Origin: Paenibacillus sp. URB8-2
Lineage (GTDB): Bacteria > Bacillota > Bacilli > Paenibacillales > Paenibacillaceae
DNA length: 64,000 nt
Assembly: GCF_013393385.1 (NCBI RefSeq)
Contig: NZ_AP023239.1
Coordinates: 1,736,001-1,800,000, forward strand
Direction: 5' to 3'
Below the pieces are notes generated by a model. The model did not search any database. It worked only from the letters and a program-made list of their open reading frames with translations, and had not been told where the DNA came from. Numbering within the stretch: position 1 is the stretch's first letter; each line of letters begins with the position of its first letter. The translations under genes were made by a program, and so were the position numbers. This document shows, one piece after another, positions 1 through 64,000 of this stretch.

Positions 1-1
1 G

Positions 2-601
2 ATAGATTCGTTCCGGTACGAGAGCAACCTGGTCTATATTAACAACAACAAGGAATCGGTTAATCTCCTGAACGAGCCGCTTGGACGGTCGGGGAATACA
101 ATTGTCCCCAAACCGGCAGCCCTAAGCGTGAAGAACTCCAAGGGCGTGAATGCCCTGCCGCTTATAGCTGTGGAAGACCGGTCGACGGACAGCTCTCGCT
201 ACACGAAAGAAGTGGAGGAAATCTACCACTCGCAGAACCGGAATAATATAGACGAAACGCACGCTTTCTGGAAAAATATCCTGGAAGGGTACTCGCAGTC
301 CAGCACCAAGGGCAGCTTCGACAGCTTCAAGTACCGGGAGTTTGTCAAGGACGGTCAGCATATGTATAAAATTACGGAGACCACGACCGTCAGCATCATC
401 GTAAATCCGAACAACACGCCGCTGTACACCGATGCCCGCATGGCGGACGGCAATTACTATGTCAAAGCCTGGCTCACCGATGTGGAGCTGTCTTCAAGCT
501 CCAACGCCTACCGTAAACTCGGCAAGCTGGTCGGCGTGAAGCCGCTGGATGAAATCCGGGTAACGGTAAAGGGCTCGATGTATGACGATTTGAACAACTG
601 A
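2..601 (+). CDS. C-terminal part of an unrecognised protein (cut by window edge)
   Basis: The reading frame is open from the first bases of the window to a TGA at 599-601, so the true start lies upstream and about 199 residues are visible. The sequence is polar, rich in Asn, Ser, Asp and Tyr, has no membrane segment or recognisable catalytic motif, and ends in a compact domain with alternating hydrophobic residues (VSIIVNPNN, YVKAWLTDVEL) that looks like beta-strands of a secreted or surface protein. I do not recognise the family. The first internal ATG/GTG codons (for example GTG at 128) have no convincing ribosome binding site, which supports the idea that this is only a tail. Confidence 0.7.
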   Translation: MDSFRYESNLVYINNNKESVNLLNEPLGRSGNTIVPKPAALSVKNSKGVNALPLIAVEDRSTDSSRYTKEVEEIYHSQNRNNIDETHAFWKNILEGYSQSSTKGSFDSFKYREFVKDGQHMYKITETTTVSIIVNPNNTPLYTDARMADGNYYVKAWLTDVELSSSSNAYRKLGKLVGVKPLDEIRVTVKGSMYDDLNN

Positions 602-907
602 TGCCTTCTCGGTCTTGGACAGTCTGGACACGGCCGCTTCGGCGTTGGCTGCTCCTGAAGCTGTACCGGGGCCGGATTACCGATCGACCGTATGACGTCC
701 ATGTTACACCGGAGAAAGTCCATAATTCCGTTCCGTATTTGTCGAGTCAGGATCGCCTATTGGCTTTGAGGTGGAAGCGGCAGCGCTGGGTTCGGGTTAT
801 TTGACGACGCCTAGTTGCCGAGGTTTACAGAAGCGAAAGATTTTTGTCATGATTGCTCACCAAAGATTTCATCCCAAGGTTTGTTTCCCAAATGAAAGTT
901 TACCTGC
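602..907. other. Gap with no supported gene
   Basis: About 300 bases without a convincing gene. Short coding-like stretches can be read in different frames (an Ala-rich stretch near 605-690 and another near 735-815), but each is interrupted within 20-35 codons and none has a ribosome binding site. This fits decayed coding DNA between the truncated gene on the left and the sigK fragment on the right. Confidence 0.5.
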
Positions 908-1234
908 AAGGACGTGTCACTGCATGATCCCATCGGGACCGATAAAGAGGGCAACGAAATCACCCTGATCGATATCCTCGGTTCGGAAACGGACGATGTC
1001 ATTAAAGAGGTGGATCTCAAGATTGAGAAGAGCAAGATCTACCGCAATCTCGATATCCTGGATGATCGGGAAAAAGAGGTGGTGGTCGGCCGATTCGGCC
1101 TCGACACTGGTGGCGAGGAGCGGACACAGCGGGAGATCGCCAAGGAATTGGGCATCTCGCGCAGCTATGTATCTCGGATTGAGAAGCGGGCGCTGATGAA
1201 GCTGTATCATGAGTTTTATAAGGCGAAGCGATAA
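908..1234 (+). pseudogene. sigK: 3' half of sporulation sigma factor SigK
   Basis: The frame from codon 908 reads [10 protein letters not shown], then the region-3/4 core ([15 protein letters not shown]) and a complete region 4.2 helix-turn-helix ([23 protein letters not shown]), ending about where Bacillus SigK region 4.2 ends. In SigK this is roughly the last 110 of about 235 residues. The frame is closed by a stop at 893-895, and no N-terminal half (promoter -10 binding region 2) is upstream. GTG 914 could start a short peptide but has no clear ribosome binding site. Homology begins close to the place where the skin element splits sigK in Bacillus subtilis, so it could be a spoIIIC-like half gene. 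Because other sigK pieces occur at 13.4 and 21.0 kb, I favour a decayed fragment. Confidence 0.85.
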
Positions 1235-1241
1235 CTCATAC

Positions 1242-1280
1242 AAGAAGCAACTTGTCTAATGACAGGCTGCTTCTTTATTT
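1242..1280 (+). terminator. Rho-independent terminator after the sigK fragment
   Basis: A stem built from GAAGCAACTTGTC and GACAGGCTGCTTC around a TAAT loop is followed by TTTATTT. Near-identical hairpins recur at 4575 and, weaker, at 13492. Confidence 0.85.
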
Positions 1281-1329
1281 GATCATTGATTTCCTGGCGT
1301 TTTCCGGTTGTGTTTTTCATGAATTGTTA

Positions 1330-1989
1330 TTAATGACGCCGTACTTTCCGTGCCAGCCAGTTTCCGAAGGATTGAATGCCCTGAACAAAAATAATTAAAA
1401 CAATTACCGTAAAGATCATAATCACGGTGTAGAAGCGTTGATAGCCGTATGAGATCGCCAAGTCTCCAATGCCTCCTCCTCCGACCGTCCCGGCCATGGC
1501 CGTAGCGCCGATCAGCCCGATTGTAGCCGTCGTCAGCGACAAAATTAACGAACCAAACGCCTCCGGCAGCAGGAAATGCCATATAACCTGAAACGGTGTA
1601 GCGCCCATCGCTTCGGCCGCTTCCAATATTCCGGGATTGACTTCGAGCAGCGAATTCTCAACTAATCGTCCGATATAAGGAGCAATGAAAATGATCAATG
1701 GGACGATCGCTGCATTTGTTCCGATGGAAGTGTGTACCAAGAAGCGCGTAAACGGTATAATGGCGACCAGTAAAATAATAAACGGCAGAGAGCGGATGGT
1801 GTTAATCACCGGATTTAATAGGGAATAGACCGCTTTGTTATCCAGTACGCCGCCGGACCGGGTCACGACCAGTAATATCCCGAGCGGAATTCCGATCAGG
1901 GAACCGATCAGCAGGGAAGCGCCTACCATATAAATCGTTTCATATATCGCCTGTAAAAACTGGTCCAGTGTAATCGTTGTAGATATCAT
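1330..1989 (-). CDS. metI: Methionine ABC transporter permease MetI
   Basis: Inner-membrane permease of the D/L-methionine importer (methionine uptake transporter family), normally working with MetN (ATPase) and MetQ (binding lipoprotein). The 219-residue product has about five hydrophobic segments and the ABC permease EAA loop (LEAAEAMGATPFQVIWHFLLP, around residues 125-145), which docks to the ATPase, and a GGGGIGDLA stretch typical of MetI. I start at ATG 1989, which overlaps the metN stop (ATGA), rather than at an earlier ATG inside metN. The gene itself looks intact, but its partner metN is broken, so it is probably non-functional here unless another MetN supplies the ATPase. The 3' end faces the sigK terminator at 1280. 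Confidence 0.9.
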   Translation of the reverse strand: MISTTITLDQFLQAIYETIYMVGASLLIGSLIGIPLGILLVVTRSGGVLDNKAVYSLLNPVINTIRSLPFIILLVAIIPFTRFLVHTSIGTNAAIVPLIIFIAPYIGRLVENSLLEVNPGILEAAEAMGATPFQVIWHFLLPEAFGSLILSLTTATIGLIGATAMAGTVGGGGIGDLAISYGYQRFYTVIMIFTVIVLIIFVQGIQSFGNWLARKVRRH

Positions 1990-2898
1990 AACTCTTCCGA
2001 TGCCTCCTTCACTGTAACACCGCATTCTTCCAGATAAGAAATCGCCTTATCAATTGCTGACGATTCTCCATTTAACTGAATAATCATACTGCCGAGTGTC
2101 GTTCCCTGAATTTCCGACATATTGGCGGATAAAATATTCACATCCACCGGATATTGGCGAATCAAACCATTCAGAATGGGCTGTGAGGCGGCGTGTCCGA
2201 TAAACTCCAGCTTGAACAGCTGCCGGCCCTCTGCTTCCTGAAGCGTCTCTTTGACACTGTCCGGAACCCTGTTATGAAGGACTGTCCGCACAAAATTGCG
2301 TGTTGTCGGGTGTTGGGGATTTCCGAACACTTCCAGCACGGTCCCCTGCTCAATGATCTCGCCTTTCTCCATGACTGCTACACGATTGCAAACCTCCTGG
2401 ATGACGGCCATTTCGTGCGTAATAATTCGAGGCCAATGCCCGCGCAATGCCGACGCGCTGCTTCTGTCCACCCGACAATTCATTTGGATAGCTGCCGGCT
2501 TTATCGCTAAGGCCCACGAAATCAAGCAGTTCGGATACCCGCTGCTGAATTTCTTGCTTGGACTTTTTCAGTAATACTAGCTGTATTGCAACATTATCGA
2601 AGACGGTTTTGGACTCAAGCAAATTGAAAAGTTGAAAGATCATGCCGATTTGCTTCTTGACCGCCCGCAATTGATTGATGTTAAGCTCGTCCAGAGACTG
2701 GCCGTCAATAATCACCCGGCCTTTCGTAGGCTTTTCCAAATAATTGACCATGCGGATCAGGGTGCTTTTCCCTGCTCCGCTGTATCCGATTACGCCGAAG
2801 ATGTCGCTTTTCTCCACCTTTAAGCGGACCCCTTTTAGCGCATCAATGCTAATTCCTTTTCGCTGAAAGGTTTTATACATATCTCTCAACTCGATCAT
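1986..2898 (-). pseudogene. metN: Methionine ABC transporter ATPase MetN, internal deletion and frameshift
   Basis: The N-terminal part (from ATG 2898) is a normal MetN: Walker A GYSGAGKST, Q-loop and the signature LSGGQKQR followed by GIARALASN. Near 2427-2431 the frame breaks, and the sequence resumes in another frame directly at ITHEMAVIQEV (H-loop), continuing through the C-terminal ACT-like NIL domain that senses methionine, to the stop at 1986. About 38 residues normally between these points are missing, including the whole Walker B and D-loop (DEATSALDP). The loss is not a multiple of three. ATP hydrolysis cannot be supported, so this is a pseudogene. It shares a strand and overlap with metI and is divergent from metQ. 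Confidence 0.92.
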
Positions 2899-3314
2899 AG
2901 CTTGTTATTCCTCTCGTTTTCTGTCCTCGAAATGTGTCTTAGGTTCAAAGAAGTTTAACCAGCGCCGCTTCCGCGAGTAAAGAGAAATAGCGGGCCGCGG
3001 GAAATAAAGCCGCTTAATTCTCTGTCGTTTTAATTTCCTCATTGGATAATTCCGGCTCTTTGTACAGGGTGCGGCGTACTTCTTTTAAACAAACTTTTCC
3101 GATGTTAATGATGCTGTTGGAATGTTAACCTGATTTCCTTCTTATTGTCAACAGGCTTTTTGAAATGAAGTCAAAGGCTCATTATCAGCTGCAAAATGTA
3201 TTGACGTTGTCCTTTTATGTATGTTACTATCCGAATAATTAATCCAATTAAACATATTGGTATTATTTTTTTTCCAAATGGAAAGGGTCGTGATTTAAAA
3301 AGGGAGGCTGGCAC
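2899..3314. other. Intergenic region between broken metN and the uroD-like remnant
   Basis: About 400 bases, AT-rich toward 3180-3290, with no gene that I can support. I looked on both strands for an S-box (SAM) riboswitch, usual before methionine genes in this group, and did not find its conserved core. Promoters for metNI should lie here but none is clear. Confidence 0.4.
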
Positions 3315-3473
3315 AAGAAAGAGAGGTTTGAAGCCCTGCTGTCGGGGGAACTGGCTGATCGCCCTGCTGTTAGCGGGTGGCGGCATATTTTGGACAAGGA
3401 ACAGAATGCCGATGATATGGCCGAAACGACAGTAGCTTTTACGAAAGAATTTGATTGGGATTGGGTCAAGTGA
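3315..3473 (+). pseudogene. N-terminal fragment of a uroporphyrinogen decarboxylase-family protein
   Basis: A 52-codon stretch reads KKERFEALLSGELADRPAVSGW then HILDKEQ and FTKEFDWDWVK before a TGA. This is the characteristic opening of the URO-D-like family (HemE and corrinoid/methylcobamide methyltransferases): the KERF..ALL motif, a D/RPPV/RPAV turn and FDWDWVK. The family is about 340 residues, so only the first sixth is left. It stops about 30 bases before metQ and has no clear start codon. I infer that an ancestral uroD-like gene was cut by the event that placed metQ here. Confidence 0.7.
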
Positions 3474-3501
3474 TTCTATTTTTTTAAAAGGGGACAAAAC
3501 A

Positions 3502-4326
3502 ATGAGAAAATTATTAACGGTAGTATTGGTAGGATTAATTTTGGTGCTGAGCGCTTGCGGAAAGCAAAGTTCGTCCGGCGAAGATAAAAAAGAGATTACC
3601 GTCGGTTTTGGCGTAGGTACTTATGAAGAGCAATTCCGCCAGGGCATTCTGCCGATTCTGGAGGAAAAAGGCTACAAGGTGGACATCAAAACGTTCTCGC
3701 AGAACATGCAGGTTAATCCGGCTATGAAGGAAGGCTCTATTGACGCCAGCATTTTCCAAAGCACAGCTTATATGGAAGCTATTAATAAGGAACTAAGTGC
3801 GGAGATGACAAGACTCGCATTCTCACCCGGTGCGCCGCAAGGTCTGTACTCCGAAAAGCTCAAGTCGCTGGATGAAGTGAAAGACGGTTCGACGGTAGCG
3901 GTCCCACAGGACCCGGTTAACCAGGAACGCGCGATTCGGATTTTGGAAGAACTCGGTTGGGTAAAAGTAAAAGCCGATGCGGGTACAACGGATTTCAACC
4001 TGAACAGCGTTGAGCCAGGCAGTGTTAATCTTAAAATTGAGGTGCTGGATCCGGCTCAAATACTGGTTTCGTTAAAAGACGTAGATTATGGAGTGGTAAA
4101 CGGGAACTACATTGCCAACGCCAAAAGAAAAATTACGGAAGCGTTGAAGATTGAAAATACACCGGAACAGCATCGCATTATTGTTTCTATTAATAAAAAA
4201 GACGAAAACACCCAATGGGCCAAGGACTTGAAAGCAGCTTACGAATCCAAGGAATTTGAGGATTATATTAATTCCCAAGATAAATATGACGGCTTTATTC
4301 TGCCGGAGGCCTGGAAAAACAACTAA
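3502..4326 (+). CDS. metQ: Methionine-binding lipoprotein MetQ
   Basis: Extracytoplasmic substrate-binding lipoprotein (NlpA/MetQ family, 274 residues) of the methionine importer. It opens with a lipoprotein signal peptide (MRKLLTVVLVGLILVLSACG, lipobox LSAC, lipidated Cys about residue 19). The body carries family signatures such as FGVGTYEEQF, the mature-domain hinge around MKEGSIDASIFQ, and VPQDPVNQERA. ATG 3502 follows AAAAGGGGAC. Unusually it is on the strand opposite metN and metI instead of downstream of them, which suggests rearrangement of the cassette. With metN broken, the protein would bind methionine without local transport, unless it serves another MetNI pair. Confidence 0.9.
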   Translation: MRKLLTVVLVGLILVLSACGKQSSSGEDKKEITVGFGVGTYEEQFRQGILPILEEKGYKVDIKTFSQNMQVNPAMKEGSIDASIFQSTAYMEAINKELSAEMTRLAFSPGAPQGLYSEKLKSLDEVKDGSTVAVPQDPVNQERAIRILEELGWVKVKADAGTTDFNLNSVEPGSVNLKIEVLDPAQILVSLKDVDYGVVNGNYIANAKRKITEALKIENTPEQHRIIVSINKKDENTQWAKDLKAAYESKEFEDYINSQDKYDGFILPEAWKNN

Positions 4327-4338
4327 AGAGTGGTTGAA

Positions 4339-4545
4339 ATGGCGGGGCAGCGCATTCATTTCATCGGCGGCGGTCAAATGGCCGAAGCGATCATCCGTGC
4401 GATTATCAGCAATCAGACCACAGCTGCCGAGCATATCAGCGTGGCCGCTGTATGAACTGAACAACAGCGACTTTGCGGCGGTCTGCAGCGTAGCGTGTTG
4501 GCCGCCGTCAAGCGGACTGGCTGCATTCCAGGGCGGTTCACACAA
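4339..4545 (+). pseudogene. proC: Remnant of pyrroline-5-carboxylate reductase (proC)
   Basis: ATG 4339 opens a 38-codon frame reading MAGQRIHFIGGGQMAEAIIR, the Rossmann GxGxM(A)E(A)I signature at the NADPH-binding start of ProC, and stops at 4453. ProC is about 270 residues, so this is a short stump. A further stretch near 4477-4530, in another frame (GGLQRSVLAAVKR), resembles the ProC C-terminus, suggesting that the middle of the gene was deleted. A copy of the sigK-type terminator follows directly. Confidence 0.7.
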
Positions 4546-4574
4546 GCTTTGGGGCACACCATCGTAACTCATAC

Positions 4575-4612
4575 AAAGAAGCAGCTTGTCCAATGACAGG
4601 CTGCTTCTTTAA
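4575..4612 (+). terminator. Copy of the sigK terminator
   Basis: A perfect hairpin AAAGAAGCAGCTTGTC / GACAGGCTGCTTCTTT with a CAAT loop. Together with the preceding TAACTCATACAA it matches the sequence from the sigK stop codon through its terminator at 1232-1277 with only a few changes, although no sigK coding sequence precedes it. Confidence 0.85.
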
Positions 4613-4681
4613 TGGATTCCATAGGAAATACACCCGTTCCCCGGTCAAGTTCCGGGAAACGGCCGTTTTTAGCTGTCTACT

Positions 4682-5644
4682 TTACAGGAAATGATCATGC
4701 CCAATAACCTTCTCGTATACTTTTAAGTAACGTTCAGCCATCTTTTCTTTCGTAAATCGATCAGCGACATACTGACGAAGCTGTTCAGGATGGACAGATG
4801 CATCCCCCATAATCATCTTCGCCATATCCTCCGCGCTTTCACACAAGAATTGCGGAAACCCGGACAGAACTTCTGGAACAGCCCCTCTTGGGAATGCGGC
4901 TACAGGCGTTCCGCAGGCCATCGCTTCAATCATCACAAGTCCAAATTGCTCTTCGCAAGCAGTCGGAAATATGAGCCATTTGGCATGCCGCAGTAAATCT
5001 TGTTTTGCTTTTCCATGAACTTCACTGACATATTCGATGTTAGGACTGTTATTCATTCGTGGAAGGATCTGATTAAACAGATCTCCGTCCCAGGCGGGGC
5101 CTGCTATTATCGTTCTTATACCTGTCATTTCGGCTACATCAATCGCAGTATGCACGCCTTTTTCCCAATCAATCCGTCCTAGAAACAGCACATAATCTTC
5201 TTTATGCTTACTATATTTATACTCGTTTAGGTCGATTCCATTGTGTACATAATATCCTTTATGCCGGTTAGGAGACTGTTTAAGCTTCGTACGGCTCACA
5301 TATACTGGATGCTTTACCGGGACATGAAGCGACCATTCCGTGTGAATCGTTGAGACTATTGGAATGCTTAGGTCTTCCTGTCCAATCAGGAGATCATGCG
5401 TATGGTCGTGTATGATATCGGTATTGTCCGGTATCGTATCAAGAACGAAATCCTTGATGCTGTCTGTTTCATACCGGTGTCCATACGGAATAACGACAGC
5501 ACGGCTTCGGCTCCCTGCGAGAGCATACACATATACCTCATGTCCCATATCCACAAGCGCATCCGATAAATTGTAAACGACCCTTTCGAGACCTCCGCTG
5601 CCGGGAAGAGGAATGATGTTCGGAGCCACCTGAACAATGATCAC
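4682..5644 (-). CDS. Glycosyltransferase family 4
   Basis: A 320-residue retaining GT-B glycosyltransferase, cytoplasmic, probably adding a sugar from a nucleotide-sugar to a surface glycan. The N-terminal domain begins with the GT4 acceptor-site motif GSGGLERVVY (residues about 15-25). The C-terminal domain has VLFLGRIDWEKG and the donor-binding EX7E motif (EEQFGLVMIEAMACGTPV, about residues 232-250). The length is a little short for GT4 (350-400). I use GTG 5644, which has GAGGTGA upstream. It is the last gene of a four-gene minus-strand operon (GT2, GT4, PIG-L, GT4). Donor and acceptor cannot be told from sequence. Confidence 0.88.
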   Translation of the reverse strand: MIIVQVAPNIIPLPGSGGLERVVYNLSDALVDMGHEVYVYALAGSRSRAVVIPYGHRYETDSIKDFVLDTIPDNTDIIHDHTHDLLIGQEDLSIPIVSTIHTEWSLHVPVKHPVYVSRTKLKQSPNRHKGYYVHNGIDLNEYKYSKHKEDYVLFLGRIDWEKGVHTAIDVAEMTGIRTIIAGPAWDGDLFNQILPRMNNSPNIEYVSEVHGKAKQDLLRHAKWLIFPTACEEQFGLVMIEAMACGTPVAAFPRGAVPEVLSGFPQFLCESAEDMAKMIMGDASVHPEQLRQYVADRFTKEKMAERYLKVYEKVIGHDHFL

Positions 5645-5681
5645 CGTAAATCACCTCTGCTTTAAAATCGTATATGGAAGC

Positions 5682-6212
5682 TTAAGATTCCCACGGGTCA
5701 ACCCAAATCAACCCCTCATTCACGATAAATGGCATCAGTTGTTCGATTACAAACATTTGGCTTTTATAGTGCTGCAATAATTGGAGCTTCAATTGCAATA
5801 TATGAAATGGAAGCGGATCATCCTCTGTTTCGAATACATATAAATGATCCAATTTCATACTATGCAAAATACGGGATAACGACCGGTGCTGTCCATGGCC
5901 GTATTCTCCTTGCAGATTATGAGTGACAACTTTATGGAATTGTCCGGAATCCAGCAGGCCTCTTAAAGCGTCTTTTACTTGGTCTTCATCAAACTCTCCA
6001 TCGTATTCGTCCGGGAAATCCCATATTTCGAACTCGGCACCAACGAAATTCATTGCTTGTTGGAATTCCTGGGAACGGATCTCGTTGCTTTCGTTGGTTA
6101 AGCAAACTACTTTCCAGCCTGACTCCTGGAGTAGGGTTCCACCTCCAAATATGCTTTCATCGTCAGGATGAGCGACTACCATTAGCTTATCTGCTGCCGA
6201 ATCGGATGACAT
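5682..6212 (-). CDS. PIG-L / LmbE family deacetylase
   Basis: A zinc-dependent deacetylase of N-acetylglucosaminyl groups on glycans, glycolipids or thiol precursors (PIG-L, BshB, MshB family). The metal-binding motif AHPDDE appears near residue 15, and the second metal ligand region is GEYGHGQH near residue 106. At about 176 residues it is shorter than BshB (about 230), so the C-terminal part is reduced. I start at ATG 6212, four or five bases after GAGGTGG; an adjacent in-frame GTG at 6215 is possible. It is translationally coupled to the GT4 gene upstream. In this context it probably deacetylates a sugar of the surface glycan, rather than making bacillithiol. Confidence 0.85.
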   Translation of the reverse strand: MSSDSAADKLMVVAHPDDESIFGGGTLLQESGWKVVCLTNESNEIRSQEFQQAMNFVGAEFEIWDFPDEYDGEFDEDQVKDALRGLLDSGQFHKVVTHNLQGEYGHGQHRSLSRILHSMKLDHLYVFETEDDPLPFHILQLKLQLLQHYKSQMFVIEQLMPFIVNEGLIWVDPWES

Positions 6213-7531
6213 CACTCCACCTCATAGGGGGCATAATGGTCTTTTAAAATGTTTGCATATACGTTCACTAACATGTCTGTAGTACGGGTGAAGTTGAATT
6301 GCTCCTTCACCAGATTCCGGTTTACCCAGCCCGTTTCCATCTTCTCTTGAACCGGCATATCCAGCGCCCGCTTTATATCTGCTTTTAACTTCTCTACTGA
6401 CCAGGGTTCATCGGCATGATGGTCACCGAACCATGTCTCCCATGCGTACCGGTAATTTCCTGGATTAACGAGTCCAACAAAACCCTTCACACCAACAGCG
6501 ACCACAGGACGACAGCAGGCCAGAGCCTCAAGAGCGGCTCTCCCGGTGCCGATAAAGACATCGCAGATGGAATAATAGGAAGACATATTGAAAGTATTCC
6601 CCAGCAAATGTATGAATTTTCCTTTCGCTTCTTTGTGAATTACATCAACCAGCGATTTTATCCCCTCACTATGCCGCCCTTCGCCGGTCACGAGGATGTT
6701 TAGGTTAGGGTAGTTTTCGGCCTTTAACTGTCTGCATGCTTCTATGATGTCTCTGCAAATATCCGCTTTTTCCCAAGACAATCTGCCGGCGTACATAATA
6801 ATGGGCGCGCCCTTAGGAATTCCCAGTTCTTCGCGCAAGTCACTCTGTATAAGGGAGCGGGAATTGAACTGTACGGTATCAATTCCGTTAGGAATCAATT
6901 GGACAGGCATTCCTTTGACAGGCAGTTGTTTCACTATGGAAGGGCTCACGCAGACGACCGCCGCGCTGCTTCTGATCAGCTCGATCTCAGCGATTGTAAA
7001 AGGAAGCAACATGTGGAGCGTCCATAAACGGGGGATGCACAATTGATCCGCGGCTTTTGCAGCAAAAAAACCGGAAGGGATTTGATGAATATGAACGGCT
7101 GTAATTCCTTCCGTATTCATAATTTGTTTTAATTGGGAGATGATTTTCTGCTCATCGGCATCATTGATTATATATTCGTTCGTGACGAAGTTAATCTCAT
7201 ATACGGGACAGCCTAATGCGGCGAATGCATCACACATTTCTCCGCGTTTCCCGGCTACAACGACGTGAATACCGTTTCTAAGCAATTCCCGTACGCATGT
7301 CAGAACGTGCGTTTCGGTTCCGCCGATATTAAATTGGTCCAGCACCATTAAAATGCGCAGGTCACTATCTGAATATCGCGGCTGCATGCTGTAATTCGGT
7401 TCTTCTTTATTTAACCAGACCACTTGCTTGGGCGGTTGGGCGTTCACGACGTATTGTACAATCGGCTTTTGGGTGTATATGCGTTTCTTAACCGGGCGTT
7501 TTTTGCTGCGAATCTCTGCCTTTTTTCTCAA
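6212..7531 (-). CDS. Glycosyltransferase family 4 with basic N-terminal extension
   Basis: A 439-residue GT-B enzyme. Residues 1-55 are a Lys/Arg-rich extension not typical of the family, perhaps for binding the membrane or a partner. The N-terminal Rossmann domain begins at LRILMVLDQFNIGGTETH (GGTE acceptor loop). The C-terminal domain has IIMYAGRLSWEKAD and a degenerate EX7E region (GTGRAALEALACCRPVVAV), in which the first Glu is replaced by Gly/Arg while the second is kept. TTG 7531 follows AAGGAG. The gene lies 14 bases after the GT2 gene and overlaps the PIG-L gene. It is likely part of the same glycan pathway. Confidence 0.85.
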   Translation of the reverse strand: MRKKAEIRSKKRPVKKRIYTQKPIVQYVVNAQPPKQVVWLNKEEPNYSMQPRYSDSDLRILMVLDQFNIGGTETHVLTCVRELLRNGIHVVVAGKRGEMCDAFAALGCPVYEINFVTNEYIINDADEQKIISQLKQIMNTEGITAVHIHQIPSGFFAAKAADQLCIPRLWTLHMLLPFTIAEIELIRSSAAVVCVSPSIVKQLPVKGMPVQLIPNGIDTVQFNSRSLIQSDLREELGIPKGAPIIMYAGRLSWEKADICRDIIEACRQLKAENYPNLNILVTGEGRHSEGIKSLVDVIHKEAKGKFIHLLGNTFNMSSYYSICDVFIGTGRAALEALACCRPVVAVGVKGFVGLVNPGNYRYAWETWFGDHHADEPWSVEKLKADIKRALDMPVQEKMETGWVNRNLVKEQFNFTRTTDMLVNVYANILKDHYAPYEVE

Positions 7532-7545
7532 TCTGATTCAACTCC

Positions 7546-8229
7546 TTATTCCGAATAAAATTCACGGGAACGCTGGGACGGATGGGAGCGGTAATAATAC
7601 AGGGTCTCCCGCAGGTTTTCGATCCGGATGCCATTAGAAACGCACTTGGCAATAAACTCATAATCCTCGGCTCCATTCATGTTCCGGGAAAGTCCTCCCA
7701 AGCGATCGAATACACTGCCTCGCAACAAAATGGTCGGATGTGACACGCAATGCTCGCCTATCGCATATCTTCTCGGAATATCCTCACCATAACTTAGCCA
7801 ATTCGACGGGGTTTGTTTTTGAATGTCGCTTTCTTCAAAAGCCATATAGTTCGTGCCGACCAATCCGGTCTCCGGGTGGTTCATCAGAAACTGGACCTGC
7901 TTACGAATCCTTTCGGGATGGGAGTAGTCATCCGCATCGTGAATGGCGATATATTCTCCGCTTGCCATAAACAGCCCCGTTGTCAGAGAACCGGAGAATC
8001 CTACATTTCGAGGCAGCTGAAGCAGTGTGAAGCGGGGGAAACGCCGGCGAGACTGCCACAACAAGGTACGATCGGCAGATCCATCCGTCGATGCATCATC
8101 CACAATAATGATTTCTATGTTTGGGTAGGTTTGCTCGTATAAATGATCCAGACAGTCCTCAATGTAAGATTCTGCGTTGAAGCACGGGATCACGATGCTT
8201 ACAAGCTGGTCAATTCGTGCAAGCGACAC
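7546..8229 (-). CDS. Glycosyltransferase family 2
   Basis: A 227-residue inverting GT-A transferase using a nucleotide-sugar. It has the opening VSIVIPCFNAESYI, the nucleotide-binding IIVDDASTDGS, the DXD metal site (IHDADDYS) near residue 98 and the catalytic-base region GAEDYEF near residue 188. There is no membrane segment, so the enzyme is cytosolic. GTG 8229 follows GGAGGGG. It is the first gene of the minus-strand glycan operon and is divergent from the plus-strand genes starting at 8408, so both promoters must lie in 8230-8407. Confidence 0.9.
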   Translation of the reverse strand: MSLARIDQLVSIVIPCFNAESYIEDCLDHLYEQTYPNIEIIIVDDASTDGSADRTLLWQSRRRFPRFTLLQLPRNVGFSGSLTTGLFMASGEYIAIHDADDYSHPERIRKQVQFLMNHPETGLVGTNYMAFEESDIQKQTPSNWLSYGEDIPRRYAIGEHCVSHPTILLRGSVFDRLGGLSRNMNGAEDYEFIAKCVSNGIRIENLRETLYYYRSHPSQRSREFYSE

Positions 8230-8407
8230 AGGTCAACCCCTCCATTCCAATAATCATGTCTTTTCACCATATGATCTGAAGAAAACAATGGAAAGGGATA
8301 AGCGTATATTTTCTAAAAATTGTATGCGGAAATACGTATCTACCCAATCAAAACTCGGGATTATCAATACAATAACAGCGGCACAACATTAAGGAAGGTG
8401 ATTTAAA
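8230..8407. promoter_or_regulatory. Divergent promoter region of the surface-glycan cluster
   Basis: This 178-base AT-rich gap separates the minus-strand glycosyltransferase operon from the plus-strand genes. Both transcripts must start here. I cannot assign boxes with confidence; a ribosome binding site AAGGAAGGTGA precedes the GTG at 8408. Confidence 0.45.
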
Positions 8408-9871
8408 GTGACAGAAAGCAGTGACTACACTGATTATACGGAATATTCATCGTATTCTGAGTACACAGACCACTCGCGCAACAAAATCTGTTTTGCCATA
8501 TTGGCGCATAATCGCAGAGAAGTTGTCTTCGATTTATTAGACAATATCCGCTGTTACTGTCCTAACAGTTCTGTCGTCTTATATAACGGTGGAGATGACC
8601 CGGAATTATGTAAAGGTCTGGGTTATCCGGTATGCCCGACCAGCAGAAAATTAGATTACGGGGTAACCGCAATATATATGCTTGAAGTGATGGAGTGGCT
8701 CGAGGACATTGATTATTCTTACGATATACTGATCAATCTGGATTCTGATGTTTTGTTTGCCAGAGAAGGCTTTGAGCAATACATTCTTAATGAAATGAAT
8801 GACAAGGATTACATGGGCGTCTGTACGAAAATACCGGATGATGATTTTTATTGCTTAGTACAACTTAGGCAGGAAATCGACCAATGGATCCCCCTGTTCG
8901 GAAACGAACCTTATAGGGAGTCATTCAACGTAGGGCAGGTATACAGCAGGAAATTAGTCCTTCGTTTTTTACATGATGACCAGTATGAATTGTTAAAAAG
9001 TAACCTCCATGGTACAAGGTCCTTCGGAGTAGATGAGATTGTCTATGTTACGATGGTTGAACGGATGGGCTATCCATTGCATGCTTACAAGGAGAATGTT
9101 GGCTCAGTCGTTCGTTACCGGCCGTACTTTCCGCTCGATGAGGTGGTCAGTCTTGTGAATTTTCAACCGGAAAGCTCCCTCATTCATCCGGTCCATCGGA
9201 AACTTAAGGATGAAGCAAGAAGCTTTATCCGGGAGGCCATGAAACGGAAAATCCAGCTCAGTCCCGATTATCAAGAACGATTTATGGAAGAGTACCTAGG
9301 TGAGATGCCTTATCTCATCCGCAGAAGCAGATATAACGGCGGAAAGATAGAGTGGCTGGCCGCCTCGGAAGATGAAGGGCTGCTGTACTGGAGGGAAAAC
9401 CAAACAGGCAGAACAAAAGATGTCTTGTTTGGACCCTATGCATTCGGAAGCGGAAAGATTGAGGGATTAACAGCGATTGAGGGTAAATTCGGCAATCTTG
9501 AAGCGGTATGCCGAAGCGGTAACAAACTCATCCATTATTGGAGAGATGAACATAGCGGTGAATGGTTCAAATCCGAACAGTTTGCGGATGGCGTTAAGGG
9601 AATGCCGGCTTTTCTGGAAAGCAGCCATGGTAATTTCGAAGTCGTTGCCCCGCTGAAGAAGGGAGGCCTTGGTCATTGGTGGAGAAACAACGACGATCCC
9701 ATGCTTCCTTGGTTTGGCCCCAAAGTATTCGGTTCAGAACAGTATGATGAAGTAATCCTGGTTGAGAACAATGAGAAGCAATTGACAGCCATTGCTTGTA
9801 AAGATGGCAAGTATCAATACTACGTCAGGGACGACCACAACAGTTGGGAGTGGAATGGACCTTACGAATAA
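8408..9871 (+). CDS. Glycosyltransferase-like protein with C-terminal propeller-type blades
   Basis: A 487-residue protein in three parts. Residues 1-25 are a low-complexity Tyr/Ser/Asp/Glu tail. Residues about 26-310 look like a GT-A fold domain (ICFAILAHNRREVV, then a DSDV metal-site candidate in INLDSDVLFAREG near residue 117). Residues about 315-487 contain about four repeats of roughly 50 residues with YWRE / HYWRD / HWWRN and FGPYAFGSG / WFGPKVFGS, resembling blades of PLL-type lectin beta-propellers. The fusion suggests a sugar-transferring enzyme that also binds glycan. GTG 8408 follows AAGGAAGGTG. It is followed by the HipA-like gene after 14 bases. I do not know a named homologue. 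Confidence 0.7.
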   Translation: MTESSDYTDYTEYSSYSEYTDHSRNKICFAILAHNRREVVFDLLDNIRCYCPNSSVVLYNGGDDPELCKGLGYPVCPTSRKLDYGVTAIYMLEVMEWLEDIDYSYDILINLDSDVLFAREGFEQYILNEMNDKDYMGVCTKIPDDDFYCLVQLRQEIDQWIPLFGNEPYRESFNVGQVYSRKLVLRFLHDDQYELLKSNLHGTRSFGVDEIVYVTMVERMGYPLHAYKENVGSVVRYRPYFPLDEVVSLVNFQPESSLIHPVHRKLKDEARSFIREAMKRKIQLSPDYQERFMEEYLGEMPYLIRRSRYNGGKIEWLAASEDEGLLYWRENQTGRTKDVLFGPYAFGSGKIEGLTAIEGKFGNLEAVCRSGNKLIHYWRDEHSGEWFKSEQFADGVKGMPAFLESSHGNFEVVAPLKKGGLGHWWRNNDDPMLPWFGPKVFGSEQYDEVILVENNEKQLTAIACKDGKYQYYVRDDHNSWEWNGPYE

Positions 9872-9885
9872 GAGGTTGAGGACCG

Positions 9886-10674
9886 ATGAGCATCCTGGCT
9901 GTGCAATACGTTAGACCAATGGATGATGGATGGACACTCCCGCATCTGTTCAAATGCGAGGACGGTCAAACCTATGTTGTCAAATTCATTAATAATCGTT
10001 CCGGTGCTGGTATATTGGCCAACGAGCTGATTGCTTATCGTCTCGGGAATTGGCTTGGATTGCCGATTGCACCCTATCGCATTATCCAGATAACACGGGA
10101 TCTTGTGGATATGTTCCCTGTTTTGAAAAGCATGGATATCCCTGCAGGCCTGCACCTGGGCAGTTTATATTTTGAACAAGGGACGACCTTGCTGGGGGAA
10201 GTCAATTTGGCATTATGCAAAAATCTGCATCAAGCAGCCGGGATGATGGTATTTGATCATTGGATCAATAACTGGGACCGGCATGTTGCCGGATCGAATC
10301 TATTATATTTACCGGACCAGCGCAAAATTCAAATGATAGACCACTCCGATGCTTTCTTCGGCCCGTATTGGGACCAAGAAGAATTTATGGATGACAGTGA
10401 TAGAATGGATGTATTCTGGGGTCCTTTATATGAAATGTTTGTTCCCTATATAGACAGCCAAGACCCGTTTGGTCATTATACCTCGTTAGTCGAAAAGGTC
10501 AGCGAGAAAGTCGTTATTCAAGCGGTAAAAGGGCTTCCTAAACAGTGGAATATCTCCCGGGAAGATATGACTGGGTTGATTGATTTTTTACTGTGTAGGA
10601 GGAGCCTTGTTCGAGGAGCTTTGGAGGAATTAAGGGAATACTTTCCGATCTGGAGGCAGGAAGACGACAGTTAA
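9886..10674 (+). CDS. HipA-like protein kinase
   Basis: A 262-residue protein of the HipA-like kinase group, which phosphorylates proteins using ATP. Key features are the catalytic loop FDHWINNWDRHVAGSNLLY (residues about 125-143; Asp and Asn of the D-x5-N type) and the metal-binding IDHSDAF (about residues 153-159). It is much shorter than toxin HipA (about 440 residues), and no HipB-like antitoxin gene is nearby, so a toxin-antitoxin role is unlikely. Its place between a glycosyltransferase and two proteins with Ser/Asp-rich tails suggests the tails could be substrates; that is inference. ATG 9886 follows AGAGGTTGAGG. Confidence 0.75.
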   Translation: MSILAVQYVRPMDDGWTLPHLFKCEDGQTYVVKFINNRSGAGILANELIAYRLGNWLGLPIAPYRIIQITRDLVDMFPVLKSMDIPAGLHLGSLYFEQGTTLLGEVNLALCKNLHQAAGMMVFDHWINNWDRHVAGSNLLYLPDQRKIQMIDHSDAFFGPYWDQEEFMDDSDRMDVFWGPLYEMFVPYIDSQDPFGHYTSLVEKVSEKVVIQAVKGLPKQWNISREDMTGLIDFLLCRRSLVRGALEELREYFPIWRQEDDS

Positions 10675-10843
10675 TTCTGGAGGAAACAGGGATGAATCGT
10701 TAATAAAATATGATTATATAAAAGGCTTGAAAATATGGTAATTCACTAGAGTTTCAGCCCTTACATTTTCTTGGTCCGAGCATTTAATAGTATCAGGATG
10801 ATTAAGACATCCTAATATATTATTAAAGGAGTGCTTCTAAAAG

Positions 10844-11488
10844 ATGCAAACGGATCACAGAGCTCAGAAACACGTCACTATAACTACAGGTCCTATTTAT
10901 GTGCCGCCCATTAACATTATTGTTCCCAACGACAAGCTTATTGTGACTCTTAAAAATCCGACGAACAAAAAGCTTCAAGCGACAGTAAAACTCGGCCTTT
11001 GTCCTTCTCCTAACAGCAGTCCTTGTGTACCATGTGCGGGAGGTGGAGGTGGCTGTACCAGTAATTCGGTGCAAACATTCGAGGTAAATGAAACGGATAT
11101 TCATCTCGGTACGTTCAAGGTTGATCCGATGACATGCCTGCGCATTGAAAAAACGTTCAATAACTATGAATTGTTTGATTCGGTTATCCGGATAACGGCT
11201 ACCGGCGATTTTGAAATCTGTAAAGACAGCTGCCAGCCCATCTGCGGCCTGCTGGAAATTTCCAGCGTAGTCGGTTTTTCAGGCAGCGCCGGCGGTCCGT
11301 TCGTAACAGCGATTCCTGCAGAGATGACTGCCTTGTATCAAGCATATTACGTAAACTCCGGTGTAGTGGGTACAGATGAACAAACCCATGTACGCTACGC
11401 CGAGTATGTATTGTGCGATACTCACTGCCCTTGTGATTCAGATTCCGACTCCAGCTCCAGCTCTTCTTCTAGCGACGACGACCACTAA
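10844..11488 (+). CDS. Cys-rich protein with Ser/Asp tail (probable spore or cell surface), copy 1
   Basis: A 214-residue protein without signal peptide or membrane segment. The N-terminus (HVTITTGPIYVPP) leads into a beta-rich body with many conserved Cys (LCPSP, GGGCTSNSVQTFEV, PMTCLRIEKTF, EICKDSCQPICGLLEISS, LCDTHCPC). It ends in an acidic Ser tail alternating Asp and Ser, then a Ser run and DDDH. The pattern fits an insoluble, cross-linked outer-layer protein, with tail serines open to phosphorylation or glycosylation. ATG 10844 follows AAAGGAGTGCTT. It is the paralogue of the next gene. I do not recognise a named family; a spore-coat or exosporium role is inferred from neighbours. Confidence 0.75.
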   Translation: MQTDHRAQKHVTITTGPIYVPPINIIVPNDKLIVTLKNPTNKKLQATVKLGLCPSPNSSPCVPCAGGGGGCTSNSVQTFEVNETDIHLGTFKVDPMTCLRIEKTFNNYELFDSVIRITATGDFEICKDSCQPICGLLEISSVVGFSGSAGGPFVTAIPAEMTALYQAYYVNSGVVGTDEQTHVRYAEYVLCDTHCPCDSDSDSSSSSSSSDDDH

Positions 11489-11499
11489 TTTAGGTAGCC

Positions 11500-11531
11500 G
11501 GCCTCTTCCGACCCGGAAGAGGCCGTTTCTT
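11500..11531 (+). terminator. Terminator after copy 1
   Basis: GGCCTCTTCC / GGAAGAGGCC hairpin with a GACCC loop, followed by GTTTCTTCTT. Confidence 0.75.
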
Positions 11532-11667
11532 CTTGTAAGGACTATTAATGATTTCATATATGTTAATTAACTAGAATATCAGCCGTTGCATTTCCTTGCT
11601 CAGAGCATTTGATAGTAGCAGGATGAATTAACACATCCAATATATGATAAAAGGAGTGCTTATAATA

Positions 11668-12309
11668 ATGACAATGGATCATAAGGATCACAAACAAGTC
11701 ACTATTACTACAGGTCCTGTTTATGTAGCGCCATTTAACGCTCCCTCTTCTTCTGCTATAAACGACAGAATTGTCGTTACTCTGAAAAATCCGACTCACA
11801 AAAAGCTGCAAGCGCAAGTGACCCTTGCCCTATGTCCTTCGCCTAACCCACCTGTAGCAGTAGCAGGTGGAACCTGTACTAGTAATTCTGTACAAACATT
11901 TGAAGTTCTGGAATCTGAAACTAATCTCGGTTTCTTCAAGGTTGATCCGATGACTTGCCTGCGTATTGAAAAAACGTTTGATAACGATCAACTATTTGAT
12001 ACGGTTATCCGGTTGACGGCAACCGGCGATTTTAAAATCTGTGAAGACAGCTGTGAGCCCATCTGCGGATTGCTGGAAATTTCTAGCGTAGTTGGTTCTT
12101 CGGGCACCGGGGATGGCCGAGTCCAATCAGCAATACCTGCAGAGAAAACTGCCTTTTATCAAGGATATGGAGGAGCCCCGGGTGTGGTCCTTACAGATCC
12201 GCAAGCAAGTGTACCCTATGCTGAGTGGGTATTGTGCGATACTCACTGCCCTTGTGATTCCGACTCCGATTCGGATTCAAGCTCTTCATCTAGCGACGAC
12301 GACCACTAA
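11668..12309 (+). CDS. Cys-rich protein with Ser/Asp tail, copy 2
   Basis: A 213-residue paralogue of the preceding protein with the same Cys pattern (LCPSP, GGTCTSNSVQTFEV, PMTCLRIEKTF, KICEDSCEPICGLLEISS, LCDTHCPC) and the same tail of alternating Asp and Ser ending SSDDDH. I start at ATG 11668, at the same distance from AAAGGAGTGCTT as in copy 1; an upstream ATG at 11644 precedes that site and is rejected. The gene is followed by a weaker version of the copy 1 terminator and then by a CotS-like gene. The function is probably the same as copy 1, structural and at the surface. Confidence 0.75.
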   Translation: MTMDHKDHKQVTITTGPVYVAPFNAPSSSAINDRIVVTLKNPTHKKLQAQVTLALCPSPNPPVAVAGGTCTSNSVQTFEVLESETNLGFFKVDPMTCLRIEKTFDNDQLFDTVIRLTATGDFKICEDSCEPICGLLEISSVVGSSGTGDGRVQSAIPAEKTAFYQGYGGAPGVVLTDPQASVPYAEWVLCDTHCPCDSDSDSDSSSSSSDDDH

Positions 12310-12318
12310 TTTAGGTAG

Positions 12319-12355
12319 CCGGCCACTTCCGACCCGAAAGAGGCTGTTTCTTCTT
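12319..12355 (+). terminator. Degenerate terminator after copy 2
   Basis: Counterpart of the 11500 terminator, but the stem has picked up mismatches (GGCCACTTCC against GAAAGAGGCT), so read-through into the CotS-like gene is likely. Confidence 0.5.
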
Positions 12356-12413
12356 GTAAGTAAGGCCCTCTGGAGTAACGGACTTCCATTTTAGCATGAC
12401 GAGGTGATTCTTT

Positions 12414-13397
12414 ATGTTTCACCAGCTGCTGCAAGCCGCTTCAGAACAATATGGGATTGCATTCTGCGAATTTGAAATCCTTCATAAAACGGGCCGGACG
12501 CTGGTCCTCGCCTTGAAGTCGCCACAGGGGGATTATGTTCTGAAAAGTATTTTTACCAGCGAACAACGTCTTCAGTTTATTTTGGAAGCCGAACACTTCC
12601 TGAGGCAGCAGGGAATTCATATACCGGAGATCTATCCTACTCTCACAGGCACGCCTTATTTTCTATGGGAGGGGGATCGTTATGTCCTGCAAGAAAAATT
12701 GCGGGGGGCTCCGTTTCCTCCAACAACAATAGAAGCCGTGACCCGCAGGGCAGCCCTTCTTGGCAAAATGCATTCCTCTTCGCTAGGCTTCCTTTCGGAA
12801 TATGGACCATACGTTCCTCAGGAAAGGTTGTGGCTTAGTACTTTTCTAAGGGAACTCTCTGCTTTGAAGCATTGGGCAAGCTGGTATCACAACACTAGAG
12901 CCTCCAAAAAAAAGATGATCCTGTCTCATATCGATTTTTTTCAGCAAGCAGGTCGGGAGTTGGTTGAACGGCTTGAGCGGCATGCCTTTTTTAAAAGCTG
13001 GATCGATGCTCCTCTTCAAAAGCATTTTTTGTGCCACGGCGACTTTCACAGCGACAATGTCCTGACGGTAGGAGCAAGTCTCTATGTTATCGACTTTGAA
13101 TTCATCCGTTATGACTATCCCTCCAAAGATATAGCCCGTTTTATGCAAGGAATAATGAACCGGCGAAAAGGTTGGGACCCTGTCTGGTTCGATCATCTTC
13201 TGAATTCTTATCTCCGGGAAAATCCGCTGAACGATGACCAATTGGACCTAATGTATTTCGACTTAGCTTTTCCTCATAGCTTTTACCGCTTTGTAGATAA
13301 AGGCGGATACAGGAATATGTCCTTGGATGATGTGACAGCTTATTTAGAAAGAGAGCATGACAAAACCGTTTATTTCCTGCAGCAAACCAAACGTTAG
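12414..13397 (+). CDS. CotS-family kinase-like spore coat protein
   Basis: A 327-residue protein with the aminoglycoside-phosphotransferase/choline-kinase fold used by the CotS/CotI/YutH group of Bacillus spore coat proteins. The N-lobe has LALKSPQGDYVLKSIF. The catalytic loop HGDFHSDNVL lies near residue 204 and the metal-binding VIDFEF near residue 222. Both are intact, so the enzyme may be active. ATG 12414 follows GAGGTGA. It lies after the two Ser/Asp-tailed genes and is the best direct hint that this cluster serves the spore surface. Directly after its stop lies a sigK-derived scar. Confidence 0.82.
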   Translation: MFHQLLQAASEQYGIAFCEFEILHKTGRTLVLALKSPQGDYVLKSIFTSEQRLQFILEAEHFLRQQGIHIPEIYPTLTGTPYFLWEGDRYVLQEKLRGAPFPPTTIEAVTRRAALLGKMHSSSLGFLSEYGPYVPQERLWLSTFLRELSALKHWASWYHNTRASKKKMILSHIDFFQQAGRELVERLERHAFFKSWIDAPLQKHFLCHGDFHSDNVLTVGASLYVIDFEFIRYDYPSKDIARFMQGIMNRRKGWDPVWFDHLLNSYLRENPLNDDQLDLMYFDLAFPHSFYRFVDKGGYRNMSLDDVTAYLEREHDKTVYFLQQTKR

Positions 13398-13417
13398 TCT
13401 GAGCAGCAGCTTCCTTC

Positions 13418-13470
13418 GTATCACGAATGGAGAAGCGGGCGCTGATGAAGCTGTATCATGAGTTCTAAAG
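13418..13470 (+). pseudogene. sigK: Scar of the sigK 3' end
   Basis: Bases 13430-13464 match 1181-1215 of the sigK fragment exactly over 35 bases (codons for [12 protein letters not shown]). The flanks are similar but degenerate, and the stop region is changed. There is no reading frame of use. It separates the CotS-like gene from the sugar-transport operon. Confidence 0.85.
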
Positions 13471-13491
13471 GCGAAGCGGAGGGAGAGGAAA

Positions 13492-13523
13492 GTGCAGCTT
13501 GTCATTGGCAGGCTGTTTTTTTC
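13492..13523 (+). terminator. Decayed copy of the sigK terminator
   Basis: TGCAGCTTGTC / GGCAGGCTG with a following T run, in the same place relative to the sigK 3' end as the 1242 terminator. The stem is shorter and imperfect. Confidence 0.55.
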
Positions 13524-13639
13524 CAGGTATAAGGAATGAAAGGAAACATATCCAGGCTAATGTTAAATTTAATGACATTCTAACAAAAAAACATTGCAAG
13601 TACTTGATTGTGAATGTATTATGAATATATAAAAGTTAT

Positions 13640-13653
13640 CGAAAACGTTTTAG
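13640..13653. promoter_or_regulatory. LacI-family operator 1 (autoregulatory)
   Basis: CGAAAACGTTTTAG, a near-perfect palindrome centred on CG of the LacI/GalR type, just before the regulator's start. Related sites lie at 14717 and 14878. Confidence 0.75.
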
Positions 13654-13657
13654 ATAT

Positions 13658-14695
13658 GTGGGGTGCGTTATTATAGTTAACATAAGAGATATCGCCAAGG
13701 CGGCTGGAGTTTCAGTATCGACCGTCTCCAAAGCATTGAACGGATATTCGGATGTAAAGAGCAAGACAAGGGAAATGATCCTCGATGTTGCCAAGGAAAT
13801 GGATTATTTGCCTAATGTAATGGCCAGGGGGCTTATTACGAAGAAATCGAATACCATTGGAATCTTTTTCGGAGACAGGCAAAACTCGGGGTTCGACAAT
13901 CCGTTCTTCAGTGAGCTGATCCGTTCGATTAAGGATGTGGCTGGTGCGGAGGGTTACGATATTCTCATCTTCGCCAATCAGAAGCGAACTACATCCAGTT
14001 ATAAGACCATATGCTACGAGAAAGGTGTCGATGGTGTCATCCTGATTCTCACTGGTGACCAGCGTACGGATGAAAACATCCGGGAGCTGCATGAGAGTCT
14101 GCCGACCGTTTATATAGACAGCGTATCCTATCAATTCAACAATGTTAATTTCGTTGAAACGGAAAATGTGAATGCCTCATTCCAGGCGGTGGAACATCTG
14201 ATTGAACTGGGTCATACGCGAATTTTGAAGATGGCTGGAGACCAGGTCGCCAAGGCGTCGTACGACCGGATTGAAGGTTACAAGCAGGCGCTGAACAAGC
14301 ATGGGCTTGAAGTCAATAATGATTTGATCCTATATGGGGAGTTCTCCAGGGAAAAAGCCTATCAGTTAACGAAGCGTTTCTTCTCAAAGCCTAGCGGAGT
14401 CACAGCCGTATTCTCATCCAGCGATATGATGGCTTTCGGAATCATTGATGCTTTGAAGGATTTGGGGTTCAGGGTTCCTGAAGATATTTCTGTCATAGGC
14501 TTTGACGATATAGATGAATCCAAAGACTATCAGCCTCCATTGACAACCGTTCACCAACAGCGTTTTACAATGGGGGAAACTGCCGCAAAAATGCTTCTTC
14601 AGCTGATTGATAGCCAAGACGGAATTACCCGGCATGCTACCATTCCAGCCAGACTGGTGATCAGAGAAAGCAGCGGCACGAAACGAGAGGGCTAA
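13658..14695 (+). CDS. LacI-family transcriptional regulator
   Basis: A 345-residue DNA-binding repressor that senses a sugar through a periplasmic-binding-protein-like domain. The helix-turn-helix (IRDIAKAAGVSVSTVSKALNG) and hinge helix (NVMARGLITKKSN) are at residues about 8-60. The effector domain follows with typical features (AVFSSSDMMAFGI, VIGFDDID). GTG 13658 is the only ordinary start codon in frame before the DNA-binding domain, but it has no clear ribosome binding site; a non-standard start a few codons later, after GGGGTG, is possible. Palindromes CTAAAACGTTTTAG or close variants before this gene and before the binding-protein gene suggest that it controls both. Confidence 0.92.
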   Translation: MGCVIIVNIRDIAKAAGVSVSTVSKALNGYSDVKSKTREMILDVAKEMDYLPNVMARGLITKKSNTIGIFFGDRQNSGFDNPFFSELIRSIKDVAGAEGYDILIFANQKRTTSSYKTICYEKGVDGVILILTGDQRTDENIRELHESLPTVYIDSVSYQFNNVNFVETENVNASFQAVEHLIELGHTRILKMAGDQVAKASYDRIEGYKQALNKHGLEVNNDLILYGEFSREKAYQLTKRFFSKPSGVTAVFSSSDMMAFGIIDALKDLGFRVPEDISVIGFDDIDESKDYQPPLTTVHQQRFTMGETAAKMLLQLIDSQDGITRHATIPARLVIRESSGTKREG

Positions 14696-14716
14696 TGCCT
14701 TCCTTTCAAATTTTAT

Positions 14717-14730
14717 CTAAAACGTTTTAG
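14717..14730. promoter_or_regulatory. LacI-family operator 2
   Basis: CTAAAACGTTTTAG, a perfect 14-base palindrome between the regulator gene and the transport operon. Confidence 0.8.
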
Positions 14731-14877
14731 GAAATGGTTGGACCGAATAAGGAGCTTTCTCGCCGAGTTCTCCGCTTTTTATTCGTTTAAATACAAGAGA
14801 CCAGATGGAGCAGCCAACTAATTTGAGAATCAAAGGGAGTGATGCGGTAAAGAAACCCGATAGCTTTGCCTTTTTTC

Positions 14878-14891
14878 GGAAAACGTTTTAG
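14878..14891. promoter_or_regulatory. LacI-family operator 3
   Basis: GGAAAACGTTTTAG, about 38 bases before the binding-protein start and about 160 bases from operator 2, a spacing that would allow repressor looping. Confidence 0.75.
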
Positions 14892-14928
14892 AAAAATACA
14901 CCGGCAAATATGAGGAGGAGAGAATACC

Positions 14929-16302
14929 ATGCAAAAAATGAAAGTATTGGTGCTGGTTTTCGTAATGGCAGTCATGACGATCTTGGCGGGATGTGGAGGC
15001 AATAGCTCCGGTTCCGGCGCTTCCCAGAATACGCAGGGGGGAAATAGCGCAGCGGCATCTTCCGCTGAACCGACTTCCACTGAACCGACTGAATTAACCG
15101 TCATTAACCAGGACCGCTGGGCTCCTTATGTGGAAAAGGCGGTGAAAATCTGGAACGAACAACATCCTGATAAGCAAGTGAAACTCAATCAGCTTGTCCT
15201 CGGCTACCCGCAATTGCGTCAAAAGATTACAACCGCAGCTGCAGCCGGACAAGCTCCCGACTTCTCCCTGATCGACTCGGTATGGGTGGCGGAGTTTGCG
15301 GACGCCGGGTACCTTAAACCGCTCAATTCGGTAGATCCCGAATGGGTTGAGAATGATTTTAAGAAAGACTTCTATCCGGTATTCGTCAACGGTGATTCCT
15401 ATGAAGGAAAGCCTTATGCAATCCGTTCGCAAACGGATATGGCTTTAATCTGGTTCCGCAAGGATTGGTTCAGCCAGGAGGGCATTCAGCCGCCGAAGTC
15501 TTTTGAAGAATTGATGTCAGCATCCAAGCATTTTTCCCAGAAGGAAGTTCAGGCCAAATACGGGAACTCTCAAGGCATCGCGTTTCCAGGCGGTCTGAAA
15601 GCCGGAGAAACGACGACAAGTCTGTTGATGCCCTTCTTCTGGTCCAGCGGCGCGGATGTGTTCAAGGATGGGAAGGTCGTATTGAACAGCCCGGAGTCGA
15701 AGGCAGCGGTTCAATTCCTGGCTGATCTTGTGAGTGAAAAGGCATCGACCAAGGAAGTGATCGCCTATGAATGGGATCGGGCCACGAAATTGCTGGCAAC
15801 AGGCAAAGTAGCTTTGTCCGTAGGAGGCAGCTATGAATATGCGATGATCAAGAACACGACCGGGTGGAGCGATGCCGAAATGAAAGAAAAGCTTGGTTTC
15901 GTGCCTATTCCGGCCGGGGGCAGCGGGAAAGTCGCCACATCTGCCGGCGGGATGGACTATGTCATTTATGAACAGGCCAAGCAGCCGGAACTCGCTATGG
16001 AAATTTTGAAAATTGTAACCGGCCCTGAACTGATGAAGGAGTTCGTAGTGGACACGGCACAGAATTCTCCGCGTATTTCGGTAACCGAAGGTCTGGACAA
16101 AGAAAAGGACTGGTTCCTCGCTGAAACGGGCAACTTCCTGTATGACGCCAATGTCCGTCCGGTCATTCCGGAATACGCAAAGGTATCGGAACAAATCCAG
16201 AAGATGATCGAGAGCACGGTATCCGGCAAAACGCCTGTTGATCAGGCGGTAACGGAAGCGGCAAAGGCGATCAGCGATGTTACAGGGCTTCCTCAGCAAT
16301 AA
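14929..16302 (+). CDS. Sugar ABC transporter substrate-binding lipoprotein (family 1)
   Basis: A 457-residue extracytoplasmic binding lipoprotein of the carbohydrate uptake-1 family. The signal peptide ends in the lipobox LAGC (Cys about residue 22), followed by a Gly/Ser/Ala-rich linker to about residue 55. The MalE-like body includes FADAGYLKPLN, YAIRSQTDMALIWFRKDW and FFWSSGADVFKDGK. ATG 14929 follows GAGGAGAGAA. It is the first gene of a five-gene operon, followed by two permeases, a nitrilase-family enzyme and a glycosidase. No ATPase gene is present; such systems usually share a general MsmX/MalK-type ATPase encoded elsewhere. The sugar is unknown, probably a small oligosaccharide. Confidence 0.9.
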   Translation: MQKMKVLVLVFVMAVMTILAGCGGNSSGSGASQNTQGGNSAAASSAEPTSTEPTELTVINQDRWAPYVEKAVKIWNEQHPDKQVKLNQLVLGYPQLRQKITTAAAAGQAPDFSLIDSVWVAEFADAGYLKPLNSVDPEWVENDFKKDFYPVFVNGDSYEGKPYAIRSQTDMALIWFRKDWFSQEGIQPPKSFEELMSASKHFSQKEVQAKYGNSQGIAFPGGLKAGETTTSLLMPFFWSSGADVFKDGKVVLNSPESKAAVQFLADLVSEKASTKEVIAYEWDRATKLLATGKVALSVGGSYEYAMIKNTTGWSDAEMKEKLGFVPIPAGGSGKVATSAGGMDYVIYEQAKQPELAMEILKIVTGPELMKEFVVDTAQNSPRISVTEGLDKEKDWFLAETGNFLYDANVRPVIPEYAKVSEQIQKMIESTVSGKTPVDQAVTEAAKAISDVTGLPQQ

Positions 16303-16357
16303 CTTACAGTAAGGGGATGCTTCCATCCCCTATCCTTTTATAAAGGTGGTGGCATAT

Positions 16358-17293
16358 GTGGGACAATCGCTGATCACAGCGATCCGGGATAACACCGGTT
16401 CATCCAGATCCAGATTCAGCAAGAAATGGGCCAAAACTATCCCCTTCTTGCTGATGCTTCCCGCGCTTGCGGTGATGGGACTTTTCGCTCTGTTTCCGGT
16501 CATCAACGCTTTTCGGCTCAGTTTATACGACAAGCAGCTTCTGAATCCGGGGGAAACGTTTGTCGGGCTGGATCACTATTCGCAGCTGTTCTCAAACGGA
16601 GAATTTATCAATGCCTTGAAAGTCTCCGTCATCTATGTAGCCGGTTCGGTCGCGCTGCAATTTCTCGTGGGGCTTGCGCTGGCTGCCCTGCTCTCTGCCC
16701 AAGGCGTCAAGGGTAAGAGGTTTTTCCGGACGGCGTTTATTATTCCTTACACGCTTTCCGAATTGGTTGTTTCGCTAATCTGGCTGCAGATGCTGGATAC
16801 CGAGTTCGGGATTATCAATTATTTCGCCACTTTGCTTGGCGCAGATCCGCAGAATTGGCTCTTTGACTTCGCGCTTCCCGCCGTTATTGTAGCGAATGTC
16901 TGGTGGGGAAGCACCTTCTCTCTGCTGATGCTGGAATCGGCCATGCAGGGTATTCCCAAAGAACTTTATGAAGCGGCGGAAGTGGACGGCTGCACATCCT
17001 GGGGCAAATTTGTTCACATCACGCTTCCTTCCATACGCTATGTGTCGCTTTTGAACATGATCATGATTACCTTGTACACTATCAACTCCTTCGGCATTAT
17101 CTTTGTCCTTACGGCGGGTGGACCGCTCGGAAGTACGGATGTGATCGGAATGTTTATGTGGCGCAGTGCATTCCAATTCATGGACCTCGGGCTCGGCGCA
17201 ACCATTTCTACCTTGATCTTTGTTGTCAATATTCTGATCACTTTGGTGTATATCCGGTTGTTCGGCTTGAACACGCTGAAGGAAGGAGCGTAA
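16358..17293 (+). CDS. Sugar ABC transporter permease (MalF type)
   Basis: A 311-residue permease of the carbohydrate uptake-1 family with six predicted membrane segments, the first at about residues 35-55. The EAA loop reads ELYEAAEVDGCTSWGKFVHITLP (in two pieces: ELYEAAEVDGCTSWG, then FVHITLP), the docking site for the ATPase. I choose GTG 16358, eight bases after AAAGGTGG; an in-frame GTG at 16346 overlaps that site. It is followed four bases later by the second permease gene. Confidence 0.88.
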   Translation: MGQSLITAIRDNTGSSRSRFSKKWAKTIPFLLMLPALAVMGLFALFPVINAFRLSLYDKQLLNPGETFVGLDHYSQLFSNGEFINALKVSVIYVAGSVALQFLVGLALAALLSAQGVKGKRFFRTAFIIPYTLSELVVSLIWLQMLDTEFGIINYFATLLGADPQNWLFDFALPAVIVANVWWGSTFSLLMLESAMQGIPKELYEAAEVDGCTSWGKFVHITLPSIRYVSLLNMIMITLYTINSFGIIFVLTAGGPLGSTDVIGMFMWRSAFQFMDLGLGATISTLIFVVNILITLVYIRLFGLNTLKEGA

Positions 17294-17297
17294 ACAG

Positions 17298-18131
17298 ATG
17301 ACTAACCGAAAGAAATCACTCGGAATCCATATCTTGATGAGCGCCGCGGCTGTCGCCATTGCCTTTCCTGTTCTTTGGATGTTCATCATGTCCGTCAAGC
17401 CGGCCGATGAGCTGTACCGGTTTCCTCCCACGATATGGCCGGACAAATGGGAATTCGGGAACTATACCAAAGCGTTTTTTGAAGCGGGTATCGATAATGG
17501 ATTGATCAACAGCCTGATTCTGGCCGCAGGTACACTGGCCCTAAGCGTCACATTGAGCTTTCCGGCTGCTTACGCACTCGCGAAATACGAATTTAAAGGG
17601 AAGACCATTCTTTTGCTGGCCATCCTGGCGACCCAGCTGATCCCCGGTATGGCGGCGATTGTCCCTTTATTCGATATTTTGCAGCGAATGCATCTGGTGA
17701 ACACTTACAGCGGTTTGATTCTTATTTATACCGCAAGAACGCTGCCGCTGAACATTTGGATTTTGAAAGGCTTTTTCCAGTCCATTCCGAACGAATTAAT
17801 CGAATCGTCGATGGTGGACGGCAGCTCGAAAATCGCTTCCCTTTATCGCGTCGCACTGCCGCTGGCTCTGCCTGGCATCGGGGCGGCCGCAATGTTTACG
17901 TTTATGCAGACCTGGATCGATTTTATCCTGCCGTTAACGATGCTGTTTAATGAGGACAAGTTCCCTTTCAGCGTCATGTTGTATAAATTTGTCGGCGATC
18001 CCATTATGGGGACCAATTACGGCGTCCTGTTCGCCGCTGCCGCTCTCGGCACCATACCGACCTTACTGATCTTTGCTCTGCTCCAGCGCTTCTTCGTTCA
18101 GGGGCTTACAGCCGGAGGCGTTAAAGGCTAA
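17298..18131 (+). CDS. Sugar ABC transporter permease (MalG type)
   Basis: The second membrane subunit of the transporter (277 residues, six predicted membrane segments). The EAA loop is ELIESSMVDGSSKIASLYRV followed by LPLALPG, with SSMVDG at the usual EAA--G position. The sequence SVKPADELYRFPP near residue 35 is typical for the MalG branch. ATG 17298 follows AAGGAGCG at the end of the previous gene. Confidence 0.9.
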   Translation: MTNRKKSLGIHILMSAAAVAIAFPVLWMFIMSVKPADELYRFPPTIWPDKWEFGNYTKAFFEAGIDNGLINSLILAAGTLALSVTLSFPAAYALAKYEFKGKTILLLAILATQLIPGMAAIVPLFDILQRMHLVNTYSGLILIYTARTLPLNIWILKGFFQSIPNELIESSMVDGSSKIASLYRVALPLALPGIGAAAMFTFMQTWIDFILPLTMLFNEDKFPFSVMLYKFVGDPIMGTNYGVLFAAAALGTIPTLLIFALLQRFFVQGLTAGGVKG

Positions 18132-18166
18132 TCATGTGAAATTGTGAAAATGACGGAGGAATGAAT

Positions 18167-18982
18167 ATGACGGAGCTGACAATCGCGATTGCACAGATGG
18201 ACAGCAAAATTATGGACAAGGAATATAATTTGCAAAAAGCGGAAGCCTTATTGGATCAGACGGGAGGCAAAGCGGACGTCATTTGTTACCCGGAGCTTTT
18301 TACGACCGGCTACAATTTCGATTTGATCGGAGATGCCTTTTATGAGTTGGCGGAAACGATCCCAGGTCCGACCGTCGAACGGTTGGCGAACAAAGCCCGC
18401 ACCTATGGAACAGCCATTATCGGAACGATCGTGGAAAAGGACGGGAACCAGGAAGGCGTGCTTTATGATACAACTTTTGTCATCAATGAAAAGGGCGAAT
18501 ATATCGGGAAGTATCGAAAAGCGCATCTGTATCCGACAGAACATCAATATTTCCGCAGCGGTTTGGATTTTCCCATATTTGAGATTTGCGGGGTAAAAAC
18601 GGGCATTGCTATCTGCTATGATCATGCATTCGGAGAAATGTTCCGGGTGTTGGCCTTGAAAGGAGCCCAGGTTATCTTTATCCCTTCGGTCATCCCGAAA
18701 GATTTCGAATACCTGCTGGATTTGCGGACGAGAGCCCGTGCCCAGGACAATCAAATCTTCACGGTAGCCGTTAACCGGGTAGGTTCGGAAGCAGGTATTG
18801 TCTATTGCGGAAACAGCAAGATCGTCAATCCCAGGGGCGACGTGATTTGTGAAGCAGGAGATGAGGAAGAAGTAGTGACAGCCACGATCGATCTTTGCGA
18901 AATCGCAAGAGAACGGAAGCAGGAGATGAGCTTGCGCAGCAGAAGACCGGAGCTGTACGGAATATTGGCACAGCAAGCATAA
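18167..18982 (+). CDS. Carbon-nitrogen hydrolase (nitrilase superfamily)
   Basis: A 271-residue amidase-type enzyme that hydrolyses or transfers acyl groups at C-N bonds, probably on a small amide. The Glu-Lys-Cys triad is visible: Glu in YPELFTTGY (near residue 42), Lys in KYRKAHLYP (near residue 114), Cys in GIAICYDHAFGE (near residue 150). The architecture is that of single-domain omega-amidases and N-carbamoyl or aliphatic amidases. ATG 18167 has GGAGGA at ideal spacing, better than ATG 18161. Its place inside a sugar uptake operon is unusual and suggests that the substrate is a sugar amide, an N-acylated sugar or an amino-acid conjugate (inference). Confidence 0.88.
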   Translation: MTELTIAIAQMDSKIMDKEYNLQKAEALLDQTGGKADVICYPELFTTGYNFDLIGDAFYELAETIPGPTVERLANKARTYGTAIIGTIVEKDGNQEGVLYDTTFVINEKGEYIGKYRKAHLYPTEHQYFRSGLDFPIFEICGVKTGIAICYDHAFGEMFRVLALKGAQVIFIPSVIPKDFEYLLDLRTRARAQDNQIFTVAVNRVGSEAGIVYCGNSKIVNPRGDVICEAGDEEEVVTATIDLCEIARERKQEMSLRSRRPELYGILAQQA

Positions 18983-19010
18983 TTGAATGCGGTAAAATGG
19001 AGGAATTCCT

Positions 19011-20984
19011 TTGTCTATTTCATCCCTTGAGTTCATGCGTTTACCTGACACACAAAACCGCAAGCCTCTGGATGTGGGATGCGGGCAGCTGTCCGCGAGC
19101 ATCGGAGAGGACGGTTGCATCCGTTCGGTGAATCACGTCCATCCGCGACATGGATTTATCACACTGGAACCGGCAGAACCATTTCCAAACGATAAATGGT
19201 ATGACAGTGAATATGTTCGTCTATATCGCAGACGTTTAATAGATCAACCGCGCATTTCAGAAGGCACAACCGGATTCGGAATTCTGCCGAAGAGTTCAGA
19301 TTGGAAGCAAGAGTTTTTTTTGGCCATGAATCATTTCCCGCTGATCCGGTTCCAAAGGAAAACCATTGAAATCAATGCTGTATATATCCCTTTTCATCAT
19401 AATGGGATGAGCGGCATGATTGAGCAGCTTACAATCACCAATTGCGGCGGCAAACCGGAGTCCGTTCCTTTGGCGATTGGCGGCACATTCAGCCTTCACC
19501 GGTGCAGCTACGGACAGTTGACGGAAGGCGGACCGATCCCGATTCCGCCAACGGATCTTGCTTTTGTGGCCGCTAACAACAGCCTGACAATTACCAATCT
19601 GAATCTGCCAGCTGAGGCGAGCCTGTATTTCTTTAACGGGGCAGACCCGCTGGAATTGCAGCCGATGGAGAAATTAGCGAACCGCCCGGTAACTTATATA
19701 CACGAGACAGAATTGATTTTAAACAACGGGGAAAGCCGCGAGCTTACGATGCTTTGCCTGATTTCAGAGGAAGCAGGAGAACCGGCAGTTTTCAGCTTTG
19801 ACGAAATTCAGGCTTGGAAAAATAGGGCATGGGAAGAGACGCCGAGGCTGACAACGGATGGCCGTTTGGGTGCGGAGAAGCTCATCATTCACAGGAATAT
19901 CGGCTACATCCTGTCCTGCTGCTCCGTCCCGGTCGATGATGAGTCTGTGTGCATCATTACCGATCATCAGCTTCTGCCTTTGTCGTGGAATCGGGATTCC
20001 TATTATATGATGCGGCTGCTGCTTGATTCGGAGCAGCACGCACGCTATCTGTATGAGGGTTCCTACGTTCCCGTATTCAAAAATCAGGTACAGCGAACCG
20101 TCAAGGGCCATCTATTGTGGATGTTCGAAAAAGCCGTTCGTCCGAACCGTTATTGGGGCCGCGCCTACCTGACTAACGGATTTTGCAAGGATGATGTATT
20201 TCAACTGGATCAGCAGTGCTATCCCCTGCTTCAGCTGTGCGATTATTACGACAGGTTCCGGGATCGCCAAACGATTGTAAGACTAATGCCCAAGATTCAC
20301 GAAATACTGGATATGATCATGGAATACAAGGATACGGAACGATGGCTATTTCAAACCGGGGAAACGCCGGCGGATGATGAAGTTACATACCCGTATCATT
20401 TTTCAAGCCAGGTGTTGGTATGGCATACGCTGAAGTCGCTGGCAAAGCTGAATGAAACCTTTTCTTTTACAAACCTCGAGCTGTTGGAAATTGCCCAGTT
20501 GGTTAAACGCGATACCCTGGATTGTTTTGTTGCGCCGCATGGTGGCAGGGAACTGTTTGCTTATCTTTCCGATTTGAAGGGAAGCTTTCAGCTTTACCAT
20601 GATGCGAACGATCTTCCGACGGTTTATGCTCCTATCTGGGGATTCTGTCATTCGAATGACCCGAGATGGATGAATACGATGGAGTTTGCTTTTTCGAAGG
20701 AGAATAAGAGAGGCTTTTACGACGGGGAATATGGCGGACTCGGTTCCGTCCACACCCCTCACCCTTGGCCATTGGGAGACGGGCAGGAGCTTCTGTACAG
20801 CTTGCTGATCGGAGACGTCAGGCGTAAGCAACAGGTTCAGCGCAAATTGGCGAGGATCGTCCAGTGGGACGGACTTTTTCCTGAAGCAGTAAACGAGCAT
20901 ACGGGGGATGTTGAATCAAGGCATTGGTTTTCATGGCCGGGTGCATTTATATCTTCCGTATTTGTTCATTCCCTTTGCGAGTGA
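19011..20984 (+). CDS. Six-hairpin glycosidase-like protein (GH125-like)
   Basis: A 657-residue protein that I place in the (alpha/alpha)6-barrel glycosidases. Residues 1-270 are a beta-sandwich-like domain. The barrel starts near residue 285 with RNIGYILSCC and contains the motif LSWNRDSYYMMRLLL near residue 330, resembling the WLRDS signature of GH125 metal-independent alpha-mannosidases, and ends with HWFSWPGAFIS. It has no signal peptide, so it is cytoplasmic and would act on sugars brought in by the adjacent ABC transporter. The start is TTG 19011, six bases after GGAGGA. The family assignment is tentative; the exact sugar is unknown. The gene ends against sigK-derived sequence. Confidence 0.72.
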   Translation: MSISSLEFMRLPDTQNRKPLDVGCGQLSASIGEDGCIRSVNHVHPRHGFITLEPAEPFPNDKWYDSEYVRLYRRRLIDQPRISEGTTGFGILPKSSDWKQEFFLAMNHFPLIRFQRKTIEINAVYIPFHHNGMSGMIEQLTITNCGGKPESVPLAIGGTFSLHRCSYGQLTEGGPIPIPPTDLAFVAANNSLTITNLNLPAEASLYFFNGADPLELQPMEKLANRPVTYIHETELILNNGESRELTMLCLISEEAGEPAVFSFDEIQAWKNRAWEETPRLTTDGRLGAEKLIIHRNIGYILSCCSVPVDDESVCIITDHQLLPLSWNRDSYYMMRLLLDSEQHARYLYEGSYVPVFKNQVQRTVKGHLLWMFEKAVRPNRYWGRAYLTNGFCKDDVFQLDQQCYPLLQLCDYYDRFRDRQTIVRLMPKIHEILDMIMEYKDTERWLFQTGETPADDEVTYPYHFSSQVLVWHTLKSLAKLNETFSFTNLELLEIAQLVKRDTLDCFVAPHGGRELFAYLSDLKGSFQLYHDANDLPTVYAPIWGFCHSNDPRWMNTMEFAFSKENKRGFYDGEYGGLGSVHTPHPWPLGDGQELLYSLLIGDVRRKQQVQRKLARIVQWDGLFPEAVNEHTGDVESRHWFSWPGAFISSVFVHSLCE

Positions 20985-20986
20985 AG

Positions 20987-21127
20987 ATCCGCTGACAAGG
21001 GGACCCGAGTGGCTGCGTTTGCTAGCCCGCTGCATATAGAGCGAAATTCTCATACGCCTGCGCCCGCTCATAAAAGCGCGCAAGGAGTGGATCTCAAGAT
21101 TGAGAAGCAGCAAGATCTACCGCAATT
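20987..21127 (+). pseudogene. sigK: Decayed internal piece of sigK
   Basis: Read with small indels, this stretch gives KGTRVAAFA, then ARCI, SEILIRLRPL and IK, matching the SigK region-2 end (KGTKLATYAARCIENEIL...LRALKK). It then jumps to a 40-base stretch (21087-21126) matching 1010-1048 of the 3' fragment (codons for [13 protein letters not shown]) with one inserted base. About 32 codons between the two parts are lost. It contains stops and frameshifts. This is the only trace in the window of the N-terminal side of sigK. Confidence 0.8.
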
Positions 21128-21154
21128 AAATATGAGAGTACACATACTTCAAGA

Positions 21155-21190
21155 AACGAACTTACTCTTTTTTCGGTAAGTTCGTTTTTA
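21155..21190 (+). terminator. Terminator before the rRNA operon
   Basis: AACGAACTTAC / GTAAGTTCGTT hairpin followed by TTTA. It would shield the rRNA promoters from upstream transcription. Confidence 0.8.
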
Positions 21191-21264
21191 TAAGCTGATT
21201 TGAGAACTCTTCTGGAGCAATCGGTTAAAAGGGATAATAAAGTAAATTTGATAAAACTTTCATC

Positions 21265-21294
21265 TTGTTATTAGTTATAAAACCATGGTATATT
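21265..21294 (+). promoter_or_regulatory. rRNA promoter P1
   Basis: TTGTTA, an 18-base spacer and TATATT, followed by ACTAATCCGGTCGC. The -10 box and start region are shared with P2 and P3. Confidence 0.75.
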
Positions 21295-21320
21295 ACTAAT
21301 CCGGTCGCAAACAGCGTTGC

Positions 21321-21354
21321 GGTGAGCAAGCTGGAAGAAACTTTCACTTGCAAG
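21321..21354 (+). repeat. 34-base direct repeat between rRNA promoters, copy 1
   Basis: From GGTGAGCAAGC to CACTTGCAAG, identical to 21405-21438. It contains the -35 box of P2 at its end, so promoter and repeat were duplicated together. Confidence 0.9.
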
Positions 21355-21377
21355 AAGTGATTCAATCATGATATATT
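21348..21377 (+). promoter_or_regulatory. rRNA promoter P2
   Basis: TTGCAA, an 18-base spacer and TATATT, followed by CTTATTCCGG. Confidence 0.8.
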
Positions 21378-21404
21378 CTTATTCCGGGCACAAAACAGTG
21401 TCAC

Positions 21405-21438
21405 GGTGAGCAAGCTGGAAGAAACTTTCACTTGCAAG
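21405..21438 (+). repeat. 34-base direct repeat between rRNA promoters, copy 2
   Basis: Identical to 21321-21354, offset by 84 bases; it carries the -35 box of P3. Confidence 0.9.
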
Positions 21439-21461
21439 ATATGATTTGAATGTGGTATATT
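21432..21461 (+). promoter_or_regulatory. rRNA promoter P3
   Basis: TTGCAA, an 18-base spacer and TATATT, followed by ATTATTCCGGTCGC. The leader downstream holds CTTTGAAAACTGAACAACG near 21511, a boxA-type antitermination region also seen in the 16S-23S spacer. Confidence 0.8.
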
Positions 21462-21721
21462 ATTATTCCGGTCGCTTTTTTACTGAGTAGATCGATATGA
21501 ATAGTTTGATCTTTGAAAACTGAACAACGAGTGAGTGGGAATTCGCTTCTGGCGAGTTCCAAAAAAGATGGATTTCACAGCGTGCTTCACGCTTTTGAAA
21601 TGCCATCGTGAGAATGCAAATTCTCGTCAGATGTTTCAAAATGAGCTTATCGCTCTATCGATAAACTTTTCGGATGGTTATTTTCTCGGAGTGATCCGGG
21701 TGGTAACCTCGCGAAAAAACC

Positions 21722-26455
<4,734 letters not shown>

Positions 26456-26604
26456 AATTAAACGCAAGATTCGTTTCGGTTCCAGTTTTCAGGGAGCAAG
26501 GCTTCTGTTGAGTGCAGCTCTAGCAGTTGCGGTAAACAGAAGTTGCTATCAGCATTTGGCGATGCTGAAAACCTGATGTATGCATTTGTTCAAGCAAATG
26601 CCCG

Positions 26605-26721
26605 TTTGGTGGCGATGGCGGAGGGGTTCCACGCGTACCCATCCCGAACACGACCGTTAAGCCCTCCAGCGCCGATGGTACTTGGACCGAAGGGTCCTGG
26701 GAGAGTAGGAAGCCGCCAAGC
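26605..26721 (+). rRNA. rrf: 5S ribosomal RNA
   Basis: A 117-base RNA from TTTGGTGGCGATGGCG to GCCGCCAAGC, whose two ends pair, with the internal CCGAACACG and CGCCGATGGTA loops of Bacillales 5S rRNA. It ends the operon. Confidence 0.96.
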
Positions 26722-26726
26722 ACATG

Positions 26727-26757
26727 AACCACTGCTGAATTTCAGCAGTGGTTTTTT
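26727..26757 (+). terminator. rRNA operon terminator
   Basis: AACCACTGCTGA / TCAGCAGTGGTT, a perfect 12-bp stem with an ATT loop followed by a T run. Confidence 0.93.
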
Positions 26758-26831
26758 GTGCTTACAGGAGATTTTTGATTTGATTATTTATACTTGCCCA
26801 AGCCGTTTTTTGAATTACTGATGCGGCAAGC

Positions 26832-27186
26832 TCAGTCTCCGCCCCCACCGCCGCCGCAGTCTCCTCCGCCTCCGGCATCTCCGCCAAAGCCGTGTCCTCC
26901 GTGGGAATGGCCGCCGAAATCATGCGAGCCTCCGTGATGTCCATGATGCTGGCCTCCGCGATCGCAATCGCCGTGATGGTGATGATTTCGTCCATGGGAA
27001 TGGGAATCACTGTGGGAGCTGCCGGTCAGGTCGGGGGTTGGATAGCATAAAGAGGGAAGGATCATATTCGGTGTCGTTCCGGGTTTTGCCGGGAGGCTTG
27101 CCATGTCCGTCTCTTCGGATAATGCCGCTTACCAGCACAAAAGCCAAAACTACAATAAATATAAGGCCAATGCTCATGAAAGACAT
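26832..27186 (-). pseudogene. Membrane-anchored His/Gly-rich small protein, frameshifted
   Basis: ATG 27186, after a good TTAGGAGAG site, opens MSFMSIGLIFIVVLAFVLVSG, a membrane anchor, then RRDGHGKPPGKTRND. After about 50 codons the frame stops at a TGA. A second frame (valid from about 27104) continues TGSSHSDSHSHGRNHHHHGD and a His/Gly/Asp-rich tail ending GGGGGGD at 26832. The two join smoothly as ...MLSNPDLTGSSH... if one C is removed from the C5 run (G5 at 27033-27037 on the plus strand). About 117 residues would result. The His clusters suggest metal binding. It is either a true frameshift mutation or a homopolymer sequencing error. Confidence 0.75.
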
Positions 27187-27269
27187 TCTCTCCTAACCGT
27201 ATTGAAATAACTAAATTATACCAGTGATGAAGGGAGATAGAAAGCCTTTGGTAAAAGAACGCGTCCAGC

Positions 27270-27350
27270 CAATTAAGACGATGCAAGTTCTATGCCGATT
27301 TCTGGGGCGGCCGCGTCGACAAGTTCGAATTCTCCAGCGATACCACTGAT
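27270..27350 (+). pseudogene. Possible coding remnant of unknown gene
   Basis: One frame reads CKFYADFWGGRVDKFEFSSDTTD just before a terminator, too short and without a start codon. It reads like the tail end of a protein; I cannot name it. (The stretch is given here in one piece only as KFYADFWGG and VDKFEFSSD.). Confidence 0.3.
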
Positions 27351-27352
27351 AG

Positions 27353-27397
27353 AAGCCCGGAAGAATCGTTGGTTGACGATCGCCTCCGGGCTTTTTG
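27353..27397 (+). terminator. Rho-independent terminator
   Basis: AAGCCCGGA / TCCGGGCTT stem with a 23-base loop, followed by a T run; it follows the short coding remnant. Confidence 0.7.
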
Positions 27398-27522
27398 TTA
27401 TTGGCCTGTATCAAGTGCTGTGGAAGGCAAATAGTGTCGACGGGAAGCGAAGAGGTTTAGGTAGACTGCTACCTTTTTAGTTTATTAATAAATAAAAAAA
27501 TTCATAAAATGAAAAAATAAAA

Positions 27523-27551
27523 TTGACAAACTCCATAAACCATTATTAAAA
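27523..27551 (+). promoter_or_regulatory. Sigma-A-type promoter of the arabinanase gene
   Basis: A perfect -35 TTGACA at 27523-27528, a 17-base spacer and an AT-rich -10 (TTAAAA, with TATTAA offset by two bases). The start codon is about 200 bases away. Confidence 0.55.
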
Positions 27552-27642
27552 TGAAACCGATAACTGAAATCTTCTGAATTAACTTTAGTTTTTTATAAAA
27601 TAAACACGTTAGTTTTCAGAGGATTTTGTTTTTTCAAGTAAA

Positions 27643-27656
27643 TGTAAGCGTTTTAT
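27643..27656 (+). promoter_or_regulatory. cre-like site before the arabinanase gene
   Basis: TGTAAGCGTTTTAT matches the catabolite response element core (TGNAANCGNNNNCA) in its left half and centre. Lying between promoter and gene, it would let CcpA act as a roadblock, as expected for a polysaccharide-degrading enzyme. Confidence 0.55.
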
Positions 27657-27752
27657 TTATTGTTGAAAGGAGGAAGGATCCGGCATTCATCGTTCATTCA
27701 TCCCGTCATCATCTTAACCAAGTTAAATTTTAAAGGTTGGAGGGTTATAACT

Positions 27753-30700
27753 GTGAAGAAAAGAAATAGAAAGTTTATGTCTTCGCTTCTTGCCCTGACG
27801 CTGCTGCTGCCTGCGCCAATGATATCGGCTTCGGGAAGAACGGGGAGTCCGGCGGTCACGCTCAAACAAGCCCCACAGACAAGGATGCCGGATTATACGG
27901 CGCATTGGGCGAAGCGGGATTTTCAGACTTGGGTAGATAAAGGGTTGATCTCCGGGTACGGAGACGGAACATACAAGCCCGAACAAAAGATAACGAGGGC
28001 TGAATGGATGTCCCTGATTAACCGAGCGTTTAACCTGCAACGCGAAGCGGATGCGGAATTCAAGGACGTGTCTGCGGATGACGCTTATTATCACGATATT
28101 AGGAAGGCGGTTGCAGCCGGCTATATCTCAGGTTACGACGACCGCACTTTGCGTCCGGGACAGACGGTAAGCCGTCAGGAAGCGGCGGTCATGCTGTTCC
28201 GTTTATTCGGGCTTGAATCCGGGGCTTCGGGCGAGATGCCGAAAGATATTGCGGATGTTCCCGCCTGGTGCCGGGATGCCGTGCTTGCTTTGTTAAGCGA
28301 AAAGTATTTAAGCGGATATGGGGATGGCAGCTTCAAGGGTAATCGGCAGATTACGAGAGCGGAGGCGCTGCGGATGATCGACGGCCTTGCCGGAGAAATT
28401 ATCGGCCAAAGCGGAACCCTTGCGGGAATCAATACCCGGAATGCGGTTGTGAGTGCGGCCGGCGTGACTCTTAAGGATAGTGTCATTACAGGAAATCTGT
28501 ACCTGACCGAAGGCATCGTTGACGGCAATGTTTTGCTGGAGAACGTGAAGGTCGGAGGCAAAATATTCGTAAACGGCGGAGGCGAGCACAGCATTGTGCT
28601 GAATGATTCGTCCACCGCCGGGATGATCATCGGCAAAGCGGATGGAAAGCTGCGCATCGCAGCCGCCGGAACGACGTCACTTGGAAATGTGCGCGTCCGC
28701 TCGGGAGTCAAGCTGGAAGAAGCCGAAGGGTTGACTGGTGAGGGCTTTACCCAAGTCATCGTGGAGGGAAGTCTCCCTCAAAGCTCGGTCGTTCAGCTCG
28801 CGGGCAGCTTTGGTTCGCTTCAGATGAACGCGCTGGGTGAACCGCTATTGCATCTATCAAGCGGCAGCATCGCCAATATGACGCTAGGCGCCAAAGCGAC
28901 GCTGCGCGTTGATGCGGGCGCGGAAATCGACAATCTGACAGTGGGCTTCAATGGGAAGATCAGTATTCAAGGAAGTGGAAAAGTGACCTTTGACGATAAA
29001 TACAAACCCTTGGTTCAGTTTGAAAATGCGGCGGCAACCCCTGCAGCCTCGCCGAATCCCGTTTCCGGTTCAGCGGGAACGGCCAGCTCGACGCCTACGG
29101 GGGAGGCAACGGCAAGCCCGATGGCAAGCCCGGCTCAAGCTCCGACGCCAACCCCGGCGGAAACTCCCACGGCAACCTCGGCGGAAACTCCCACGGCAAC
29201 TCCTGATGCCGCACCGGAGACCGATGCGCCGGAGTTCACGAATGTTTCAGTGCATGATCCGTCGATTGTGAAGGATAAAGGCACCTATTATGTGTTCGGC
29301 TCCCATATCGAGGCGGCGAAATCGACGGACCTGATAAATTGGACCCGTTTCACGAACGGCTACACGACTCCGGGCAATGTGCTGTTTGACGATTTTCCGG
29401 AAACATTGGCAGGTTCCTTTGCTTGGGCAGGGAAGAACGACGCCGACAGCCTGGGCGGTTATTCCGTATGGGCCCCTGACGTCTTCTGGAATAAGGACTA
29501 TGTGAATGCGGATGGAACGAAGGGAGCTTACATGATGTACTACTGTACCTCTTCCACTTACATCCGTTCCGCAATCGGATTCGCCGTCTCGCAGAATATC
29601 GAGGGGCCCTATTCCTATGGCGATACGATCGTCTATTCCGGCTTCACTCTGAACAGCGGCATGGATGCGAACAGCACGGTCGACAAGAAATGGACGAATA
29701 CGAACATTCCGGCGCTGATTGAAAATGGCACATTTAGCGGCATGAACTCCGGCTGGTTCAACAAGGACGGGTCTTATTTGAACAAGACTTATCCAAATGC
29801 AATTGATCCGGCCATATTCTACGACAAGGAAGGCAAGCTGTGGATGGCCTATGGTTCATGGTCCGGCGGCATTTATATTCTGGAAATCGACCCGGCTACG
29901 GGTACGCCGAAGTATCCCGGCACAGACAGAACGACTTCCGACGGCCGGCTAGTTGACCGTTATTTTGGAACAAAAATTTCCGGCGGCTACGGCAAGTCGG
30001 GCGAAGGCCCGTATATCGTCTACGACGCGAAGACCGGCTACTATTATTTGAATGTTTCCTACGGCTGGCTCGGAGCGGATGGAGGATACGACATCCGATT
30101 GTTCCGTTCAGGCAGTCCGGATGGCCCCTATGTGGACGCACTGGGACAAAATGCGGTGTTGGCCGGCAATAACGATCATTCACCGATCGGAATTAAGATG
30201 TTCGGCAATTTTCTCTTCAGCAATCTGAATGCGGAAGCCGACTTTCCAATTTACGGATACGTATCGTCCGGGCACAACTCGGTATATTACGATAACGAGA
30301 CCGGCAAAATGTTCAACGTATTTCATACGCGCTTCCCGTTCCGGGGAGAAGCCCATGAGCTTCGCGTGCATCAAATGTTCATGAACGAAGACGGCTGGCC
30401 GGTGGTTGCTCCGCACCGCTATGCCGATGAAAGCATCGCCAAGGTATCCAGGGAAGCTATCATTGGATCTTACCAGTTCGTCAATCATGCCAAGGATATT
30501 TCAGGGGATATCAAATCCACGGTGTCTGTAAATCTGCAGCAGGACGGGACAATTACAGGCTCTGTCACCGGAACATGGGAACTGTCCGGCGATTATTATG
30601 CGCATCTCCTCATTGATGAGACGATTGACGTCGGCAGCGTACAGACGCTGTATAAGGGCGTTTTCGTCAAGCAGTGGGATTCCACCAGAAAGTCCTTCGT

Positions 30701-32570
30701 GATGGCGTTCAGCGCCCTGTCCGAACAGGGGGATGTCGTGTGGGGCAGCCGGATCGAGACGCTGGGCGAAGAAGAGATCGCTCTCAATATCGCGAACACA
30801 ATAACGCTCGGCGATACGAGCAGGGTATACAGGAACCTCAGTCTTCCCACTTCGGGAATACGGGACGCGATTATCACCTGGACTTCCTCCGAACAAGCGG
30901 TTGTATCCGCAACAGGGATCGTAATCCGTCCCAAAGCGGGCAGCGGCGATGCCGCCGTTGAACTGACCGCGACTGTGAAGCTGGGCGCCGCGGAGGCGAC
31001 GAGGAAGTTCAACGTTGTCGTACTGCAAAATAGCGGGAATCCGCTGGAAGACGGACTGAAGGCGGCATACGATTTCGAGAGTAACCTGAGTGAGCAGTCG
31101 GAGCGGACCGCCGCCGGAACCGTCACCGGCAGCCTAATTAACACTACGAACGGCAGTATTTCCTATGCCGAGGGCGTAAGCGGCAAATCGGCGGTGTTTG
31201 ACGGTGAATCCGGCGTTCGTCTTCCGGACGGATTGATTGAAGGCAGCGCCTATACAGTCAGTTTGTGGCTGAACCCGGATCGGCTGAGCCCGCATACGAC
31301 CGCCTTTTTCGGAGCCAAAACCAATACCAACTGGATCAGCCTGATACCGTACGGAACAAGCTCGCTCGCCAAATCGATGCTCTGGTTTGGCAGCGAAGCA
31401 TGGCTTAACGCGGACACCGGCATGCAGATCCCGCCTGGCGTTTGGAGCAACTTGACCTTTACGTACGATGCAGGTACGGTGACGCTTTATGTGAACGGCG
31501 TTCAGAAATTCACTGGCACCGGCTTTACGAATGTGTTCACCGACGCCAACGGCGTGTTCGGATTGGGGGTTAACTACTGGGATACGCCTTTCAAAGGAAA
31601 AATGGACTCTCTGCGGGTCTACGAACGCGCATTGACTGCAGAAGAAGTGGGCTGGCTCGTTAACGGTCTGCCCGATTCAAGCGTAAAGCTAAGCAGCATT
31701 AATCTCGGCGTCGCCGAGAAGAAGCTCGCGGTCGGCATCAGCTATTCTCCATCGGCGGCGGTGCTGCCTTCCAATGCCGGGAATACAGAATTGGTGTGGA
31801 GTTCCAGTGATTCCGCTGTTGCCTCCGTGGACGAAGCGACGGGCAAAGCGACCGGAATCTCGACGGGTACGGCGAAAATTACGGCAACGGCAGCCGACGG
31901 GGGCGGTGCGACGGCAAGCTATATTGTTACCGTTGACAGCGGCGAAATCGCATACTATTCGTTCGACGGAAATTTGAAGGATTCCCTGCTGCAAGCCGGA
32001 GACGGGAAGCCGGTCGGCAGCAGCCTGAACGGCACGACAGTAGGAAGCATTACTTACAGTGACGGCATTAAAGGCCAGGCGGCAGTATTCAATGGAAGCT
32101 CCGGCATCCGGCTGCCGGACGGCCTGATTGAAGGCAATACCTACTCCGTTTCCATGTGGCTGAATCCATCCGCGCTGACGCAGTATACCACCGCCTTCTT
32201 TGGGGCTCAAACATCAAGCAGTTGGATCAGTATGGTGCCGCTCGGCAACGCGAACAAAACCAAGCTGTGGTCCGGCAGCAGTTGGTATGATGCCGAAACG
32301 GGGGTAACCGTTCCGATCAACCAGTGGTCCCATGTCGTCTTCACCGTCGATAACGGCAGCGTGAAGGTGTATATCAACGGTGCGGAGAAGTTCTCGGGCA
32401 GCGGCTTCCCCGATGTGTTCAAGGACGAAACTGCGGCGTTCGGGCTTGGCGTTAATTACTGGGATACCCCATACAGCGGTAAAATCGATGAACTGAAAAT
32501 ATACAAGAAGGCTCTTTCCGCACAGGAAGTTAGGATCGAATTCAATGCCGGTCAGGCGGATTTAAAATAA
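27753..32570 (+). CDS. S-layer-anchored GH43 arabinanase, multidomain
   Basis: A secreted 1605-residue enzyme that probably cleaves alpha-1,5-arabinan at the cell surface. Order: signal peptide (1 to about 32); three SLH domains (about 48-95, 103-155, 163-211) that bind secondary cell-wall polymer; a beta-rich region to about 425; an Ala/Thr/Pro linker (about 426-494); a GH43 five-bladed propeller (about 495-890) with the expected triad Asp502 (HDPSIV), Asp685 (AIDPAIF) and Glu751 (GEGPYIV); a small beta-barrel of the kind found after endo-arabinanases (about 900-990); an Ig-like region; a LamG-type lectin (about 1100-1306); a Big_2-like Ig domain (about 1314-1396); and a second LamG (about 1398-1605). 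GTG 27753 follows GGAGGG at 27739. Confidence 0.92.
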   Translation: MKKRNRKFMSSLLALTLLLPAPMISASGRTGSPAVTLKQAPQTRMPDYTAHWAKRDFQTWVDKGLISGYGDGTYKPEQKITRAEWMSLINRAFNLQREADAEFKDVSADDAYYHDIRKAVAAGYISGYDDRTLRPGQTVSRQEAAVMLFRLFGLESGASGEMPKDIADVPAWCRDAVLALLSEKYLSGYGDGSFKGNRQITRAEALRMIDGLAGEIIGQSGTLAGINTRNAVVSAAGVTLKDSVITGNLYLTEGIVDGNVLLENVKVGGKIFVNGGGEHSIVLNDSSTAGMIIGKADGKLRIAAAGTTSLGNVRVRSGVKLEEAEGLTGEGFTQVIVEGSLPQSSVVQLAGSFGSLQMNALGEPLLHLSSGSIANMTLGAKATLRVDAGAEIDNLTVGFNGKISIQGSGKVTFDDKYKPLVQFENAAATPAASPNPVSGSAGTASSTPTGEATASPMASPAQAPTPTPAETPTATSAETPTATPDAAPETDAPEFTNVSVHDPSIVKDKGTYYVFGSHIEAAKSTDLINWTRFTNGYTTPGNVLFDDFPETLAGSFAWAGKNDADSLGGYSVWAPDVFWNKDYVNADGTKGAYMMYYCTSSTYIRSAIGFAVSQNIEGPYSYGDTIVYSGFTLNSGMDANSTVDKKWTNTNIPALIENGTFSGMNSGWFNKDGSYLNKTYPNAIDPAIFYDKEGKLWMAYGSWSGGIYILEIDPATGTPKYPGTDRTTSDGRLVDRYFGTKISGGYGKSGEGPYIVYDAKTGYYYLNVSYGWLGADGGYDIRLFRSGSPDGPYVDALGQNAVLAGNNDHSPIGIKMFGNFLFSNLNAEADFPIYGYVSSGHNSVYYDNETGKMFNVFHTRFPFRGEAHELRVHQMFMNEDGWPVVAPHRYADESIAKVSREAIIGSYQFVNHAKDISGDIKSTVSVNLQQDGTITGSVTGTWELSGDYYAHLLIDETIDVGSVQTLYKGVFVKQWDSTRKSFVMAFSALSEQGDVVWGSRIETLGEEEIALNIANTITLGDTSRVYRNLSLPTSGIRDAIITWTSSEQAVVSATGIVIRPKAGSGDAAVELTATVKLGAAEATRKFNVVVLQNSGNPLEDGLKAAYDFESNLSEQSERTAAGTVTGSLINTTNGSISYAEGVSGKSAVFDGESGVRLPDGLIEGSAYTVSLWLNPDRLSPHTTAFFGAKTNTNWISLIPYGTSSLAKSMLWFGSEAWLNADTGMQIPPGVWSNLTFTYDAGTVTLYVNGVQKFTGTGFTNVFTDANGVFGLGVNYWDTPFKGKMDSLRVYERALTAEEVGWLVNGLPDSSVKLSSINLGVAEKKLAVGISYSPSAAVLPSNAGNTELVWSSSDSAVASVDEATGKATGISTGTAKITATAADGGGATASYIVTVDSGEIAYYSFDGNLKDSLLQAGDGKPVGSSLNGTTVGSITYSDGIKGQAAVFNGSSGIRLPDGLIEGNTYSVSMWLNPSALTQYTTAFFGAQTSSSWISMVPLGNANKTKLWSGSSWYDAETGVTVPINQWSHVVFTVDNGSVKVYINGAEKFSGSGFPDVFKDETAAFGLGVNYWDTPYSGKIDELKIYKKALSAQEVRIEFNAGQADLK

Positions 32571-32604
32571 GAGCGAGGCTGATCGACAGTTGCGGAAAAA
32601 TTCA

Positions 32605-32643
32605 GGACGGCTCCCGGCCATCGCGGCCGGGGCCGTTTTTTTT
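32605..32643 (+). terminator. Terminator after the arabinanase gene
   Basis: GC-rich hairpin (CGGCTCCCGGCC / GGCCGGGGCCG) followed by eight or more T. Confidence 0.9.
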
Positions 32644-32862
32644 AATGCTGCTGCTCACCGCAAAAGTGTATCGTTTAGTTTAGACGAAGACTAAGAAAAG
32701 GGATGGCTGCCACCGGCCAGCCGATCAAGACAACTGGAGTACGGTTCTCGGCGGTTAGCGATCAGCATCGGAGGCGGTACCGATGGCGGCGGCGGTTTGG
32801 CGGCTTTTCGGGAAAATATGGTATGCTTGTACTAAGTCCATACGAAGCCCGGAGGGATGTGT

Positions 32863-33396
32863 ATGATAGAACTGGTCAAAGACGCTCTGGATTACATGAA
32901 CAATCAACTGGAGAGTATCGAAAAAAGCCTGCTGCTCCTGTCGGATGAGCAAATTTGGACAAAAATTAAGCCCGGTATGAACAGCATCGGCAACTACTGC
33001 CTGCATCTTGCGGGCAACGAATATCAGAATTTCGGAACGGCAGTTGGCGGCAGGCCACTGATTCGGGAGCGCTCCAACGAATTTTCCGCGGAGGGCGGTT
33101 TTTCCCGGGATGAGCTTGTCGAGAAGCTGAAAGAAGTGAGAAGCCAATCGGAAGCGATTCTCTCTTCTTTGTCGGAAGCGGATTTGAACAGTGAGGTTAC
33201 CGTTCCTTATGATGTTGGAGACTGGAACCGGATGAAACGCGGGCAGGCTTCCGAAGAAGACGCTAAGGAGGTAAAAAGCATTCGCACTCTGCTCGTGAGG
33301 ATACCGGCGCATTATGGCTATCATACCGGACAAATCGTTCTGTTGGCCAAAATTTTATCCGGAACGGAGCAGCATATATCGGGAAACTATCATTGA
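32863..33396 (+). CDS. DinB-like four-helix protein (DUF1572 type)
   Basis: A 177-residue protein of the DinB/YfiT superfamily, which forms a four-helix bundle with a metal site of three His. Candidate ligands are His in YCLHLAGN (near residue 43) and the pair in PAHYGYHTGQI (near residue 150). Members include thiol S-transferases and many proteins of unknown role. ATG 32863 is six bases after GGAGGG; ATG 32857 sits right on it and is rejected. It precedes two oxidoreductase genes on the same strand at short distance (18 and 17 bases), so the three may form an operon, perhaps for dealing with reactive carbonyls (inference). Confidence 0.8.
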   Translation: MIELVKDALDYMNNQLESIEKSLLLLSDEQIWTKIKPGMNSIGNYCLHLAGNEYQNFGTAVGGRPLIRERSNEFSAEGGFSRDELVEKLKEVRSQSEAILSSLSEADLNSEVTVPYDVGDWNRMKRGQASEEDAKEVKSIRTLLVRIPAHYGYHTGQIVLLAKILSGTEQHISGNYH

Positions 33397-33414
33397 GGAG
33401 AGAGGAGCATACCG

Positions 33415-34317
33415 ATGAACAACTTCGTCAATGAAGCGAGCAAAGCCGAAATCAAAAAGGCCAATACCCGCAGCCGGATTGCGCTGCCGGATGGAGCCGC
33501 CGTGCCCCGAATTGGTCAGGGAACCTGGAATATCGGCGAAGATGCTTCCCGCCGAGAAGAAGAGGTAGAGGCGCTCAGGTTGGGCGTTGAACTCGGGATG
33601 AATCTGATCGACACTGCGGAGATGTATGGGGAAGGGCGCTCCGAAACGGTTGTGGGTGAAGCGATGCAGGGGATACGGGACAAGGTTTTTCTTGTATCCA
33701 AGGTATACCCGCATAACGCTGGGCTAAAGCGGATCGCCAAAAGCTGCGAGGATAGCCTCAAGCGTCTGAGGACCGATTGTCTGGATTTGTATCTGCTGCA
33801 TTGGCGAGGCAGCGTTCCGCTGGAAGAAACGGTCGAGGGCATGGAGCGGCTGGTGGAGCAGGGCAAAATTTCCAGATGGGGCGTATCCAATTTCGATACG
33901 GACGATATGGAAGAATTGTTCCGGCTTGCCCGGGGAACGCACTGTGCAACGAATCAGGTGCTGTACCATTTGGGATCACGCGGAATTGAGTTCGAACTGC
34001 TCCCCTGGCAGCGTGAACGACAAATGCCGATCATGGCCTATTCGCCACTCGCGCAGGCGGGATCGCTGCGGAAGGGCCTCGTCCAGAATGAAGCGGTCAG
34101 AGAAATTGCCGTGGCACACGGCGCTTCTCCCCTGCAGATTCTCCTTGCCTGGTGCATCCGGGAAGGGGACGAGATTGCGATTCCGAAAGCTTCATCCCGG
34201 GAACATGTGCTTCAGAACGCAGCGGCGGCATTAATCAGCCTAAGCGCTGAGGAGTTGTGGCTGCTTGATAAGGCGTTTCCCGCACCGGAACGAAAAATGC
34301 AGCTGGATATGATTTGA
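33415..34317 (+). CDS. Aldo/keto reductase
   Basis: A 300-residue NADPH-dependent reductase of the AKR superfamily (TIM barrel), reducing aldehydes or ketones. The tetrad is visible: Asp and Tyr in LIDTAEMYG (near residue 65), Lys in LVSKVYPHN (near residue 92) and His in YLLHWRG (near residue 126). The cofactor-binding IPKASSREHV lies near residue 260. ATG 33415 follows GAGAGAGGAG. It sits between the DinB-like gene and a 2-hydroxyacid dehydrogenase. The substrate is not known. Confidence 0.9.
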   Translation: MNNFVNEASKAEIKKANTRSRIALPDGAAVPRIGQGTWNIGEDASRREEEVEALRLGVELGMNLIDTAEMYGEGRSETVVGEAMQGIRDKVFLVSKVYPHNAGLKRIAKSCEDSLKRLRTDCLDLYLLHWRGSVPLEETVEGMERLVEQGKISRWGVSNFDTDDMEELFRLARGTHCATNQVLYHLGSRGIEFELLPWQRERQMPIMAYSPLAQAGSLRKGLVQNEAVREIAVAHGASPLQILLAWCIREGDEIAIPKASSREHVLQNAAAALISLSAEELWLLDKAFPAPERKMQLDMI

Positions 34318-34334
34318 TACGGAGGAATGGATAG

Positions 34335-35297
34335 ATGAAACCAAAAGTGCTTGTATACAGCAAACTACCCGAAGAAGTATTGGAATACGTACAGGAGCAC
34401 TGCGAAACGTCCAGTTTCAATGCCCCGGACAACACGGACGGCTCCCCTTTTACGGAAGCGCTGAAGGAAGCGGAGGGACTGCTCGGGGCGGGACTGAAGG
34501 TCGATGCGGCATTTCTGGACCGCGCGCCCCATCTGAAAATCGTGAGCAATATTTCCGTCGGATATGATAATTTGAATATTCCCGAAATCAGCCAACGCGG
34601 AATAATGGCGACCAATACACCGGGAGTTCTGAACGATACGGTGGCCGATACCATTTTCGGTCTGCTGGTGGCTACGGCGCGCCGGATGCCGGTTCTGGAC
34701 CGGTATGTCCGAAACGGACAGTGGAAAGATTCGAGAGAGGATGCCTTATTCGGCATCGATGTTCATCATAAGACGCTCGGCATTATCGGACTTGGCGGTA
34801 TCGGAGAAAAAATCGTTCAGCGCGCCCGGTTCGGATTCGATATGGATATTATTTACCATAACCGTTCCCGCAACCCCAAGCTGGAGGAACAGTACGGCGC
34901 GGTTTACCGCACACTGGACGAGCTGCTGGCCGAGGCGGATTTTGTGTGCCTAATGACGCCGCTGACGCCGGAGACCCGGGGGATGATCGGCGAACGCGAA
35001 TTTAAGCTCATGAAGAAGACCGCTGTTTTCGTCAACGGATCAAGAGGAGCGACTGTCGATGAAGAAGCGTTGATTGAGGCGCTGCGTAGCGGAACAATCT
35101 GGGCGGCAGGTCTTGATGTATACGTGCAGGAGCCGCTTCCAGACAATCATCCGCTTATGTCGCTGGACAATGCCGTTCTGCTGCCGCACATCGGTTCGGC
35201 TACACATGAGACCCGGCTGGAAATGGCCTGGACTGCGGCGAGAAACTTGGTGGCTGGGCTTGAAGGCAAGACGCCGCCGAACTTGATTCAGGCATAA
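34335..35297 (+). CDS. D-isomer 2-hydroxyacid dehydrogenase (GhrB/TkrA-like)
   Basis: A 320-residue NAD(P)H-dependent reductase of glyoxylate, hydroxypyruvate or 2-keto-gluconate. The Rossmann motif LGIIGLGGIGEKI is near residue 150, followed by HNRSR, whose basic residues suggest NADPH. The catalytic Arg (NGSRGATVDE, near residue 237), Glu (DVYVQEPLP, near residue 266) and His (LLPHIGSATHETR, near residue 285) are all present. ATG 34335 follows GGAGGAATGG. It is the last of a likely three-gene unit. Confidence 0.9.
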   Translation: MKPKVLVYSKLPEEVLEYVQEHCETSSFNAPDNTDGSPFTEALKEAEGLLGAGLKVDAAFLDRAPHLKIVSNISVGYDNLNIPEISQRGIMATNTPGVLNDTVADTIFGLLVATARRMPVLDRYVRNGQWKDSREDALFGIDVHHKTLGIIGLGGIGEKIVQRARFGFDMDIIYHNRSRNPKLEEQYGAVYRTLDELLAEADFVCLMTPLTPETRGMIGEREFKLMKKTAVFVNGSRGATVDEEALIEALRSGTIWAAGLDVYVQEPLPDNHPLMSLDNAVLLPHIGSATHETRLEMAWTAARNLVAGLEGKTPPNLIQA

Positions 35298-35317
35298 ATA
35301 GTAAAAGAACAGACAAA

Positions 35318-35366
35318 AAGTGTCCCTATAGTCATTTTGGATGACTGCAGGAACACCCCCTTTTTA
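35318..35366. terminator. Terminator between convergent genes
   Basis: Imperfect hairpin GTGTCCCTATAGTCAT / ATGACTGCAGGAACAC with an A run on one side and a T run on the other; it could serve the plus-strand operon and the minus-strand deaminase gene. Confidence 0.65.
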
Positions 35367-35412
35367 GAACAATTATTCGGGAATAAAAAACTGTGGCTAA
35401 CGAAGACACGGG

Positions 35413-36825
35413 CTAGACGCGTCCGCGATGCTTGAGGTAATTGACGCCGGTTCGTCTTGATGCCGACTGGACCATCCGGAGAGCCGCGGTCCCCGCGGCT
35501 TCCGCAATCCTCTCTTCCTCAACACGCACGAGACGTCCGTCTTTCACGACAATTCGGCCGCCAACGACCGTCATGTCCACGTTCTGGCTGATGCCTGTGA
35601 CGACCGGCAGGGCCGTATCGTTAAACAAAGCGCCGGCATATTCCAGTCTGCGCGAGTCGATCATGAACAGGTCACCCGCTTTGCCGACCTCCAAAGAGCC
35701 GATCGCATCCTCCCACCCAAGCACTCTCGACGATCCGACTGTACCTAGCCATAAGCTTTCTTCAGCCGTGGGACCCGCGCTTCCGGCGGTCAGCTTGTGC
35801 AGCAGGTAGGCCTGACGCGCTTCTCCAAGAAGATTGGACGCATCGTTGGACGCCGAACCGTCCACGCCAAGTCCAACGTGAACCCCCGCCTGCAACATGC
35901 TTCGCACGGGGAATACTCCCGACGACAGCTTCATGTTGCTGCTCGGACAATGGGCGACGCCGCAGCCGCAAGCGCCCATCCTGTGTATTTCGTCGCCGTT
36001 AAAATGGATGCCGTGCGCATACCACACATCGCGGCCGATCCACCCCGTCTTCTCCATGTATTCCAGCGGACGGAGCCCGAGCTTTGCGAGACAAAAGTCT
36101 TCCTCATCCTTCGTTTCCGCCAGATGGGTATGCATCCGGACGCCGTAGCTGCGCGCCAAACGGGCGGATTCCCGCAGAAGATCCTCGGATACCGAAAAAG
36201 GCGAGCAAGGGGCGACGCCGACGCGAACCATGGCAAATTTGGAGGCGTCATGATAGGTTTCAATGACCCGGCGGGTGTCCCCCAGAATGACGTCCGCCGT
36301 CTGCGTCACCTCGTCCGGTGGAAGCCCCCCTTGCGATCTGCCCAGGTTCATGGAGCCCCGCGTCGGGTAAAACCGGATGCCGAGCTCCCCGGCGGCGCGG
36401 ATTTCTTCATCAATCAACTCACCGCTGACGGCGTCCGGAAAACAATAAAAGTGATCGGAAGCGGTCGTACAGCCGGTCTTGAGCAGTTCGCCCAAACCTA
36501 CCATGGCACTCAGATATACATCCTCCGGCCGCATATGGCGCCAAATCTCGTACAGCGTCAGCAGCCAGTCGAACAGCTCGCAGTCCTGGGCCCACGGGAT
36601 GTTCCTCGTGAATGTCTGATATAAATGGTGATGGGTGTTGATCAACCCGGGATAAACGATTTTTCCCGCCGCGTCAATGACGGTGTCGGCATCCTCATAG
36701 GGAATATCTGTCCCGATGGCTTTGATTTCCTGGCCTTCGATGAACAGGCTCCCTCCCGGGTGGCAGCGGCGCTGCGCGTCCATGGTGATAATGTTGCGGG
36801 CATTCTTGATCAGCAGTGTGCTCAT
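35413..36825 (-). CDS. 8-oxoguanine / guanine deaminase-type amidohydrolase
   Basis: A 470-residue zinc amidohydrolase of the TrzN/AtzB/8-oxoguanine deaminase group, which removes an amino group from a purine or triazine ring. Metal ligands are His in NTHHHLYQT (near residue 65), His in MHTHLAETK (near residue 232), His in YAHGIHF (near residue 270) and Asp in LGVDGSASND (near residue 325). SSNMKLSSG and ASNLLGEARQA are characteristic of the 8-oxoguanine deaminase branch. ATG 36825 follows GGGGAGG. A purine riboswitch with a terminator sits directly upstream, which supports a purine substrate and ligand-controlled expression. Confidence 0.88.
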   Translation of the reverse strand: MSTLLIKNARNIITMDAQRRCHPGGSLFIEGQEIKAIGTDIPYEDADTVIDAAGKIVYPGLINTHHHLYQTFTRNIPWAQDCELFDWLLTLYEIWRHMRPEDVYLSAMVGLGELLKTGCTTASDHFYCFPDAVSGELIDEEIRAAGELGIRFYPTRGSMNLGRSQGGLPPDEVTQTADVILGDTRRVIETYHDASKFAMVRVGVAPCSPFSVSEDLLRESARLARSYGVRMHTHLAETKDEEDFCLAKLGLRPLEYMEKTGWIGRDVWYAHGIHFNGDEIHRMGACGCGVAHCPSSNMKLSSGVFPVRSMLQAGVHVGLGVDGSASNDASNLLGEARQAYLLHKLTAGSAGPTAEESLWLGTVGSSRVLGWEDAIGSLEVGKAGDLFMIDSRRLEYAGALFNDTALPVVTGISQNVDMTVVGGRIVVKDGRLVRVEEERIAEAAGTAALRMVQSASRRTGVNYLKHRGRV

Positions 36826-36854
36826 GCTAAACCTCCCCTGTTAATTTGAAATGC

Positions 36855-36912
36855 AAAAATCCCAACTGCGAGCGCAATATATGAAATATTGCGTTCGTAG
36901 TTAGGATTTTAC
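36855..36912 (-). terminator. Riboswitch expression-platform terminator
   Basis: On the minus strand, a stem of about 21 bp (TCCTAACTACGAACGCAATAT against ATATTGCGCTCGCAGTTGGGA, shown as the arms around TTCAT; two mismatches) is followed by TTTTTG. Its 5' arm contains the whole 3' strand of aptamer helix P1, so the two folds exclude each other. Confidence 0.85.
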
Positions 36913-36957
36913 GGACCCCAGTAGAGCCCCCGAACCGATTATCGGGGTTATACGAAC
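36893..36957 (-). ncRNA. Purine riboswitch aptamer, guanine-type variant
   Basis: P1 is GTTCGTA / TACGAAC, J1/2 is TAA, P2 is CCCCGA / TCGGGG, and the loops keep the GG and CCG needed for kissing (AATCGG in L2, GTCCGTAAAA in L3). J3/1 ends AACTAC, giving C at the position equal to C74 of the xpt aptamer (guanine type). J2/3 is GCTCTAC instead of the usual GTTTCTAC: one base shorter, with C in place of the U pair that lines the ligand pocket. It lies upstream of an 8-oxoguanine deaminase-type gene. Confidence 0.88.
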
Positions 36958-37088
36958 TACCTTTGAAGTTGATATTAGTATAAGTAGGCCTCAAATGGAT
37001 GTCAACTGTCTTTTTGACCGCGGCCCGCCTGCTTTTAAATGTTGTCAACAACGTTCATGCCGAAACCGCATTTTCAATTTGGTGACAA

Positions 37089-37102
37089 AGAAAGCGCTTA
37101 GA
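37089..37102 (+). promoter_or_regulatory. cre-like site before the mannitol operon
   Basis: AGAAAGCGCTTAGA closely matches the catabolite response element core (AAAGCGCTTT), about 85 bases before mtlA, in keeping with CcpA control of mannitol genes. Confidence 0.6.
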
Positions 37103-37185
37103 TTTAAGATATATTCATAGGAAATGAGTTTCCTTCAAGCTTGTTGAAAGGCTTTACATTCTATTAATTCAAGGGGGCAATATAC

Positions 37186-38622
37186 ATGGCCACATTGGCA
37201 ACAAAGCAAGCAGCATCCGCTGGTGTGCGGGTGAGGGTGCAGCAATTCGGCCGCCTCTTAAGCGGTATGGTTATGCCGAACATCGGCGCATTTATTGCTT
37301 GGGGCTTGATTACGGCTTTATTCATTCCGACAGGCTGGGCGCCTAACGCGCACCTCGCCAAACTGGTTGGCCCGATCATCACCTACCTGCTGCCGCTTCT
37401 GATCGGTTACACGGGCGGGACGATGGTTCACGGCAAGCGCGGCGGCGTTATCGGCGCTGTGGTCACGATGGGCGTTATCATCGGCTCGGACATCCCAATG
37501 TTTCTGGGAGCCATGCTTGTGGGTCCGCTGGCCGGCTGGGTGCTGAAATTATTCGACCGCTCGGTCGACGGCAAGATCAAAGCGGGCTTCGAAATGCTCG
37601 TCAACAACTTCTCGCTCGGCATCATCGGCGGAGTCCTTTCGCTGGGCGCGTATACCGGGATTGGACCGGTTATTCAAGGCTTAACGAACATCCTGTCCAG
37701 CGGCGTTCAATTTCTGGTGAACCACCACCTGCTCCCGCTCGTCAACCTTATCATCGAGCCGGCCAAAGTGCTGTTTCTGAACAATGCGATCAATCACGGC
37801 ATCCTCAGTCCGATTGCCGTTGAGCAGGCCACCAAGGCGGGTAAATCCATCCTGTTCATGCTCGAATCCAATCCGGGCCCCGGTCTTGGCATTCTGCTGG
37901 CGTACTGGCTGGCAGGCAAAGGCTCGGCGAAATCTTCGGCTCCCGGCGCGATTATCATTCATTTCCTTGGCGGTATTCAAGAGATTTACTTCCCATACAT
38001 TCTGATGAATCCGCGCCTGATTCTGGCGGTTATCGGCGGCGGTGTAACAGGCACCTTCACATTCCAGCTGCTGGGCGCGGGCTTGTCTGCTCCTGCATCC
38101 CCGGGCAGTATCTTCGCTTACATCGCAATGACTCCTAAAGGCGGTTACCTGCCGGTGTTCGCAGGGGTCATCGCGGCGGCAGCCGTTTCCTTTGTTCTCG
38201 CTACACTGCTCTTGAAAACGGTTAAGCAGAGCGAAGAGGAAATAGACCTTGAAGAAGCATCGGCAAAAATGAGAGACATGAAAACGGCTGGCACAGCCGC
38301 TCAAACAGCAGCTGCTTCCACTATAGCAGTTAATGCCCGCAGCAAGAGCGAAGTGCGGAAAATTGTCTTCGCTTGCGACGCAGGCATGGGCTCCAGCGCC
38401 ATGGGTGCCTCCGTTCTGAGAAAAAAATTGCAAAATGCCGGAGTAAATATAACGGTAGTCAACTCTCCGGTCAGTGAAATTCCGGCCGATGCCGACATTG
38501 TCGTCACCCAGAAGACATTGACGGACCGGGCCATCGCAAGCAATCCGAAAGCCGAGCATGTTTCGATCGACAACTTCCTGAAGAGTCCGCGATATGACGA
38601 ACTGGTTGAACGTTTGAAATAA
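37186..38622 (+). CDS. mtlA: PTS mannitol-specific EIICB
   Basis: A 478-residue membrane enzyme that takes up and phosphorylates mannitol to mannitol-1-phosphate. The IIC domain (about 1-345) has the substrate-site signature GGIQEIYFP and NNAINHGIL. A linker precedes the IIB domain (about 385-478) with phospho-acceptor Cys397 in ACDAGMGSSAMGAS. No IIA is fused; it is supplied by mtlF. ATG 37186 follows AAGGGGGCAA. It is the first gene of mtlA-mtlR-mtlF-mtlD, the order known from Geobacillus. Confidence 0.95.
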   Translation: MATLATKQAASAGVRVRVQQFGRLLSGMVMPNIGAFIAWGLITALFIPTGWAPNAHLAKLVGPIITYLLPLLIGYTGGTMVHGKRGGVIGAVVTMGVIIGSDIPMFLGAMLVGPLAGWVLKLFDRSVDGKIKAGFEMLVNNFSLGIIGGVLSLGAYTGIGPVIQGLTNILSSGVQFLVNHHLLPLVNLIIEPAKVLFLNNAINHGILSPIAVEQATKAGKSILFMLESNPGPGLGILLAYWLAGKGSAKSSAPGAIIIHFLGGIQEIYFPYILMNPRLILAVIGGGVTGTFTFQLLGAGLSAPASPGSIFAYIAMTPKGGYLPVFAGVIAAAAVSFVLATLLLKTVKQSEEEIDLEEASAKMRDMKTAGTAAQTAAASTIAVNARSKSEVRKIVFACDAGMGSSAMGASVLRKKLQNAGVNITVVNSPVSEIPADADIVVTQKTLTDRAIASNPKAEHVSIDNFLKSPRYDELVERLK

Positions 38623-38704
38623 GGCTTGCCCACTACTAATACCAATTGCGGGAGACGTTGGCTGGCGAAAGCCGGCGTTGTCTCCGTATAAGGCGAGGGT
38701 CCCC

Positions 38705-40774
38705 ATGAAAAGTAAGATGACCGCCAGACAGCGCCAGATGATTATGCTTCTTCTGGATAGCAGCGAGGAAATAACGGCTGCGGAAATAGCCGGAAACATT
38801 GGTGTCAGCGTGCGAACCGTTCACCGGGAAATGGAGGATACCGAGCATATCCTCCATGATTTCGGACTGGCCCTAAGCCGGAAATCCGGAAAAGGCATTC
38901 AGGTGAACGGAGCGGAAAAGGGACTTGAGCAGCTCCGAGTCTTTCTGGAAGAAGAAAAACCGGCGGAGTATTCCGGTGAAGAACGCCAAATATTCGAGCT
39001 GTGCTCGCTGCTAGAGACGAATGAGCCTTTGAAGCTGTTCGCCCTGGCGCATACCTTGAAAGTGACAGTAGCCACCGTCAGCAACGATCTGGATGAACTG
39101 GAGCCGTGGGTCCGCAAATTCGGACTTCAGCTTGTGCGAAGGAGAGGCTACGGCGTCGAGATCGCCGGCGGCGAAGCCGACAAACGGCGTGCGCTCAGCA
39201 GGCTGGCTGCCGAACATCTGGATCAATCGGATCTGGTCAGCCGGGTGCCCCGGACGGGAGGAAGTATTGTCTTCCGGAAGCTGCTCGCCGCCGTTGGCCA
39301 GGGCAGATTGCTGACCGTGGAGAGTCTCCTGTGGGATATGGAGTGGAGCTGGACATCCGAACTGACGGAAAATGTCTACATGGAGCTGCTGCTCGGCCTG
39401 TCCGTCAGCGTAAGGCGCGGGGAAATCGGTATGGTTATCCGCAGCGCCGAGGATGCGGTCTATTCCCGAAAGTCCGAGCTCCGGAACATTTCCGGCTCGG
39501 AGGAGTTCGTTAAACGGCTGGAGGAAGAACTGGGACTGAAGCTCCCGAAAGCGGAGATTGTATATATCTCAGGCTTGCTGGACCGGGCGCAGGAATCTAT
39601 TTCATCCGCGGAGTTCGTTTACGGGGATATCGGGCTGATGGATACCGTGTACCGTCTGACGGAACAGGTTGTCAAACAGACGGGGATTCCGTTCCAGGGC
39701 GACCGCATCTTGAGGGAAGGACTGTTGGAGCATATCGAGTTGGCCATCAGGCGAATCCGTGAAGGAACCCGCATCCGCAATCCGCTGCTGGGACCAATCC
39801 GCAAGGACTACCATTATTTGTTCCGGATTATCCGCGAAGCGGTTGAAGAGCTGGGGCTCGAATATGCCGTCCCCGATGAGGAGATCGCCTTTCTGGTCAT
39901 GCATTTCGGCGCCTCGGCGGAGCGGCTGAATCAATTGAACCTCAAGGTTCGGGCCATTCTCGTCTGCGCAAGCGGCCTCAGTTCTTCCCGGCTGCTGGGG
40001 GAGCGCCTGAGAAAGGAAATGCCTCAGCTTGAAATTCGGGGCAATGTTTCCTGGTACGAAGCGGCCCGAATGCCCGGGGAAGATTACGAGCTGATTATTT
40101 CGACTATCGATCTTCCACTGGAGAAGGACAAATATATCAAAATAAGCCCGCTCCTGACGGCGGAAGAAATCGACAAGCTGTTACGCTACATCCAGAACAC
40201 GGCCCAGATGGAAAACAACAGCTCAGCTCTTCCCGAACAGGATCAACCGTCTGACGTAGAAGAAGCCGCGGACCGGATCAAAAGCTACAAAGGGCTGCTT
40301 GATGAGATCGAAGGATTGATCGATCGCTTTCGGTGCTGCCCGCTTGAAAATGAAGGGGCGAATCTGCCTGGTACCATCCGGAAAATGCTGGATAAGCTGC
40401 ACGGCAGGGGCGTGACCGATGCTCCGGAAATCCTTCTGGAGAAACTGCTGGAGCGGGAGCGGATGGCCAGTCAGGTCATACCGGATACCGGCCTTGCGCT
40501 GTTCCATACCCGCAGCAGCCATGTGCATCTGTCTTCATTGACCGCGTACCGGCTAAAGCAACCGCTTGTTTTGGATGACAATATCGAGGTCGGAACAGTT
40601 CTTCTGATGCTTGCCCCGCGCAAGCTGTCGAAGGAAAGCCTGGAAGTGCTTAGCGAGATAAGCGCCATGCTGCTCGATTCGGAGCTGGTGGGTCTGCTGG
40701 AGGAGAGGACGGAGCAGGAAATCAGGACCTATCTGTCCGCCGGGCTTCTGCGTTTTTTCGAAAATAAAATGTGA
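38705..40774 (+). CDS. mtlR: Mannitol operon activator MtlR
   Basis: A transcription activator of 689 residues with PTS regulation. Order: two N-terminal winged helix-turn-helix domains (about 5-65 and 90-150, with AAEIAGNIGVSVRTVHREM), two PRD domains (about 170-390; YHYLFRIIREAV, FLVMHFGASAERLN) whose His residues are phosphorylated by PTS proteins, a IIB(Gat)-like domain (about 410-500, ILVCASGLSSSRLLGE) and a IIA-like C-terminal domain with HTRSSHVHLSS. ATG 38705 has a GGCGAGGG site; earlier in-frame starts lie in the intergenic region. It lies between mtlA and mtlF. Confidence 0.93.
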   Translation: MKSKMTARQRQMIMLLLDSSEEITAAEIAGNIGVSVRTVHREMEDTEHILHDFGLALSRKSGKGIQVNGAEKGLEQLRVFLEEEKPAEYSGEERQIFELCSLLETNEPLKLFALAHTLKVTVATVSNDLDELEPWVRKFGLQLVRRRGYGVEIAGGEADKRRALSRLAAEHLDQSDLVSRVPRTGGSIVFRKLLAAVGQGRLLTVESLLWDMEWSWTSELTENVYMELLLGLSVSVRRGEIGMVIRSAEDAVYSRKSELRNISGSEEFVKRLEEELGLKLPKAEIVYISGLLDRAQESISSAEFVYGDIGLMDTVYRLTEQVVKQTGIPFQGDRILREGLLEHIELAIRRIREGTRIRNPLLGPIRKDYHYLFRIIREAVEELGLEYAVPDEEIAFLVMHFGASAERLNQLNLKVRAILVCASGLSSSRLLGERLRKEMPQLEIRGNVSWYEAARMPGEDYELIISTIDLPLEKDKYIKISPLLTAEEIDKLLRYIQNTAQMENNSSALPEQDQPSDVEEAADRIKSYKGLLDEIEGLIDRFRCCPLENEGANLPGTIRKMLDKLHGRGVTDAPEILLEKLLERERMASQVIPDTGLALFHTRSSHVHLSSLTAYRLKQPLVLDDNIEVGTVLLMLAPRKLSKESLEVLSEISAMLLDSELVGLLEERTEQEIRTYLSAGLLRFFENKM

Positions 40775-40793
40775 AAGTGGGAGAAGAAACCTT

Positions 40794-41234
40794 ATGAGCA
40801 TACTGTCGGAAGATAAAATTGTGATGAACGCTGCCGCCAAAGACAAATACGAAGCGATTGCGATCGCTGGCCATCTGCTGGTTCTAGGGGATCATGTGAC
40901 GGAGGAATATGTTCCAAAGATGCTGGAACGGGAAGAAGTCGTGTCCACTTACATGGGAGGCGGACTCGCCATCCCCCACGGCACAAAGGATGCGAAGCCG
41001 TATATCAAATCCGCGGGATTGTCCGTCGCCCGCTTTCAGGAAGGGGTCGATTTCGGGGGCGACGAGCCGGCGTTTGTTGTAATCGGCATTGCGGCAGCGG
41101 GGGACGAACATATGGAGATCCTCACTAACGTGGCTATGATCTTTACCGAAGACGACGCGATTGAACGGGTTATGAATGCCGTAAGTCCAGCCGACATTAT
41201 CGGGATTTTTGAAGGAGGTGTCACTCAACAATGA
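40794..41234 (+). CDS. mtlF: PTS mannitol-specific EIIA
   Basis: A 146-residue cytoplasmic phosphocarrier that passes phosphate from HPr to MtlA IIB. The active-site His is His62 in LAIPHGTKD, the classical EIIA-Mtl motif, preceded by YMGGG. It ends with an ATGA overlap with mtlD, indicating translational coupling. ATG 40794 follows GTGGGAGAAG. Confidence 0.95.
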   Translation: MSILSEDKIVMNAAAKDKYEAIAIAGHLLVLGDHVTEEYVPKMLEREEVVSTYMGGGLAIPHGTKDAKPYIKSAGLSVARFQEGVDFGGDEPAFVVIGIAAAGDEHMEILTNVAMIFTEDDAIERVMNAVSPADIIGIFEGGVTQQ

Positions 41235-42421
41235 AAGCTGTTCATTTTGGAGCGGGCAATATCGGAAGAGGCTTTATCGGGCTGCTGCTGTCGCAATCGG
41301 GCTATGAAGTGACCTTTGTGGATGTAAATGAAGAGGTGGTGCGTGAGCTGCAGGAACGCGGCGAATACACCGTTACCCTGGCCAGCGAAGGCCGGGAGAC
41401 GGTAACGGTAAGCAACGTGAATGCGCTCAGCGGCGCCTTCCAGAGAGAGGAGGTGGCGGCTGCCGTCGCCAATTCGCATCTTATAACAACGGCAGTTGGT
41501 GTTTCTGTTCTGAAGCATATTGCGGATGTCATTGCGAAAGGGGTGTCGCAGCGGTTATCGGGCGGTTCATCCGAGCCGCTCCATATCATTGCCTGCGAGA
41601 ATGCGATCGGCGGCAGCGCGCGGCTTAAAGAGCTGGTCTACGCCAAGCTTGACGAAGAGACCCGGAGCAAGGCCGATACAATGATCGCTTTTCCGAACGC
41701 CGCGGTGGACCGGATCGTTCCGCTTCAACAGCATGAGGATATCCTGAAGGTTGTTGTGGAACCTTTTTATGAATGGGTAGTCGATTCTTCGCAAATGATT
41801 CCGGGGTACAAAAAAGTGGAAGGTGTTCACTATGTCGATAATCTGGAGCCTTATATCGAGCGCAAGCTGTTCACGGTGAACACCGGACACTGCTCGGCCG
41901 CCTATCTTGGCTATCTTCAGGGCTACGAAACGATTCAGCAGGCGATGGAGGACGAAGAACTCACCGCTTTGGTTCGCGAAGTGCTGGAAGAAACCGGAGC
42001 CGTATTGGTGCAAAAGCACGGCCTGGACCCGAAGGAGCACAGCAAGTATATCGATAAAAATCTCGAGCGCTTCCGAAATCCGGCGCTGACGGATGAGGTG
42101 TCTCGGGTCGGACGTTCTCCGGTCCGCAAGCTTTCCCCAGCCGACCGCCTCGTTTCTCCGGCTATGCAGGCTTATGACCGGAATCTAAGCTTCTCGGCGC
42201 TGGCAAGGTCGATGGCGGGGGCTCTGCTCTTCGATGTGGCTGAAGATCCCGAAGCCGCCGAGCTTCAGGCTTCCATAGCCGATGCCGGGCTGGAAGCGAC
42301 GGTTACCATGTATACGGGCATCCCGGCAGGCCATGAGATTCACGAAGCGGTCCTGAAGCATTACCACGAATTAAGTCCGGCTAACGCATTGAAGCGGCTG
42401 GACGAATTAAAACAGGCGTAG
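41231..42421 (+). CDS. mtlD: Mannitol-1-phosphate 5-dehydrogenase
   Basis: A 396-residue NAD-dependent enzyme that oxidises mannitol-1-phosphate to fructose-6-phosphate, the step after MtlA/MtlF uptake. It begins with the nucleotide-binding MKAVHFGAGNIGRGFIG. The catalytic region has VNTGHCSAAYLGYL (near residue 220) and the active-site Lys in the polyol dehydrogenase pattern KVEGVHYVDN. The length is close to the usual 380-390. It overlaps mtlF by four bases and ends the operon. Confidence 0.95.
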   Translation: MKAVHFGAGNIGRGFIGLLLSQSGYEVTFVDVNEEVVRELQERGEYTVTLASEGRETVTVSNVNALSGAFQREEVAAAVANSHLITTAVGVSVLKHIADVIAKGVSQRLSGGSSEPLHIIACENAIGGSARLKELVYAKLDEETRSKADTMIAFPNAAVDRIVPLQQHEDILKVVVEPFYEWVVDSSQMIPGYKKVEGVHYVDNLEPYIERKLFTVNTGHCSAAYLGYLQGYETIQQAMEDEELTALVREVLEETGAVLVQKHGLDPKEHSKYIDKNLERFRNPALTDEVSRVGRSPVRKLSPADRLVSPAMQAYDRNLSFSALARSMAGALLFDVAEDPEAAELQASIADAGLEATVTMYTGIPAGHEIHEAVLKHYHELSPANALKRLDELKQA

Positions 42422-42594
42422 CACCGAAAGAAACGGCGGGGTACCCATACGGGTAAAGACGGGCAATTTCACGGTCTTATATATGATAAAATCATTATAT
42501 GAAAAATTCATAATAAGTTCATATCAACCTGTCACACTACTTTATCACGCTACTTTTCTTACGCCGAATTCCACATGATGCAAGCGGTCGAAAA

Positions 42595-42640
42595 AAGCCC
42601 GCGCAAGACTGCAAAGGTCCGGCGCGGGCTTTCAGTGCTC
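42595..42640. terminator. Terminator between mtlD and the M42 peptidase
   Basis: AAAGCCCGCGC / GCGCGGGCTTT stem. It has A on the left and T on the right, so it can act for both converging genes. The rest of 42422-42594 is AT-rich and holds no gene that I can see. Confidence 0.75.
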
Positions 42641-42674
42641 CGGCATATTTTACGCTGCCGGAAATACCATGCCT

Positions 42675-43748
42675 TTAGCTCCGTTCAATAATGGTCTGCA
42701 GGGTGGTATGGTCCAGTCCCTCCACCAGCTTGATCAGCAGCTCTTTGGCCGCGTCGATATCGTCGGTATGGACGATGGAAGCCGGTGTATGGATATAACG
42801 GGAGCAGATGCCAATTACGGCGGAGGGAACGCCGATTCCGCTCAAATGGACCTGACCCGCATCCGTCCCTCCCTGGGAGACAAAATACTGATACTTGATC
42901 CGGTGCGTATCCGCCGTGTCCTGCACGTATTCAAGCAGCCCCCGATGGGTGATCATCGTCGGATCGAGGATGCGCAGCAGCGCGCCGTCGCCAATCCGTC
43001 CGAACGCCTGACGGTCTCCCGTCATATCCGCGGCTGCGCTTGCATCAAGCCCGAAGAAAATATCCGGCTGAAGCAGGTTGGCCGCCGTCCCAGCCCCCCG
43101 GAGGCCTACTTCTTCCTGCACGGTTGCGCCGGCAAAGACGGTGTTCGGCAGCTTCTTGCCGCTGAGCTCCTTAACCAGCTCGATGGCGAGTCCTACGCCG
43201 TAACGGTTGTCCCAGGCTTTGGCCAATATTTTTTTCGGATTGGCGAGAGGGGTGAAGGGACAGATCGGAACGATTTGCTGTCCGGGAGCGACGCCGAATT
43301 CCATGGCTTCCTCGCGGCTTTCCGCGCCGATATCTATGAACATTTTTTTGATATCACCGGCTTTCGTACGCTCTTCCTGGCTGAGGAGATGAATGGGCGT
43401 ACTGCCGACAATTCCTGTAATCGTCCCTTTGGGCGTAATGATCTGCAGCCGCTGCGAGGATACGGCGGAAGCCAGCCAGCCGCCGAGCGGCTGGAACCGG
43501 ATCATTCCGTTATCGGTTATGCCGGTAACCATAAATCCGACTTCGTCAAAATGGCCGGCTACCATTATTTTCGGTCCATTTTCATCGCCGCGAAGAACGC
43601 CGAACAGGCTGCCCAGCCGGTCATGGACGAATTCGTCCGTATAAGGCGCCATGGCTTCCTTTACAAGCTTACGCAGCTCGCGTTCGAAGCCGGGAGCGGA
43701 AGGGAATTCGGTGAGAACTTTGAACATATCAAGGGTTTCCTGGTTCAT
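42675..43748 (-). CDS. M42 family metallo-aminopeptidase
   Basis: A 357-residue cytoplasmic, dinuclear zinc or cobalt aminopeptidase (FrvX/YsdC/glutamyl aminopeptidase type), forming large tetrahedral complexes in the family. Metal and catalytic residues are seen in [11 protein letters not shown] (near residue 67), AKAWDNRYG (near residue 180), [12 protein letters not shown] (Glu pair, near residue 213), FFGLDAS (near residue 233) and [12 protein letters not shown] (near residue 320). ATG 43748 follows AAAGGAGAGATATCC. It stands alone, divergent from the sporulation genes. Confidence 0.92.
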
Positions 43749-43937
43749 CTGGATATCTCTCCTTTTTTATCGTACGTATAGTATGAACTTTCAGCGCCGG
43801 GTTGTCCATTGGAAGGAGACATTGTGAAATACGCATTTGATAACGCCTGAAAAGGACACCTGGCGGAAAGACGGGGAATATAATGCTCTCGGGAGTACAG
43901 AAGGCGGAAGCCCTGAAAGGAAGCGAAAGAGGGAATG

Positions 43938-44021
43938 ATGAAATCCAGAGCGGAGCGCGAAGCCATCCTCATTTTGGTGTTGTTTGTATTGCTTGTTGTG
44001 TTCCTGCTGTATTTTTCCTGA
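43938..44021 (+). CDS. Tiny single-pass membrane peptide
   Basis: A 27-codon frame reading MKSRAEREAILILVLFVLLV and ending FLLYFS: a charged start and one hydrophobic helix. ATG 43938 (or the adjacent ATG 43935) follows AAAGAGGG. It lies 130 bases before spoVAC on the same strand. Short membrane peptides of this kind are common among sporulation genes of the Bacillales, but I cannot name a family. Confidence 0.5.
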   Translation: MKSRAEREAILILVLFVLLVVFLLYFS

Positions 44022-44151
44022 GCCTTGCGTGTCATAAGGAGAAGCCGGACGGCGAACAATAAAGGAAAATCTTCGATGCGAAGACGGATTGTGGTCCAGA
44101 CTGCCGTATGCAAGCGGACCAGCCTTCGCAATACTACAGGAGGTGCCTTCA

Positions 44152-44652
44152 TTGCCGGCAAAAACCAAACGTTCGGGGGTCAAGCTGCAGCTTGATTCCC
44201 TGACACCGCAGGCTTATAAGCAAATGGCTAAAAAGCACGAGCCGTCCAGGCCCGTACTGAAAAACTGCTTTCGCGCTTTCCTGTCAGGCGGGCTTATATG
44301 CGTGATCGGACAGGCCATACAGGAAATGTTTATGGCCAACTTCAACATGAATCCCCGGGAGGCGGCCAGCCCGACAGTAGCCGTGCTGATTCTGATCTCC
44401 GTCATTCTTACCTGCTTCGGCGTATATGACAAGCTGGCACAGTGGTGCGGCGCCGGAACGGCCGTCCCCGTTACCGGGTTTGCCAACAGCATGTGCTCGG
44501 CGGCGCTGGAGTACCGGTCCGAAGGGATTGTGCTGGGCATGGCGACCAACATGTTCAAGCTCGCGGGCTCAGTCATTGTCTTCGGAGTCGTGGCCGCCTT
44601 CATTATCGGCATCGTCTACATCTTCTTGGGCCATGGAGGAGGACATATATGA
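44152..44652 (+). CDS. spoVAC: Stage V sporulation protein AC
   Basis: A 166-residue membrane protein of the SpoVA channel, which moves Ca-dipicolinic acid into the spore and out during germination. It has several membrane segments and the family signatures FRAFLSGGLICVIGQ and VPVTGFANSMCSAALE. TTG 44152 sits after AGGAGG at ideal spacing and gives the usual N-terminus; an earlier ATG at 44089 would overrun that site. The stop overlaps the spoVAD start (ATGA). In the B. subtilis protein this subunit acts as a mechanosensitive channel. Confidence 0.93.
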   Translation: MPAKTKRSGVKLQLDSLTPQAYKQMAKKHEPSRPVLKNCFRAFLSGGLICVIGQAIQEMFMANFNMNPREAASPTVAVLILISVILTCFGVYDKLAQWCGAGTAVPVTGFANSMCSAALEYRSEGIVLGMATNMFKLAGSVIVFGVVAAFIIGIVYIFLGHGGGHI

Positions 44653-45683
44653 AGCAGCTCGGCAAGCAGACGTGGCAGTTCACATCCCGGCCCGCCATAA
44701 TCGGCGCTTCGGCGGTGGTGGGACCCGAAGAAGGAGAAGGCCCGCTCGCCTCGGATTTCGACTTCGTATACGACAGCCTGAAGATGGACGAAAGCACCTG
44801 GGAAAAGGCGGAACGGCGGCTGTTCGAAAAGGCGGCACGATTGGCGCTGATTAATGCGGGGATCAAGCAGGAGCAATTGGAATTTTTCGTTGGCGGCGAT
44901 CTGATGAACCAGATTATCAGCGCTTCCTTCGCCGCAAAAAAGCTCGGCACTCCGTACCTCGGCGTGTTCGGCGCCTGTTCCACCTCCATGGAAAGTCTGG
45001 CGATCGCGTCAATGATCGTGGACTCCGGTGGAGCGAAATATGCGCTTGCCGGAACTGCCAGCCACAACTGCACGGTGGAGAAGCAATTCCGATATCCTAC
45101 CGAATACGGTTCGCAGAAACCGCCAACAGCGCAGTATACGGTTACTGGCTCAGGCTGCGCGATTATTGGCCTAAACGACGGAACGCAAACCGGGCCGTTC
45201 GTCGCTTCCGCAACCATCGGCAAAGTCATGGATTTTGATATAAAGGACCCTTTTAATATGGGCTCCGCGATGGCGCCCGCGGCCGCGGATACGATCACGG
45301 CGCATTTTCGCGATACAGGGCTGTCTCCGGGTTATTACGATTTAATCGTGACCGGCGACCTTGCTTCGGTCGGCTTGCCCATCGCCAAGGAACTGCTCGC
45401 CAAGGAAGGCATTCCAATGGAGCAGACCGAATTTTCCGACTGCGGCCTGATGATTTACGACCGGGAAACACAGAAATATGTCATTGCGGGGGGGAGCGGC
45501 TGCGGCTGTTCGGCTACTGTCACCTACGGACATATCCTGAAGCGCATGAAAAAAGGACAACTGAAGCGGGTCCTTGTCGTTGCGACAGGAGCGCTTCTCT
45601 CCCCGCTGACTTTCCAGCAGGGCGAGAGCATCCCTTGCATAGCGCATGCCGTTGCACTGGAGAGCGGAGGTGAACAAGCATGA
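44649..45683 (+). CDS. spoVAD: Stage V sporulation protein AD
   Basis: A 344-residue soluble, thiolase-fold protein that binds dipicolinic acid for the SpoVA channel. Typical stretches are QTWQFTSRPAIIGASAVVGP, GGDLMNQIISASFAA, FGACSTSMESLAIA and SGCGCSATVTYGH. The Cys and His residues of the FabH-like active site have partial counterparts, but the family is not enzymatic as far as known. It is coupled to spoVAC and spoVAE by four-base overlaps. Confidence 0.95.
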   Translation: MKQLGKQTWQFTSRPAIIGASAVVGPEEGEGPLASDFDFVYDSLKMDESTWEKAERRLFEKAARLALINAGIKQEQLEFFVGGDLMNQIISASFAAKKLGTPYLGVFGACSTSMESLAIASMIVDSGGAKYALAGTASHNCTVEKQFRYPTEYGSQKPPTAQYTVTGSGCAIIGLNDGTQTGPFVASATIGKVMDFDIKDPFNMGSAMAPAAADTITAHFRDTGLSPGYYDLIVTGDLASVGLPIAKELLAKEGIPMEQTEFSDCGLMIYDRETQKYVIAGGSGCGCSATVTYGHILKRMKKGQLKRVLVVATGALLSPLTFQQGESIPCIAHAVALESGGEQA

Positions 45684-46030
45684 TTTTTGTTTGGGCGTTT
45701 ATAGTCGGAGGCCTGATCTGCGTGGTCGGTCAGCTGATGTACGATGTGGTCAAGCTGACTCCGGCGCATACGATGAGCACGCTCGTGGTCGCCGGGGCGA
45801 TAGCGGACGCGGTCGGAATATACGATCCGCTCGTGAAATTCGCCGGCGCGGGCGCATCGGTGCCGATTACCAGCTTCGGCAACTCGCTGGTGCACGGCGC
45901 GCTTATTGAGTTAGAACAGGTTGGCTGGATCGGTGTAGTCACTGGGATATTCAACATTACGAGCGCGGGTATATCCTCGGCGATCGTATTTTCTTTCCTG
46001 GCCGCGCTGCTCGTGCGGCCAAAAGGCTGA
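45680..46030 (+). CDS. spoVAE: Stage V sporulation protein AE
   Basis: A 116-residue membrane protein homologous to SpoVAC (SpoVAEb type), with three predicted membrane segments and GGLICVVGQLMYDV and VPITSFGNSLVHGAL. It is the third subunit of the SpoVA channel. spoVAA, AB, AEa and AF are absent here, which is the short C-D-E form seen in many Paenibacillus. Confidence 0.94.
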   Translation: MIFVWAFIVGGLICVVGQLMYDVVKLTPAHTMSTLVVAGAIADAVGIYDPLVKFAGAGASVPITSFGNSLVHGALIELEQVGWIGVVTGIFNITSAGISSAIVFSFLAALLVRPKG

Positions 46031-46036
46031 ATGGAA

Positions 46037-46073
46037 CAACCCGCCGGGACATGGCTTCCGGCGGGTTCTTTTT
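46037..46073 (+). terminator. spoVA operon terminator
   Basis: AACCCGCCGG / CCGGCGGGTT stem with a TCTTTTTG tail. Confidence 0.92.
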
Positions 46074-46075
46074 GT

Positions 46076-46210
46076 AAATATAAGAACGTATAAGCTGTGC
46101 GCTTATCATTTGGTCTTATATTTCTACGAGAAACGGTACCTAAAAGCGATACTCGTATCGCTACTTCGGAAGCTTAAGCTCCTAAAGGACGGCGAAGCCG
46201 TTTCTTCTTG
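46076..46210 (+). repeat. Structured interspersed repeat, copy 1
   Basis: AAATATAAGA...TCTTATATTT encloses ATAAGC...GCTTAT; then ACGAGAAACGG...GCCGTTTCTTCTTG forms a second arm. It shares these blocks with copy 2 at 54652, but has about 35 extra bases in the second arm. It has no coding capacity. Confidence 0.8.
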
Positions 46211-46245
46211 CCGAAGAAGGATATCTCTCCAGCGTTCCTGGCCGG

Positions 46246-46938
46246 TTACCGGCGCCGCTGCAGCTTGCTTTTGATCCGCAGCGCTTTGTTAAGATGAACG
46301 AAGTTATGCCGTGTCGCAGGCATCAGCATCAAGCCGCCTATCGTTTTGCCGCTCCAGTATTCGGCCAGCCAGTCCGATCTTTCCGTAACCGCGCCTTGCT
46401 CCCGAATAGCCATGATCCGCCCCGCATCTACTTTATGTCTGAACTGTCCCGGCTCAAGCGAAGCTATGATCTCTTGCGTTCTCCGCCCGACGGCCCGCCG
46501 GTAAGCAAGCAGACCTTCGATTGAAATTTCCGCGCTCAGCTTGGCCATCTCCGCTTCGGTCATTTCGTTGCCGGAATGGGAGAACGGGATATTCAGACTC
46601 TGAAGCATCCCGCTCTTATCCAGGACCTGTCCCGTGCCGGCAACAAGCATGTTCATGGTGATATCCTCCACCCTGGCGCTGTGCCACAGATGCCAAATGA
46701 TGGAATTCCGCGTGTCGGGGGATTTTACCGGATAATGCCTCAGTTCTTCTTCCCGGGTCCCCTTAAGAATCAGTTCTCCATAATCCGCAGAACCGTCCGC
46801 ATCCCCGTAGCCCTCATACAGCAGGGCATGCTGCCTCAGCAGCAGTACGACCGCTTCCTTATGCTCCCGGGGGATAAGAATCATGGCTGTCAACCGTTTG
46901 TGATCCTCATTCCATGTCTTGCGCTGTTCCGCGTTCAT
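46246..46938 (-). CDS. DinB-like protein
   Basis: A 230-residue protein with the features of the DinB/DUF664 four-helix bundle superfamily: the helix NSIIWHLWHSARVEDITMN with metal-ligand His candidates near residue 85, and TRHNFVHLNKALR near the C-terminus (residue 210). The first 60 residues, with RQHALLYEGY, form an extra helix region. ATG 46938 follows GGGGGTCC. The gene is alone on its strand, divergent from the MoxR operon. Function unknown. Confidence 0.75.
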   Translation of the reverse strand: MNAEQRKTWNEDHKRLTAMILIPREHKEAVVLLLRQHALLYEGYGDADGSADYGELILKGTREEELRHYPVKSPDTRNSIIWHLWHSARVEDITMNMLVAGTGQVLDKSGMLQSLNIPFSHSGNEMTEAEMAKLSAEISIEGLLAYRRAVGRRTQEIIASLEPGQFRHKVDAGRIMAIREQGAVTERSDWLAEYWSGKTIGGLMLMPATRHNFVHLNKALRIKSKLQRRR

Positions 46939-47179
46939 ACCGGACCCCCAACCTTGAATGAAATATTGTCAATGGAATGATTCTTTGAATTTTTTGGGAA
47001 TCCTGCTTAATAGAGCGAAATATTTGCGGTGGGGCAGGCTTATTACTGTGCAAATAAAAAATACGTATATATGTACGCGTTTTCTTCGTTTCGGGAGCCC
47101 TGTCGAATGTACTTTGCCCCTCTTAATCATGTAAAATAGTAAGCATACCGTTTATCCTGACATAGGAGGTTTACTATAT
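46939..47179. other. Divergent intergenic region
   Basis: Contains the start regions for the DinB-like gene and the MoxR operon. AGGAGG is visible before 47180. I could not fix promoter boxes. Confidence 0.4.
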
Positions 47180-48136
47180 ATGCCCGTACGCCAAGAATCG
47201 ATGCATACCGTAAATGCTGTCCGCGCCAATTTGGAATCCTGTATTCTCGGAAAAACGTTTGAAATAGAGCTGCTGCTGACGGCACTGCTAGCAGGCGGCC
47301 ATGTCCTGATCGAGGATGTGCCGGGAACGGGCAAAACCCAGCTGATCCGCGCGCTTGCAAGATCCATTTCCGGCGACTACCGGCGGATTCAGTGCAATCC
47401 CGACATTCTGCCGAGCGATATTACCGGGGTCTCGGTGTATCATCCCAGGGACGAGATGTTCCACTTCCGTCCGGGGCCGGTAATGACCAATATTTTGCTC
47501 GCCGACGAAATTAACCGGGCTACCACGAAGACGCAGTCCGCGCTGCTTGAGGTTATGGAGGAGCGCAATGTGACGGTGGACGGCGAGACCTACGAGCTTC
47601 CGCATCCGTTCATGCTGTGCGCCACGCAGAACCCGATTGATTTCGAAGGCACCTACACGCTGCCGGAAGCGCAGCTCGACCGCTTCATGCTGCGGATCAG
47701 CCTTGGCTACCCCGATGCGGCCACGGAGAGAAACCTGCTTCTGACCCACCAGGAGGGCCAGCCCGTGGACAGGCTCCAGCCGGTTGCGGGAATGGAGCAG
47801 ATCGCCTCGATCCAACAGGAAATCCGCGAAGTCTATATCAGCGAGCCGGTTCTCGGCTATCTGCTCGACATCGTCCGCGGAACGAGAGGGCATCCGCTGG
47901 TTATGCTCGGGGCAAGCCCCCGCGCCGCGCTGTCTTTTATGATGGCATGCAAAGCCTATGCCTTTCTGCAGCAGCGCGATTATGTGCTGCCGGATGATGT
48001 GAAGTCGCTGACGCCTTATACGCTCGGCCACCGCATTCTGCTCCGTCCCGAATCCCGATTGGATAGCGTCAGCTCGGATACTCTGCTCGCCAATCTTCTG
48101 CAGAGCATTCAGGTGCCTGTTACGATGAGGCAATAG
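47180..48136 (+). CDS. MoxR-family AAA+ ATPase
   Basis: A 318-residue chaperone-like ATPase. The Walker A is EDVPGTGKTQLIRAL (near residue 45), Walker B is ILLADEINRATTKTQSALLE (near residue 110), sensor 1 is LCATQNPIDFEGTYTLPEAQLDRF, and the arginine finger and sensor 2 regions follow. MoxR proteins act on partner proteins with VWA or DUF58 domains, and the next gene encodes one. ATG 47180 follows AGGAGG. First gene of a three-gene operon. Confidence 0.93.
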   Translation: MPVRQESMHTVNAVRANLESCILGKTFEIELLLTALLAGGHVLIEDVPGTGKTQLIRALARSISGDYRRIQCNPDILPSDITGVSVYHPRDEMFHFRPGPVMTNILLADEINRATTKTQSALLEVMEERNVTVDGETYELPHPFMLCATQNPIDFEGTYTLPEAQLDRFMLRISLGYPDAATERNLLLTHQEGQPVDRLQPVAGMEQIASIQQEIREVYISEPVLGYLLDIVRGTRGHPLVMLGASPRAALSFMMACKAYAFLQQRDYVLPDDVKSLTPYTLGHRILLRPESRLDSVSSDTLLANLLQSIQVPVTMRQ

Positions 48137-48137
48137 T

Positions 48138-49373
48138 ATGAGACGCTATTTGTCCGCAGCCGCCGTGAGGCTCCCGGCGAAGCTGGCCGGCATCTTCGCG
48201 GTTTGGTGTGTTACTCTGTTGTATGTGCTGTTTCAAGGCGGCAAAACGTCGTTTATGCTGTTCACTATGGTTTCGGTGCTGCTGGCGTATTTGCTCGCCG
48301 GCGGTTTTGCCGGAGTGCGCAGAGCGCGGGGCGCCCGTACCCTGTCCGGAGATGGAGACAAGCTGGATGTGCTGCATGCGGGCGGGCATCTGCGGGTCAA
48401 GCTTGAAATCGCGCTTCCGGGCTTTTTGCCCCTGCCCTTTATCATTGTCCGCGAAATGCTCAAAAGGCATAACGGAGAGTCGTGGGTCTTCGAGGAGAGC
48501 GTTGTTCCGAACTTCAGGGGGCGGGGAGAGCTCAAATTCCAGACGCCTCCTTTGGAACGGGGCCGTTATACTTTTTCCGATACGGAGGTTGCCAGCGAGG
48601 ATATTTTCGGGCTGGTCGAGCACAGAGGAACCTTTCTGGCTCAGGGACAGTTCAGGGTGCTTCCGCGCATCGTCCATATCCCCAGATGGATGCTGTATGA
48701 GCGGAATTCCCGTCTTTCCGGACCCCAGGCTTCGCTGTCCCCGTCCCGCCGGGAGACGACGCAAATCAACGGCGTCCGCGATTACGTCTACGGCGACCGC
48801 ATGAGCCGGATTCACTGGAATGCGACAGCCAAGACGGGAGCATGGAAATCCAAAGAGTTTGAACATGAATCCTTGCCCAAAACGATGCTTATTCTCGACG
48901 GAACCTCATCCGCTTATTCCTCATCCGCGCAATTTGAGCTTGCCGTGTCTACGGTGGCTTCGCTTCTCGGCTACGGGATCCGGGAACGGATCGGCATCGG
49001 AATGTGCTGCCTCGACAGGAACACCAAAGTGTTCGCTCCCGCCGAAAGCGGGACGGAGAGGCAGAAGATGGTTCAATACCTCATCGATATCAACGGCGAG
49101 GGGAAAGGGCCGCTTGTTCCGAGACTGGAAAAGAGCAGCCGGATGTTTCCCAAAGGCGCCTATTTCGTATTGATCAGCCCGCAGACCGGCGAGAATGTGC
49201 TGAGAACGCTGCGCTGGGCCGAGGGCATGGGAATGACTCCCTGCCATATTCAAGTCCAGAATCCGCCCGGTATGCGCCGCGGCGACTGGCAGGATGAGCT
49301 GCAATCCCACGGCGTCATCGGGTACAAGGTGAGCGCGCTTCATGAGCTGCCGGGCGCGCTGGGAGGGAACTGA
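48138..49373 (+). CDS. DUF58 domain protein
   Basis: A 411-residue membrane protein with two N-terminal membrane segments (about residues 15-60). The DUF58 motif lies around VRDYVYGDRMSRIHWNATAKTG (residues about 212-233, given as VRDYVYGDRMS and IHWNATAKTG). A VWA-like region follows with TMLILDGTSSAYSS. Such proteins are partners of MoxR ATPases. It starts one base after the moxR stop and ends two bases before the transglutaminase gene, so the three are co-translated. Confidence 0.9.
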   Translation: MRRYLSAAAVRLPAKLAGIFAVWCVTLLYVLFQGGKTSFMLFTMVSVLLAYLLAGGFAGVRRARGARTLSGDGDKLDVLHAGGHLRVKLEIALPGFLPLPFIIVREMLKRHNGESWVFEESVVPNFRGRGELKFQTPPLERGRYTFSDTEVASEDIFGLVEHRGTFLAQGQFRVLPRIVHIPRWMLYERNSRLSGPQASLSPSRRETTQINGVRDYVYGDRMSRIHWNATAKTGAWKSKEFEHESLPKTMLILDGTSSAYSSSAQFELAVSTVASLLGYGIRERIGIGMCCLDRNTKVFAPAESGTERQKMVQYLIDINGEGKGPLVPRLEKSSRMFPKGAYFVLISPQTGENVLRTLRWAEGMGMTPCHIQVQNPPGMRRGDWQDELQSHGVIGYKVSALHELPGALGGN

Positions 49374-49375
49374 GG

Positions 49376-51607
49376 ATGAAGAACTGGTGGAACCTTCTGA
49401 AATCGTCATGGCATCATTCCTTAAGTCTGCTTTGGATATTAATCATAGCGCTTCAGTGGCTTTCCTTTACTGATCCGATCTGGCTGCAGCAGACCAGCGC
49501 CGCAGTGCTGATCTCGCTAACGATAGCGGCGGGTATTGAAATTCTGCTTCCGTTTTCCGTCTTCTACCGGATTTTGCTTGAAGCGGCCGCTGTTCTGTAC
49601 ACCGTATACCGGACCGTTCAATATTACGGCCTTTTCATCCCTTATCCTTCGGATTCGCTCGGCGAACGGCTGCCCGGAATATTTTCGCAGATGACGCCGT
49701 ATCTCTGGTTCGCGCTGGTTGCCTGGGCCCTTATGCTGTCGGCCTCTCTCCTGGTGACGACCAAGAGCCGCATTCTGCTGTTTATCGGGATGAACATCGC
49801 CGCTTTCGCTGCGCTGGATTCGTTCACGCCTTCGGTGCTGTGGCAGGAAGTTGCATGGACGGTGTTCGCCGGGCTGGGCTGGCTTGTCAGCAATCATTTG
49901 AAGAGCTTTCAGCGGCGCTATCCAAGAAGCTGGAAGTATCTGCTCGATTATCCGCTGAAAATAGCGGTCAATATCGCCGTTATTTTTGCGCTGGTCATTC
50001 TTACCGGCGTCAATGCGCCGACGGTTAAGCCTACGCTGACAGATCCTTATACAGCCTGGAGGGAGTGGAACGGCTCCGGTCCGCCGCAAAACAAAAGCGC
50101 CGCAAAGGCCGGAACCGGAACAAGCGGCACGGGGGCGGCAGGAACGGCTTCCGGCTACAGTCTCAATGATTCCAATCTCGGAGGCGGCTTCGCCTTCGAT
50201 TACTCTCCGGTGATGTCGGTCACTTCGGATTCGCGCATTTATATGCGCGGAGAGACAAGAAGCGTCTACTCCGGCAGAGGCTGGAGCGACAATATCCGCA
50301 GCAGGCAAAACGGCCTGGAGCCGGCGGAGGCGGGACAGACCCTGGAGAACGATTATGCCGCTGCCACCGAGACCCAGGAGCTGCAATATACCGTCCGAAT
50401 GCTGGGCAACAACCGGTATCCGGTGCTGTTCGGCGCCTATTCCATTTCCAAGATCGAATCGATTGACGGGGAAAAAGAGGCGCAGGGCATATTGTGGCGA
50501 AGCCGGGACGGAGAACTGGTCATCAACGGGTCAAGCTCTTCCGCGTACCCCAAAACGTATGTACTGACTTCCGAGCTGCCCGTCGTTCCGGTCGAAGAGC
50601 TGAGCTCCAAGACGTTCTCAGAGCTTTACGGCGGAAAGGATATTTCGAACCAGTTTCTGCAGCTTCCGGACAATTTCCCTGAAAATGTGCGGAGGCTGGC
50701 TGAGGAAGTTACGGCAACTGCGCAGACTCCGTATGAAAAGACGCTGCTTCTGCAACAATACTTACAACAAACGTTTCCTTATACGAATGAACCCGACCTT
50801 TCCCGCAAAAAAAGCAGGGATTTTGTGGAAAGCTTTCTGTTTGAAATCAAAGAGGGCTACTGCGATTATTATTCCACCGCTCTCGTGACCATGGCCCGTT
50901 CGCTGAATATTCCGGCCCGCTGGGTCAAAGGCTATGCGCCCGGCGAGCAGGCCCAGCTTCCCGATAGCCTTGCGCTGCGGAATGGGCAGACTGTTAACAA
51001 TAACTACACGATCACCAATGCAGACGCCCATTCTTGGGCCGAGGTATACTTCGGGGACTACGGGTGGATTCCGGTGGAGGCGACACCCGGCTTCAATGCT
51101 CCAATGCTGACGCAAAGCGAGTCCGATCCGGAGCCGGAGGCTTCCGAGCCTCCCGGCGGGAACACGCAGGATCCAGAGCAGGCTGCCGGTCAGGACGCTA
51201 ATGAGAACAGCTTGTCCGCAAGAACGTGGACTGTTGCCGCAGCAGCTGTCATCGTTGCGGGTTGGACGGCGTACCTGATGTGGAATCACCGGTTCAATCT
51301 TCGCTTCCTGCTGCAGCGAATGCGCAGCGGACGGCCGCTGACTCCGGCCGAGAAGATCGTGGCCGAGACGGAGCGCTGGGTTGCGTTTATGCGCCGAAAA
51401 GGCTTTGCCAGAGAGAAGCATGAGACGTTGAGGGAATCGGTCTTCCGCTGGAGCGGCGAGCGTCCCGGAGCTTCGGCTGCGCTTGTGGCACTGCTCGGCT
51501 GGTTCGAGAAGGCGAAGTACAGCCCGGAAGTAATTGAAGACAAAGATTGGCAGTCGGTGTATACTGAAGCTTTGCGGCTGCGTAAAAATCTGATGCGGGC
51601 GAATTGA
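49376..51607 (+). CDS. Membrane-bound transglutaminase-like protein
   Basis: A 743-residue protein with about five N-terminal membrane segments (residues 15-215), an extracytoplasmic part, a transglutaminase-like papain-fold domain (about 440-570) and a last membrane segment near 620 before a cytoplasmic DUF4129-like tail. The triad is visible as Cys in EGYCDYYSTALVTMAR (near residue 495), His in DAHSWAEVYF (near residue 545) and Asp or Glu in WIPVEATPG (near residue 562). It probably acts as a protease or crosslinking enzyme in the envelope together with MoxR and DUF58. Family role is not known in detail. Confidence 0.9.
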   Translation: MKNWWNLLKSSWHHSLSLLWILIIALQWLSFTDPIWLQQTSAAVLISLTIAAGIEILLPFSVFYRILLEAAAVLYTVYRTVQYYGLFIPYPSDSLGERLPGIFSQMTPYLWFALVAWALMLSASLLVTTKSRILLFIGMNIAAFAALDSFTPSVLWQEVAWTVFAGLGWLVSNHLKSFQRRYPRSWKYLLDYPLKIAVNIAVIFALVILTGVNAPTVKPTLTDPYTAWREWNGSGPPQNKSAAKAGTGTSGTGAAGTASGYSLNDSNLGGGFAFDYSPVMSVTSDSRIYMRGETRSVYSGRGWSDNIRSRQNGLEPAEAGQTLENDYAAATETQELQYTVRMLGNNRYPVLFGAYSISKIESIDGEKEAQGILWRSRDGELVINGSSSSAYPKTYVLTSELPVVPVEELSSKTFSELYGGKDISNQFLQLPDNFPENVRRLAEEVTATAQTPYEKTLLLQQYLQQTFPYTNEPDLSRKKSRDFVESFLFEIKEGYCDYYSTALVTMARSLNIPARWVKGYAPGEQAQLPDSLALRNGQTVNNNYTITNADAHSWAEVYFGDYGWIPVEATPGFNAPMLTQSESDPEPEASEPPGGNTQDPEQAAGQDANENSLSARTWTVAAAAVIVAGWTAYLMWNHRFNLRFLLQRMRSGRPLTPAEKIVAETERWVAFMRRKGFAREKHETLRESVFRWSGERPGASAALVALLGWFEKAKYSPEVIEDKDWQSVYTEALRLRKNLMRAN

Positions 51608-51697
51608 GTGCAGGCGGTGTGGATTTCCCCGTCCAACAGTCATTTCCGAAGCGTAAAGATTATGATATAGTTTGTCGTATGAAATCGAGGTGAACGT

Positions 51698-52225
51698 ATG
51701 TTTGAAATGCTTGTCCCCAGACTGCGGGTGAATACGGTGTTCGATATTGATCTCGAGGATCTGTATTCGAAGGGTTACCGGGGCATCATTACCGATCTGG
51801 ACAACACGCTGGTGGGCGCCAAGGCGCCACTGGCCACGCCGGAGCTGCTGAAGTGGTTCGAGAAGGTGAAGCAGCTCGGCTTTAAGCTGGTGATCGTATC
51901 CAACAATAATATGGACCGCGTTTCGCGGTTTGCGACGCCGCTGAACATCGAATTCGTCCATGGAGCGCGCAAGCCGACCAACGCGCCCTTCCGCAAGGCT
52001 ATGAAGCTGATGGACCTTGCGCCGGAAAGCACGATCGTGGTCGGCGACCAAATGCTGACGGATGTATATGGAGGCAACCGACTGGGGCTGTATACCGTCC
52101 TGGTTCTGCCGATTTCTCCGGAGGACGAGGGAATTGGCACACGCATCAACCGCCGTGTGGAACGGATCGCGCTGACCAGATTGCGCAAACAAGGATTGTG
52201 GCATGAGGAGGAACAACACGAATGA
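51698..52225 (+). CDS. yqeG: YqeG-family HAD phosphatase
   Basis: A 175-residue HAD subclass IIIA phosphatase. Motif I is IITDLDNTLVGAK (nucleophile Asp near residue 33), motif II LVIVSNNN, and the C-terminal motif VVGDQMLTDVYGGNRLG gives the last acidic pair. It starts the conserved yqeG-yqeH-aroE-yhbY-nadD-yqeK-rsfS block, linked with ribosome assembly and NAD synthesis. ATG 51698 follows GAGGTGAACGT, and it overlaps yqeH by four bases. Confidence 0.93.
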   Translation: MFEMLVPRLRVNTVFDIDLEDLYSKGYRGIITDLDNTLVGAKAPLATPELLKWFEKVKQLGFKLVIVSNNNMDRVSRFATPLNIEFVHGARKPTNAPFRKAMKLMDLAPESTIVVGDQMLTDVYGGNRLGLYTVLVLPISPEDEGIGTRINRRVERIALTRLRKQGLWHEEEQHE

Positions 52226-53349
52226 ACGAACAGATCGAACCGCAGCGTCCCGTCAGCTGCAGCGGCTGCGGTGTTAAACTGCAGACGGACAACCGGGACC
52301 GGCCCGGATACCTGCCGGAGGCGGCTTATGACCGGGAGCCCGTCGTTTGCCAGCGGTGCTTCCGCATCAAAAATTATAACGAGGTCTCCTCAGTTTCAGT
52401 GGATCAGGACGAATTTCTTCGCCTGCTCTCCGGCATCGGAGAGAAGAACGCGCTTGTCGTCCACATCGTCGATCTGTTCGACTTTGAGGGCAGTCTGATT
52501 TCGGGACTGCAGCGGTTCGTCGGCAGCAATCCGGTCATTCTGGCCGTGAACAAATGCGATTTGCTGCCAAAGGTGACCAACTGGAACAAGCTGCGCAACT
52601 GGGTCCAGCAGCGCAGCAAGGAGCTTGGACTGAAGACGGAGGAAATCGTGCTATGCAGCGCCAAGCGCGGACAAGGCTTCGACCGGCTGCTGGCTTCGGT
52701 GTCTTCGCTGCGCGGCCGCCGCGACGTATTTGTTGTGGGCGCGACCAACGTAGGCAAGTCCACGCTGATCAACCGGCTCATCTCAGACTATAGCGATCTG
52801 GAGCAGGAGTTGACGACGTCCCGGTATCCCGGAACGACGCTTGACAGCGTCAAGATTCCTCTTGACGACGGTCATCACATCATCGACACACCGGGGATCG
52901 TCTATCCTTGGCGCTATAGCGAGCTGGTTGAGCGGCGGGATTTGGATGCGGTTATGCCCGCGAAGCCGCTAAAACCGGCGGTGTACCAATTAAACGCGGG
53001 ACAGACGCTCTTTTTCGGCGGGTTGGGCCGGTTTGATTTCGTGCAGGGCGAGCATCAATCGTTCACCTGCTTCATCAGCGGCAGCTTGAATATTCACCGC
53101 ACCAAGCTGGAGCGGGCTGACGATCTGTACCGGGATCACCGCGGCGAAATGCTGTCCCCCCCGGCAAAAGACGATGTCGATAAACTTCCCTCCTGGCAGC
53201 GGCATGAATTCAGAATTGCCAGAGGAAGCCGCAGCGATGTATTTATTTCCGGTCTTGGCTGGATAAAAATGAACGGAACCGAAGGCGCGGTTGTGGCTGT
53301 CCATGTCCCGCGGGGCGTGAAAGTGCTGGTTCGCCCTTCGCTGATTTAA
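52222..53349 (+). CDS. yqeH: Ribosome biogenesis GTPase YqeH
   Basis: A 375-residue circularly permuted GTPase needed for 30S assembly in B. subtilis. It begins with a treble-clef zinc finger (CSGCGVKL ... CQRCF, residues 13-50). The G-motifs appear in the permuted order: G4 NKCDLLPK, G5 SAKRG, G1 GATNVGKSTLIN, G2 region, G3 DTPGIVYP. The C-terminal domain (about 250-375) binds RNA. It overlaps yqeG by four bases. Confidence 0.95.
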   Translation: MNEQIEPQRPVSCSGCGVKLQTDNRDRPGYLPEAAYDREPVVCQRCFRIKNYNEVSSVSVDQDEFLRLLSGIGEKNALVVHIVDLFDFEGSLISGLQRFVGSNPVILAVNKCDLLPKVTNWNKLRNWVQQRSKELGLKTEEIVLCSAKRGQGFDRLLASVSSLRGRRDVFVVGATNVGKSTLINRLISDYSDLEQELTTSRYPGTTLDSVKIPLDDGHHIIDTPGIVYPWRYSELVERRDLDAVMPAKPLKPAVYQLNAGQTLFFGGLGRFDFVQGEHQSFTCFISGSLNIHRTKLERADDLYRDHRGEMLSPPAKDDVDKLPSWQRHEFRIARGSRSDVFISGLGWIKMNGTEGAVVAVHVPRGVKVLVRPSLI

Positions 53350-53365
53350 TTGAAGGAGGACGCTC

Positions 53366-54238
53366 ATGACAGTTACAGCTGCCGCCTGGCCTTCGCCAAG
53401 CGGAAATATTCTATTAGGGGTTATAGGCTCGCCCATTTCACATTCCAAATCGCCGGTTATGCATACGGCAGGCTTGAACGCGCTTGGAATTCAAGGGGCC
53501 TATGTGCCTTTACATGTAGCTCAAGGTAAAGTGGGAGAGACGATCCAGGCGATCCGTACGCTGAATTTCCGGGGCATAAACGTGACTCTTCCGCACAAAT
53601 TGGCGGTCATCGAACACCTCGACAGAGTGGACCGAGCTGCGGAAGCCATCGGCGCCGTAAATACCATTGTTAACGACAACGGCATTTTGACCGGTTACAA
53701 TACGGATGGAATAGGGTATGTGCGTTCTCTGAAATCGGAGGCGGTCTCCGAGCTTTCCGGAAAGAGAATTATGATTATCGGCGCGGGCGGCGCGTCAAGA
53801 GGCATTGTCGACGCGCTGCTTCAGGAAAGCCCTTCAGCGGTGATTATAGTGAACCGCGACGAGGAGAAGGCCAAAAGGCTTGCGGAAGACTGGAAGAGCC
53901 GCGGCGATATCAAAGGCATTGGATTGGACCAGATCGGGCGATACATCGGCGGTACGGACATATTGATTAACACGACTTCGGTAGGGATGCATCCCCATAC
54001 CGGCGATATGCCGATAGATCCGGATATCATTCCGGAGGGAATCGTCGTCAGCGATCTGATCTACAACCCGCTTCATACCCGTCTGCTGCTGGAAAGCCGC
54101 AGCAGACGGGGCTGCACCATTCACGGAGGCGTGGGCATGTTCATCTATCAGGGAGCTTACGCTCTGGAATATTGGACGGGAATGCCCGCTCCGGTCGATG
54201 TGATGCGCGAGGCGCTGATGAACAGTCTCGGTGTCTGA
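53366..54238 (+). CDS. aroE: Shikimate dehydrogenase
   Basis: A 290-residue NADPH enzyme reducing 3-dehydroshikimate to shikimate in aromatic amino acid synthesis. The substrate site is GSPISHSKSPVMH (near residue 22) with the catalytic Lys in NVTLPHK (near residue 77), Asn and Asp in NTDGIGY. NADPH binds at GAGGASRGI and VNRDEEKA; DLIYNPLHT follows. ATG 53366 follows GGAGGACGCTC. It is ten residues longer than usual at the N-terminus. Confidence 0.95.
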   Translation: MTVTAAAWPSPSGNILLGVIGSPISHSKSPVMHTAGLNALGIQGAYVPLHVAQGKVGETIQAIRTLNFRGINVTLPHKLAVIEHLDRVDRAAEAIGAVNTIVNDNGILTGYNTDGIGYVRSLKSEAVSELSGKRIMIIGAGGASRGIVDALLQESPSAVIIVNRDEEKAKRLAEDWKSRGDIKGIGLDQIGRYIGGTDILINTTSVGMHPHTGDMPIDPDIIPEGIVVSDLIYNPLHTRLLLESRSRRGCTIHGGVGMFIYQGAYALEYWTGMPAPVDVMREALMNSLGV

Positions 54239-54310
54239 CAAAGCGACATGAAGCAAATAAAATAATGGATTTTCGGGTAATAATAGTTGATAAATAAGGA
54301 GTATGCATAC

Positions 54311-54607
54311 ATGATGTTAACCGGCAAACAAAAGCGCTATCTTCGCTCGCTTGCCCATCACCTCGATCCAGTGTTTCAGGTCGGGAAGGGCGGCGTTAAC
54401 GAGCATCTGATCCGTCATATCGAGGAGGCGATTGAAAAGCGCGAGCTGATGAAAATCAGCGTGCTGAACAACTGCGCCGAGGATCCGAAGGAGATAGGCA
54501 CCGAGCTTGCGGAGCAGTCCGGCTCCGAGCTTGTACAGGTCATTGGAAAGACGATCATTCTGTACAAGGAATCGCGTGACAACAAAACGATCGAACTGCC
54601 TCGCTGA
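54311..54607 (+). CDS. yhbY: YhbY-family RNA-binding protein
   Basis: A 98-residue CRS1-YhbY (CRM) domain protein associated with pre-50S ribosomes. It has the KQKRYLRSLAHHLDPVFQVG opening and the family GKGGVNEHL loop, like the GxxG RNA-binding loop. ATG 54311 (or ATG 54314) is at a usable distance from AAGGAG; the earlier TTG at 54287 precedes that site. Between it and nadD lies a structured repeat that breaks the otherwise tight operon. Confidence 0.92.
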   Translation: MMLTGKQKRYLRSLAHHLDPVFQVGKGGVNEHLIRHIEEAIEKRELMKISVLNNCAEDPKEIGTELAEQSGSELVQVIGKTIILYKESRDNKTIELPR

Positions 54608-54651
54608 AGTCGGGCGTCTGAATAAGCGGGTGTGACGCAACCGCATTCTTT

Positions 54652-54754
54652 GAAATATCAGAAAGTATAAGCTTCGCGCTTATCCTTAACCTGATATTTT
54701 TACGAGAAACGGATGCCTTCCTCTTCCAGAGGACGGCGAAGCCGTTTCTTCTTG
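54652..54754 (+). repeat. Structured interspersed repeat, copy 2
   Basis: AAATATCAG...CTGATATTT encloses ATAAGC...GCTTAT; ACGAGAAACGG...GCCGTTTCTTCTTG follows. It matches copy 1 at 46076; changes in the outer stem are compensated on both arms. It lies between yhbY and nadD. Confidence 0.8.
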
Positions 54755-54812
54755 GCTGGCAGTCTTGTTGAGAAGGCCGCCGCAAGGAGCTATTTTGCAG
54801 GGAGGTGGGGGC

Positions 54813-55415
54813 GTGAAGGTCGGCATTATGGGCGGAACCTTCGATCCCATTCATATCGGCCATATGCTGGCTGCGGAGACGGCCAGGGATGCCTTCGGGC
54901 TGGAACAGGTATGGTTTATGCCTTCGCATATCCCGCCGCATAAGCATGCTGCAGGCGTTTCCGGCCGAGAAAGGCTAGAACTAGTGCGCGAGGCGATCAA
55001 GAACGACGAATCTTTCCGCATCCTCGATTGGGAGATTGTGCGCGGAGGAGTATCGTATACGATCGAAACGGTGCGGCAGCTGCAGGAGCGTTATCCGTCC
55101 GAGGATTTTTACTTTATTATCGGCGCGGATATGGTGCGGTATTTGCCTAAATGGAGGGAAATCGACGAACTGGCCCGCCGGCTTTTCTTCATCGGAGTGG
55201 GCAGGCCGGGGGTTCCCCTTGACCTTGAGCTGCTCCCCGTTCATATCGCCGAGAGGGTGCTGCTGGCGGACATGCCGATGGTCGATATCTCTTCCACGAT
55301 GATCCGGGAGCGGGCCTCAGGCGGGAAATCGATCCGGTATATGGTGCCGGAAGCGGTATACGACTACGTGCAAAGGGGGAATTTGTATGGAGTACAGCCG
55401 CGAAGCGTTGATTAA
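54813..55415 (+). CDS. nadD: Nicotinate-nucleotide adenylyltransferase
   Basis: A 200-residue enzyme that makes deamido-NAD from nicotinate mononucleotide and ATP. The nucleotidyltransferase signature is GGTFDPIHIGHM (residues about 7-18) and the ATP-site SSTMIRERASGG lies near residue 168. GTG 54813 follows GGGAGGTG; an upstream ATG at 54765 would add a non-conserved stretch. It overlaps yqeK by 29 bases. Confidence 0.94.
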   Translation: MKVGIMGGTFDPIHIGHMLAAETARDAFGLEQVWFMPSHIPPHKHAAGVSGRERLELVREAIKNDESFRILDWEIVRGGVSYTIETVRQLQERYPSEDFYFIIGADMVRYLPKWREIDELARRLFFIGVGRPGVPLDLELLPVHIAERVLLADMPMVDISSTMIRERASGGKSIRYMVPEAVYDYVQRGNLYGVQPRSVD

Positions 55416-55965
55416 ATCGGTATCCACGCAGATGCCGGAGAAACGTTGGAAGCATACGCTGGGCGTTATGGAAACGGCGGTAAAGCTGGCCAAAAAGTAT
55501 GGCGGAGATCCGGAGCGCGCCGAGCTGGCGGCGACTTTGCATGATGTGGCGAAATATTGGCCGGTCGAACGGCAGCGCGGGATTATTGAGCAAAACCATC
55601 TTTCGCCGGAACTGCTGTCCTATGACAAGCAGCTGTGGCATGCGGAGGTGGGGGCCTTCGTCGCGGAGACGGAGTATGGCATCAAGGATGCGGAAGTGCT
55701 TGACGCCATCCGCTATCATACCTCAGGCCGGGAAGGCATGACCCTGATGGACAAAATCGTCTGTCTGGCCGATTACATTGAGCCCGGCCGCGATTTTCCC
55801 GGTGTTGACCGTATCCGCAAGCTGGCGAAATCCAGTCTGGAGGCGGGGCTTGTCGCTGGATTCGATTCCACGATCAGTCTGCTGCTGGAGAAACGGAAGA
55901 TTGTGTTTCCGCTTACGGTAATGGCAAGAAACGATCTAGTAAGAGTATTGGAGGAAAATGAATGA
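55387..55965 (+). CDS. yqeK: HD-domain phosphohydrolase YqeK (Ap4A hydrolase type)
   Basis: A 192-residue HD protein; characterised YqeK proteins split diadenosine tetraphosphate symmetrically. Metal residues are His in WKHTLGVMETA (near residue 20), HD in ATLHDVAKYW (near residue 50), His in WHAEVGAF and the Asp in IVCLADYIEPGR. ATG 55387 lies inside nadD. The stop overlaps rsfS. Confidence 0.93.
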   Translation: MEYSREALIKSVSTQMPEKRWKHTLGVMETAVKLAKKYGGDPERAELAATLHDVAKYWPVERQRGIIEQNHLSPELLSYDKQLWHAEVGAFVAETEYGIKDAEVLDAIRYHTSGREGMTLMDKIVCLADYIEPGRDFPGVDRIRKLAKSSLEAGLVAGFDSTISLLLEKRKIVFPLTVMARNDLVRVLEENE

Positions 55966-56309
55966 CCATACAATCCCAAGAACTGCTGCGGCTCGCGCTG
56001 AACGCAGTCGAAGATAAAAAAGCGATGAACGTCGTTGCCCTCGATTTGCGGGGCATTTCGCTGATCAGCGATTTTTTCATTATTTGTCACGGTAATTCTG
56101 ACACCCAGGTTCAAGCTATCGCTACCGAGGTTCGCAAGGTTGCCCAGGAAGCTGGAGCCTTGATCCGGGGAATCGAAGGAATGGATTCCGCGCGCTGGGT
56201 GCTGATGGATTTGGGCGATGTAGTCGTCCATATCTTCCACCGGGACGAGCGCGAATATTATAATATCGAGCGTTTGTGGTCCGACGCGAAGGTAGTGGAA
56301 CACGTATGA
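55962..56309 (+). CDS. rsfS: Ribosomal silencing factor RsfS
   Basis: A 115-residue protein that binds uL14 on the 50S subunit and blocks subunit joining under starvation. Family stretches are VVALDLRGISLISDFFIICHG, SARWVLMDLGDVVVHIF and the C-terminal YYNIERLWSDAK. It is translationally coupled to yqeK and to the S1-domain gene (ATGA overlaps on both sides). Confidence 0.95.
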   Translation: MTIQSQELLRLALNAVEDKKAMNVVALDLRGISLISDFFIICHGNSDTQVQAIATEVRKVAQEAGALIRGIEGMDSARWVLMDLGDVVVHIFHRDEREYYNIERLWSDAKVVEHV

Positions 56310-57244
56310 GCCTGATCGCCGGAACGATCATGACGCTGGAAGTGGCGCGGGAAGTTTCTCCCTACGGTTATTTTTTGAACGCGGGCGACCAGGATGTGCT
56401 GCTGCATTACACGGAGCTTACGGAGAAAATTAAGCCGGGCGACCACATCGAAGTATTCCTGTTCTTCGATACTGAAGACCGCCTCGCGGCGACGATGAAG
56501 AAACCGTATCTTACGCTTGGAGAGCTGGCCTTGCTGGAAGTGGCGGACGTTCACCCCCGGCTGGGATGCTTCTTGGAAATGGGGCTTGGCCGCCAACTGC
56601 TTCTGCCCATCCGCGAGCTCCCTGAACTGAAGGAGCTGCATCCCCAGGTAGGCGACCGTGTATTCGTCATTATGGAGCATGACAAGCAGGGGCGGCTGCG
56701 GGCCAAGCTTGCGGGCGAACAGGAGCTTGCTCCGCTGACATTCCCGGCGCCTACGAGCTGGAAGGGCCAGTGGATGAAGGCCCGGGTGTACAAGCCGCTT
56801 CAAATGGGCACTTTCGTCATTGTGGACGGAGGCGTTCTGGGCTTTGGCGCCATCGGTATGATCCATTCCTCCGAACGGCCTAGGCTGCTTCGCTTAGGTG
56901 AGGAGTTTGAAGCCCGGGTGGCGCACATCCGGGAGGACGGGCGAATCAATCTGTCCATGGCCCAGCGCAAGGAAGTGGGAATGGATATCGACTCCGAGAA
57001 GATTCTGGAGTTCCTGAAGAACCGCCCGGGCGGAGGAATGCCCTATTCGGATGCGACGCCGCCGGATATCATCAAACAGCGTTTCGGAATCAGCAAGGCG
57101 GCGTTCAAGCGCGCGCTCGGCAAGCTGATGAAGGAAGGTCTCATCACCCAGAAGGAGAGCTGGACGTATCTGGTACAGGCAGAGAAGGCCGATCCGGCTT
57201 CCGGTAAACAGGGCGGCGAAAGCCGCGGAAACTCTGCCGAATAA
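56306..57244 (+). CDS. CvfB-like S1 RNA-binding protein
   Basis: A 312-residue protein of the CvfB/YitL family: S1-like OB-fold domains in tandem (the first from residue 1, a clear one near residues 150-220 with GFGAIGMIHSSERPRL and INLSMAQRKE) and a C-terminal winged helix (about 235-290, FGISKAAFKRALGKLMKEG). In Staphylococcus, CvfB affects virulence and RNA handling. I start at ATG 56306, overlapping the rsfS stop. The family member is inserted between rsfS and yqeM, compared with B. subtilis. Confidence 0.88.
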   Translation: MSLIAGTIMTLEVAREVSPYGYFLNAGDQDVLLHYTELTEKIKPGDHIEVFLFFDTEDRLAATMKKPYLTLGELALLEVADVHPRLGCFLEMGLGRQLLLPIRELPELKELHPQVGDRVFVIMEHDKQGRLRAKLAGEQELAPLTFPAPTSWKGQWMKARVYKPLQMGTFVIVDGGVLGFGAIGMIHSSERPRLLRLGEEFEARVAHIREDGRINLSMAQRKEVGMDIDSEKILEFLKNRPGGGMPYSDATPPDIIKQRFGISKAAFKRALGKLMKEGLITQKESWTYLVQAEKADPASGKQGGESRGNSAE

Positions 57245-57272
57245 GACGGCAATGGAAAGAGCGGTGTGGTGA

Positions 57273-58043
57273 GTGTCCTCCTATGGAAAATTTGCTTATG
57301 TCTACGATGAACTGATGGCCGATATGCCGTATCCGCAGTGGCTAGCTTTTGCCGAGACCGCCTGGGAGCGGCTCGGAAAGCCGAAGACCGTGGCCGAGCT
57401 GGGCTGCGGCACCGGCAGCCTCACGATTCCGCTGGCCGAGGCGGGATATCATATGACGGGAATTGACCTTTCATCGGATATGCTTGCCGTGGCGCGGCAG
57501 AAGATGGAGGAACTCCCCCGCGGCCGCCGGTTTATACGGGAGGGAAGCGTGCAGTGGATCAGACAGGACATGAGGGAATGGGAGCTTCCGGAACCGGTGG
57601 ACTCCGTGATTTCCTTTTGCGATAGTCTGAATTATGTATTGGAAGAGAACGGGATCGCGTCGGTCTTCAAACGCACTTACGATGGATTGAAGCCGGGCGG
57701 CAGCTTTCTGTTCGATGTGCATCATCCAAACACGCTGATCAGCTATGCGGAGGAGCAGCCTTTTGTGATGGAGGAGTCTTCCGTAGCGTACATTTGGACC
57801 TGTGAGCTGGATGCGCCGAGGCGGGAGATTGAGCATCATTTATCCATCTTCGTGAGCGAAGAGCCGGGGAGCGACCGGTATCGCCGGTTTGAGGAAGTGC
57901 ATATTCAGCGGGCGTATGATCCGGAGTGGATGGCGGAAGAGCTGCGGAGAGCCGGCTTCAGCCAGGTGCGGATGTATGCCGATTTTAAATGGATTTCTGC
58001 CGGAAATGATGCGCAGCGGCTGTTCTATGTGGCTGTGAAGTGA
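57273..58043 (+). CDS. yqeM: SAM-dependent methyltransferase YqeM
   Basis: A 256-residue class I methyltransferase. It begins YGKFAYVYDELMADMPY, typical of YqeM. SAM-binding motif I is VAELGCGTGSLTIPLAE (near residue 40), followed by GIDLSSDMLAVARQK and the motif for the acidic residue QDMREWELPEP. GTG 57273 is weakly placed after GTGTGGTGA. The substrate is not known. Last gene of the yqe block here; comER does not follow. Confidence 0.9.
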   Translation: MSSYGKFAYVYDELMADMPYPQWLAFAETAWERLGKPKTVAELGCGTGSLTIPLAEAGYHMTGIDLSSDMLAVARQKMEELPRGRRFIREGSVQWIRQDMREWELPEPVDSVISFCDSLNYVLEENGIASVFKRTYDGLKPGGSFLFDVHHPNTLISYAEEQPFVMEESSVAYIWTCELDAPRREIEHHLSIFVSEEPGSDRYRRFEEVHIQRAYDPEWMAEELRRAGFSQVRMYADFKWISAGNDAQRLFYVAVK

Positions 58044-58075
58044 ACGTTCCGGACAATTTCACAGTAGTTATCAAT

Positions 58076-58114
58076 AGCGGTTCTTTTCCCGTTCGGGAGA
58101 GGAGCCGCTTTTTG
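58076..58114 (+). terminator. Terminator of the yqe block
   Basis: AGCGGTTCTTTTCCC / GGGAGAGGAGCCGCT with a GTTC loop and a T run. Confidence 0.88.
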
Positions 58115-58413
58115 TCGTTGGTTAAGGAATCGGCCTCACCGTCCTGGAAGGAGCAATCGGAGTCTGCCGAGGATATAGCGAATCTCAAAAATCAAACCTT
58201 CGCGCATTTGAAACACTCCTTCTCGTTGGGTTTGGCAGACGAAGTTAGTGTGCGCTCGCAGCGGCAAAACTATGCGAATATATGAAAACCCGCGAAGCTA
58301 GGCTTGGTTTGGCTAAGAGAATTTTATCTCAAATAAAATATAAAAGATTTTACTATAAATAAATTTTAATATCATGTCGAAGATATAATTAACATACCTT
58401 GAGGAGCAGCGTT
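58115..58413. other. Gap before the PP2C regulator
   Basis: About 300 bases, becoming very AT-rich after 58310. No gene that I can support; probably holds the promoter for the next gene. Confidence 0.5.
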
Positions 58414-59556
58414 ATGAGTATATTAATTGTCGATGATTCCAATTTTAATCTCCTTTATATCAGGAATGTGTTAGTTGGAGCAGGCTACAACAATATTCAG
58501 ACTGTAAGCTCTGCTCATGAAGCTTTTAAGATACTTGGAATTGCAGATGGAAACGTCCCTCGCCGGCCGGCGCCTGTGGCCCTCATACTGCTGGATATTG
58601 AGATGCCCGAAATGGATGGGATTGCGGCATGCAAAATCATTAAAGAACATCCTATTTACTCGGATTTACCCGTTATTTTTTTGACAGGCAAGCGCGGTCA
58701 CTTAAAGGAAGCCTTCAATGCTGGCGGGACAGACTTTATTGAAAGAGGTCGACCCGAGTACGAGCTTCTGGCAAGGGTGAAATCCGCCCTTCATTTAAAA
58801 AGGGAAACCGACATTCGTAAGAATAGAGAGAACCGGCTGCGCAAGGAACTTCAATTGGCTAAGCATTTGCAAAAAAGCGTCCTGAGCTCTCCGATTGATG
58901 ACCGGAATCTTCAGATTAACGCAAAATATATCCAGTCTGAAGAAGTATCGGGCGATATGTTCTTTTGGACGCGGATCGATGATCAGAAATATGGCGTGCT
59001 ATTGATGGATGTGTCCGGTCACGGCCTATCCTCGGCGCTGATCAGCATGTCCGTACGCTCGCTGCTGGAAGAAGTTATTGTACGTCTGGTAGAACCGAGT
59101 TTGGTTTGCGAAGAATTGAACAAGCTGCTGCTCAATTTGTTCAAAAACAGCAAGCATACGGTATACTTCACCGCTATTTACCTATTAATCGATTACCACG
59201 CCAACCTCATTGAGTACTTTAATGCAGGTCATCCTCCGGGGGTGATATTCACGAACGAGGGAGAACCCTTTCATCTTGAGGTTACTACAATCCCGATTGG
59301 CATTAAAAAGGAAATAAACAGTGCAAAAAAGTCTTGGCTGATTCAAAAGCCGTCCAAGGTCCTGCTGTATACGGACGGATTGGTCGAAATCCCCGGCTCG
59401 TCCATCAAACAAGGAATTCTGCAGCTGGAGGAGCATGCAATGGCTGTACAAAATCTGCCGAATGCACGATTTTTGGATGAGATTGAGGGCTTTGTGACCC
59501 ATAACAGGGATGATGTCTGCATCATTTCCGTTCATTTGAAATCAAGGGAACCATAA
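58414..59556 (+). CDS. Response regulator with PP2C-type phosphatase output
   Basis: A 380-residue RsbU/RsbP-like regulator. The receiver domain (1 to about 125) has acidic DD in IVDDSN, phospho-acceptor Asp61 in LLDIEMPEMDG and Thr91, but the normally invariant Lys near residue 111 is replaced (FIERGRP). A helical linker (about 125-160) leads to a PP2C (SpoIIE) phosphatase (about 170-378) with the metal Asp in SEEVSGDMF, MDVSGHGLSSAL, FNAGHPPG and LLYTDGLVE. Such enzymes dephosphorylate STAS-domain antagonists, and a STAS gene lies 2.3 kb downstream. ATG 58414 follows GAGGAG. Confidence 0.92.
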   Translation: MSILIVDDSNFNLLYIRNVLVGAGYNNIQTVSSAHEAFKILGIADGNVPRRPAPVALILLDIEMPEMDGIAACKIIKEHPIYSDLPVIFLTGKRGHLKEAFNAGGTDFIERGRPEYELLARVKSALHLKRETDIRKNRENRLRKELQLAKHLQKSVLSSPIDDRNLQINAKYIQSEEVSGDMFFWTRIDDQKYGVLLMDVSGHGLSSALISMSVRSLLEEVIVRLVEPSLVCEELNKLLLNLFKNSKHTVYFTAIYLLIDYHANLIEYFNAGHPPGVIFTNEGEPFHLEVTTIPIGIKKEINSAKKSWLIQKPSKVLLYTDGLVEIPGSSIKQGILQLEEHAMAVQNLPNARFLDEIEGFVTHNRDDVCIISVHLKSREP

Positions 59557-59589
59557 CAGCTCATGTCATTGGCTTTGTACAATTAACTG

Positions 59590-59675
59590 AAAAAGGCAAA
59601 CCCATTCGAAAGATGGGGACGCAAAGCCACGGGCCTAAAGTGAACAAGATGGCAGCCGGGTTCCCGAAAGGATAA
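59590..59675 (+). ncRNA. Cyclic di-GMP-I (GEMM-I) riboswitch
   Basis: The core reads GGCAAACCCATTCGAAAGATG, GGGACGCAAAGCCACGGGCC, TAAAG, then GGCAGCCGGGTT. (First part split as GGCAAACC and CATTCGAAAGATG.) These are the GEMM-I landmarks: the ligand-binding G in GGCAAA, the GAAA tetraloop of P1b and its GCC..GGGCCTAAA receptor side. It lies in the 5' leader of the Jag_N-FapA gene, followed by a terminator. Confidence 0.94.
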
Positions 59676-59685
59676 TTTACAAGAT

Positions 59686-59716
59686 AAGACTATCCTTTTC
59701 GGATAGTCTTTTTTCT
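59686..59716 (+). terminator. c-di-GMP riboswitch terminator
   Basis: AAGACTATCC / GGATAGTCTT stem with a TTTTC loop and a T run, 10 bases after the aptamer, so control is probably by premature termination. Confidence 0.9.
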
Positions 59717-59769
59717 TTCGTTGGCACGGTTTGCGGGATAGCAGGCATGCGCAGAAAGGTGGGGGCAAT

Positions 59770-61821
59770 ATGGAGCGGAGTATCCTTTCAAAAGGAAGAA
59801 CGGTCTCGGAAGCGGTCAAGCTTGCCTTGGATTTGCTCGGCGCTTCCAAAGAACAAGTGAATTTAGAAATTATCGAGCAAGGGTCCAAAGGATTGCTGGG
59901 AATCAAGTCCAAGCCTGCTGTCGTACGGGCCGTCCTTGCATCGCCATCGCCTCCCGCGAGAGAACCGGAAGATATCATTAACGGGCTGCTTCTAAGCATC
60001 GGGGTGGATGAGCAGCCAATCCGTCTTGGTCAGGCTTCACCTGTTCAGGATAAACCCGGCCCTGCTTCAAATATCGGAAAGGTCTGGGTGGAAGACGGAC
60101 AGATCAAGGCGCTTGCGGCGCCTGATAATTATCCGCTGATCAGTCCCCTCAAGCACGTGAAAATAATGAAAAATGGAATTCCGGTTGAAAAAACCGTGCT
60201 TGTAACGGAACACGATCATATTACCGCCGAACTGATAGACGAGCTGATCGAACCCGTCTTCAAGATTACAGCAGATGATCCGTTTATGGAGGTGACCATT
60301 CAGGTCCAACCCGGCTACCGGTTGCTTCGGAGCTTGCGGGATTCCGAGCCCAGCAGCCATGCTATTCTGGAGTTGGAAGAATTAGCAATCCCCCATCCCA
60401 TTGAGACTGGCGAGGTGCTGAAGCTGTTGAGGGAGATGGGAGTAGTTCAAGGAATTAATCATGAAAAAATAATGGATGCATGCAATACGTCAATTCCCGG
60501 CTCATACCTCATTGCGGAAGGGCAGTGGCCCATAGAAGGAAAAGATGGAAGCTTTGAAATGACGTTTGATACCAGCGCCAGATTCGTTAAGCCGAAGCGG
60601 CGGAAGGATGGGACTGTCGACTACCGGGAGATTAAAGAGTTTCCGACAGTTAACGAGGGGCAAGTGCTCGGTTATGTCATGCCGCCGGTTCCCGGTGTGC
60701 CGGGGATCAATGTCAAAGGTGAACCGGTACCGCCTTCTCCGATCCATGAAGTAATACCGGTTGAGGGTCGGGGTACCGTTTGGACCGACAATGGTTCGCA
60801 GGTGGTCGCCATAATGTCCGGCATGCCCCAGGTTCACCAGCAGGGCACCCGAATCCGCGTGTCGATCCTCCCTTTATTGATGCATGCGGGGGATGTGAAC
60901 ATGGAGACCGGAAATATTCATTTCCAGGGAAATGTCGAAATTACCGGTTCGGTTCAGGACAATATGAAGGTCGAAACCAGCGGCAGTGTTGTTGTCCATG
61001 GCAACGTGAATATGGCGAATATTAACGCATCGCAATCGCTTATTGTGCATGCGAACCTGATTTCCGGCAAGATCACGATTGGAAAGGGAAACCTGCTGAA
61101 CGCGGAAATGGAGCCGCTGCTGAAGGAGATTGCTGATAAAATCGGTTTTTTGAAGGTTGCTGTCGATCAAATCAGCCATGCGGCTGCATTTAAAATGACG
61201 GATTTCAAGACTTCCGGCTTCCGTCATTTATTGAATGTTCTGTTAAAGGGAAAGTTCAAAGTGCTGAATAACGTGCTGGTCCAATTAGCTGAGAAGATTG
61301 ACTCGAACAAGGCGCATCTGGAGGAGGACTGGATCAATTATTCCCAAGAGCTCAAGAGCGGTTTTTTGAATCCATTAAGCAGCCAATTCCGGGGACTTGA
61401 GGATCTGGAGCGATTTAGGCAAAAAACGGAGTACCTGCATTCCGTCGTGGAAGCTCCTTCGGAGAACAATGTATTTGCCAAATTCAATTACTCCCACAGC
61501 AGCCACATCTACTGCGGCGGAGATCTCAGCGTAAGTAAAGGCTGTTATAACAGTATGGTTTATTGCCAGGGCTTTATGGAGATTTTCGGGTTTCTCAGGG
61601 GTGGCGTTTACTTTGCCAACAAAGGATTGATCGTTAACGAAGCCGGAACACCGGGAAGCATCGGAACCAAGCTTCACGTCCCTGAAGGCTCGTCCATCAA
61701 AATCCGCAAAGCCTTCGAAGGAACCGTAGTCCAAATCGGCAAGAGGTCTATTCAACTCACCGAAGAAAGCGAGCATCTCCATGCAAGACTTGATCATGAT
61801 GGGAATTTGATTCTGAAATAG
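59770..61821 (+). CDS. FapA/DUF342 protein with Jag_N domain
   Basis: A 683-residue cytoplasmic protein. Residues about 3-52 are a Jag_N domain (SKGRTVSEAVKLALDLLG, GSKGLLGIKSK), as in the RNA-binding protein KhpB/Jag. The rest is FapA (DUF342): a central domain with VNEGQVLGYVMPPVPGVPGI and a right-handed beta-helix around residues 390-440 and 580-640 (NIHFQGNVEITGSVQDNMKV, GDLSVSKGC), separated by a coiled-coil insertion (about 445-560). FapA proteins are linked with polymer or surface functions; the role is unclear. ATG 59770 follows AAAGGTGGGGG. Expression is expected to follow c-di-GMP through the riboswitch upstream. Confidence 0.9.
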   Translation: MERSILSKGRTVSEAVKLALDLLGASKEQVNLEIIEQGSKGLLGIKSKPAVVRAVLASPSPPAREPEDIINGLLLSIGVDEQPIRLGQASPVQDKPGPASNIGKVWVEDGQIKALAAPDNYPLISPLKHVKIMKNGIPVEKTVLVTEHDHITAELIDELIEPVFKITADDPFMEVTIQVQPGYRLLRSLRDSEPSSHAILELEELAIPHPIETGEVLKLLREMGVVQGINHEKIMDACNTSIPGSYLIAEGQWPIEGKDGSFEMTFDTSARFVKPKRRKDGTVDYREIKEFPTVNEGQVLGYVMPPVPGVPGINVKGEPVPPSPIHEVIPVEGRGTVWTDNGSQVVAIMSGMPQVHQQGTRIRVSILPLLMHAGDVNMETGNIHFQGNVEITGSVQDNMKVETSGSVVVHGNVNMANINASQSLIVHANLISGKITIGKGNLLNAEMEPLLKEIADKIGFLKVAVDQISHAAAFKMTDFKTSGFRHLLNVLLKGKFKVLNNVLVQLAEKIDSNKAHLEEDWINYSQELKSGFLNPLSSQFRGLEDLERFRQKTEYLHSVVEAPSENNVFAKFNYSHSSHIYCGGDLSVSKGCYNSMVYCQGFMEIFGFLRGGVYFANKGLIVNEAGTPGSIGTKLHVPEGSSIKIRKAFEGTVVQIGKRSIQLTEESEHLHARLDHDGNLILK

Positions 61822-61831
61822 GGGTGATTAC

Positions 61832-62143
61832 ATGTTCTCATATCAAATGATAACGGACAAAGAAAAAGCTCTCGTAATATGTAAGGGAGATATCGACATT
61901 GATGCGAGTGAAATTATTGAGGAGGATATTCAGCCGGCCGTATCGGGACATGAATCGGTGATCTTCGATTTTGAGAAAATCTACTTTGTGGATTCGTCCG
62001 GCATCGGACTGATGATCAAGCTTGTAAACGATCTGCAAAAGGAAGGGCGGAAAGTTCGGATCGAACGGATCAGACCGGAAGTAATGGAGGTATTCGAACT
62101 CCTTCAAATGGACGAAATCCTGGGTAAGGAAACTTTTGAGTAA
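61832..62143 (+). CDS. STAS-domain anti-sigma factor antagonist
   Basis: A 103-residue single STAS domain of the SpoIIAA/RsbV family. The phospho-acceptor motif is FVDSSGIGLM with Ser56 as the probable site. Such proteins, when dephosphorylated, capture an anti-sigma kinase or a similar partner. The PP2C regulator upstream is a natural phosphatase for it; no kinase of RsbW type is in the window. It starts ten bases after the FapA-like gene, so it is in the same transcript under c-di-GMP control. Confidence 0.92.
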   Translation: MFSYQMITDKEKALVICKGDIDIDASEIIEEDIQPAVSGHESVIFDFEKIYFVDSSGIGLMIKLVNDLQKEGRKVRIERIRPEVMEVFELLQMDEILGKETFE

Positions 62144-62238
62144 ACGAGGTTGAAGCTGCATCCCGGTTTTTCGGGAAATTAATATAAAGGTATATTTTCA
62201 ATGGATATGCCAAACGGCTTAGTGGGAGGGGTTACGGC

Positions 62239-62582
62239 ATGAAAAAACGTGTTCTTCGCATCATGTACGGTGCGGCTGTCATTGCGGCATTGGCTTTGGC
62301 GGCTGTCTTTTAAATATTACGGCTCTGTCTTTTAATGGGGGAAAGATGCCCGTATCGTCAACGGCTCTGCGGCTGGCGGGACTGGATCATCTGGGTGATT
62401 ACAGCTTGTCTTCCCGTCACCGGAGTATGGATGAAAGCCATTTGCAATGGATTGGAGACTGGATACCGTTTATTACACCAGTGGGCACGAATTATGTGCT
62501 GAGTCCGGGGGATGTGATCGTAGGCATCGGTCTGATCGCATTGTTGATTGGTATTTCTAAATGGAGAGAACACCTAAAATGA
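62239..62582 (+). pseudogene. DUF5317-type membrane protein, frameshifted
   Basis: ATG 62239, after GGGAGGGG, reads MKKRVLRIMYGAAVIAALAL and stops at 62311. Another frame continues LNITALSFNGGKMPVSSTAL and ends with two conserved stretches (WIGDWIPFITPV, LSPGDVIVGIGLIALLIG), typical of DUF5317 membrane proteins. Adding one T to the T4 run at 62308-62311 joins them into one 114-residue protein. Either a true mutation, or a homopolymer sequencing error. If the frame is broken, ATG 62346 could still start a 78-residue C-terminal part. It overlaps the HD-GYP gene by four bases. Confidence 0.8.
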
Positions 62583-64000
62583 GAGAGAAAAACGGATTTA
62601 CACTGCTGCTCTATACCGCAGGCCTGCTGGGCTTCATCTATATCATTCTGAATACGGACCATATTCATATAGCTGATTCCATTCCTGTTGTTCTGCTCAT
62701 CATCTTAATGGATTTATTTCCGGTCAAGATGCTGAGCGGGGATGACTTCAGCGGGGGGATTATAGGCTTCATGATCCTGCTGCTCGGATTCGGAGTGGAA
62801 ACAGCGTTAATGGGGATTTATTTAAGCACTGCAATTTACTTCTTGAAGTCCTCGCGGTGGAAGGCGAGCAATATTCCATTTTTCCGTTTTATTTCTACCG
62901 TAGGCATGTACGCGTTGTGCATGACGATTACATATATTTCAATCCGTTATCTTGGAAATGCTTCAGTGTATATTAAATCCGCTTTGGGAGCCTTGATTTT
63001 TGAAACTTTGAATATCCTGTTAATTGCCGGCATTTACAAGACGGTGTCGGGTACGAACTTTCTGGAGAATGTGCATTTTAAGATAAAAGAAACGGTAACT
63101 CCCGTATTGCTCTGTACGGTTATCGTTCCGTACTTTTTGATCCATATCTCTGAGAACCAGATTGTTTACGAGACGGTCTATACGTCATTTTTCCTCATTT
63201 TCATTATTCTTTTCTCCCGCGGCTTTCTGCGGGAAGCCAAGCTGAGGAAGAGTTCGTCGGAGGAGTTTATCCGTCTTTGTGAGTTCAGGCAATCCAGGCC
63301 TTCGCATGGGCACGGTTCAAGGCTGGGGATCATTGCGGAGTATGTACTCAGCAAAAAAGGCTATACCGGGAGAAATAAAAGCGAACTGCTGATGTCGGCG
63401 ATTCTTCATGATATCGGTAAAGTTCTTGTCTCTTCCCATGTATTGAACAAGCGAGGTGCGCTGTCTTTATCCGAGGAGAAGGAATACCAGTCCCATAGCG
63501 AAAAAGGCGCCGAAATCATTCTCAATATTACCGGAAACAAAGAGGTCGCGGACTGGATCAGGTATCATCATGAACGCTATGACGGCAAGGGCTATCCAAG
63601 CGGCTTGAAGGGCGGCGAAATCCCCCTCGGCTCAAGAATAATCGCGCTGTGCAATGAGCTTGATCATTTAATGCTGCAATACACGAATGATGAACATGTG
63701 TTTCAGAAAGTTCGGGAATTATCCGGAAAGGCGCTTGATCCGATACTGGTCAACGTTCTTGACGCAGCCGCGATCAGAAGCATCCGCAGTCAGTTCGTTT
63801 ATCATGAAGTACATGAGGAATCCGGGAATGAAGCGGAGTACAGCGGCAGCGCCGGGGAAGCGTTTATCGGGAACACGAATTTGTTCAAGTATTTTGCCGA
63901 GGAACAACGGCTCAGCGGCGCGCCGACAATGGATTTGGCCCATCAAATTGCACACCTTGCAGAGCATTCGCTTCAAACCGGCCATACCTTTCATGAAGTC
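62579..64000 (+). CDS. Membrane HD-GYP domain protein (cut by window edge)
   Basis: An open frame from ATG 62579 to the end of the window (474 codons visible). About seven hydrophobic segments (residues 6 to about 212) form a sensor-like membrane domain. A HD-GYP domain follows with His277-Asp278 in AILHDIGKVLVS, His pairs in YHHERYDGKGYPSG and the GYP motif at 338-340. The HD-GYP domain normally hydrolyses cyclic di-GMP to GMP. The visible end continues past the catalytic core, so more domains may follow. The start overlaps the DUF5317 stop (ATGA). The gene is preceded by a c-di-GMP riboswitch-controlled operon, which suggests feedback. Confidence 0.9.
   Translation, partial: MREKNGFTLLLYTAGLLGFIYIILNTDHIHIADSIPVVLLIILMDLFPVKMLSGDDFSGGIIGFMILLLGFGVETALMGIYLSTAIYFLKSSRWKASNIPFFRFISTVGMYALCMTITYISIRYLGNASVYIKSALGALIFETLNILLIAGIYKTVSGTNFLENVHFKIKETVTPVLLCTVIVPYFLIHISENQIVYETVYTSFFLIFIILFSRGFLREAKLRKSSSEEFIRLCEFRQSRPSHGHGSRLGIIAEYVLSKKGYTGRNKSELLMSAILHDIGKVLVSSHVLNKRGALSLSEEKEYQSHSEKGAEIILNITGNKEVADWIRYHHERYDGKGYPSGLKGGEIPLGSRIIALCNELDHLMLQYTNDEHVFQKVRELSGKALDPILVNVLDAAAIRSIRSQFVYHEVHEESGNEAEYSGSAGEAFIGNTNLFKYFAEEQRLSGAPTMDLAHQIAHLAEHSLQTGHTFHEV

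Follow-up and report, generated by a model that had tools for sequence, protein, structure and literature searches.

Fragments of sigK mark what appears to be a landing site for mobile DNA in Paenibacillus sp. URB8-2 and many relatives

Why should pieces of sigK, a gene needed to complete sporulation, lie scattered over 20 kb of the Paenibacillus sp. URB8-2 chromosome with unrelated genes between them? A sequence-only reading of the 64,000-nucleotide stretch analyzed here (the window) had located four such pieces and regarded the 3' end of sigK as a repeated entry point for foreign DNA. In this genome and in many relatives, sigK appears to be reused as a landing site for mobile DNA, most likely leaving as scars the pieces scattered through the window. 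As a whole, the window probably belongs to a chromosomal island that has grown as one mobile DNA after another inserted site-specifically into sigK.

All four pieces were recovered within a few bases of where they had been placed, by a repeat search of the window and by a whole-genome search (Table 1). The repeat search paired 1169-1218 with 13418-13467 (92%), 1242-1283 with 4576-4617 (90%), and 1005-1030 with 21082-21107 (92%). With window positions 908-1310 as the query, the 5.58-Mb genome gave eight matches including the query itself, all on the + strand and within 130 kb: the intact sigK (genome position 1634508; E 2.5e-122), a sigK 3' half (1714609; E 6.5e-120), a match at 1649764 (E 2.1e-31), window positions 13418-13478 (E 1.6e-17), 4565-4617 (E 1.2e-12), and 21087-21126 (E 5e-11), and a match at 1627020 (E 1.1e-6), which is mostly terminator and lies 7 kb upstream of the intact sigK, so that not all pieces are downstream. 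The single intact sigK of the genome (C1:1634133-1634834) is situated some 100 kb to the left of the window.

Table 1. sigK-derived pieces and the segments between them in the window
Feature	Position	Strand	Description
sigK 3' remnant	906..1233	+	sigK nt 506-833 (from C1:1634001), 90%; 5' side lost; then stop codon; protein match to residues 115-227 with one internal stop
Post-stop sequence and terminator	1234..1283	+	Like terminators behind relatives' sigK 3' copies
Cargo 1, methionine ABC transporter	1330..4326		metI-like (-), metN-like start (-; frame seems broken), metQ-like (+)
Second stop codon, post-stop sequence, and terminator copy	4563..4617	+	Without other sigK coding sequence
Glycan/CotS-kinase cluster	4682..13397		Homologs beyond sigK pieces in G033; first gene in G013
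sigK coding end, last 62 nt	13418..13478	+	87-92%, decayed; weak terminator behind
Cargo 2	13658..20984	+	LacI-type regulator, putative sugar transport genes (naming of the sequence-only reading), nitrilase-like gene (assigned by eye), 657-aa ORF
Decayed internal sigK piece	20995..21126	+	sigK nt 422-512 beside 605-648 (from C1:1634001; BLAST with the intact gene)

In relatives, the displaced sigK copies mostly begin at one and the same base, behind a conserved arm, TGACATCGYATCGTGTCCAYAACCTC. This start base is shared by G001, G003, G007, G009, G010, G011, G012, G013, G018, G022, G092, G096, G121, and G122, and a few single copies have another start or another arm. A mirror arm stands behind displaced sigK 5' pieces in G011, G107, G122, and Paenibacillus albidus (G003), and arm and mirror arm look like the parts of a serine-integrase attP with a central AA. 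The arm motif is present in 49 of 100 genus genomes, and the reversed motif in 0 of 100. The 22 stretches found in genome_contigs, all with Paenibacillus titles, contain 23 motif matches, with sigK reading in frame behind 21 and out of frame behind 2; no exact motif was found in viral_contigs. In the stretches surrounding sigK in 16 genomes, the arm occurs at 53 sites in the orientation of sigK and at 1 in the opposite orientation; 38 of these sites had served to build the scoring matrix. The URB8-2 genome has one arm site, at 1651097, and none was found at any window piece, so that the role of these pieces as borders is drawn from the relatives. Exceptions are a mirror arm without sigK beside it in each of G011 and G022, a paired-arm site away from sigK in G080, and a recombinase and arm adjoining non-sigK sequence in G066. 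The DNA behind the displaced copies differs, and terminators of one family follow many of the sigK 3' copies, so that the terminator caution in the sequence-only reading applies in part to the piece at 4563. Repeated entry that leaves partial sigK copies in a single orientation is borne out by the sharp boundaries in relatives; entry at the 3' end of the gene is ruled out, the boundaries being internal, one at Lys codon 67 and the other close to codon 113.

A recombinase family associated with codon 67 was found in 8 of the 100 genus genomes. In four of them (G003, G011, G107, and G122) it precedes the sigK match of the intact gene by 0.25-0.8 kb, and in three (G012, G106, and G080) a sigK 3' part follows it directly; the URB8-2 genome has no recombinase of this type at E<=1e-90. 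No intact sigK was found in G106 (parts 2-65 and 46-226) or G080 (parts 2-63, 2-45, and 58-227), both draft assemblies in which a further copy may lie in a gap; here the only sigK found is interrupted and a large serine recombinase is encoded, a candidate skin-type element at codon 67. The sequences show that large serine recombinases of this one family occur at a site in Lys codon 67, where the element ends are inverted arms with a central AA. Insertion leaves either an arm and the displaced 3' part of sigK at the right or the displaced 5' part and a mirror arm at the left. Most genomes keep one sigK intact, and in many Paenibacillus the units form arrays in a single orientation behind it.

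No integrase had been visible in the window; one does lie 22 kb to its left, directly before the sigK 3' half. C1:1713037-1714542 encodes a 501-aa large serine recombinase with three Pfam domains (Resolvase, Recombinase, and zinc-ribbon), which is 89% identical to one in the split sigK of G035. It belongs to a 63-kb defence-rich segment carrying DarTG, at a second site near codon 113. The bounds of the segment share a short core, the sigK 5' piece ending at nt 479 and the 3' piece starting at nt 459 (480 and 469 in the G035 counterpart), and the codon-67 site in turn marks a cut in the 5' piece. A second recombinase family uses the site near codon 113, and the two halves that bound the 63-kb segment there come from an already displaced sigK copy. 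The segment does not interrupt the only sigK, and excision would not be needed for an intact gene.

The cassettes between the window pieces proved to be of uneven standing. Parts of the sugar cassette are supported, as P. rhizophilus (G013) has homologs of the cargo 2 regulator and nitrilase-like gene flanked by sigK pieces. The glycan/CotS cluster, given its homologs in G033 and G013 (Table 1), could have been resident here for longer and need not be a late arrival. In the material examined, the similarity did not reduce to a shared terminator family. Among the relatives examined, we did not see the same fragments beside intact sigK throughout with no cassettes between them: G017, G028, and G034 have one sigK and no pieces in the fetched 20-kb stretches (about 13 kb downstream), and G033 has one piece in the stretch examined. 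The cargo scan covered the 35 of 51 units no longer than 16.5 kb, whose 153 proteins gave 127 representatives, 121 of them within one fetched stretch; 119 were scanned after 2 were dropped because their sequence reads X. Among the matches listed, cassette cargo includes genes of Wadjet types II and III, one PD-Lambda-4 gene, and one gene for type IV restriction; a single zeta-like gene occurs in some of the smallest units. Three tyrosine recombinases, for which a literature search gave no useful match, are found upstream in four genomes and also within the 63-kb segment of URB8-2; among the matches listed none is at a border, and they were rejected as the main cause.

How an array could lengthen was addressed by a model. 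Large serine integrases usually pair attB with attP, and pair attL with attR when a directionality factor is present. Similar pairing rules are given in PMC6957869 and PMC5025042. In the arrays, attR-like sites adjoin an intact attB, an arrangement that these rules alone do not give, and a deletion step was therefore included in the model. Some elements would carry a spare sigK comprising at least the promoter, the 5' end, and the bases past the crossover, which would let the spore gene work without excision. The recombinase end could then be deleted as the repeated sigK parts recombine homologously with one another, which would leave integrase-free units and re-create the landing site for the next element; the window pieces would be older, decayed borders of the same accretion. 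We regard as evenly balanced a broader reading, in which accessory and phage-defence cassettes are widely loaded at the sigK gene of Paenibacillus. Serine-integrase elements with a spare sigK would overwrite that of the host and then lose their integrase by recombination, so that sporulation is kept, the cargo can no longer leave, and a fresh landing site is formed.

The arrays might instead owe their spread and growth chiefly to incoming chromosomal DNA that recombined homologously at sigK, with the 3' copies as anchors and the recombinase as an ancient starter only, which we consider possible but unlikely. Serine-recombinase matches in only 3 of 51 units (G001 unit 4, G012 unit 7, and G007 unit 31) are in keeping with this, as is the grouping of the copies by lineage. 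In a tree of 66 sigK 3' parts (short search without bootstrap), copies group by genome with 30 changes against a minimum of 21 and a shuffled mean of 53.2, and 0 of 200 shuffles were as low; many units therefore stem from close relatives or have been homogenized by recombination. The element shared by G107 and G122 bears on both sides. Its recombinase element is 95-98% identical over about 13 kb, and the displaced sigK 5' pieces are 88.7% alike; they match the intact sigK of G121 at 91.6 and 88.0% and their own intact sigK 5' ends, which are 98.7% alike, at 75-76%. The high identity extends past the crossover to +56 to +86 and does not switch at the core, as homologous exchange could produce; it would likewise follow from an element whose sigK sequence reaches past the site, and a fuller spare copy fits this switch better than a circle with only a 3' or 5' half. 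The comparison indicates a horizontal entry of the recombinase element, which has moved recently. This move, together with the four genomes in which a recombinase lies beside intact sigK and a sigK 5' piece with mirror arm is present (on another contig in G003), argues for site-specific insertion over recombination alone. The grouping by genome or related genome would also suit duplication and deletion of one ancestral sigK within each genome, by slippage or IS activity and without site-specific recombination; this is improbable given the common start base behind a conserved arm in many genomes, the mirror arm behind displaced 5' pieces, the recombinases at junctions, and copies that sit on tip branches (median 0.06 changes per site) with different DNA behind them. 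Very improbable, finally, is that the window pieces are chance likenesses within a terminator family plus one pseudogene amid ordinary backbone: one terminator family does follow many sigK copies, making such likeness possible for 4563-4612 alone, and the glycan/CotS cluster has its homologs in G033 and G013, but the other three pieces contain sigK coding sequence on one strand with genome-wide E values of 5e-11 or better, sigK pieces in G013 enclose related genes, and the genome-wide matches rule out pure chance as an account of the pieces.

Site-specific accretion at sigK invites comparison with three known systems. An interrupted sigK is a textbook case of developmental DNA excision; here sigK would be a place where insertions accumulate and are recorded in arrays, different genomes displaying the split, spare-copy, and integrase-free stages. 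This would explain how an element can exploit an essential spore gene without having to be excised. The arm beside sigK also offers an easy search handle for defence systems. The titles and abstract openings covered by our literature search, with subscription papers mostly outside its scope, contain no description of such sigK arrays in Paenibacillus. The skin elements of B. subtilis and C. difficile and the sigK prophages, such as that of Alicyclobacillus MMB025, likewise place a large serine recombinase element inside sigK, and the only sigK found is split in this way in G035, G106, and G080, whereas after most Paenibacillus insertions an intact sigK remains together with a displaced part, and the insertions stack in arrays. 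The two skin elements are reported to use different sigK regions (PMC6957869) and the Alicyclobacillus prophage to be located in sigK (PMC13141910). Integron arrays resemble those described here in their one-directional, mostly integrase-free units beside a fixed platform, but the junction recombinase here is of the serine type, the repeat consists of displaced host-gene sequence and an arm, and any movement of single cassettes is hypothetical. SCC and the enterococcal cassette chromosome at rlmH share the large serine recombinase, the housekeeping gene left intact at one end, the variable cargo, and the inverted repeats in att sites (PMC6222049). The elements described here fall outside SCC: their target is a sporulation sigma factor gene, not rlmH, a single recombinase is seen in place of a ccrA/ccrB pair, and the first 510 bp or so of their units are displaced sigK, as a rule with a terminator.

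All four sigK pieces that the sequence-only reading had placed in the window, which spans C1:1736001-1800000, were recovered by a repeat search, a whole-genome sequence search, and BLAST with the intact gene. Across the single 5.58-Mb contig of the URB8-2 genome, the window's sigK 3' half has eight matches, all on the plus strand and spanning 130 kb; one of them, at 1627020, consists mostly of terminator and precedes intact sigK by 7 kb. When the intact gene was used as BLAST query, a further piece (nt 322 to 479) emerged, and a TnpB-like gene ends approximately 0.3 kb before intact sigK.

In the relatives' genomes, displaced sigK copies mostly start at nt 322, with TGACATCGYATCGTGTC before and CAYAACCTCAARAAATTC after this point, whereas intact sigK genes read like CATATCGTTAAAAAATTC at the codon-67 site. 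The conserved sequence preceding the displaced 3' copies (the arm) has a mirror-image counterpart following displaced sigK 5' pieces upstream of intact sigK in P. auburnensis (G011), P. wynnii (G122), and genome G107, as well as a displaced 5' piece on another contig in P. albidus. Aligned, the two form inverted arms about a common AA, the core, at genome position 1634331-1634332, bases 1 and 2 of Lys codon 67. With up to two mismatches, a 28-base motif is present in 49 of the 100 genus genomes searched and its reversed form in none of the 100. In genome_contigs, which covers 84,980 species, a slightly looser exact pattern matched 22 stretches, every one with a Paenibacillus title, and the sequence after motif matches in that database is in-frame sigK in 21 of 23 cases and frame-shifted in two. 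Stretches fetched around sigK from 16 genomes contain 53 arm sites on the same strand as sigK and one on the opposite strand, as scored by a matrix derived from 38 of these same sites. A mirror arm without adjoining sigK occurs once each in G022 and P. auburnensis, the arm of G066 adjoins non-sigK sequence, and G080 carries an attP-like palindrome with paired arms at a place apart from sigK (C36, around 4712; stretch L121); these exceptions count against a strict link between arm and sigK.

A recombinase family related to that of P. auburnensis is present in 8 of 100 genus genomes (E ≤ 1e-90). Four members lie a short way upstream of intact sigK, three immediately precede a sigK 3' part, and the one in G066 stands by the arm and non-sigK sequence. 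No intact sigK was found in G106 or G080, where the gene is split at the codon-67 site. Among 198 genomes sampled evenly across the order, 16 carry the family, and these represent 8 of 43 genera (E ≤ 1e-110).

The recombinase element common to G107 and P. wynnii is 95 to 98% identical over approximately 13 kb. Their intact sigK 5' ends are 98.7% alike and their displaced 5' pieces 88.7%, and each displaced piece is just 75 to 76% identical to its own intact 5' end and 91.6 and 88.0% identical, respectively, to the intact sigK of G121; therefore, the intact 5' end probably arrived with the element, and the displaced piece is probably the host's. High identity extends 56 to 86 bp past the core and then drops to about 80%, which suggests that sigK sequence past the core came with the element and that the 3' part was swapped later by recombination. 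The displaced 5' piece of P. auburnensis is 87.1% identical to the intact sigK of its own genome and 98.4% identical to that of P. ihuae. In G012 and P. albidus, the displaced piece most resembles the intact sigK of its own genome (92.4% and 86.8%), which is not discriminating. Weaker evidence comes from URB8-2 compared with P. rhizophilus (G013) and G033, where identity falls from 92 to 94% in the sigK 5' region to 87 to 89% in the 3' coding part and 37 to 43% after the stop, a gradient that fits replacement of the 3' part.

In our model, arrays would grow by insertion of elements that bring a spare sigK copy, followed by loss of the recombinase end. A serious rival is that homologous recombination of incoming DNA builds them; sigK copies cluster by lineage (30 changes, where the minimum is 21 and shuffling gives 53.2 on average), and only 3 of 51 units contain recombinases, both of which favor this explanation. 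These 51 units, the delimited cassettes of the arrays, come from 16 genomes. Seven contain a zeta-like gene, which ends 39 to 46 bp before the arm in six and 133 bp before it in the seventh; in several cassettes, a zeta-toxin-like gene is the last before the arm. Among 119 cargo proteins scanned, drawn from units up to 16.5 kb, matches include Wadjet II, Wadjet III, PD-Lambda-4, PDC-S50, type IV restriction, and Lamassu-like genes; when defense models were run against 20 proteins one by one, 10 had no match at the cutoffs used. Other cargo looks metabolic or regulatory.

From left to right, the window holds a sigK 3' remnant with terminator, a methionine transporter, a stop with terminator, the glycan/CotS cluster, a sigK coding end, the sugar cassette, and an internal sigK piece. 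Because sugar-cassette homologs lie between sigK pieces of P. rhizophilus (regulator, 66%; nitrilase-like gene, 71%), the glycan cluster lies beyond the sigK pieces in G033 (as does its first gene in P. rhizophilus, at the end of the fetched stretch), and no arm site is left in the window, we infer that the window pieces are old, eroded borders; taken alone, the piece at 4563 is a weak one. The metN-like sequence looks frame-shifted, and of its two open reading frames, the first alone was scanned.

Coordinates of sigK and associated features (C1, URB8-2 contig; L046 and L052, stretches fetched from relatives' genomes; sigK nt counted from C1:1634001)
Feature	Location	Remark
Intact sigK reading frame	C1:1634133-1634834	Provided that the GTG start is correct
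sigK nt 322-479	C1:1651115-1651272	Left bound of skin-like segment (BLAST)
sigK nt 459-835	starts C1:1714560	Right bound of skin-like segment (BLAST)
Single arm kept in URB8-2	C1:1651097	
TnpB-like gene	C1:1633000-1633815	Recognized by eye
Three consecutive tyrosine recombinases	C1:1653619-1657178	
Zeta-toxin-like genes	C1:1658025-1658603; L046:3727-4347; L052:15688-16272	
Direct copies of a 79-nt sequence	window 21309-21471	Two, 85% alike, just after last sigK piece
Neighboring similar genes, glycan/CotS cluster	window 10722-12156	ORFs of 214 and 221 aa; DNA identity 76-79%
metN-like sequence	window 1986-2898	Overlapping frames 2350-2898 and 1986-2525

The second landing site holds the skin-like segment of URB8-2, in which 63 kb separate two sigK halves and a 501-aa large serine recombinase, 29% identical to that of P. 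auburnensis, stops 3 bp short of the reading frame containing the 3' half. The arm lies directly before the segment's 5' piece, which indicates that the segment lies in an already displaced sigK copy. G035 yielded no intact sigK; approximately 48 kb interrupt its gene at nt 480/469, and this stretch carries a zeta-like gene 63 bp before the 3' half and a recombinase that shares 89% identity with that of URB8-2. DarT/DarG-like genes and a set of three tyrosine recombinases stand at the start of both segments (by homology in G035), and that of URB8-2 additionally contains a DUF499/DUF1156-methylase/PLD-helicase cluster and a HerA-like gene. Three consecutive tyrosine recombinases also lie upstream of the recombinase in P. 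auburnensis, P. albidus, G107, and P. wynnii; these and the three of URB8-2 resemble a "recombinase in trio" set. By position, this second site is near codon 113 of SigK (233 aa), the position of the skin element in B. subtilis.
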